22,292 nucleotides of DNA from IMG/VR virus record IMGVR_UViG_3300006924_000218, positions 1 through 22,292 of that record; one strand, 5' to 3'. The translations under genes were made by a program, and so were the position numbers. The stretch is from a virus. This document shows, one piece after another, positions 1-22,292 of the stretch. A model generated the notes under the pieces. It saw nothing but the letters and a program-made list of their open reading frames with translations, did not search any database and was not told where the DNA came from. Each line of letters opens with the position of its first letter. Within the stretch, counting starts at the first letter, position 1.

Positions 1-2
1 AC

Positions 3-524
3 GATGGTGTTGTTGAAAGCTGTTTAGCAATAAACAATAAGGTTGTTGCCACACCAGCAGATATCAAGTTTGAAGCACTTTGGGAAACTTTAAGAGATCA
101 ATCTCAAGCTTTGTCAAAATTCACAGAGCTATACCCAGAATCAGAAGAAGAGACCAGCACAGTGTTATCTGAGGTCTTAAAAATACAAACTAAAAGACTA
201 GCGGTAGCATATACCTTGCTAAACTTGACCAAACGTTCTAGTTCTGAGGTACTGATGGGTGGAAGACTTCTTGATAAAGATAAAGTGTTCGTTCCTAAAT
301 ACTTAAAACAACTAGCAGAGTACAAACTGCCATTTGAATTAGGAAAGCGCAGCCCGATAGACTGCTTTACTTTCCAAGATCTAACTTACCTTACAACAGA
401 TGAGGTTACAAAGTTCTCTGATATCGAGAACTCATTGTTTATTACAAACAACAAACAACATGTCTATTGTTTTAATGAAGCCGAGTGCTCTATGATAGAC
501 AACTATTATTTAATATGGAGATAA
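3..524 (+). CDS. Hypothetical protein, 5' end outside window
   Basis: The frame is open from the left edge to the TAA at 522-524, so the visible 173 residues are the C-terminal part of a longer protein; an internal TTG at 111 is not needed as a start. The first half is rich in charged and helix-forming residues (KFEALWETLRDQSQ region) and the C-terminus ends YYLIWR. I recognise no domain or motif. The cupin gene starts one base after the stop, so the two are probably cotranscribed. Confidence 0.7.
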   Translation, partial: DGVVESCLAINNKVVATPADIKFEALWETLRDQSQALSKFTELYPESEEETSTVLSEVLKIQTKRLAVAYTLLNLTKRSSSEVLMGGRLLDKDKVFVPKYLKQLAEYKLPFELGKRSPIDCFTFQDLTYLTTDEVTKFSDIENSLFITNNKQHVYCFNEAECSMIDNYYLIWR

Positions 525-525
525 A

Positions 526-858
526 ATGAAAATAGAAAAACCGTGGGGACACGAAATTAGATGGGCAATCAACGAGAAATATCTCGGAAAGATACTGCAC
601 ATCAACGCAGGAAGTAGATTGTCATTGCAATATCATGAACAAAAGGATGAAACCATATATGTTATGGAAGGCACAGCTGTTGTTCATCTAGATGGCAAGA
701 CTCATATCCTCTCTAGCGGAGACTCATTAAGAATACAACCCGGACAAATACACAGGTTCTGTGCACCAGATGAGTGTCATGTGAAACTGATTGAGGTCTC
801 GACACCAGAGATAGATGATGTTGTCAGAGTTGAGGACGATTATGGGAGAACAGAATGA
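526..858 (+). CDS. Mannose-6-phosphate isomerase type II-like cupin protein
   Basis: 110 residues. This is a stand-alone single-domain cupin resembling the C-terminal domain of bifunctional ManC-type enzymes, which interconvert mannose 6-phosphate and fructose 6-phosphate for GDP-mannose and surface polysaccharide synthesis. Seen: EKPWGHE at residues 4-10, the metal-site pattern QYHEQKDE at 35-42 (His37, Glu42), PGQIHRF with His76, and the C-terminal signature VSTPEIDDVVRVEDDYGR, which is characteristic of this family. The guanylyltransferase domain of full ManC is absent. ATG at 526 follows the upstream stop by one base, and its own stop overlaps the next start as ATGA. Activity on a sugar phosphate is inferred from family membership; some stand-alone members have unknown substrates. 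Confidence 0.85.
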   Translation: MKIEKPWGHEIRWAINEKYLGKILHINAGSRLSLQYHEQKDETIYVMEGTAVVHLDGKTHILSSGDSLRIQPGQIHRFCAPDECHVKLIEVSTPEIDDVVRVEDDYGRTE

Positions 859-2024
859 TTTGGTTATTATCAATGGCTTTCGCCTCACAGCTCACAGTTC
901 CCGAGACCTCCTATGTTGGAGCCACAATACTCGAGGGAGACGTTGATGTTACTTTCGAACATGTTTACAACATAAACTATGAATTGGGCACACAAACATA
1001 TGCCTTCTTCGAGGGAAACACTCTTTATGTCGGCAACTCTGATGAATATGGAAATTCTGTCGATGGTATCATAGAGTTCTTTTGGTTTCAATCATCAATT
1101 GATAGAGGTTCTGACTTTTATGTAGCAGTCGTTAAGACTAGAGCTACACCCGGACGTGACTGTCCCGGATGGCAGAGCCTCTGGTTGTCCCGGGAGTGTG
1201 AACTGTGGGCCGATGATTTACAAGACTTCGGAGAGCATCCAGTTCTTAGCGTTGAAGCAATCACTGATGCTAACCGCGAAGCAGGTGCTTTCCGCTGGGA
1301 CTGGGCTGTTCCTTTTGAGAATTATGGTATCGATGCTTACGGCCAGATCACATTCTCTAACCAGTATGGTATTGGCTTAAATGCTGAAGGTGCTGTCATG
1401 GCACACGGAGAGATTCCTCTGGATGAAAGTGGAAATGTTCAGGCTGCTGGAAATGTACAGACCAAGGGCTTCGTTAATAGTGACTACATGGTTCAAACAC
1501 AGTACGAAGTTACTCTCTACGAATGGGATGTTTATGTAAACGGCCGTGCAGATCTAATGGCTTGGGATACATATCTCAACTTGGGAGTCAGGGCAGACCA
1601 ATCAGCTTATCATGAATACTTTATAAGCATTCAGGTTGAACAAGGAGAAAACTTCATACTTGATGAGTTAAACTTTTCTTCTCATTTTGATATTGGAAAT
1701 TTAAATCCATTTGCTTCTGAACTCGGGTTATCAATCCAAGACATGGAGATATCTCCACCCTTTTGGGAACCAGAAAGTAGCGAAGAGACAGAATGGAGTT
1801 ATGATGATGAAGAAGAAGGACAGATAGAACTCCCTACCACAGAAGATAATGACACAGGGTTGTATCAAGAACCCGAAGATGATATAGCAGAGAGCGACGA
1901 TCTTCCCACACTTAGAGAAAAGCCAGAAGTTATTAGCAGTGGGTGCAGCACATCGAACGGATGGCTTGGCGCTTGGTTTCTATCTTCAATATTGGCATTA
2001 CTTCGCATCAGAAGGGACACCTAG
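855..2024 (+). CDS. Secreted acidic protein with MYXO-CTERM-like sorting tail
   Basis: 389 residues. A very short signal peptide is visible (MIWLLSMAFA, probable cleavage before SQ). The body is rich in aromatic residues and alternating polar/hydrophobic stretches, suggesting beta structure, but matches no family I know. Residues from about 305 form a highly acidic linker (EESEE/DDEEE-type runs). The end has Gly-Cys (SSGCSTS), a hydrophobic span (WLGAWFLSSILALL) and a basic tail (RIRRDT), the three-part layout of MYXO-CTERM sorting tags, processed at the Cys in Myxococcota and relatives. ATG overlaps the cupin stop by four bases. The 3' end overlaps the convergent amidohydrolase gene by 27 bp. 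Surface anchoring is inferred; the function is unknown. Confidence 0.8.
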   Translation: MIWLLSMAFASQLTVPETSYVGATILEGDVDVTFEHVYNINYELGTQTYAFFEGNTLYVGNSDEYGNSVDGIIEFFWFQSSIDRGSDFYVAVVKTRATPGRDCPGWQSLWLSRECELWADDLQDFGEHPVLSVEAITDANREAGAFRWDWAVPFENYGIDAYGQITFSNQYGIGLNAEGAVMAHGEIPLDESGNVQAAGNVQTKGFVNSDYMVQTQYEVTLYEWDVYVNGRADLMAWDTYLNLGVRADQSAYHEYFISIQVEQGENFILDELNFSSHFDIGNLNPFASELGLSIQDMEISPPFWEPESSEETEWSYDDEEEGQIELPTTEDNDTGLYQEPEDDIAESDDLPTLREKPEVISSGCSTSNGWLGAWFLSSILALLRIRRDT

Positions 2025-2957
2025 AATCTTTAAACCATTATTGTATGCCAGATCTAACAGGGTGTCTTCGTTGTATATCTTATAACACTCAAGAGCCATG
2101 CGAAGCTCAAACATCATATCGCCGTTGCAGTAAGGTTTATAGATATCTTCAATGTTATCAGTGCCTATGCCAACCGTTAAGCCCCATTCCAACATTTCGT
2201 CAATCGGCGTCATTGAGTTGTGAGTGGGGCTTAGTCGTTCTGACCGCTGATGGTCTATCCAAGCAGACGGACAGGATATAAACTGTAGACCTGCATCTCT
2301 AGACAGATTGTATACATAATCTCTATACATCTTTGGATGACAAGCTAGCGATATAGAATGAACTGCAACCACTCGGCCTTGCAATCCGTAGTCTATTGTC
2401 TTCCGAGCAAGCCATTCGGTCTCTCTTTCCTCAACCACATTAAGTTGATCAACATGGACGTGAACCTTCTTGCCAGTGCTTCTTGCAACTGAGAATAGAA
2501 TATCTAAATGCCTGTCGGCATCCTCATCTGACTTGGGTAAGCCACCTAAGAAATCTAAATTGTCTACGTTATTTTCAAACAAAGACAGATTCTCTTTTGT
2601 GAAACCACCCACAGTTTGGTTTCCTATGTACAACTCCACGCCTTCCGTTAACAGCTCTTCTTTGGCTCTCATAGCTCCGTAAAGAGCCTTCTCGTGAATG
2701 ATGCTATCTAGATCGATAAATGATACTATCTTGTTAGTATTGAACTCTTTTTGCTTCAAACACGCACTTAGAATGCCGTCATAATAATTATACTGAGATA
2801 GTTGCCTCTTTACTTCATTTACAAGCTGCCACTTTTCTAAGAGATGCCTAGTGGTCAAGGACTTATCTGTAAATTGTATCGTACCGGCCCTATCAATATG
2901 GGCATGACAGTTAATAAAACCATTGTTTAATTTGCGTTTTAGACTGTGAATCGACAT
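1998..2957 (-). CDS. Cytosine-deaminase-like metal-dependent amidohydrolase
   Basis: 319 residues. The amidohydrolase-superfamily order is clear: HAHID (His18, His20), HVHVDQ (His166/His168), VVAVHSISL (His200), CPSAWID, and GIGTDNIED (Asp267). These correspond to the metal ligands and catalytic residues of the CodA-type cytosine deaminase group, which hydrolytically deaminates cytosine or related rings. CodA has HCDE at the second His; here it reads HVDQ, so the usual catalytic Glu is Gln171, and the substrate may differ or activity may be lost. The protein is shorter than CodA (about 427 residues), lacking part of the N-terminal sandwich domain. It starts at a CAT complement at 2957 with only a weak AAAG ribosome site and is divergent from the protease gene. 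Confidence 0.85.
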   Translation of the reverse strand: MSIHSLKRKLNNGFINCHAHIDRAGTIQFTDKSLTTRHLLEKWQLVNEVKRQLSQYNYYDGILSACLKQKEFNTNKIVSFIDLDSIIHEKALYGAMRAKEELLTEGVELYIGNQTVGGFTKENLSLFENNVDNLDFLGGLPKSDEDADRHLDILFSVARSTGKKVHVHVDQLNVVEERETEWLARKTIDYGLQGRVVAVHSISLACHPKMYRDYVYNLSRDAGLQFISCPSAWIDHQRSERLSPTHNSMTPIDEMLEWGLTVGIGTDNIEDIYKPYCNGDMMFELRMALECYKIYNEDTLLDLAYNNGLKILGVPSDAK

Positions 2958-3041
2958 CTTTAATAAATAGGCCGTATGCTAAAAAACATTCATCGTTGTT
3001 TGCGGCGAGTACCATCTAGTTACTAATAGAGGGATGGAGTT

Positions 3042-3758
3042 ATGTTATGGTTATTTGTGTTGTTATCATGTCAGATGTTTTATTATTCTGATAGTGAGGT
3101 AAACGAACTGGAGGTTTCGAAAGTATCCAGTGAATATAATATAGGAATAAACAAAGCGGTTGCGACGTCCGTGAAGGTGTACTCCTTTCAGAACGGCATT
3201 TCTCATGGTCATGGTTCCGGAAACCTTCTACACATAGGAAATCACTTATTCATCCTCACAGCTAGTCATGTCATTGATGATTCCAGTGATGTAATCATAA
3301 GAGAAAAGAATGGAAACATGCTATCAGCTGACGTTATATATAAAAATCCATATTCTGATATTGCAATTTTATTGCCGTACGGAGTGTTCACCGATACCAA
3401 GTCAGCAAGTTATATAGCCAATAGAGATCACGACATACTAGCCAAGAGACTTTATTACCATGGATATCCTCAAAATATTGATGGGTTTCTAGTCACAGGT
3501 TTTGTCAGCCAGTCGAGTTATGATAAGATTCTTATGCAATCTTACGCTTGGTTTGGAGCATCAGGTTCAGTGGTGTTTGACAGTGCAGGTAGAATCGTCG
3601 GGATTGTCCATGCCATTTCGATGCAAATAGACCCTGCGACAGGATACCCAATATCAGCTGAGAATGTTGTAGTAGTTCATCGAGTCTATGATTTATCTAG
3701 AAAAACTATCAGGGAGCGTTTAGTTGATGCAAAAGCTAAAAATAGGCACCCTCATTAG
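3042..3758 (+). CDS. Trypsin-like serine protease, predicted lipoprotein
   Basis: 238 residues. The N-terminus MLWLFVLLSC is a short lipoprotein signal with Cys10 as the probable lipidated residue. The chymotrypsin-fold triad is visible: His76 in LTASHVID, Asp106 in YSDIAIL, Ser174 in GASGSVVFD (GxSGS). This is the S1 family layout of bacterial trypsin-like/HtrA-type proteases without a PDZ domain. A GGATGGAG ribosome site precedes ATG 3042. It would act on the outside of the cell or in the periplasm. The 3' end overlaps the next gene by 32 bp, which ties this chromosomal-looking gene to the start of the small-gene array. Confidence 0.88.
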   Translation: MLWLFVLLSCQMFYYSDSEVNELEVSKVSSEYNIGINKAVATSVKVYSFQNGISHGHGSGNLLHIGNHLFILTASHVIDDSSDVIIREKNGNMLSADVIYKNPYSDIAILLPYGVFTDTKSASYIANRDHDILAKRLYYHGYPQNIDGFLVTGFVSQSSYDKILMQSYAWFGASGSVVFDSAGRIVGIVHAISMQIDPATGYPISAENVVVVHRVYDLSRKTIRERLVDAKAKNRHPH

Positions 3759-4080
3759 CGACAACAATAAGTTGGGCGTTATCACAAAGGTAATTGAAGT
3801 TGGGACTTTAAACACCAAGGTTGATCTTATAAAGTGGCGAGCCAACTATGAAATACACTACACCGATGGTGTTGTTTCCATTTTGGGCTGCACCACTATG
3901 GAAAGACTAATAAAAGAAGGTAAGGTCTCAATCGTTTTTTGCCCTACTACCCCCCTACCCCCCTCCTCTTCTTCCGAAGATATTCTTCGCGAGACCATGA
4001 GCATGCACGATATAAAGGAAAAGAAGAAGAAAGATAGGAGGAAGAGTTGTGGAAACCAAAAACCAAAAAAAGACCAATAG
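3727..4080 (+). CDS. SH3/KOW-like small barrel protein with basic C-terminal tail
   Basis: 117 residues from ATG 3727 (a TTG lies in frame just upstream; GGGAG at 3712-3716 supports the ATG). The first 70 residues carry the family pattern found throughout the window: KIGTLI, then LGVITKVIEV, IKWRANYEIHYTDG. The rest is a Pro/Ser tract (TTPLPPSSSS) and a strongly basic tail (KKKKDRRKSC, then KPKKDQ), which no other array member has. It begins inside the protease gene and its end overlaps the following gene by 32 bp. It is the leftmost family member and may be the ancestral or boundary copy. A nucleic-acid-binding tail is plausible but inferred. Confidence 0.75.
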   Translation: MQKLKIGTLISDNNKLGVITKVIEVGTLNTKVDLIKWRANYEIHYTDGVVSILGCTTMERLIKEGKVSIVFCPTTPLPPSSSSEDILRETMSMHDIKEKKKKDRRKSCGNQKPKKDQ

Positions 4081-4375
4081 TCTCATAAATCCCGAATGGT
4101 CAAAACAACAAAAGATGCTTTACTTCCTTTGGTTGGACGATCAGGTTATGACCTATTGGTCTTTATACTTAGATATGAAATGTGATCTCCCAATCCATGA
4201 CTTCTGGACGAAGGAGGATATGGAAAAGCTTGATGGGTATCTTCAAATAATTGAACACTTTGAAAAGTACCAAGGAGAGTTGATACTGGAATATACTTAC
4301 GAAGAGATCGATGAGTTTGTAAGATGTAATCCTGATCTGTGCAAAAACTTTAGTTTTTTTCGTTTTTTCTCTTGA
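4049..4375 (+). CDS. Hypothetical protein, GTG start
   Basis: 108 residues starting at GTG 4049, chosen because AGGAGG at 4036-4041 sits eight bases upstream. The sequence is rich in aromatic and acidic residues (YFLWLDDQVMTYWSLY, HFEKYQGELILEYTYEEIDE) and ends in a phenylalanine-rich FSFFRFF. No domain is recognised. The TGA stop at 4373-4375 lies inside the TTGACA -35 of the next promoter, an early example of the overlap of stops and promoters seen throughout the array. Confidence 0.65.
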   Translation: METKNQKKTNSLINPEWSKQQKMLYFLWLDDQVMTYWSLYLDMKCDLPIHDFWTKEDMEKLDGYLQIIEHFEKYQGELILEYTYEEIDEFVRCNPDLCKNFSFFRFFS

Positions 4376-4400
4376 CAAAACAAACATACTGTGTTATATT
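4372..4400 (+). promoter_or_regulatory. Operator-free sigma70-type promoter at array start
   Basis: TTGACA (4372-4377), 17-bp spacer, TATATT (4395-4400). This is the only clear promoter in the array with no GGACA-type dyad, and it has a consensus -35. It would drive the leader ORF and gene at 4483. Confidence 0.75.
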
Positions 4401-4414
4401 ATCTTTATAAGAAA

Positions 4415-4486
4415 ATGTTGCAAGGAGTGAAATTTTACAATTTTACCAAAAAATATTTAATTGACATTTCGATGGAGGAAATATGA
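4415..4486 (+). CDS. Possible 23-residue leader peptide
   Basis: ATG 4415 opens a 23-codon frame whose TGA overlaps the start of the next gene as ATGA, a coupling arrangement. The ATG is only about eight bases after the predicted transcription start, so translation would be nearly leaderless. An AAGGAG at 4422-4427 lies inside the frame with no well-placed start after it. The peptide ends YLIDISMEEI, and the IDIS part is encoded by the first TTGACATTTCGAT repeat. It could be a leader ORF or simply a chance frame. Confidence 0.3.
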   Translation: MLQGVKFYNFTKKYLIDISMEEI

Positions 4487-4505
4487 AAATACTTGACATT
4501 TCGAT
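4455..4505 (+). repeat. Paired TTGACATTTCGAT repeat, site 1
   Basis: The exact 19-mer ATTTAATTGACATTTCGAT (4455-4473) is followed 16 bp later by the exact 16-mer TACTTGACATTTCGAT (4490-4505). Both recur exactly at 19557-19599 and 20931-20973. Here the order is reversed (19-mer first) and the pair overlaps a ribosome site and the start of the gene at 4483. Confidence 0.85.
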
Positions 4506-4662
4506 AGGGTCTTTAGTTACCCATAAAAGCCACAATCTTGGGATTGGGATTGTCACTGAGATAAGAACTGACATTCCAACAGGTGCATACAGATGTCTTT
4601 GGGCTAAAGCCCCGTACATGACGCTATTTATCTGTGGTTCATCACTGAATTCTGTCTCTTGA
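4483..4662 (+). CDS. SH3/KOW-like barrel protein, 59 aa
   Basis: ATG 4483 follows GGAGG at 4474-4478. The N-terminus MKILDISIGSLVTHK contains the family start IGSLV, shifted by five residues because the repeat TTGACATTTCGAT encodes LDIS within it. Then come LGIGIVTEI and RCLWAKAP (the conserved Trp strand). The typical LEVL end is missing; it finishes LNSVS. It is followed by the first operator-bearing promoter. Confidence 0.75.
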   Translation: MKILDISIGSLVTHKSHNLGIGIVTEIRTDIPTGAYRCLWAKAPYMTLFICGSSLNSVS

Positions 4663-4693
4663 ATTATAAGGAACACATGGGAGAGTTCCAAAC

Positions 4694-4736
4694 GGACATT
4701 TTTTGTCCTTTACATTTTCTCCATCTGTGATATATT
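4694..4736 (+). promoter_or_regulatory. Operator-promoter 1
   Basis: Dyad GGACA-TTTTT-TGTCC (4694-4708) abuts TTTACA (4709-4714); 16-bp spacer; TATATT (4731-4736). Serves the gene at 4764. Confidence 0.85.
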
Positions 4737-4763
4737 AATAGTAACATTCAAACAGAGGTGAAT

Positions 4764-4931
4764 ATGAAAAAAGGTGATTTAGTCTTGCAGAACAATGAAA
4801 TATTCATTGTAATGAGTGTTGAGAAGGCTGGTGCGTTCGGTTACATGGCAATGGTAAAAAGCGTTGCAACAGGAAACACAAGTGGTTTCCCTCCCGAATG
4901 GCTAACCAAAATCAAAACGGACAATTTATGA
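4764..4931 (+). CDS. SH3/KOW-like barrel protein, 55 aa
   Basis: ATG 4764 after GAGGTG. MKKGDLVLQNNEIFIVMSVEK, then MAMVKSVATG and a PPEWLTKI end; it belongs with the subgroup seen at 16845-18614 that replaces the W-strand by a V-x-V strand with a TG turn. The last codons (KTDNL) and the TGA stop are encoded by the next operator, where the right half-site is TGACC instead of TGTCC. Confidence 0.8.
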   Translation: MKKGDLVLQNNEIFIVMSVEKAGAFGYMAMVKSVATGNTSGFPPEWLTKIKTDNL

Positions 4932-4961
4932 CCTTTACAATCTAACATAACCTGTTATACT
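4919..4961 (+). promoter_or_regulatory. Operator-promoter 2 (TGACC variant)
   Basis: GGACA-ATTTA-TGACC (4919-4933); TTTACA (4934-4939); 16 bp; TATACT (4956-4961) with extended -10 TG at 4953-4954. The TGA of TGACC is the stop of the gene ending at 4931. Confidence 0.82.
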
Positions 4962-4990
4962 ACATCTGTCAAATAAATTTAGGAGAAAAC

Positions 4991-5161
4991 ATGAAAGTAG
5001 GCACATTATATAAGGTGATAAAGAATGATCACACCTATCCACAAGTAGGTGATGTGGTGGTTCTTATCAAAGTTCTTGGAAATATGTTTGAGGGCTTGAA
5101 TTTGAGAACAAACATACATCATCATTATTTCTTCGGAAGCATGGAGGTATTATGCAAGTAG
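4991..5161 (+). CDS. SH3/KOW-like barrel protein, 56 aa
   Basis: ATG 4991 after AGGAG. MKVGTLYKVIKND, VGDVVVLIKVLG, ending MEVLCK. First gene of an operon of six barrel genes running to 6056. The end of the gene is the junction ATGCAAGTAG at 5152-5161, which is both ...LCK* here and MQVG of the next protein; the codons for MEV supply GGAGGT, the next ribosome site. Confidence 0.82.
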   Translation: MKVGTLYKVIKNDHTYPQVGDVVVLIKVLGNMFEGLNLRTNIHHHYFFGSMEVLCK

Positions 5162-5343
5162 GAACATTAGTAACAAGCAAGTGGGAAGAGGTGATTGGCA
5201 TTGTTCACCAACTACATGATGAATTTTATGATGAAGAGCAAGGGGTTGTGGAGTATGCATGGGAGATTCTATGGATAAACTCCAGTCCTACAATGCAATA
5301 CACAGTGGAAGATGAAGAAGACTTGGTGATATTATGCCAGTAG
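5152..5343 (+). CDS. SH3/KOW-like barrel protein, 63 aa
   Basis: Starts MQVGTLVTSKWEEVIGIVHQL, with a Trp strand (AWEILWINSS) and acidic loop (EDEEDLVILCQ) at the end. It overlaps its neighbours on both sides by exactly 10 nt. Its terminal codons read LVILC rather than LEVLC, so the ribosome site left for the next gene is the weaker GGTGAT. That could lower translation of the next gene. Confidence 0.85.
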   Translation: MQVGTLVTSKWEEVIGIVHQLHDEFYDEEQGVVEYAWEILWINSSPTMQYTVEDEEDLVILCQ

Positions 5344-5504
5344 GGACTCTAGTCATACTAGATCCGATATTATACACTGACATGCAGAGTCGCATTGGTA
5401 TTGTTACAAAGGTCATGTCTTGTGGAGAAAGATTTCATATACTTTGGAACGATGGCTCAGAAGCCATATTAGGTATCTTTGACTTGGAGGTCTTATGTAC
5501 ATAG
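5334..5504 (+). CDS. SH3/KOW-like barrel protein, 56 aa
   Basis: MPVGTLVILDP, then RIGIVTKVMSCG, FHILWNDGSEA and the end DLEVLCT. It is read from junction ATGCCAGTAG and ends in junction ATGTACATAG, both 10-nt overlaps. The DLEV codons (ttggaggtc) provide the ribosome site of the next gene. This is a compact, near-consensus family member. Confidence 0.83.
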   Translation: MPVGTLVILDPILYTDMQSRIGIVTKVMSCGERFHILWNDGSEAILGIFDLEVLCT

Positions 5505-5689
5505 GTAATTTAGTTAAGGTGAAAGCAAGTTGGCACTTTGTCTATCCTGAATACGCAGAGGTCATAGGTCTTGTGACCGATATAACACAGTTGCGAAATG
5601 CAAGAAGAATAAGGTGGCTTCATTCACCTATTGAAGGACATGAGTATACAGTTATGCCTGAAGATTGCTTGGAGGTAATATGCAAATAG
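5495..5689 (+). CDS. SH3/KOW-like barrel protein, 64 aa
   Basis: MYIGNLVKVKASWHF, then AEVIGLVTDI, RIRWLHSPIEG, EYTVMPEDCLEVICK. The W-strand and the EYTV strand before the acidic turn are clear. The loop between the first two strands is longer than in the 55-residue members. Joined by 10-nt overlaps at both ends. Confidence 0.85.
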   Translation: MYIGNLVKVKASWHFVYPEYAEVIGLVTDITQLRNARRIRWLHSPIEGHEYTVMPEDCLEVICK

Positions 5690-5826
5690 GATCATTAGTG
5701 AGACATAAAGCCTCTGGCGATATCGGAGTTATAACCTATATCGGAAAGTGGAAACTTACCTTTACACAACCTGATGGTCGTGTGTGGTGTACATATCATA
5801 ACAGAGTGGAGGTAGTATGCGAATAG
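5680..5826 (+). CDS. SH3/KOW-like barrel protein, 48 aa (shortest member)
   Basis: MQIGSLVRHKASGDIGVITYIG, then a Trp strand (GRVWCTYHN) and the end RVEVVCE. At 48 residues it is the smallest complete copy and may represent the minimal fold. Junctions ATGCAAATAG and ATGCGAATAG flank it. Confidence 0.83.
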   Translation: MQIGSLVRHKASGDIGVITYIGKWKLTFTQPDGRVWCTYHNRVEVVCE

Positions 5827-6056
5827 GAGACTTAGTAATGATAGGTGAACGAAGCCTTATTATCGTGGATAGTAAGTGGAGCATCTCAGGAAACGAATGG
5901 TATTGGGCAATTGCACCTGTGGACGATCCAAGCGATAGAACATGGCTTCCTGAAGACATTGTTCTCCATGCGTGGAAGGATTATAAATGGTGGACAAAAA
6001 ATGTCCTCGACAATAATATTAGGAATGGTTATATTATAAGTAACAAAGGAGGATAG
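5817..6056 (+). CDS. SH3/KOW-like barrel protein, 79 aa, tail read through a promoter
   Basis: MRIGDLVMIGERSLIIVDS, YWAIAPVDDPSDRTWLPEDIV form the barrel. The frame then stays open through the operator and promoter at 5992-6035 and stops at 6054-6056, so about the last 20 residues (from WTKNVLDNN) are encoded by regulatory DNA. Either the protein has a promoter-encoded tail or an earlier stop has been lost. The next gene starts one base after the stop. Confidence 0.72.
   Translation: MRIGDLVMIGERSLIIVDSKWSISGNEWYWAIAPVDDPSDRTWLPEDIVLHAWKDYKWWTKNVLDNNIRNGYIISNKGG
5992..6035 (+). promoter_or_regulatory. Operator-promoter 3, inside the 5817 gene
   Basis: GGACA-AAAAA-TGTCC (5992-6006); TCGACA (6007-6012); 17 bp; TATATT (6030-6035). 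It lies within the 3' part of the upstream frame and serves the operon starting at 6058. Confidence 0.8.
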
Positions 6057-6057
6057 C

Positions 6058-6225
6058 ATGGAAATAGGCGATATAGTGAGATACAAGAACTGTTCCAAAG
6101 GTGGAGAGTTGGCTATAGTCACGGGGTTCTTTGCAAGAACCTTTGGAAAATGTTATGGCAAATTCGTATGGGTGGCAACAGGAAACAAATTTAGTGAAGA
6201 CTTAGAATACTTGGAGGTAGTATGA
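6058..6225 (+). CDS. SH3/KOW-like barrel protein, 55 aa
   Basis: ATG 6058 follows AAAGGAGG. MEIGDIVRYKNCSKGGELAIVTGF, KFVWVATGNK, DLEYLEVV. The LEV codons carry the next ribosome site, but the junction is the shorter ATGA overlap (TGA 6223-6225), so the protein ends at LEVV without the Cys. Confidence 0.82.
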   Translation: MEIGDIVRYKNCSKGGELAIVTGFFARTFGKCYGKFVWVATGNKFSEDLEYLEVV

Positions 6226-6446
6226 AGATAGGTGACTTAGTAAGGATAGACCCCTTGTGTCCTATTTGCTTGGATCTGAAGATAGATGATCCTGATGAAT
6301 ATGAGAGGGAACTTAAATGGCTAGGGGTCATAGTGGGTATAATGCCACCACGAAAAGGTGAGGGCGTACTATACAGAGTGCAATGGGGACACATGTCTCA
6401 CCCTACACCCGAATATGGGGATTATTTGGAGGTATTATGCGAATAG
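6222..6446 (+). CDS. SH3/KOW-like barrel protein, 74 aa, with Cys-rich insert
   Basis: MKIGDLVRIDPLCPICLDL, then acidic DDPDEYERELKWLGVIVGIM, a basic PPRKGEG loop, YRVQWGHMSH, YGDYLEVLCE. The CPIC pair in the first loop is a possible half metal site but no second pair is present. It overlaps the previous gene by ATGA and the next by 10 nt. Confidence 0.83.
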   Translation: MKIGDLVRIDPLCPICLDLKIDDPDEYERELKWLGVIVGIMPPRKGEGVLYRVQWGHMSHPTPEYGDYLEVLCE

Positions 6447-6604
6447 GAACATTGGTAAATCACGAAAACTACTTTGGTGTCGGTGTTGTAACCCATATCA
6501 GAAAAGTAAGGGGAATAGTGGAATGGAAAATCCTATGGCTCAGAGAGGGTAGAGACTTTGGTTGGTCGAACGACAAAAGAAGCGTGGAGGTTTTATGCAA
6601 ATAG
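6437..6604 (+). CDS. SH3/KOW-like barrel protein, 55 aa
   Basis: The start is ATG 6437 at the junction ATGCGAATAG, not the in-frame ATG at 6383, because the family N-terminus MRIGTLVNHEN begins here behind GGAGGT. Then FGVGVVTHI, EWKILWLREG, and SVEVLCK. 10-nt overlaps on both sides. Confidence 0.83.
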   Translation: MRIGTLVNHENYFGVGVVTHIRKVRGIVEWKILWLREGRDFGWSNDKRSVEVLCK

Positions 6605-6852
6605 GCGATCTGATAAGAATAAAAGAGGAACATGTCGATAATGAAGCATTTGTGGGTCAAGCATGGGATTCATTGTTCACAAGAAACCCCTACCCTCCAC
6701 CAGAGAGTGAATGGGTAGGGCTGGTAGTGGACTACCTTGTAGACGATAATGGTGATGCCTTGGATGATATGATATACATACAATGGACATGGAGTGGGCG
6801 TACCGTACTAGAGTACACCGAACACTTGGAGGTAATAACAAAACGGACATAA
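6595..6852 (+). CDS. SH3/KOW-like barrel protein, 85 aa
   Basis: MQIGDLIRIKEEHVDN, a long insert with PYPPPESEW, then WVGLVVDYLVDDNGD, YIQWTWSGRTVLEYTEHLEVI. The final TKRT* is contributed by the operator: CGG ACA TAA reads Arg-Thr-stop. One of the longest members, because of the first-loop insertion. Confidence 0.83.
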   Translation: MQIGDLIRIKEEHVDNEAFVGQAWDSLFTRNPYPPPESEWVGLVVDYLVDDNGDALDDMIYIQWTWSGRTVLEYTEHLEVITKRT

Positions 6853-6887
6853 TTTGTCCTTTACAATATCTGAGAATAAGATATATT
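6845..6887 (+). promoter_or_regulatory. Operator-promoter 4
   Basis: GGACA-TAATT-TGTCC (6845-6859); TTTACA (6860-6865); 16 bp; TATATT (6882-6887). The TAA within the dyad stops the upstream gene. The whole cassette 6841-6910 is almost identical to 8521-8591. Confidence 0.87.
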
Positions 6888-6913
6888 ATAAACATCAAAC
6901 AAACGGAGGTATT

Positions 6914-7120
6914 ATGCAAATAAAGGTAGGAACATTGGTTATGTGGACAAAACTAGGGTATATCCTTGATAAAGGTTCTGTCGGTTTAGTCACAGATGTT
7001 GATGGTGATGGATATGATAATGAAATCATCAAAGTTCTTTGGAGCAACGGTGATGTGTTAGAATACAACACTGACGGACAGGCTATGAGGAGTAATAGAT
7101 TAATAGTGGTCAAATTCTGA
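6914..7120 (+). CDS. SH3/KOW-like barrel protein, 68 aa
   Basis: ATG 6914 after CGGAGGT; an in-frame start upstream at 6854 would lie in the promoter. MQIKVGTLVMWTKLGYIL, then SVGLVTDVDGDGYDN, IIKVLWSNGDVLEYN, ending RLIVVKF. The last codons GTG GTC AAA TTC TGA are the variant operator GGTCA-AATTC-TGACC. The closest relative is the gene at 7335, which has the same ending. Confidence 0.82.
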   Translation: MQIKVGTLVMWTKLGYILDKGSVGLVTDVDGDGYDNEIIKVLWSNGDVLEYNTDGQAMRSNRLIVVKF

Positions 7121-7150
7121 CCTTTACAATATTTGAGAACAGGATATATT
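7108..7150 (+). promoter_or_regulatory. Operator-promoter 5 (GGTCA/TGACC variant)
   Basis: GGTCA-AATTC-TGACC (7108-7122) keeps perfect dyad symmetry with both half-sites changed. TTTACA (7123-7128); 16 bp; TATATT (7145-7150). The TGA is the stop of the upstream gene. Confidence 0.83.
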
Positions 7151-7176
7151 ATAAACATCAAACAAACGGAGGTCTT

Positions 7177-7344
7177 ATGCGAGTAGGAACATTAGTAAAG
7201 TGGTTAAACAATGCCTCTGACTATGGAGAGTTGGGCATAGTCATAGATGTATTTCCCAACGGTAATTTTCGGGTGGCGTGGGCTAGTGGTACCTATGCCC
7301 AACATGGCAGTAACACAGAGTTGGTGGAGGTATTATGCAGTTAG
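7177..7344 (+). CDS. SH3/KOW-like barrel protein, 55 aa
   Basis: ATG 7177 after CGGAGGT. MRVGTLVKWLNNASDYGELGIVIDVF, NFRVAWASGTYA, LVEVLCS. The end forms a 10-nt overlap (ATGCAGTTAG) with the next gene, a variant junction in which Leu3-Val4 rather than Ile-Gly supplies the TAG. Confidence 0.83.
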   Translation: MRVGTLVKWLNNASDYGELGIVIDVFPNGNFRVAWASGTYAQHGSNTELVEVLCS

Positions 7345-7547
7345 TAAGGACAGGATCATTGGTAATGTGGAATGTGGAGGGTTCAATTGACTTTGGGTGT
7401 ATGGGGTTGGCTGTCTTCAGTCATTACGAGAGGTACGCAGATGGCGACATATTTCACTATTTTAATATACATTGGACAGACGATAGTCTTGTGGAATACG
7501 ACCACGAGGAGATTGAACAAGGTAAATTAAAAGTGGTCAAATTCTGA
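7335..7547 (+). CDS. SH3/KOW-like barrel protein, 70 aa
   Basis: MQLVRTGSLVMWNVEGSIDFG, MGLAVFSHYERYADGD, NIHWTDDSLVEYD, ending KLKVVKF. The N-terminus carries three extra residues before TGSLV. As in the gene ending at 7120, the last four codons and the TGA are the operator GGTCA-AATTC-TGACC, so gene end and operator probably duplicated together. Confidence 0.82.
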   Translation: MQLVRTGSLVMWNVEGSIDFGCMGLAVFSHYERYADGDIFHYFNIHWTDDSLVEYDHEEIEQGKLKVVKF

Positions 7548-7578
7548 CCTTTACAAATTTGCAACAACATATTATATT
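7535..7578 (+). promoter_or_regulatory. Operator-promoter 6 (GGTCA/TGACC variant)
   Basis: GGTCA-AATTC-TGACC (7535-7549); TTTACA (7550-7555); 17 bp; TATATT (7573-7578). Stops the 7335 gene and serves the 7610 gene. Confidence 0.82.
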
Positions 7579-7609
7579 ACATTTACATTCAACAACATAG
7601 GAGACTATT

Positions 7610-7957
7610 ATGAAAAACACTATAAAAACATGCAGGCACTGTGAGGATGAATTCGATTGTCGCTCCACCCGAAAGGCTACCGTAGGGGGGTACATAGACG
7701 AATGTCCCGACTGTGTAGAAGAACTGGGAACAGAAACCCATGTCAGATATCAAGGAGTCGTATCGGGAGAAGGCAAGCAAGCCTGTATTCAGATCCTGTC
7801 CTTTGAATCCAAAGCTGACGCTGAGGAATACAAGCGAAGGTGGGAACGCAACAGTGGATGGAATAACCGAAGAACAGGTGGTCTGAATGATAGTTCGATC
7901 AAGTTCAAGAAAGTCGGAGAGACACGAGGAAATGCCAACCATAAGGGCAAGGGATAA
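7610..7957 (+). CDS. Small zinc-ribbon-like protein, 115 aa
   Basis: ATG 7610 after AGGAG. Two Cys pairs, CRHC (8-11) and CPDC (32-35), with a further Cys17, fit a zinc ribbon at the N-terminus. The rest is polar and basic with a helical stretch (SKADAEEYKRRWER) and a basic Gly-rich end (NANHKGKG). It is not a barrel-family member and stands alone between two operator-promoters. Binding of nucleic acid or protein is plausible, but I recognise no specific family. Confidence 0.78.
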   Translation: MKNTIKTCRHCEDEFDCRSTRKATVGGYIDECPDCVEELGTETHVRYQGVVSGEGKQACIQILSFESKADAEEYKRRWERNSGWNNRRTGGLNDSSIKFKKVGETRGNANHKGKG

Positions 7958-7961
7958 AGTC

Positions 7962-8004
7962 GGACATATTTTGTCCTTTACAATAATTCACAATCAGTTA
8001 TATT
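7962..8004 (+). promoter_or_regulatory. Operator-promoter 7
   Basis: GGACA-TATTT-TGTCC (7962-7976); TTTACA (7977-7982); 16 bp; TATATT (7999-8004). Confidence 0.85.
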
Positions 8005-8029
8005 ATATTTACAACAACAGGAGAACAAT

Positions 8030-8329
8030 ATGTTTAGATCAATATCAGAAATTAAGAAAGCAAACCGAGATGGTGGATACCATTTCTTTAGCAAAGACAC
8101 TATGAAATTTTTTAACTCCAAGACCCACAGGGGGGTGCATGGAGGTCGATATTTCATAACATCAGAGCAATATGTCTCTCTTAGAGGCGTTAAACATGAT
8201 CGAAAGTACACAATCCGAAAGGCTCACAAAGATGGTGCCATAGATACAGTCGATACCTTCCAACAGTTTAAAACACTCCAACAAGCAAGGGATCACATTA
8301 AGTATGAGATTCTTGGCGAGGAATATTAA
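8030..8329 (+). CDS. Small protein of a family I believe recurs in phages, 99 aa
   Basis: ATG 8030 after AGGAG. The sequence FRSISEIKKANRDGGYHFFS, then TMKFFNSK, GGRYFITSEQ, KYTIRKAHKDGAIDTV and a final helix (TLQQARDHIKYE) matches a small protein type I recall from many phages and plasmids (HFFS-DTMRFF, GGRYFVTSEQ). Its function is unknown. It leads a two-gene unit with the barrel gene at 8332, two bases downstream. Confidence 0.78.
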   Translation: MFRSISEIKKANRDGGYHFFSKDTMKFFNSKTHRGVHGGRYFITSEQYVSLRGVKHDRKYTIRKAHKDGAIDTVDTFQQFKTLQQARDHIKYEILGEEY

Positions 8330-8331
8330 GA

Positions 8332-8532
8332 ATGAAAATAGGTGACTTGGTAGAATATACCGAAAATGAAGAGACTTTTATTGGTCTTGTGATCGAAATT
8401 ACCGAAGCCCTTCCAAGACTATCAAGAGGGGTTAAGGTTCTGTGGTGCTTCAATGAAGAGGATAGAGAACTCTTTGACGAAACATCATGGCTTTGTGAAG
8501 ACGAGGTTAGAACAGTATCAAAACGGACATAA
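8332..8532 (+). CDS. SH3/KOW-like barrel protein, 66 aa
   Basis: ATG 8332 lies two bases after the upstream stop; GGCGAGGAA precedes it. MKIGDLVEYTENEETFIGLVIEI, GVKVLWCFNEED, then DEVRTVSKRT. As in the 6595 gene, Arg-Thr-stop is read from the operator sequence CGG ACA TAA. Confidence 0.83.
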   Translation: MKIGDLVEYTENEETFIGLVIEITEALPRLSRGVKVLWCFNEEDRELFDETSWLCEDEVRTVSKRT

Positions 8533-8567
8533 TTTGTCCTTTACAATATCTGAGAATAAGATATACT
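8525..8567 (+). promoter_or_regulatory. Operator-promoter 8
   Basis: GGACA-TAATT-TGTCC (8525-8539); TTTACA (8540-8545); 16 bp; TATACT (8562-8567). Near-identical duplicate of the cassette at 6841-6910 (one -10 substitution, one extra A). Confidence 0.86.
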
Positions 8568-8595
8568 ATAAACATCAAAACAAACGGAGGTTCTT

Positions 8596-8808
8596 GTGGA
8601 CAAAATCATAACATTACAAATAAGACAAAGTGGTGACGATAACATAGTCTATCTATGTAAAACCCACGAAATAGCCGAGAGGATCATCAGAGAGTGGTTC
8701 TCTATGTATTGTGAGGATAACCCCTCCCTAGAGGAACTAGAGGACTACCTGTGGGAGAAGGACATAGGCTATTGGGAGATTACAGAGGAGGTGGTAATAT
8801 GCGAGTAG
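8596..8808 (+). CDS. Small hypothetical protein, 70 aa, GTG start
   Basis: GTG 8596 follows CGGAGGT. MDKIITLQIRQSGDDNIVYLCKTHEIAERIIREWF, then an acidic half (CEDNPSLEELEDYLWEKD) and EEVVICE. This is not a barrel protein, yet its last codons (gag gag gtg gta ata tgc gag tag) form the same 10-nt junction used between barrel genes, supplying the ribosome site and start of the next gene. Confidence 0.78.
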   Translation: MDKIITLQIRQSGDDNIVYLCKTHEIAERIIREWFSMYCEDNPSLEELEDYLWEKDIGYWEITEEVVICE

Positions 8809-8957
8809 GAACATTGGTAAAACGCAGATGGAATGGCTACATAGGTGTTATTACACAACAAGGTGTGTCGTCTTGTTATCGCTGGCTTATTCACTTTACC
8901 AAAGGGGACGGCTATCGTTGGTGTAACGAAGGTGAGTTGGAGGTCTTATGCGAATAG
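8799..8957 (+). CDS. SH3/KOW-like barrel protein, 52 aa
   Basis: Start at ATG 8799 in the junction ATGCGAGTAG behind GAGGAGGTGG; an in-frame ATG upstream (8751) is rejected because the family start MRVGTLVKRR begins here. YIGVITQQG, RWLIHFTKGDG, GELEVLCE follow. 10-nt overlaps on both sides. Confidence 0.83.
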   Translation: MRVGTLVKRRWNGYIGVITQQGVSSCYRWLIHFTKGDGYRWCNEGELEVLCE

Positions 8958-9109
8958 GCGATTTAGTTAGACATGAAGGTCTTTGCGAGGATGTTGGTAT
9001 CATTGTATTCTTCAGAGATTTCGAATTCAAGGGCTGTTGTTCGGTGTATTTTCCAAAACTTGGCAAGAGAATGACAGTGTTTACGGAAGACTTGGAGTCA
9101 ATATGTTAG
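8948..9109 (+). CDS. SH3/KOW-like barrel protein, 53 aa
   Basis: MRIGDLVRHEGLCEDVGIIVFF, then a Cys-containing strand (GCCSVYFPKLG) and TEDLESIC. The Trp strand is replaced by SVYF. The end reads LESIC rather than LEVLC, so the downstream ribosome site is only GGAG; the next frame overlaps by seven bases (ATGTTAG). Confidence 0.78.
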   Translation: MRIGDLVRHEGLCEDVGIIVFFRDFEFKGCCSVYFPKLGKRMTVFTEDLESIC

Positions 9110-9264
9110 AACATTTATTAAACTGTCACGGTGAATGGACATATCTTTTATCTTTGATAGACTCATTCCCCATGCTACGACATTATCTAAACGGACATAA
9201 TTTGTCCTTTACAAAAACACATAACGAATTACATTATAAACATCAAACAAAGGAGACAACATGA
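9103..9264 (+). CDS. Possible small protein, 53 aa, tail encoded by promoter
   Basis: ATG 9103 overlaps the previous stop. The first 28 residues (MLEHLLNCHGEWTYLLSLID region) look protein-like. The rest (from NGHNLSFTK) is translated from the operator-promoter at 9193-9235 and its leader, and the TGA overlaps the next start as ATGA. The frame is open only because this register of the operator has no stop. It may be a real gene whose stop has been lost, or a chance frame. Confidence 0.4.
   Translation: MLEHLLNCHGEWTYLLSLIDSFPMLRHYLNGHNLSFTKTHNELHYKHQTKETT
9193..9235 (+). promoter_or_regulatory. Operator-promoter 9
   Basis: GGACA-TAATT-TGTCC (9193-9207); TTTACA (9208-9213); 16 bp; TACATT (9230-9235). 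Serves genes 9261 to about 10278. Confidence 0.82.
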
Positions 9265-9527
9265 GAATATTTAATTGGACAGACGCATTTGTCGAGGGCA
9301 TAGGTTTTATCAAAAAAGTATGGATAGGTATGTATAGGGAGGAGGGAGAGTGGACTGGAACATTGGAAGAGTTCTATCCATCATTGGCTATAGCGAACTT
9401 TAGTCAGCAAATGCTGGAGTCGTACCTTAAAGAAGCAGTAGAGGGCAGGGCATACCTCCCCAAAGGATTGAGTGTGCAATATGACGAGAATAGACAATTG
9501 CTTATAACTATAACAAAGGAGGTATAA
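9261..9527 (+). CDS. Hypothetical protein, 88 aa
   Basis: ATG 9261 after AAAGGAG. MRIFNWTDAFVEGIGFIKKVW, acidic and aromatic (EEGEWTGTLEEFY), a helix (SQQMLESYLKEAVEG), and a strand end (LLITITKEV). I recognise no family. The final AAAGGAGGT codons act as the ribosome site for the next gene, which begins one base after the stop. First of a three- or four-gene unit. Confidence 0.75.
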   Translation: MRIFNWTDAFVEGIGFIKKVWIGMYREEGEWTGTLEEFYPSLAIANFSQQMLESYLKEAVEGRAYLPKGLSVQYDENRQLLITITKEV

Positions 9528-9528
9528 C

Positions 9529-9807
9529 ATGGCTTACGAACATATTTGGAATCCCAAAGATAAACTGTCGGACAAGGAGGCAATAGCCTTCCTGACTAGG
9601 GTAGTACCCGACATAACAAACAATGCTTTTTTCATACGCAAAGAGAGTGATGATGGAGGCTCTATGATAGCAGTTTACATTGAAACTCATGATGACAATA
9701 CAAGGGGCTATGAAGACAAGCCTGTGAAATTCGAAGAACTACATGGTTGGAGAGTCGTATGGGTAAACTGCCCACCACAATATACAAATAGATGGAGAAA
9801 AAAATGA
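9529..9807 (+). CDS. Hypothetical protein, 92 aa
   Basis: ATG 9529 after AAAGGAGGT. MAYEHIWNPKDKLSDKEAIA, then TRVVPDITNNAFFIRKE, SMIAVYIETHDD, and WRVVWVNCPPQYTNRWRKK. The latter half alternates strand-forming residues with a Trp pair and a basic end. No family recognised. The TGA overlaps the next start (ATGA at 9804). Confidence 0.75.
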   Translation: MAYEHIWNPKDKLSDKEAIAFLTRVVPDITNNAFFIRKESDDGGSMIAVYIETHDDNTRGYEDKPVKFEELHGWRVVWVNCPPQYTNRWRKK

Positions 9808-10070
9808 TGAATCCTATGCAAATACTCAGGTATGAGCCAAAGAAGGGTGATGTAATACTTTTCAATGATGGTTCTTACACGGAAATTCTTCATGATATGC
9901 GAACAGGTAGCCCATCTGTAAAGGGCAAATTTAATACACTTGGTGTCGAGCCAAGCGAGGTTTCCGTACATGTGCCTGAGATCCGTACGCAAATGATACA
10001 AGGCAAGTGCCACCTGTGTCGCAAGGAGAATGATGATGTACAAAATAATACAGATTCAAACACAGAGTAA
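9804..10070 (+). CDS. Small protein, possibly a distant barrel relative, 88 aa
   Basis: Start chosen at ATG 9804, seven bases after GGAG and overlapping the upstream TGA; an in-frame ATG at 9792 is too close to that site. PKKGDVILFNDGSYTEILHD resembles the K-x-GD-x-[IV] start and first turn of the barrel family, but the remainder (SPSVKGKFNTLGVEPSEVSVHVPEI) lacks the Trp strand. A CHLC pair precedes an Asn/Asp-rich end. Family membership is uncertain. Confidence 0.7.
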   Translation: MMNPMQILRYEPKKGDVILFNDGSYTEILHDMRTGSPSVKGKFNTLGVEPSEVSVHVPEIRTQMIQGKCHLCRKENDDVQNNTDSNTE

Positions 10071-10278
10071 CATGATCGTGGCTCACATAAAACTCAATAG
10101 CAAGTACTACTGCGTAGGGGATGATGGGTACTCCGTTATGATATTCAAAGGTGACGAGGGTGGCAACATTATCTCATGGATAGAATTGGCAAGGTTTGAG
10201 GGGAAAATGTTAAATGATGTTGTACGAAACAAGTCTTGCTTTCGCACTTGTTTACTTATCGGACAAAAAATGTCCTAG
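10036..10278 (+). CDS. Hypothetical protein, 80 aa
   Basis: Start at ATG 10036 because AAGGAG at 10023-10028 is seven bases upstream; ATGs at 10030 and 10033 are also in frame, and 10072 is an alternative start without a good site. It overlaps the upstream gene by 35 bp in another frame. The body reads MIVAHIKLNSKYYCVGDDG, SVMIFKGDEGG. The operator encodes GQKMS near the end, and the stop TAG (10276-10278) lies in the -35 hexamer, TAGACA. Confidence 0.65.
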   Translation: MYKIIQIQTQSNMIVAHIKLNSKYYCVGDDGYSVMIFKGDEGGNIISWIELARFEGKMLNDVVRNKSCFRTCLLIGQKMS

Positions 10279-10304
10279 ACAAATATCATGCAATGTATTA
10301 TATT
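10261..10304 (+). promoter_or_regulatory. Operator-promoter 10
   Basis: GGACA-AAAAA-TGTCC (10261-10275); TAGACA (10276-10281); 17 bp; TATATT (10299-10304). The unusual -35 supplies a TAG stop for the gene reading through the dyad. Confidence 0.82.
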
Positions 10305-10331
10305 ATAAACATCATTCAAACAGAGGTGAAT

Positions 10332-10655
10332 ATGGATTGGAAACGAAACAACGGAACATACAGGATCGCTACAAATGAAGGTTGGTCGAACAAAACAGGA
10401 TCAAACTATTTGTGCTACCCATTTATGATCAACCGATCAATTAACAATTCCACGAGATGGGCTTTAACTCATATCGCATGTGGTAGGGAAATTGGCAACT
10501 TTAGACTACTTGAGCATGCCAAAACCTGTGCCAAAGACCTGTCGGTATTTGATTGTTGGTATCTCCCAACCTCTGACATGTTGCTCCTTTCAATGGAAAC
10601 GAGTGGCGAGAAAAATGAGATAATGGATCTTATCGCAGTACACAGGCAAAAATAA
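10332..10655 (+). CDS. Hypothetical protein, 107 aa
   Basis: ATG 10332 after GAGGTG. MDWKRNNGTYRIATNEGW, then RWALTHIACGREIGNF, a helix (RLLEHAKTCAKDL) and a C-terminal MLLLSMETSG segment. The W-x-LTHI-x-x-G-x-x-I pattern followed by a helix is one I associate with small phage proteins, but I cannot name a family. Single-gene unit flanked by two operator-promoters. Confidence 0.75.
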   Translation: MDWKRNNGTYRIATNEGWSNKTGSNYLCYPFMINRSINNSTRWALTHIACGREIGNFRLLEHAKTCAKDLSVFDCWYLPTSDMLLLSMETSGEKNEIMDLIAVHRQK

Positions 10656-10659
10656 AAAC

Positions 10660-10703
10660 GGACATAATTTGTCCTTTACAAATAAACCCTAACATATTAT
10701 ATT
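10660..10703 (+). promoter_or_regulatory. Operator-promoter 11
   Basis: GGACA-TAATT-TGTCC (10660-10674); TTTACA (10675-10680); 17 bp; TATATT (10698-10703). Leader nearly identical to that of operator-promoter 16. Confidence 0.85.
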
Positions 10704-10733
10704 ATAAATACATTCAACAACAAGGAGTCTATC

Positions 10734-11543
10734 ATGGCTATTAACATAAGAACAGAGAACAACAACACCCGTTCATCAGCAACATGCACATTTTGCAAAG
10801 GGAATCACTCAATCTCAAGTTGCACTGCGATCACAGAGTGTGCTACCGAAGGAGCAAGTTTGCCCTTCTCAGAGAGAACATTTCGACAACATTATGCTAT
10901 GCAATATGTCGAACTAAAGTCCAACAGAAGCACAAAGCGAAAAGCGAGTGCTAAAAAGTGTGGGTACTGCAAGGGTAGTGGGCATAGTCGAAGGAACTGC
11001 ACACTAATGGAAGAACATAGAGAGTTCCTGAACAAAGCCAACCGAGTATGGCGACAGATATATGCAATAAAATCTGTAGAATTGGGTTTTGCTCCTGCAA
11101 GTTTGATCAAGTATCATGAACAAACTGGATACAACTACGGCACAGGAACCTATGACTCAGAAGAGAAAATGTACCTCATAGGCTCTGAATTACCAACTAA
11201 TTTGTCAGTGTTCGCCCTATCGACTGACTATAACTTAAAACAAGCCATACAGATCCCAGCAGTGGGTCGCAAACAACCGTTTCCCTTAAGAGCCTTGTTG
11301 TCGGGTGACAGCTGTGAGGGAGCCATTGGTGGCTCAGGTTACTATTATCGCTCTACACATGGCGAACATCAGGTTATAACCAAGTCCACATATCAATATT
11401 CAGATGAATGGATCAATGGACACTGTGATGATGTTGACTTTGTTCTAAAAAAGTGGGACAAGGATCGGATCGAGAGAGATATTCTATCCGTTATTAGAAA
11501 GAACCTTGTGCCATATGCAATCCGTATCGGTCTTTGGGAATAA
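10734..11543 (+). CDS. Two-zinc-knuckle protein, 269 aa
   Basis: ATG 10734 after AAGGAG. Two knuckle motifs are visible: Cys18-x2-Cys21-x3-His25-x4-Cys30 and Cys76-x2-Cys79-x4-His84-x4-Cys89; the second is a canonical CCHC knuckle with basic flanks (KRKASAKK). Such knuckles bind single-stranded nucleic acid. The remaining 180 residues have no motif I know: a helical part (ANRVWRQIYAIKSVELGF), then SELPTNLSVFALSTD, and a C-terminal helix ending VPYAIRIGLWE. It is larger than almost all its neighbours and has its own operator-promoter. An RNA- or ssDNA-binding role is inferred from the knuckles only. Confidence 0.8.
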   Translation: MAINIRTENNNTRSSATCTFCKGNHSISSCTAITECATEGASLPFSERTFRQHYAMQYVELKSNRSTKRKASAKKCGYCKGSGHSRRNCTLMEEHREFLNKANRVWRQIYAIKSVELGFAPASLIKYHEQTGYNYGTGTYDSEEKMYLIGSELPTNLSVFALSTDYNLKQAIQIPAVGRKQPFPLRALLSGDSCEGAIGGSGYYYRSTHGEHQVITKSTYQYSDEWINGHCDDVDFVLKKWDKDRIERDILSVIRKNLVPYAIRIGLWE

Positions 11544-11546
11544 AAC

Positions 11547-11590
11547 GGACATAATTTGTCCTTTACAAAATCACAGTAGCATATTATATT
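11547..11590 (+). promoter_or_regulatory. Operator-promoter 12
   Basis: GGACA-TAATT-TGTCC (11547-11561); TTTACA (11562-11567); 17 bp; TATATT (11585-11590). Confidence 0.85.
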
Positions 11591-11619
11591 ATAAATATCA
11601 AAAACAAACGGAGGTCATT

Positions 11620-12021
11620 ATGACTGAATTTAAAAGAGCAAAAAATTATCAAGAATTCGCAGATAGATGGAAAATGGGTATCCCGAGTTATTATGCAGGT
11701 TGGAAATGCCTTAAAACTGACGGCATCAGGGTATATCTTGAACGAGGTTCCATGTACCCTACACTGCTTATAGCCGAGAAAGTGGGTGATCGCTTTGTGG
11801 TATACAACCATAGACCCAAAGACTACGCGTCTGAAATGATAAGGTATGCAAATTGGTGTAGAAGAAGATTCCCTAACCTTGTATACGCAACTATTGGTAA
11901 GCCAAAGGATATAAACCATGACAGTTGGCTTACCAACCAAATGTATGAAGGTTTGATGTCTGTTGCTACCCATCTACTACACCCCGATCAGTCCATTGAA
12001 GAATTGGTAGGTGAGGAATGA
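11620..12021 (+). CDS. Hypothetical protein, 133 aa, paralogue of the 12214 product
   Basis: ATG 11620 after CGGAGGT; the frame extends upstream through the promoter but that part is not a gene. Central region YPTLLIAEKVGDRFVVYN then PKDYASEMIRYANW aligns by eye with LPILKKEGSDWIGYN and AKDMATHLL of the gene at 12214, and both have a WLTNQ/LGNSQ-like segment and helix afterwards. Function unknown. The stop overlaps the barrel gene at 12018 (ATGA). Confidence 0.78.
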   Translation: MTEFKRAKNYQEFADRWKMGIPSYYAGWKCLKTDGIRVYLERGSMYPTLLIAEKVGDRFVVYNHRPKDYASEMIRYANWCRRRFPNLVYATIGKPKDINHDSWLTNQMYEGLMSVATHLLHPDQSIEELVGEE

Positions 12022-12221
12022 TCGGGGTCGGTGACTTGGTCACTTGGTTCATTAAAGAGGACTTAGAATGGGCAGATCCTCCCATAGGGGTTGTCACAGA
12101 GATAAGCGAAAGAGACACTGTTCCCCATAGATGGTGCAGAGTAACATTTTTAATAGGCTATAGAGCCAACCAAACATTTGAGATAAAAGAACAACAGATA
12201 AGGAGAATAGACCATGACTGA
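12018..12221 (+). CDS. SH3/KOW-like barrel protein, 67 aa
   Basis: MIGVGDLVTWFIKEDLEW, PIGVVTEISERD, CRVTFLIGYR, FEIKEQQIRRIDHD. The LEV end is replaced by RRIDHD. The ribosome site is GGTGAGG inside the upstream gene. It sits between the two paralogous genes 11620 and 12214, overlapping the first by four and the second by eight bases. Confidence 0.82.
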   Translation: MIGVGDLVTWFIKEDLEWADPPIGVVTEISERDTVPHRWCRVTFLIGYRANQTFEIKEQQIRRIDHD

Positions 12222-12621
12222 ACAACTTAATTATTATCAAAAACTGATACTAGGCATAGAAGACCGAAACCGAAGAGGTGTCGACTTTAGAGTTAAAGAT
12301 CAGACTTTGTACCGAAAGTGTCGGTGGACATATGCCAAAAACAAACGGATACATGGTTGGCTACCTATCCTCAAAAAGGAAGGGTCGGATTGGATAGGTT
12401 ACAACTATTCTGCTAAGGATATGGCAACCCACTTATTAAAAGATGAACACTTATTCAATTGGAGGTGGAGATCTCTCAAGTGGGTAGAGATCGGCAGAGG
12501 CATTGGAGGTCGTGGGACAGGCTATGAATGGAATACTGTTTTAGGAAATTCACAAGTGATAACGAAAATGATCAACCCTACGCTTGACATGTTACTACCT
12601 GTAGACACATTCAGAGAATAA
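12214..12621 (+). CDS. Hypothetical protein, 135 aa, paralogue of the 11620 product
   Basis: ATG 12214, with ribosome site AAGGAG in the end of the barrel gene. Basic N-terminal half (EDRNRRGVDFRVKD, YRKCRWTYAKNKR), then WLPILKKEGSDWIGYNYSAK and DMATHLL, which match the 11620 product by eye. Third gene of the unit; the stop sits immediately before the next operator. Confidence 0.78.
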   Translation: MTEQLNYYQKLILGIEDRNRRGVDFRVKDQTLYRKCRWTYAKNKRIHGWLPILKKEGSDWIGYNYSAKDMATHLLKDEHLFNWRWRSLKWVEIGRGIGGRGTGYEWNTVLGNSQVITKMINPTLDMLLPVDTFRE

Positions 12622-12623
12622 AC

Positions 12624-12666
12624 GGACATTTTCTGTCCTTTACATTATCTCAGAACTTGTTATATT
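12624..12666 (+). promoter_or_regulatory. Operator-promoter 13
   Basis: GGACA-TTTTC-TGTCC (12624-12638); TTTACA (12639-12644); 16 bp; TATATT (12661-12666), preceded by TG (extended -10). Confidence 0.85.
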
Positions 12667-12691
12667 ACAGTTATGAAAGGAGGACAGAACA

Positions 12692-12838
12692 ATGTCTAAA
12701 AAGAAAAAACAACCATCTAAACGCAATCCTATACAACAAATGCACATAGAACAGAACCGAAAGGCTGGCTCTCACAAGGATCGAAAAAAAGAACAAAGTA
12801 AAAAAGCCTGTCGTAAAGACTATTCTAAGGACTATTAA
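12692..12838 (+). CDS. Tiny highly basic protein, 48 aa
   Basis: ATG 12692 after AAAGGAGGA. MSKKKKQPSKRNPIQQMHIE followed by RKAGSHKDRKKEQSKKACRKDY. About a third of the residues are Lys or Arg. The layout KKK-x-P-x-RNP then GSHKD-KK resembles short basic proteins I recall from bacterial viruses; their role is unknown to me. Charge suggests nucleic-acid or ribosome association, which is inference. Confidence 0.75.
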   Translation: MSKKKKQPSKRNPIQQMHIEQNRKAGSHKDRKKEQSKKACRKDYSKDY

Positions 12839-12845
12839 ACAAAAC

Positions 12846-12888
12846 GGACATAATTTGTCCTTTACAATATTTCATAACTTGTTATAAT
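12846..12888 (+). promoter_or_regulatory. Operator-promoter 14, strongest -10
   Basis: GGACA-TAATT-TGTCC (12846-12860); TTTACA (12861-12866); 16 bp; consensus TATAAT (12883-12888) with upstream TG. It drives the VWA metallopeptidase-like gene. Confidence 0.87.
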
Positions 12889-12916
12889 ATAGATATAACC
12901 AACAAGGAGTAACATC

Positions 12917-14155
12917 ATGTCAGATGAAACAACACAAAAACCAACAGAGGTCGCAGACTTTGATCTTGACCTTCACACTTATCGCTTACTACAAGCAGAA
13001 CCCTTCTTCGCAGCCCTGTCACGAAGGATACACAAGTCCTCCACTACTGCGATACCCACTGCTGGTGTCAAGATGAATGAGGGATCGGGCACATTCGAGA
13101 TGATCTACAATCCAAATTTCTTTGCCAAACTTTCTGACAGGGAGAAACTTGGTGTGCTTATGCACGAGATGTATCATATCATCTTTGAACATGTCACAGG
13201 TCGACTACCACCCGAAGGTATGTCCAAGATGTGGAACATTGCAACTGACCTTGCGATCAACTCTCACCTGATGGACGATCTTCCAAAGCAAGGTCTGTTT
13301 CCCACAAGAGATCGCTTCGCCTCTTATCCTGTCGGTATGTCGGCAGAGTGGTATTATTCCAAACTCAACCAAGACAAAGAGAACAACGAGGGAGCGTTTG
13401 ATCCCGAACACAACAAAGGTGATGGCGATGGACAGAGTGGCGATGGTGATGGTGGCATGCCCGACTCACTTGACGATCACAGTGGATGGGGAGAAGCCGA
13501 TCAGGACACCCGACAGATGGCTCAAGAACGAATGAGACAAGCCGTTGAAGACGCAGTGAAGGAGGTTCAATCCAAAGGTCAAGGATGGGGCAATGTCTCA
13601 AGTGGTATGAGAGAGAGAATTATCGACATGATCACTCCAAAGGTTGATTGGCGAAAAGTCCTCAGATACTTTATCAAAACATCACAGAGACAGAACAAGA
13701 GGTCTACGGTACGGAGGGTGAACCCCCGATATCCCTACATTCACGCTGGAAAGAAGGTCAACAGAACTGCAAAAATTGCTATCTCTATTGACCAAAGTGG
13801 CTCAGTATCCGATCAGATGCTATCGGCTTTCTTCTCCGAATTGAACGGTCTTGCACAAAAGGTCGAGTTTACTGTGATCCCGTTCGACACCCGAGTAGAC
13901 GAGACTAAGGTCTATGTATGGAAGAAGGGTCAACGCAAGCAAGTCGAAAGAGTCCTTTGTGGTGGTACATGCTTTGACGCTCCAACCAAATTTGTGAATG
14001 ATCATGGTGGCTTTGATGGTCATATTATCCTCACAGATATGGAAGCACCAAAGCCAATCCCTAGTAAGTGTCAACGCATTTGGTTCACCACTGAGAATCA
14101 TGCCAAGAACCCATACTTTCAGACCAATGAAAAAGTTATCGGTATCAGTATGTAA
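12917..14155 (+). CDS. VWA-domain protein with HExxH metallopeptidase-like N-terminus
   Basis: 412 residues. The N-terminal domain contains HEMYHIIFEH (83-92), an HExxHxxxxH zinc-binding motif, followed by DLAINSHL. A flexible Asp/Gly linker (about 160-195) leads to a helical segment and a VWA domain from about 285: MIDAS motif DQSGSVS at 292-298, Thr351 in GGTCFD and Asp374 in LTDME. This is the architecture of the DUF2201-type putative metallopeptidase plus VWA-like proteins, which pair with MoxR AAA+ ATPases as metal-dependent remodelling systems. The partner ATPase is at 15171. Large phages are among the places where such pairs occur. Substrate unknown; active peptidase activity is not shown by the motif alone. 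Confidence 0.9.
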   Translation: MSDETTQKPTEVADFDLDLHTYRLLQAEPFFAALSRRIHKSSTTAIPTAGVKMNEGSGTFEMIYNPNFFAKLSDREKLGVLMHEMYHIIFEHVTGRLPPEGMSKMWNIATDLAINSHLMDDLPKQGLFPTRDRFASYPVGMSAEWYYSKLNQDKENNEGAFDPEHNKGDGDGQSGDGDGGMPDSLDDHSGWGEADQDTRQMAQERMRQAVEDAVKEVQSKGQGWGNVSSGMRERIIDMITPKVDWRKVLRYFIKTSQRQNKRSTVRRVNPRYPYIHAGKKVNRTAKIAISIDQSGSVSDQMLSAFFSELNGLAQKVEFTVIPFDTRVDETKVYVWKKGQRKQVERVLCGGTCFDAPTKFVNDHGGFDGHIILTDMEAPKPIPSKCQRIWFTTENHAKNPYFQTNEKVIGISM

Positions 14156-14172
14156 CTGTGCCGATAGAGTGA

Positions 14173-14189
14173 CACCTCCTGATGAGGTG
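14173..14189 (+). terminator. Possible weak hairpin terminator after the VWA gene
   Basis: CACCTC-CTGAT-GAGGTG forms a 6-bp stem 18 bp after the stop. A seven-T run follows only about 20 bases later (14210-14216), so it is not a classical intrinsic terminator. Confidence 0.3.
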
Positions 14190-14221
14190 GTGTATGGGTG
14201 GGCAATAAGTTTTTTTAATAC

Positions 14222-14265
14222 GGACATAATCTGTCCTTTACAATAATTACTAAACAGGGTATATT
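14222..14265 (+). promoter_or_regulatory. Operator-promoter 15
   Basis: GGACA-TAATC-TGTCC (14222-14236); TTTACA (14237-14242); 17 bp; TATATT (14260-14265). Confidence 0.85.
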
Positions 14266-14294
14266 ACTATTATACAAACTGAGGATGTTCGATA

Positions 14295-14492
14295 ATGAAA
14301 TTCAAAGCAGTGACTATCATTGAAACAGATGATGAGGGCTTTCTAACTCTCAAGGCTCTGTTGCCTGATGATGGTATTGTTTGGTCAAGGATTGTCGGTC
14401 AGAACAAGGTTGCAGTAAGGTTAAAGGACGATATAGATATAGAGTGGGTTGAGAAACAACTGAACTCACTACACAGGACACTAAACCTTTGA
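14295..14492 (+). CDS. Hypothetical protein, 65 aa
   Basis: ATG 14295 with GAGG at 14281-14284. MKFKAVTIIETDDEGFLTLKALLPDDG then VAVRLKDDIDIEWVEKQLNSL. It reads as two or three strands followed by a helix, strongly acidic in the middle. No family recognised. Eight bases separate it from the next gene, whose ribosome site is GAGGTG. Confidence 0.75.
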   Translation: MKFKAVTIIETDDEGFLTLKALLPDDGIVWSRIVGQNKVAVRLKDDIDIEWVEKQLNSLHRTLNL

Positions 14493-14500
14493 GGTGAACA

Positions 14501-14767
14501 ATGCAAGAATGGAAATATAGAGAACACAACGGTAAGCAAGGTAAATTTAGAGTAGGTGATCTTATTAGAATTTCCTCATACGGAAAGAGTACTGAGCAAA
14601 ACTCTAACCAATTCTTTGATGGTAATGAGATAGGCTTGATTGTGGAAATATCACGCTTTGGAGGTAATAAAAAGTATCCCATAAAGGTGCAATGGATCAA
14701 CCTCAACAATGGCAAATTTGTTCCACAAAGGTTCTTCTTCAGAGAGTTAGTACGAATTCGGACATAA
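14501..14767 (+). CDS. SH3/KOW-like barrel protein, 88 aa, N-terminally extended
   Basis: ATG 14501 after GAGGTG. A 16-residue basic extension (MQEWKYREHNGKQGKF) precedes RVGDLIRISSYGKS; then EIGLIVEISRFGGNK, IKVQWINLNNG, FFRELVRIRT. It is the longest family member in the operator-controlled part. The last codons CGG ACA TAA (Arg-Thr-stop) are the operator. Confidence 0.82.
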   Translation: MQEWKYREHNGKQGKFRVGDLIRISSYGKSTEQNSNQFFDGNEIGLIVEISRFGGNKKYPIKVQWINLNNGKFVPQRFFFRELVRIRT

Positions 14768-14803
14768 TTTGTCCTTTACAATATTCAACCAACATATTAT
14801 ATT
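14760..14803 (+). promoter_or_regulatory. Operator-promoter 16
   Basis: GGACA-TAATT-TGTCC (14760-14774); TTTACA (14775-14780); 17 bp; TATATT (14798-14803). The TAA in the dyad stops the upstream gene. Confidence 0.85.
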
Positions 14804-14833
14804 ATCAATACATTCAACAACAAGGAGTCTATT

Positions 14834-15058
14834 ATGGACAACACCGACAACAACAACATCACGATACAGTTATCAGTATCGGACGATCTTCTCAACAAGG
14901 TATTGAAAGCCTTGGTATCCCCACCACCAAGTCAAATGGGTGGAGGTATGCCCATCCCCATGAGTTTGCTATCAGGCTTATTGGGTCAATCCCCACCTTC
15001 CAAAGAGGAGAAAGCCACAGAAGAAAAGCCAACAATTGGCTTTAAGGCGAGTAAGTAA
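14834..15058 (+). CDS. Hypothetical low-complexity protein, 74 aa
   Basis: ATG 14834 after AAGGAG. MDNTDNNNITIQLSVSDDLL, then a short helix (NKVLKALV), a Pro/Gly/Met-rich stretch (SPPPSQMGGGMPIPM), and a Lys/Glu-rich tail (KEEKATEEKP). No family recognised. It lies directly upstream of the MoxR-type ATPase gene, so a role as adaptor for that system is possible but unsupported. Confidence 0.68.
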   Translation: MDNTDNNNITIQLSVSDDLLNKVLKALVSPPPSQMGGGMPIPMSLLSGLLGQSPPSKEEKATEEKPTIGFKASK

Positions 15059-15064
15059 CAAAAC

Positions 15065-15108
15065 GGACATTTTTTGTCCTTGACTTTATCTTCATACCTA
15101 GTTATATT
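15065..15108 (+). promoter_or_regulatory. Operator-promoter 17
   Basis: GGACA-TTTTT-TGTCC (15065-15079); TTGACT (15080-15085); 17 bp; TATATT (15103-15108). The leader to the 15171 start is about 55 nt, the longest in the array. Confidence 0.84.
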
Positions 15109-15170
15109 ATAAACATCAAACAAACAAACTAAACTAACTTGGCATTTCAGCCACAACAACGGAGACTATT

Positions 15171-16226
15171 ATGTCTATTGATTACAAAACCCTATTCACT
15201 ATCCTTCCACATGTCTTTGAGGCAAAGTTCCCTGTCCTCTTGCGAGGTAGACACGGTATCGGTAAGTCCACTGTCGTTTATCAGCAAGCCAAAGCACTTG
15301 GCATGCCTGTCATAGAACGCAGAGCGTCACAAATGACCGAAGGTGACTTACTTGGTCTTCCAAAGATTGATGGAGATGTTACGGCTTGGTTAGCCCCTGA
15401 GTGGCTTGACAACGCATGTAAAAACCCTGTCGTATTGTTCCTTGACGAGGTTGACCGTGCTACCCTAGAGGTGAGACAAGGTATCTTTGAACTATGTGAC
15501 AGTCGCAAGATCGCTGGTCATACCCTACACCCCGACACCCTGATCTTTGCTTGTGTCAATGGTGGCAAGCACGGTGCTGAGTATCAAGTCAATGAGTTCG
15601 ACCCTGCTGAACTGGATAGGTACACCGTGTTTGATGTCGAGCCGACCGTAGAAGATTGGTTAGAGTGGGCTAAAGGTAATGTGGCTGACGAGATCTGGGA
15701 TTTCATCAACCACAATCATCAACACCTTGAGCATAAAGATACCTTCGAGCCTAACAAGATCTATCCTTCAAGACGCTCTTGGGAGCGACTATCAGATACC
15801 TTGCAAAGTGTCGGTGAGATCAAGCATAGCCCGACATTGTATCACCTTGCCCATTCCTTTATCGGCTTTGAGGGTGCTATGGCTCTGAACGACTATATCA
15901 AGAACTACTCAAAGGTCGTGACACCTGAACAGATCCTTGATGAAGGTAAAGTTGACTTGACCAAAAAGTTCAAGATCAATGACCACAACAGTCTCATTGA
16001 AAAATTCAAGGCGAAAGAGTGCTTTGACACTGAGTTATCCAACACTCAGTTGCAGAACCTTGCAGAATACTTTGTGACTCTCCCATCTGAGATTGCTATG
16101 ACACTTTGGTCGGCAATGGGATCAGGCTCTCAAGCGACAAAGAATGTTGCGAGACTGCACGGTCTTCAGACTCAGAACGGTTCTGTTCAAGACTTTATCG
16201 TGAGTATCCTAACAGCAGGGCAGTAA
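15171..16226 (+). CDS. MoxR-type AAA+ ATPase
   Basis: 351 residues, ATG after CGGAG. Walker A GRHGIGKST at 26-34, Walker B VVLFLDEVD at 87-95, sensor-1 Asn130 in FACVNGG, and DPAELDR with the likely arginine finger Arg150. The early RRASQMTEGDLLGLP and APEWLDNACKNP segments are typical of MoxR-like ATPases, which use ATP hydrolysis to remodel targets together with VWA-domain partners. The VWA partner is encoded at 12917, separated by three small genes and transcribed from a separate copy of the same operator-promoter. The C-terminal 190 residues are helical and not further assigned. Hexameric assembly is expected from the family. Confidence 0.92.
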   Translation: MSIDYKTLFTILPHVFEAKFPVLLRGRHGIGKSTVVYQQAKALGMPVIERRASQMTEGDLLGLPKIDGDVTAWLAPEWLDNACKNPVVLFLDEVDRATLEVRQGIFELCDSRKIAGHTLHPDTLIFACVNGGKHGAEYQVNEFDPAELDRYTVFDVEPTVEDWLEWAKGNVADEIWDFINHNHQHLEHKDTFEPNKIYPSRRSWERLSDTLQSVGEIKHSPTLYHLAHSFIGFEGAMALNDYIKNYSKVVTPEQILDEGKVDLTKKFKINDHNSLIEKFKAKECFDTELSNTQLQNLAEYFVTLPSEIAMTLWSAMGSGSQATKNVARLHGLQTQNGSVQDFIVSILTAGQ

Positions 16227-16237
16227 GTCCTTCTGAT

Positions 16238-16267
16238 CCCCTGCCCTACAGTGTAGTTGGGTGGGGG
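16238..16267 (+). terminator. Imperfect C/G-rich hairpin after the ATPase gene
   Basis: CCCCTGCCCTAC-AGT-GTAGTTGGGTGGGGG can fold with bulges into a long stem 11 bp after the stop. No U-run follows, so termination is uncertain. Confidence 0.35.
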
Positions 16268-16277
16268 ATGTACTTTC

Positions 16278-16321
16278 GGACATTTTTTGTCCTTTACAAT
16301 CTTTCTTCAACCCATTATATT
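16278..16321 (+). promoter_or_regulatory. Operator-promoter 18
   Basis: GGACA-TTTTT-TGTCC (16278-16292); TTTACA (16293-16298); 17 bp; TATATT (16316-16321). Confidence 0.85.
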
Positions 16322-16351
16322 ATAAACATCAACAACAACAAAGAGGTAACA

Positions 16352-16609
16352 ATGAAAATACGAAACAACCAAGGTGCTACAATGACTCCCAAGTGTGCGA
16401 ACCTTATCAGAGATCTGAACAAACTAGTGAGACAAGGTTTGTCCATTGAAGACGCTGAGAGCCGTCTTAAAAATAACGATTGGAGATGTGATCAAGGTTA
16501 TGTCGCTACTAACGGAGATTGGCGAAAGGCTAAAAAGAGAATACAACAAGTCGCTGAGTTCCGTAAATCAGGTGCTACTACCCTAAAGGGTGGGTGGGGT
16601 AGACGATGA
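16352..16609 (+). CDS. Hypothetical basic protein, 85 aa
   Basis: ATG 16352 after AGAGGT. MKIRNNQGATMTPKCANLIRDLNKLV, a helix (GLSIEDAESRLKNN), then KAKKRIQQVAEFRKSG and a glycine/arginine end (KGGWGRR). Net basic and mostly helical. No family recognised. The TGA overlaps the following barrel gene start (ATGA). Confidence 0.74.
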   Translation: MKIRNNQGATMTPKCANLIRDLNKLVRQGLSIEDAESRLKNNDWRCDQGYVATNGDWRKAKKRIQQVAEFRKSGATTLKGGWGRR

Positions 16610-16767
16610 AAATAGGTGATCTGGCGATATGGAATGATGGATGTAGAGATTATTTAGTGCTGGTCACAGGTTGGTCTTGTCATTGGAATGGGTGGAATGA
16701 GGTTCAAGCAGTCTGTGGAGGGCTAAGATTCCAAGTCCAAGCACATGACCTTTACCCCATAAAATGA
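16606..16767 (+). CDS. SH3/KOW-like barrel protein, 53 aa
   Basis: MKIGDLAIWNDGCRDYLVLVTGW, WNEVQAVCGGLR, AHDLYPIK. The first strand and the LVLVTG strand fit the family; the Trp strand is replaced by EVQAV. No good ribosome site is present apart from GGGGT in the upstream gene, so translation probably depends on coupling through the ATGA overlap. Confidence 0.78.
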   Translation: MKIGDLAIWNDGCRDYLVLVTGWSCHWNGWNEVQAVCGGLRFQVQAHDLYPIK

Positions 16768-16771
16768 AAAC

Positions 16772-16815
16772 GGACAAAAAATGTCCTTTACAAAATCCAT
16801 TCAATCTGTTATATT
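16772..16815 (+). promoter_or_regulatory. Operator-promoter 19
   Basis: GGACA-AAAAA-TGTCC (16772-16786); TTTACA (16787-16792); 17 bp; TATATT (16810-16815) with extended -10 TG. Confidence 0.86.
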
Positions 16816-16844
16816 ATCAGTATAACCAAACAAAGGGGATCGCA

Positions 16845-17015
16845 ATGAAGATCGGACAACTAAAAAGATATTATCAACCTCACTCAACAACAAAGCATAA
16901 AGACGAATTAGTAATGATCTTGTCGAACTATCATGGGGCATATAAAGTCATGGTTCTCAAGAGTGGAGAGCAGATCTGTGGTGTGAACAGTGAATATCTT
17001 ATGGAGATCGGATGA
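16845..17015 (+). CDS. SH3/KOW-like barrel protein, 56 aa
   Basis: ATG 16845 after AAAGGGG. MKIGQLKRYYQPHSTTKHKDELVMILS, YKVMVLKSGEQICGVNSEYLMEIG. This belongs to the subgroup with an LVM-[IV] second strand and a [KT]-[ST]-G-E turn (also 17012, 18112, 18417). The TGA overlaps the next start as ATGA. Confidence 0.78.
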   Translation: MKIGQLKRYYQPHSTTKHKDELVMILSNYHGAYKVMVLKSGEQICGVNSEYLMEIG

Positions 17016-17200
17016 AATTTAGCAAAGGAGACTTGAGACTATGGAGAACTGAATGGGGTTCTAAAATGGTCTTGGTGATGGTCACAGAGGACAAGTACGG
17101 ATATGAGGATTGGATTCATGTAGTGGTCGTAGCCACAGGAGAAAGAAGAACCCTAAAAGTGCGAGCCACACGAGGGATAGAAGAAACGGACATAATTTGA
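17012..17200 (+). CDS. SH3/KOW-like barrel protein, 62 aa
   Basis: MKFSKGDLRLWRTEWGSKMVLVMVTED, IHVVVVATGERRTLKVRATRG, ending EETDII. The FSKGDL start, LVMV strand and ATGE turn relate it to 4764 and 18417. Its final codons ACG GAC ATA ATT TGA come from the next operator, whose TGACC variant supplies the stop. Confidence 0.78.
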   Translation: MKFSKGDLRLWRTEWGSKMVLVMVTEDKYGYEDWIHVVVVATGERRTLKVRATRGIEETDII

Positions 17201-17231
17201 CCTTTACAAATCTTAACCAACTTGTTATATT
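17188..17231 (+). promoter_or_regulatory. Operator-promoter 20 (TGACC variant)
   Basis: GGACA-TAATT-TGACC (17188-17202); TTTACA (17203-17208); 17 bp; TATATT (17226-17231), TG upstream. The TGA is the stop of the 17012 gene. Confidence 0.83.
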
Positions 17232-17256
17232 ATCAATACATTCAACGGAGAACATC

Positions 17257-17442
17257 ATGTCACAAAATATATTTTCAAAGAAAGAAAGAAAGCAGAATGC
17301 CTATGAGCATTATATTGAGTTCCTCTCAAAGTATCCTTCTATTTCCAAGAGAGACATAGCAGAACTCTGTTGCGAAACATGGGAGATTCAGATCCACGAA
17401 CTGGCTGATAAAGTGGCAGAGGCTAAACTATCATGCAAGTAG
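17257..17442 (+). CDS. Small helical protein, 61 aa
   Basis: ATG 17257 after ACGGAG. MSQNIFSKKERKQNAYEHYI, then FLSKYPSISKRDIAELCCET and HELADKVAEAKLSCK. Predominantly helical; the SKRDIAELCCETW part resembles a helix-turn-helix recognition region but is too short to be sure. Not a barrel protein, yet it ends in the array junction ATGCAAGTAG shared with the barrel gene at 17433. Confidence 0.74.
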   Translation: MSQNIFSKKERKQNAYEHYIEFLSKYPSISKRDIAELCCETWEIQIHELADKVAEAKLSCK

Positions 17443-17633
17443 GCGACTTAGTGACTTGGAGAGTCAGAGAAGGTATAAGGGAGCCTGAGTTTGGTGTGAT
17501 AGTGGAGAAATTCAAAGCAAGCCAACGGAAAGACACGCATTGGTGGGTAAAATTCACAAGTGGGATACATGCACAGAAAAAAAGAATACTTTGTCAGGAA
17601 CGACATCTCATCCTTGTAAAGGACTTAAAATAA
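17433..17633 (+). CDS. SH3/KOW-like barrel protein, 66 aa
   Basis: MQVGDLVTWRVREGIREPEFGVIVEKFKAS, HWWVKFTSGIHAQKK, RHLILVKDLK. Near-consensus first half; the basic second half replaces the usual acidic LEV end. The junction with the upstream gene lacks a close ribosome site (GAGG is ten bases away), so expression is probably coupled. Confidence 0.82.
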   Translation: MQVGDLVTWRVREGIREPEFGVIVEKFKASQRKDTHWWVKFTSGIHAQKKRILCQERHLILVKDLK

Positions 17634-17647
17634 AAATGGAGGTCATT

Positions 17648-17752
17648 ATGATAGAAGAAATAGCAACGATAATGATTGCGATATGCTTTGTGTTAGTGGT
17701 AACGAAACAGGCGATATACAAGTGTCGTGACGACAGAGAGGACAGGAAATAA
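17648..17752 (+). CDS. Single-pass membrane miniprotein, 34 aa
   Basis: ATG 17648 after GGAGGT. MIEEIATIMIAICFVLVVTK is an acidic start plus a 15-residue hydrophobic span, followed by a charged tail (KCRDDREDRK). Too short for a transporter; small membrane proteins of this kind in viral early regions often modify host membrane proteins, but nothing here shows a target. Confidence 0.68.
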   Translation: MIEEIATIMIAICFVLVVTKQAIYKCRDDREDRK

Positions 17753-17756
17753 AAAC

Positions 17757-17800
17757 GGACATAATTTGTCCTTTACAAATCCAAGCCAACCTGTTATAAT
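17757..17800 (+). promoter_or_regulatory. Operator-promoter 21, consensus -10
   Basis: GGACA-TAATT-TGTCC (17757-17771); TTTACA (17772-17777); 17 bp; TATAAT (17795-17800) with extended -10 TG. Confidence 0.87.
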
Positions 17801-17829
17801 ACTAGTATAACCAAACAACGGAGATCATT

Positions 17830-18033
17830 ATGTTGAAAAGATCAAAATACTCACCACGATACAGAACCATAGAAAAAGCAAGGGCTTGGGCTTGTGATCA
17901 AGAGTTTGATGATGTGTGGTATCTTATCCACAACATAGAAGAAGACAAGTATCAACTAGTCAATGAAAGTCGGCTATACTACCTACAACATTGTTGGAGC
18001 CTGCACATGGAAATCCTTGAGACTTGGGGATAA
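17830..18033 (+). CDS. Hypothetical protein, 67 aa
   Basis: ATG 17830 after ACGGAG. MLKRSKYSPRYRTIEKARAWAC, then DDVWYLIHNIEEDKYQLVNES and HMEILETWG. The TIEKARAWA helix followed by a W-x-L-I strand and K-Y-Q-L-V strand suggests a small alpha-beta fold. No family recognised. Monocistronic between two operator-promoters. Confidence 0.74.
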   Translation: MLKRSKYSPRYRTIEKARAWACDQEFDDVWYLIHNIEEDKYQLVNESRLYYLQHCWSLHMEILETWG

Positions 18034-18042
18034 AATAAAGTC

Positions 18043-18086
18043 GGACATTTTCTGTCCTTTACAAAACCCAAACGACCTGTTATATT
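18043..18086 (+). promoter_or_regulatory. Operator-promoter 22
   Basis: GGACA-TTTTC-TGTCC (18043-18057); TTTACA (18058-18063); 17 bp; TATATT (18081-18086), TG upstream. Confidence 0.86.
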
Positions 18087-18111
18087 ATAGATATCAAACA
18101 ACGGAGAATAG

Positions 18112-18357
18112 ATGGAACCATTTTTAGATATAGGGACTTTAGTCATCTATGAGCATTGGATTCAAGAAGATAATGAGATGGTATTGGTGATGGGGATAAT
18201 AACAAAGATTAACCGAAAGATTTGGAACAACCACACGATCTTTATCCCAAAGTATGAAACTTATAGAATGGAGAACAGATGTAAAATTTATACATACACT
18301 GAGGATAACTGGGAGAATCTCCACATAGAGCGACCACACTTAACGGACAAAAATTGA
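18112..18357 (+). CDS. SH3/KOW-like barrel protein, 81 aa
   Basis: ATG 18112 with ACGGAG upstream. MEPFLDIGTLVIYEHWIQEDNEMVLVMGIITKI, then FIPKYETYRMENRCKIYTYTED and LHIERPHLTDKN. Six extra residues precede IGTLV. The last codons and TGA are the next operator (ACG GAC AAA AAT TGA). Confidence 0.8.
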   Translation: MEPFLDIGTLVIYEHWIQEDNEMVLVMGIITKINRKIWNNHTIFIPKYETYRMENRCKIYTYTEDNWENLHIERPHLTDKN

Positions 18358-18388
18358 CCGTGACAAATATCAACCACCTTGTTATATT
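18345..18388 (+). promoter_or_regulatory. Operator-promoter 23 (TGACC variant)
   Basis: GGACA-AAAAT-TGACC (18345-18359); GTGACA (18360-18365); 17 bp; TATATT (18383-18388), TG upstream. The TGA stops the 18112 gene. Confidence 0.82.
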
Positions 18389-18416
18389 ACTGATATGAAC
18401 AACAACGGAGATAAGA

Positions 18417-18614
18417 ATGACTTATACTAAAAAAGTAGGTACACTAATGAGATTAAGAGAAGGAACTTTCCACGGTGGTTACACTTACACCTTGGTAATG
18501 ATCAGAGAGACAAGACACGGTGTATGCTTTGTGCCTTGCATTGAGATCGAGACAGGAAAATGGGTATCATGTTCGAGCCGAGAGTTATTCCGAGTTGAAA
18601 CGGACATAAAATGA
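18417..18614 (+). CDS. SH3/KOW-like barrel protein, 65 aa
   Basis: ATG 18417; CGGAG lies upstream. MTYTKKVGTLMRLREG, YTYTLVMIRETRHGV, VPCIEIETGKWVSCSSRELFRVETDIK. The KVGTLM start and TG turn are clear. As for 17012 and 18112, the stop TGA is created by the TGACC form of the operator downstream. Confidence 0.79.
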   Translation: MTYTKKVGTLMRLREGTFHGGYTYTLVMIRETRHGVCFVPCIEIETGKWVSCSSRELFRVETDIK

Positions 18615-18645
18615 CCGTGACAAATATCAACTAACCTGTTATATT
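18602..18645 (+). promoter_or_regulatory. Operator-promoter 24 (TGACC variant)
   Basis: GGACA-TAAAA-TGACC (18602-18616); GTGACA (18617-18622); 17 bp; TATATT (18640-18645), TG upstream. The TGA stops the 18417 gene. Confidence 0.82.
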
Positions 18646-18670
18646 ATATACATCAAACAACGGAGACACA

Positions 18671-18874
18671 ATGACTCAAGAAGAATTCAACAATACTATC
18701 ATCGCAATCGCTAACAAGATCTTCCTTATCAAAGAATACTCATTCCAAAGAAGGGGTTGCAAGTTCGACCCTAGAAGACCCGACTTGATGTTATCACCAT
18801 GTGAAAAGGATCGTGTGGAGGTACTTGAACGAAAGGCTATGGAAACAATAGCGACATTCACGGAGACACAATGA
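18671..18874 (+). CDS. Small helical protein, 67 aa
   Basis: ATG 18671 after ACGGAG. MTQEEFNNTIIAIANKIFLI, a basic middle (SFQRRGCKFDPRRPD), then a helix (EKDRVEVLERKAMETIATF). No family recognised. The final codons ACG GAG ACA CAA TGA contain the ribosome site of the next gene and overlap its start as ATGA. Confidence 0.74.
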   Translation: MTQEEFNNTIIAIANKIFLIKEYSFQRRGCKFDPRRPDLMLSPCEKDRVEVLERKAMETIATFTETQ

Positions 18875-19101
18875 AAAAAAGTTTTAAGATTGGAGACTTG
18901 GTAGAGTTCCCACTTAAGGGAGAAGGTCATTCAGATATACTATGCTTGGTAGTAGGGATAAGAGGAATGTATTATAGAATACAATGTATCTCTTCAGAAG
19001 AGCATTTTAATACCACAGAAGAATGGATAAGCCTACCCACCTACTCCACTACCCCTATGGGGCTACCTGAAAACTCTCACACGGTCATTAAGGGCTTGTA
19101 A
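18871..19101 (+). CDS. SH3/KOW-like barrel protein, 76 aa, last array copy
   Basis: MKKSFKIGDLVEFPLKGEGHS, LCLVVGIRGMYYRIQCISSEE, FNTTEEWI, then an atypical 20-residue tail from SLPTYSTTPMG encoded by C-rich DNA. It is the rightmost barrel gene seen. The tail and the absence of an operator after it suggest a rearranged end of the array. Confidence 0.78.
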   Translation: MKKSFKIGDLVEFPLKGEGHSDILCLVVGIRGMYYRIQCISSEEHFNTTEEWISLPTYSTTPMGLPENSHTVIKGL

Positions 19102-19110
19102 TACACATTT

Positions 19111-19170
19111 GGGGGTTATGCCTGTATTCGACTGTAGACGCTTGTGTACGGTGTATCAGAGCCTTCTATC
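19111..19170 (+). ncRNA. tmRNA 5'-end-like segment, incomplete
   Basis: GGGG at 19112-19115, ten bases, then ATTCGAC (19126-19132), and 17 bases later GGTGTATCAGAG. E. coli tmRNA begins GGGG, ten bases, ATTCGAC, then about 18 bases before GGTGCATGCCGAG. No tag ORF and no TPsiC arm with a paired stem are found; the next 230 bases encode a protein. A remnant, a mimic or coincidence are all possible. Confidence 0.25.
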
Positions 19171-19202
19171 AACTAACTATCACTGACATAAAGGAAACGA
19201 CT

Positions 19203-19430
19203 ATGACAAACGAAAATAACGGAAATAAAAAGCAAATAACCCTGTTCCCACGCGTAGACAACACACTTGACGCGATCACACACATAGAGGACGGATGTGA
19301 CAATGACATGTTCGTAGCGTCATTCCAACACCTCATAGACACGGGCATTGTATGGGGATTGCAAGGTTGGTACGGACGGACAGCCGTGAGCCTGATCAAC
19401 GCTGGTGCATGTACACGGGGTAACTCTTGA
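19203..19430 (+). CDS. Small protein of an LIDTG-W-LQGWYGRTA family I recall from phages, 75 aa
   Basis: ATG 19203 after AAAGGAAA. An Asn/Lys-rich start (MTNENNGNKKQ), a variable middle, then FQHLIDTGIVWGLQGWYGRTAV and SLINAGAC. I recall the H-LIDTG-x-x-W-x-LQGWYGR-x-A-x-x-LI-x-x-G-x-C pattern from many small phage and prophage proteins of unknown function. It is the only gene in the right part without an operator-promoter; the segment upstream has the tmRNA-like sequence instead. Confidence 0.82.
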   Translation: MTNENNGNKKQITLFPRVDNTLDAITHIEDGCDNDMFVASFQHLIDTGIVWGLQGWYGRTAVSLINAGACTRGNS

Positions 19431-19479
19431 CAAGTTTGTTAGTACCTTCTAGAGAGATTCGACTAAAACCCTCATTTAA

Positions 19480-19508
19480 ATGCCTTAAACCGTAGGTTTA
19501 CATGGCAT
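19480..19508 (+). other. Stem-loop in the gap 19431-19715
   Basis: TAAACC-GTA-GGTTTA forms a perfect inner hairpin (19486-19500), enclosed by ATGCC/GGCAT. No U-run follows, so it is more likely an RNA structure or protein site than an intrinsic terminator. Confidence 0.45.
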
Positions 19509-19515
19509 AAAAGTC

Positions 19516-19540
19516 TTGACAAATGGTATATTTATATACC
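19516..19540 (+). promoter_or_regulatory. TTGACA next to a perfect 16-bp palindrome
   Basis: TTGACA (19516-19521) is followed three bases later by GGTATAT-TT-ATATACC (19525-19540). No good -10 at 17 bp is seen. The palindrome could be an operator unrelated to the GGACA dyad. Confidence 0.35.
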
Positions 19541-19556
19541 AAATGGCATAGGAATT

Positions 19557-19599
19557 TACTTGACATTTCGATATTTGAGGATTTAATTGACATTTCGAT
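19557..19599 (+). repeat. Paired TTGACATTTCGAT repeat, site 2
   Basis: 16-mer TACTTGACATTTCGAT (19557-19572), 8-bp gap, 19-mer ATTTAATTGACATTTCGAT (19581-19599). Same order and spacing as site 3; 16 bp upstream of the operator at 19616. Confidence 0.85.
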
Positions 19600-19615
19600 A
19601 GAGTATTTTCAAGTC

Positions 19616-19679
19616 GGACAAAAAATGACCGGAAATGTAACAGAAAAGATTTGACAGATCGCTCCAAACGAATTACATT
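19616..19679 (+). promoter_or_regulatory. Operator-promoter 25, displaced operator
   Basis: GGACA-AAAAA-TGACC (19616-19630), then 20 bp to a consensus TTGACA (19651-19656); 17 bp; TACATT (19674-19679). The dyad is about two helical turns further upstream than usual (about -63). Confidence 0.75.
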
Positions 19680-19715
19680 ACTATTACATTCAAACCGAAC
19701 CAAGGAGTTCAAACA

Positions 19716-20027
19716 ATGCGTTACTCACTACAAACTAACCTCCAAGACCTCATAACCGAACTCACAGATGAGCAACTCAACCAAACGATTGAGTGGTGTA
19801 GGAGCCACAAAGAAACATTAACTCTTCCTTGGGTTGGCAGAACCATAGAGGATCTTCAATACCTCCTTATCGTGTGCTATCAAGAGCAGAAAGACAGAGA
19901 CGCGTATGACTATCTCACAAAGGATCAACTTGCAGACATGCTTGGTAACGACAATGCACATTATGTATGGGATGGAGACGATCTTCTTTACTTGGCTCAT
20001 CCCCATTGTGACGATAGAAATTACTAA
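19716..20027 (+). CDS. Hypothetical acidic protein, 103 aa
   Basis: ATG 19716 after AAGGAG. MRYSLQTNLQDLITELTDEQ and LNQTIEWCRSH, then TIEDLQYLLIVCYQEQKDRDAYDYL, and WDGDDLLYLAHPHCDD. Mostly helical and acidic; HPHCDD at the end could bind metal but no fold is recognised. It has the most elaborate upstream region in the window (paired repeat, displaced operator, consensus -35). Confidence 0.76.
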   Translation: MRYSLQTNLQDLITELTDEQLNQTIEWCRSHKETLTLPWVGRTIEDLQYLLIVCYQEQKDRDAYDYLTKDQLADMLGNDNAHYVWDGDDLLYLAHPHCDDRNY

Positions 20028-20029
20028 AC

Positions 20030-20073
20030 GGACAAATTCTGTCCTTTACAAATCAACCATACCTTGTTATATT
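20030..20073 (+). promoter_or_regulatory. Operator-promoter 26
   Basis: GGACA-AATTC-TGTCC (20030-20044); TTTACA (20045-20050); 17 bp; TATATT (20068-20073), TG upstream. Confidence 0.86.
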
Positions 20074-20106
20074 ACTAATACATTCAAACCGAACCAAGGA
20101 GTTCAC

Positions 20107-20406
20107 ATGACTAACGAAGCACTCATAAAACTATTCACATCTTCTACAAGATCAGAGAAAGGAAAGAACCATACAGGAGCGTTATCCTTCATAGGCAACA
20201 AGATCTATTCCTACAACCTCCTCATAGGAGAGTATGTAGATCGCTCAGAAGAGGGCTTTATCGGGCTACTCATTCACGATCACATGGCAACTGGCTTAGG
20301 GTTTGTATCGGCTACGACATCTCAGCATGTATCACTACTCAAGAGAGTAACTGAATATCACCCACGTATTGTACGATCTAGCGATAACAACCTCTTCAGT
20401 AAGTAA
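20107..20406 (+). CDS. Small protein of a family I believe recurs in phages, 99 aa
   Basis: ATG 20107 after AAGGAG; upstream extension through the promoter is rejected. NHTGALSFIGNKIYSYNLLIGEYVDR, then GLGFVSATTSQHVSLLKRVTEY. The pattern G-x-x-[IL]-YSY-x-x-x-I ... TTS-x-H-x-x-x-[LV] recalls small proteins common in phages and plasmids, function unknown. A C-rich tract follows the stop (20407-20432). Confidence 0.76.
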   Translation: MTNEALIKLFTSSTRSEKGKNHTGALSFIGNKIYSYNLLIGEYVDRSEEGFIGLLIHDHMATGLGFVSATTSQHVSLLKRVTEYHPRIVRSSDNNLFSK

Positions 20407-20457
20407 CCTACTCCCCTACTATACCCCCCTACACTTAACACCCGATCAGGAGATCAC

Positions 20458-20604
20458 ATGAAAACATTCATAAAAATTATTCCCTTCTTTATTCTCGCCA
20501 CATTGATGGCATGCCCTAAACGACTCAAGTCAGATCCAATCGCCACAGTCGTGGTCGTGGATGCAGAGATTGAGATCATCGACTCTAACACAATCAACCA
20601 GTAG
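20458..20604 (+). CDS. Small lipoprotein, 48 aa
   Basis: ATG 20458 after AGGAG. MKTFIKIIPFFILATLMAC is a basic start, hydrophobic core and lipobox (LMAC), so Cys19 is the likely lipidated residue; only 30 residues follow (PKRLKSDPIATVVVVDAEIE region). Small virus-encoded lipoproteins are known in lysis (Rz1-type) and superinfection exclusion; nothing here decides between these, and no spanin partner is seen nearby. Lacks its own operator and probably follows 20107 in one transcript. Confidence 0.8.
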   Translation: MKTFIKIIPFFILATLMACPKRLKSDPIATVVVVDAEIEIIDSNTINQ

Positions 20605-20613
20605 GATATACAT

Positions 20614-20847
20614 ATGAATTACGATACAGATAACACACTTTCAGCAACATGCAGAGACGCCAAAGAATTGGCTAATGAGATCTACCAAAGAGTTTATGTC
20701 CTCTACTACATCTCAGATGATGAGTTCGACTACACGGAGATCAAACCGAAGGGTGATGATCCAAATGTTTCAGTAATGCGTGAGGTTCGCCCCGATCCGA
20801 TAACTGATACAGGTTGCACAGGACTCAAGTATAACACAGTTAAATAA
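20614..20847 (+). CDS. Hypothetical acidic protein, 77 aa
   Basis: ATG 20614 after AGGATATA. MNYDTDNTLSATCRDAKELANEIYQRVY, then YISDDEFDYTEIKPKGDD and REVRPDPITDTGCTG. Acidic, with one N-terminal helix. No family recognised. Last gene before the strong terminator at 20864. Confidence 0.72.
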   Translation: MNYDTDNTLSATCRDAKELANEIYQRVYVLYYISDDEFDYTEIKPKGDDPNVSVMREVRPDPITDTGCTGLKYNTVK

Positions 20848-20863
20848 ACACTCCTTTTGTTTG

Positions 20864-20920
20864 ACCATCCGTAGGTTTTCGTTACATCCGTAACAGAGCC
20901 AATGATCGGATGGTTTTTTT
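20864..20920 (+). terminator. Rho-independent terminator with nested hairpin
   Basis: Stem ACCATCCG (20864-20871) / CGGATGGT (20907-20914), followed by an unbroken T-run to 20920. The loop contains a second perfect hairpin GTTAC-ATCC-GTAAC (20881-20894). It ends the 20107-20847 unit and isolates the promoters to the right. Confidence 0.88.
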
Positions 20921-20930
20921 TATTTTAAAT

Positions 20931-20973
20931 TACTTGACATTTCGATGAATAGAAATTTAATTGACATTTCGAT
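20931..20973 (+). repeat. Paired TTGACATTTCGAT repeat, site 3
   Basis: 16-mer TACTTGACATTTCGAT (20931-20946), 8-bp gap, 19-mer ATTTAATTGACATTTCGAT (20955-20973). Identical in layout to site 2; lies between the terminator and operator-promoter 27. Confidence 0.85.
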
Positions 20974-21005
20974 ATCATGTGATGAAAAAATCTTTTTTCC
21001 AATTC

Positions 21006-21058
21006 GGACAAATTATGTCCGTTCACGGTTCGACAGGATACGATCACCTTGTTATATT
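21006..21058 (+). promoter_or_regulatory. Operator-promoter 27, displaced operator
   Basis: GGACA-AATTA-TGTCC (21006-21020), 9 bp, TCGACA (21030-21035); 17 bp; TATATT (21053-21058), TG upstream. The dyad is about one helical turn further upstream than usual. Confidence 0.8.
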
Positions 21059-21098
21059 ATATATATGAAAACAACAAAGGAGTATTTCATGTCACAAT
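21050..21098 (+). repeat. 49-bp exact repeat, copy 1 (-10, leader, start)
   Basis: From the -10 region through AAAGGAG and the first codons (ATGTCACAAT); identical to 21732-21780. Confidence 0.9.
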
Positions 21099-21685
21099 TC
21101 ACCATCACAATATCACCCTTCAGAGCCCCATTCATGAGAGAGCGTATGATCCAGTTACAGACCGTCTGTAAGTATCGTAACGGCTACAAGTACGAATACA
21201 GCGAATATGCGTACGGTAAGCCTCATTGTGGTCGTGTCTATCGACATGAAGACAGCGATGAATCCAGAGCAGAAAAGGATCGCCACATGGCTCCCTATAT
21301 GAGAAGAGTAAAAGCAGCCTTTGAGAAAGCCGTTGTCAGGTGCAATGCACAGTATGCAGGAATATCCTACGATGATGAGGTGGTTAGACGCTATGCACCT
21401 TATAAGCAAGCCCCCAACGCCCTTATCTCTGTGATGTCTCCAAAGTGGAACCAGTATAAGGCTGATCGTCAATTCCTTTCCAATATCCTGTCAAGAATGA
21501 AGATCCAATTCGGACATTTAATGACCAGTGCCCAAACAGGCGACTATGACAAGATAGGAGACTCACTATATCGTATTCATAAAATGTTTATGAGATTGTC
21601 CTCTCTATGTCGACCTGATCACCATGTAGTAGTTTATAAAAAGAATTCAAAGGGAATCTGCCCACTACTAGCGAACAGAAGATAA
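21089..21685 (+). CDS. Hypothetical basic protein, 198 aa
   Basis: Start at ATG 21089, six bases after AAAGGAG. In-frame ATGs at 21065 (at the predicted transcription start) and 20945 (upstream of the promoter) are rejected. MSQFTITISPFRAPFMRERM, then aromatic and basic stretches (YRNGYKYEYSEYAYGKPHCG, RAEKDRHMAPYMRRVKAAFE), a helical C-terminal half (SNILSRMKIQFGHLM, YRIHKMFMRLSS). No family recognised. It contains an operator-like GGACA-N5-TGACC at 21512-21526. Its first residues match the following gene because of the shared 49-bp repeat. Confidence 0.76.
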   Translation: MSQFTITISPFRAPFMRERMIQLQTVCKYRNGYKYEYSEYAYGKPHCGRVYRHEDSDESRAEKDRHMAPYMRRVKAAFEKAVVRCNAQYAGISYDDEVVRRYAPYKQAPNALISVMSPKWNQYKADRQFLSNILSRMKIQFGHLMTSAQTGDYDKIGDSLYRIHKMFMRLSSLCRPDHHVVVYKKNSKGICPLLANRR

Positions 21686-21687
21686 AC

Positions 21688-21740
21688 GGTCAAATTCTGT
21701 CCGATAAAAGTTTGCACAACCCACTCAATAATGTTATATT
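21688..21740 (+). promoter_or_regulatory. Operator-promoter 28, displaced variant operator
   Basis: GGTCA-AATTC-TGTCC (21688-21702), 9 bp, TTGCAC (21712-21717); 17 bp; TATATT (21735-21740), TG upstream. Operator spacing equals that of operator-promoter 27. Confidence 0.77.
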
Positions 21741-21780
21741 ATATATATGAAAACAACAAAGGAGTATTTCATGTCACAAT
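21732..21780 (+). repeat. 49-bp exact repeat, copy 2 (-10, leader, start)
   Basis: Identical to 21050-21098. It indicates a recent duplication of the promoter-leader-start segment in front of an unrelated gene. Confidence 0.9.
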
Positions 21781-22067
21781 ACCATATGTCAGTAAACCAA
21801 AGAAAAGCCCACGCTCAGGCAATGAACAGAGCACTTGCAGAATCCTATGAGAGACTCATGGATCTATGCAACGAAAGGTTCGATGAGAACCACTCAGATC
21901 CAAAACTAGCAGATCTCAATCGTCGCCTCAATGAGGGAGCAACTCAGATCGAAGATCTTATCCTCTCTATATGGGATCAAGAGATGGATCAAGAAGAGCA
22001 GGAAATGGATCAAGAAGAGATCGCCCTGATGAAGGCAGAAATTGCTGAAGAGTTAGACTCTGAATAA
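21771..22067 (+). CDS. Acidic helical protein, 98 aa
   Basis: ATG 21771 after AAAGGAG (the in-frame ATG at 21747 lies at the predicted transcription start). MSQYHMSVNQRKAHAQAMNR, then helices rich in Glu/Leu (SYERLMDLCNERFDEN, LADLNRRLNEGATQIEDLIL) and a repeated acidic MDQEEQE/MDQEEIA segment. Likely a coiled coil. No family recognised; it differs from the upstream gene except for the first residues. Confidence 0.76.
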   Translation: MSQYHMSVNQRKAHAQAMNRALAESYERLMDLCNERFDENHSDPKLADLNRRLNEGATQIEDLILSIWDQEMDQEEQEMDQEEIALMKAEIAEELDSE

Positions 22068-22122
22068 CTCTCTCTATCACCTCACTATTTACTATAAACC
22101 CACTATCCAAAGGATAACCACT

Positions 22123-22292
22123 ATGACTAATAAATTCACTCTCAACCACAATCCTAATTTTATCGGTGCCTACATTGTCGTCAACAACGAAACAGGAGAG
22201 GCGACACCTTGCAGAGACTTGAGGAATGCCCTTGCTCACATTAAAGATCAAGAGAACCCTCAAAGCGTTGTCGTATCCGAACCTAAGCAGAT
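22123..22292 (+). CDS. Hypothetical protein, 3' end outside window
   Basis: ATG 22123 with AAGGAT upstream; 56 codons are visible and the frame is open at the right edge. MTNKFTLNHNPNFIGAYIVV, NNETGEATPCRDLRNALAHI, then VVVSEPK. A strand pair followed by a helix; no family recognised. It follows the 22067 stop by 55 bp without an operator-promoter, so it is probably in the same transcript. Confidence 0.65.
   Translation, partial: MTNKFTLNHNPNFIGAYIVVNNETGEATPCRDLRNALAHIKDQENPQSVVVSEPKQ

Follow-up and report, generated by a model that had tools for sequence, protein, structure and literature searches.

The window analysed here (22,292 nt; positions 1 to 22,292 of IMG/VR record IMGVR_UViG_3300006924_000218) lies in the accessory, variable part of a T4-like myovirus genome, which measures about 190 kb in its longest relatives. 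Between positions 3727 and 19101, it carries an expanded family of small paralogous proteins, predicted to be SH3-like/KOW barrels, which are encoded in exchangeable cassettes and accompanied by a repeated palindrome located next to promoters. We see about an even chance that this array is a repertoire of accessory binding modules directed at host targets and driven by an activator. The relatives carry Gp23, gp20, sheath, PolIII-alpha, UvsX and GroEL as markers of an uncultured T4-like group, and a recruitment search found barrel arrays throughout the clade, on around 30 IMG/VR contigs, from which we gathered 291 distinct barrel proteins (241 clusters at 60% identity). Among cultured phages, the closest ones lack both barrels and operators. 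As the initial annotation had supposed for similar single proteins in marine phages, the family is absent from named phage families: it is essentially absent from PHROGs, and no member matches Pfam above threshold.

The small open reading frames of this region, all on the + strand and 48 to 117 aa long, share the pattern M-x-[IV]-G-x-L-[VI] ... [IG]-[IV]-[IV] ... W ... LEV[LI]. A profile trained on 21 of them recovered all 21 in leave-one-out tests at E ≤ 0.025, and none of 500 shuffles of each member scored equally. These members lie at 3727..4080 (117 aa, with a basic C-terminal extension; E 0.002), 4483..4662 (59 aa; 2e-5), 4991..5161 (56 aa; 0.025), 5152..5343 (63 aa; 1e-9), 5334..5504 (56 aa; 2e-4), 5495..5689 (64 aa; 1e-5), 5680..5826 (48 aa; 1e-6), 5817..6056 (79 aa; 0.02), 6058..6225 (55 aa; 0.005), 6222..6446 (74 aa; 4e-7), 6437..6604 (55 aa; 1e-10), 6595..6852 (85 aa; 2e-6), 6914..7120 (68 aa; 1e-9), 7177..7344 (55 aa; 6e-10), 7335..7547 (70 aa; 0.005), 8332..8532 (66 aa; 5e-7), 8799..8957 (52 aa; 1.5e-7), 8948..9109 (53 aa; 6e-6), 12018..12221 (67 aa; 2.5e-6), 14501..14767 (88 aa; 6e-7) and 17433..17633 (66 aa; 1.7e-6). 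With the full profile, most members score 35 to 76 bits, whereas the top score among 8,220 shuffled ORFs is 9.5 bits. The profile also recovers two proteins on which it was not trained, at 18112..18357 (81 aa; E 0.007) and 18871..19101 (76 aa; E 0.014), and an iterative search seeded with the latter arrives at the main family. The divergent protein at 4764..4931 (55 aa) is not significant in the direct profile search, and an iterative search seeded with it alone converges on the same family. Thus, 24 barrel paralogues are supported, 23 by the profile and one by iterative search. The expansion proposed initially therefore stands, but its count of at least 28 was too high, because the protein at 16606..16767 (53 aa) is borderline (E 0.16; 1 of 500 shuffles scores as well), those at 16845..17015 (56 aa; E 5.7), 17012..17200 (62 aa; E 1.9) and 18417..18614 (65 aa; E 8.5) share the N-terminal motif only and are not joined to the family by profile or iterative search, and a lookalike at 9792 was rejected, 385 of its 500 shuffles scoring equally.

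The product of 7177..7344, modelled as the representative, was predicted by AF2 with a pLDDT of 92.4 as five strands in SH3-type order with a short helix preceding the last strand. Its best Foldseek matches in the PDB were Spt5/NusG KOW, KIN17 and ribosomal KOW domains (TM to query 0.7–0.78), and nearly all Foldseek and PDB profile matches were SH3-like, KOW or Tudor barrels; no different fold appeared for this one predicted member. The assignment of the family as SH3-like/KOW barrels is thus a prediction, extended from one modelled member to the others by sequence. The phage barrels share the predicted architecture with known small beta-barrels (NusG/Spt5 KOW, KIN17, eL14, PsaE, NdhS) but differ from them in showing no significant sequence similarity and in being stand-alone and arrayed; a single phage record gave as many as 38 matches in the clade-wide search. 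Single small SH3-like phage proteins of the DUF4314 type (BFVD) are alike in predicted fold and size; DUF4314 gave no matches to the barrels at E 0.01.

Neighbouring barrels are often connected by a 10-bp gene overlap, TTGGAGGTnnTATGCnnnTAG, which encodes the C-terminus of one barrel (LEVLCx-stop) and also supplies its neighbour with a ribosome-binding site and start. For instance, TGGAGGTATTATGCAAGTAGG (5142..5164, + strand) encodes M-E-V-L-C-K-stop of one barrel as well as the Shine-Dalgarno sequence and the ATG CAA GTA GG (M-Q-V-G) of the following barrel, and more copies (repeat families D8/D9) are found near 5324, 5485, 5670, 5807, 6427, 6585, 7325 and 8938. Across loci, the overlap is exactly 10 nt in 78 of 151 neighbouring barrel pairs. 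The recurring pattern described initially is present, but its terminal LEV[LI] is largely dual-coded DNA, because it occurs in 76 of 88 members followed by a barrel with the 10-bp overlap and in none of the 36 followed by an operator; the motif is the Shine-Dalgarno sequence of the next gene read in frame.

Cassette presence and order vary among relatives. In one of them (L007), the cassettes at 5680..5826 (137 nt absent) and 6058..6225 are cleanly missing from the alignment, and an operator-bounded block (8514-8959, containing 8799..8957) is found at another position with 94% identity; in another (L012), the 5152..5343 cassette is swapped for a different paralogue. Within one genome pair, the dS values of adjacent genes range from 0.1 to more than 2. 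Orthologous barrels have a pooled dN/dS of 0.175, compared with 0.063 in control genes, and every resolved orthologue pair is under purifying selection (0.01–0.49; for instance, 0.15–0.19 for 4483..4662 against three relatives), a result that argues against decay. Strands evolve more slowly (pN 0.073) than loops (0.106), which also contain all 26 gapped codons. With dN/dS in the cassettes well below 1, the orthologues give no direct indication of an arms race. Thus, of the tandem duplication with loop diversification suggested initially, the paralogue expansion holds, but instead of fast loop evolution within a lineage, diversity arises mainly through the gain, loss and swapping of entire cassettes.

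The palindrome GGWCA-N5-TGWCC (15 bp) has 29 exact copies in the window, at transcription-unit starts, and 32 sites with at most one mismatch, against 2.7 expected. A combined palindrome and promoter scan placed the -35 box at offset 0 from the + strand copies at 4694..4708 (TTTACA), 4919..4933, 5992..6006 (TCGACA), 6845..6859, 7108..7122, 7535..7549, 7962..7976, 8525..8539, 9193..9207, 10261..10275 (TAGACA), 10660..10674, 11547..11561, 12624..12638, 12846..12860 (for a DUF2201 gene), 14222..14236, 14760..14774, 15065..15079 (for an AAA ATPase gene), 16278..16292, 16772..16786, 17188..17202, 17757..17771, 18043..18057, 18345..18359 (GTGACA), 18602..18616 (GTGACA) and 20030..20044, and at an offset of about 8–9 from 21688..21702. 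Phasing puts the copy at 19616..19630 at offset 20, or two helical turns (TTGACA), and that at 21006..21020 at offset 9 (TCGACA); the copy at 21512..21526 lies within an ORF, lacks a good promoter (score 9.0) and is perhaps not functional. The copies at 6845, 7108, 7535, 8525, 14760 and 18345 contain the stop codon of the preceding barrel, and that at 5992 lies within the 3′ end of 5817..6056. The same palindrome also precedes non-barrel genes, namely, those for VWA/DUF2201, AAA ATPase, zinc-knuckle and DUF7447 proteins. In a 191-kb relative, 19 of 20 palindromes lie inside the 18 kb that hold its barrel array, but the palindrome is not essential to an array, because some relatives have arrays without it.

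Among 190 non-redundant sites, whose counts are not fully independent because the sites are related by descent, the -35 box is offset from the palindrome by 0 (n=76), 8–10 (n=30, 13 loci) or 20 bp (n=5), and no promoters have offsets of 1–7 or 11–19, where 0.13 were expected per offset. Palindromes thus sit upstream of the predicted -35 box on the same face of the helix. Of the 77 promoters at offset 0, only 2 have the TTGACA box found in 73 of 87 promoters without a palindrome, and 16-bp spacers are found in 42 of 77 versus 11 of 87; such degraded -35 boxes fit what would be expected of activator-dependent promoters, and the site looks more like an activator site than a repressor operator. 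The earlier proposal of a single regulator agrees with the repeated site, but not with a regulator protein: nine relatives yielded neither an HTH_3 or Crp-type protein nor a sigma-region-4 match above threshold.

Phage repressors with dispersed identical operators are known, and the 27-nt stretch around the palindrome has a mean folding energy of -5.5 kcal/mol, so the element might instead serve as the operator of a repressor or as a terminator stem-loop. Promoter-early stem-loops (PeSLs), which shuffle cassettes in T4-like phages (Arbiol 2010 and Comeau 2014, as cited in PMC4503421), would be a precedent for a promoter-terminator element of this kind. We find this improbable given the helical phasing upstream of -35, the degraded boxes at offset 0 and, for a repressor, the lack of HTH_3 proteins in the nine relatives. 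Two observations also speak against a terminator hairpin: paired positions 3 and 13 show no covariation (mismatched in 71 of 212 sites; Fisher p 0.17), and a T-rich tract is found 3′ of just 49 of 212 sites. It is also possible, but doubtful, that, rather than binding many separate targets, the barrels modulate a single host machine in KOW-like fashion (RNA polymerase, the ribosome or nucleic acid), with paralogues tuning transcription or translation during takeover. The closest solved folds, including ribosomal eL14/uL24, and a CCHC zinc-knuckle protein conserved across the arrays would favour this, but SH3-like barrels are so generic a scaffold that a similar fold is a poor guide to the partner. 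Moreover, net charge is broad and slightly negative on average (-13 to +11, mean -1.4, in the 291-protein collection), unlike that of a uniform nucleic-acid binder, and variable presence and order would be odd for the parts of one machine.

Small beta-barrels serve as decoration proteins in other phages, but it is scarcely credible that these belong to the virion, for example as capsid decoration or tail proteins, given their region-specific sigma70-type control, their many low-similarity copies and the distance of around 90 kb from the terminase, Gp23 and gp20 genes in the 191-kb relative. We also regard it as very improbable that the expansion is a by-product of recombination, in which cassettes, most of them with little or no function, are duplicated again and again through identical junctions and promoter repeats. 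Such repeats are ideal recombination sites, and a marine T4-like phage lost a large ORFan region in culture with a gain in fitness (PMC4503421); nevertheless, the barrels are under purifying selection and retained in relatives, and the window members have no internal stop codons or frameshifts.

The closest published logic is that of the early anti-defence regulons of archaeal viruses such as SIRV2, in which many small diverse accessory genes share one conserved regulatory sequence and some anti-CRISPRs have been validated (PMC11065993); there, promoters are of the TATA/BRE type and the proteins mostly unrelated, whereas here there is one fold family of putative function and a bacterial promoter. 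The hyperplastic PeSL regions of T4-type phages, as described in PMC4503421, similarly combine a repeated regulatory element between tiny genes of little-known function with cassette shuffling at the repeats. In contrast, the present element is a helically phased palindrome 5′ of -35 that resembles a protein site, without a covarying stem or consistent T-run, its cassettes encode one barrel family, and a second, dual-coded junction connects single genes. The ORFanage of cyanophage S-PM2 (PMC4503421) is likewise a variable, intensely shuffled small-gene block in a marine T4-like phage, but it consists of ORFans for which PeSL-driven mobility was judged unlikely, unlike one paralogous family with common junctions and promoters.

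If the array is an activator-driven repertoire, its interchangeable cassettes would each provide a small single-domain barrel, and every transcription unit would open with the palindrome directly 5′ of a promoter of the sigma70 type. A dimeric activator, which the phage may encode itself or take from its host, would bind the palindrome, centred near -43 or, in a minority of cases, one or two helical turns further upstream, and recruit RNA polymerase to the weak -35 boxes, turning on the entire region together at a single point in infection, probably in its early or middle phase. Within a unit, barrels would be translated successively through the 10-bp junction, and cassettes could be added, lost or swapped without breaking their neighbours because this junction carries both the protein end and the next ribosome-binding site and start. 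Having a common core but widely different loops and charge, the barrels would most likely be small binders through which host proteins are blocked or redirected, defence systems being the likeliest class of target. The array has the look of a rapidly evolving set of tools for binding host molecules in the course of infection.

The 22,292-base IMG/VR virus record carries, from 3727 to 19101 on the + strand, a dense series of small ORFs, which the initial annotation had read as an expansion of at least 28 paralogous barrel proteins. A single family was borne out by a profile trained on 21 of these ORFs: in leave-one-out scoring with 500 shuffles per protein, it supported all 21 as well as two ORFs kept out of training, and an iterative search seeded with ORF 4764 alone converged on the same family. 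The count is lower than first proposed, with 24 supported members in the window (the 21, the two untrained ORFs, and 4764). Among window members, the median pairwise identity is 34% and the highest 51%. ORF 16606 was borderline in the profile test; 16845, 17012, and 18417 have only the N-terminal motif in common with the barrels, and 9792 was rejected by the profile and shuffle test.

The family was found in neither PHROGs (2 weak matches among 113) nor Pfam (no match over threshold for ten members tested singly), a comparison of 113 members with Pfam at E 0.01 did not bring up DUF4314, and ordinary tblastn of the barrels against cultured phages returned nothing significant. Named KOW or SH3 families gave no significant sequence match, the Pfam hits being sub-threshold and the best PDB profile having an E value of 0.017; the weak PDB hits of the barrel profile fall nearly all in the SH3-like/KOW fold class. 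For one member, 7177 (7177-7341), AlphaFold2 supplied with a 113-row alignment of relatives predicted a five-stranded small barrel (strands 6-9, 19-25, 31-35, 40-43, and 50-54) at a pLDDT of 92.4, with SH3-like strand order and a short 3-10 helix ahead of the final strand. Foldseek matched this model in the PDB to Spt5, NusG, KIN17, ribosomal KOW domains, and other SH3-like barrels (TM to query of about 0.7-0.78). The prediction for this member thus agrees with the SH3/KOW-like fold originally suggested.

Among 151 neighbouring barrel pairs lying within 30 nt of each other, an overlap of exactly 10 nt is seen in 78 and one of 4 nt in 27. The junction, TTGGAGGTnnTATGCnnnTAGG, is dual-coded: in the frame of the upstream gene it reads L-E-V-x-C-x-stop, and to the downstream gene it provides a Shine-Dalgarno sequence and the start ATG-Cxx-xTA-GG (M-x-[IV]-G). 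The C-terminal motif described in the initial annotation occurs in 76 of the 88 members that precede a junction versus none of the 36 that precede an operator. In L007, a related locus with about 88% identical DNA, a 137-nt cassette (5680) is cleanly missing, junction to junction, as is a second one (6058), and in another locus, L012, the flanks of 5152 are conserved but its slot contains another paralogue. The dual-coded junction clearly illustrates how DNA can be arranged to permit gene shuffling.

Transcription units start at a control palindrome, GGACATAATTTGTCC, with 29 exact copies of GGWCA-N5-TGWCC in the window and 32 sites when one mismatch is allowed, versus 2.7 expected. The first start codon of each unit lies 53-106 nt downstream of the palindrome's first base, mostly at about 70, and several gene ends take their stop codon from the palindrome itself (CGG-ACA-TAA, or TTC-TGA in GGTCAAATTCTGACC). 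Palindrome-bounded blocks have been relocated between relatives; for example, 8514-8959 is found elsewhere in L007 at 94% identity. In the 191-kb relative G002, 19 of 20 sites fall inside an 18-kb barrel region.

Across about 190 non-redundant sites, the −35 box of the best promoter starts 0, 8-10, or 20 bp downstream of the palindrome, with almost no cases at intermediate distances; at promoter scores of at least 10, these offsets number 76, 30 (a class drawn from 13 loci), and 5, respectively, against 0.13 expected per position. At offset 0 the consensus −35 is lost (TTGACA in 2 of 77) and a 16-bp spacer is common, at offsets 9, 10, and 20 TTGACA is mostly retained, and those promoters of these loci that have no site stay close to consensus, with TTGACA in 73 of 87 and a 17-bp spacer in 73 of 87. 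The arrangement matches that of an activator-dependent sigma70 promoter, with a site upstream of the −35, on one helical face, and a weakened −35. Promoters aided by a DNA-bound activator have such features (class I and II activation). Given the helical phasing and the degraded −35, we therefore read the palindrome as a putative activator site. A repressor operator is disfavoured, since it would be expected within or downstream of the promoter too, and an HTH_3 repressor gene, as in lambda-type immunity, was not found in the possibly incomplete records of nine relatives. In an RNA hairpin, paired positions should covary, but positions 3 and 13 do not and are mismatched in 71 of 212 sites; a terminator is disfavoured as well, a T-rich tract following the palindrome in only 49 of 212.

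Returning to the activator, the array had been proposed to stand under one regulator; the shared site fits this, but no regulator gene was found. HTH_3 was not found in nine relatives, two of them over 190 kb, in records that may be incomplete, and neither family searches for HTH_Crp_2 and Sigma70_r4 in relatives nor a comparison of 85 small proteins (chiefly from G002, with nine window genes) against Pfam gave a regulator candidate.

Exact searches for the operator-promoter pattern and the gene junction recovered dozens of viral contigs, about 30 of them with barrel arrays; array-bearing records searched whole gave 18 to 38 barrel matches each, the longest being 184-192 kb. G002 (L019-L040) has genes for T4-type capsid, portal, and sheath proteins and also for a DNA polymerase III alpha subunit, a class II ribonucleotide reductase, UvsX, and GroEL; other products are ClpS, ribosomal protein S21, FKBP, thioredoxin, and sugar-nucleotide enzymes. 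Judged by capsid and portal, Flavobacterium phage immuto and Microcystis phage Mel-JY01 are the closest cultured phages, at about 43% identity, and neither barrels nor palindromes were found in them. When 84,980 genomes of bacteria and archaea were searched for the operator-promoter pattern to find a host, 12 single hits came back, about chance level and none accompanied by barrels, and no host was assigned. Barrel arrays without the palindrome occur at L041, L043, L050, and L060 (records G018, G019, G016, and G020), where the promoters found are near-consensus TTGACA; they may represent a sub-group in which the putative regulator was lost or was never present.

Orthologous barrels are under purifying selection, with a pooled dN/dS of 0.175 (0.063 for neighbouring non-barrel genes). 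The loop diversification noted initially is seen insofar as loops change faster than strands (pN of 0.106 vs 0.073, with equal pS) and hold all length changes, but the difference is modest, and a search for positive selection in loops found none. In one genome pair, the synonymous divergence of adjacent genes runs from 0.1 up to saturation, in keeping with mosaic exchange. These results together indicate that repertoire diversity comes chiefly from cassette turnover between lineages.

Several other genes lie in or beside the array. A trypsin-like (HtrA-type) protease (3042-3758), conserved in 23 related loci, is directly upstream, and a PRK06886-like amidohydrolase (2001-2957, − strand) is about 65-72% identical in several relatives. 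The 389-aa protein at 855-2024 is apparently secreted, and its C-terminal tail resembles bacterial MYXO-CTERM/GlyGly-CTERM sorting signals, which may hint at the host. A two-CCHC zinc-knuckle protein (10734-11543) is conserved in the clade's barrel arrays, with 24 homologues and up to three per record, and was not found in cultured phages; it was rejected as a barrel fusion, the profile comparison being weak (probability 14%) and its AlphaFold2 model giving no convincing fold match. A DUF2201 metallopeptidase/VWA protein (12917-14155) and a MoxR-like AAA ATPase (15171-16226), both predicted to be driven by the control site and 62-91% identical in the clade, probably form a functional pair. Pairs of a second repeat, TTGACATTTCGAT, distinct from the main control site, occur with a spacing of about 27-32 nt at 4451-4506, 19553-19603, and 20927-20977. 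Identical 49-bp promoter/RBS segments (21050-21098 and 21732-21780) precede neighbouring genes whose products both start with MSQ, and indicate a recent duplication.

In our proposal, a region-specific activator would switch on some 25 short transcription units at a single stage of infection, each yielding one to six small proteins in tandem, with the barrel as a stable scaffold on which loops and charge vary. The variable loops and a net charge spanning −13 to +11 suggest that the barrels differ in their partners and do not all serve a single nucleic acid or machine. Archaeal viruses have small genes with a common regulatory sequence, proven anti-defence genes among them (PMC11065993), and by this analogy the barrels would most likely act by inhibiting host defence or other proteins of the host. 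We can imagine, with somewhat less than even confidence, an open-ended binder repertoire on one scaffold, maintained by a phage lineage as single-gene cassettes, in which dual-coded junctions and activator-phased promoters allow insertion, removal, and swapping, and each phage deploys a set of its own of about 15-38 co-activated host-targeting mini-proteins under one activator. In the portion of the literature available to us, the nearest parallel is the shuffling mediated by PeSLs in T4-like phages (PMC4503421), where an element likewise lies between the shuffled genes; here, T4-like core genes are present and unit starts and block boundaries lie at the palindrome. Unlike PeSLs as described there, the palindrome does not show the signs of a stem-loop terminator fused to the promoter, and the promoter is phased by helical turns.

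Phage variable regions are rich in tiny unknown genes, each seemingly unique, which makes them hard to study. Here, hundreds of such genes appear to reduce to one predicted fold, one junction, and one control site. The junction and palindrome patterns allow automatic collection, with more variants from metagenomes, and the barrels could be assayed together for roles in anti-defence or host takeover. Furthermore, the helical phasing of the palindrome leads us to predict a new, phage-linked transcription activator, open to search.
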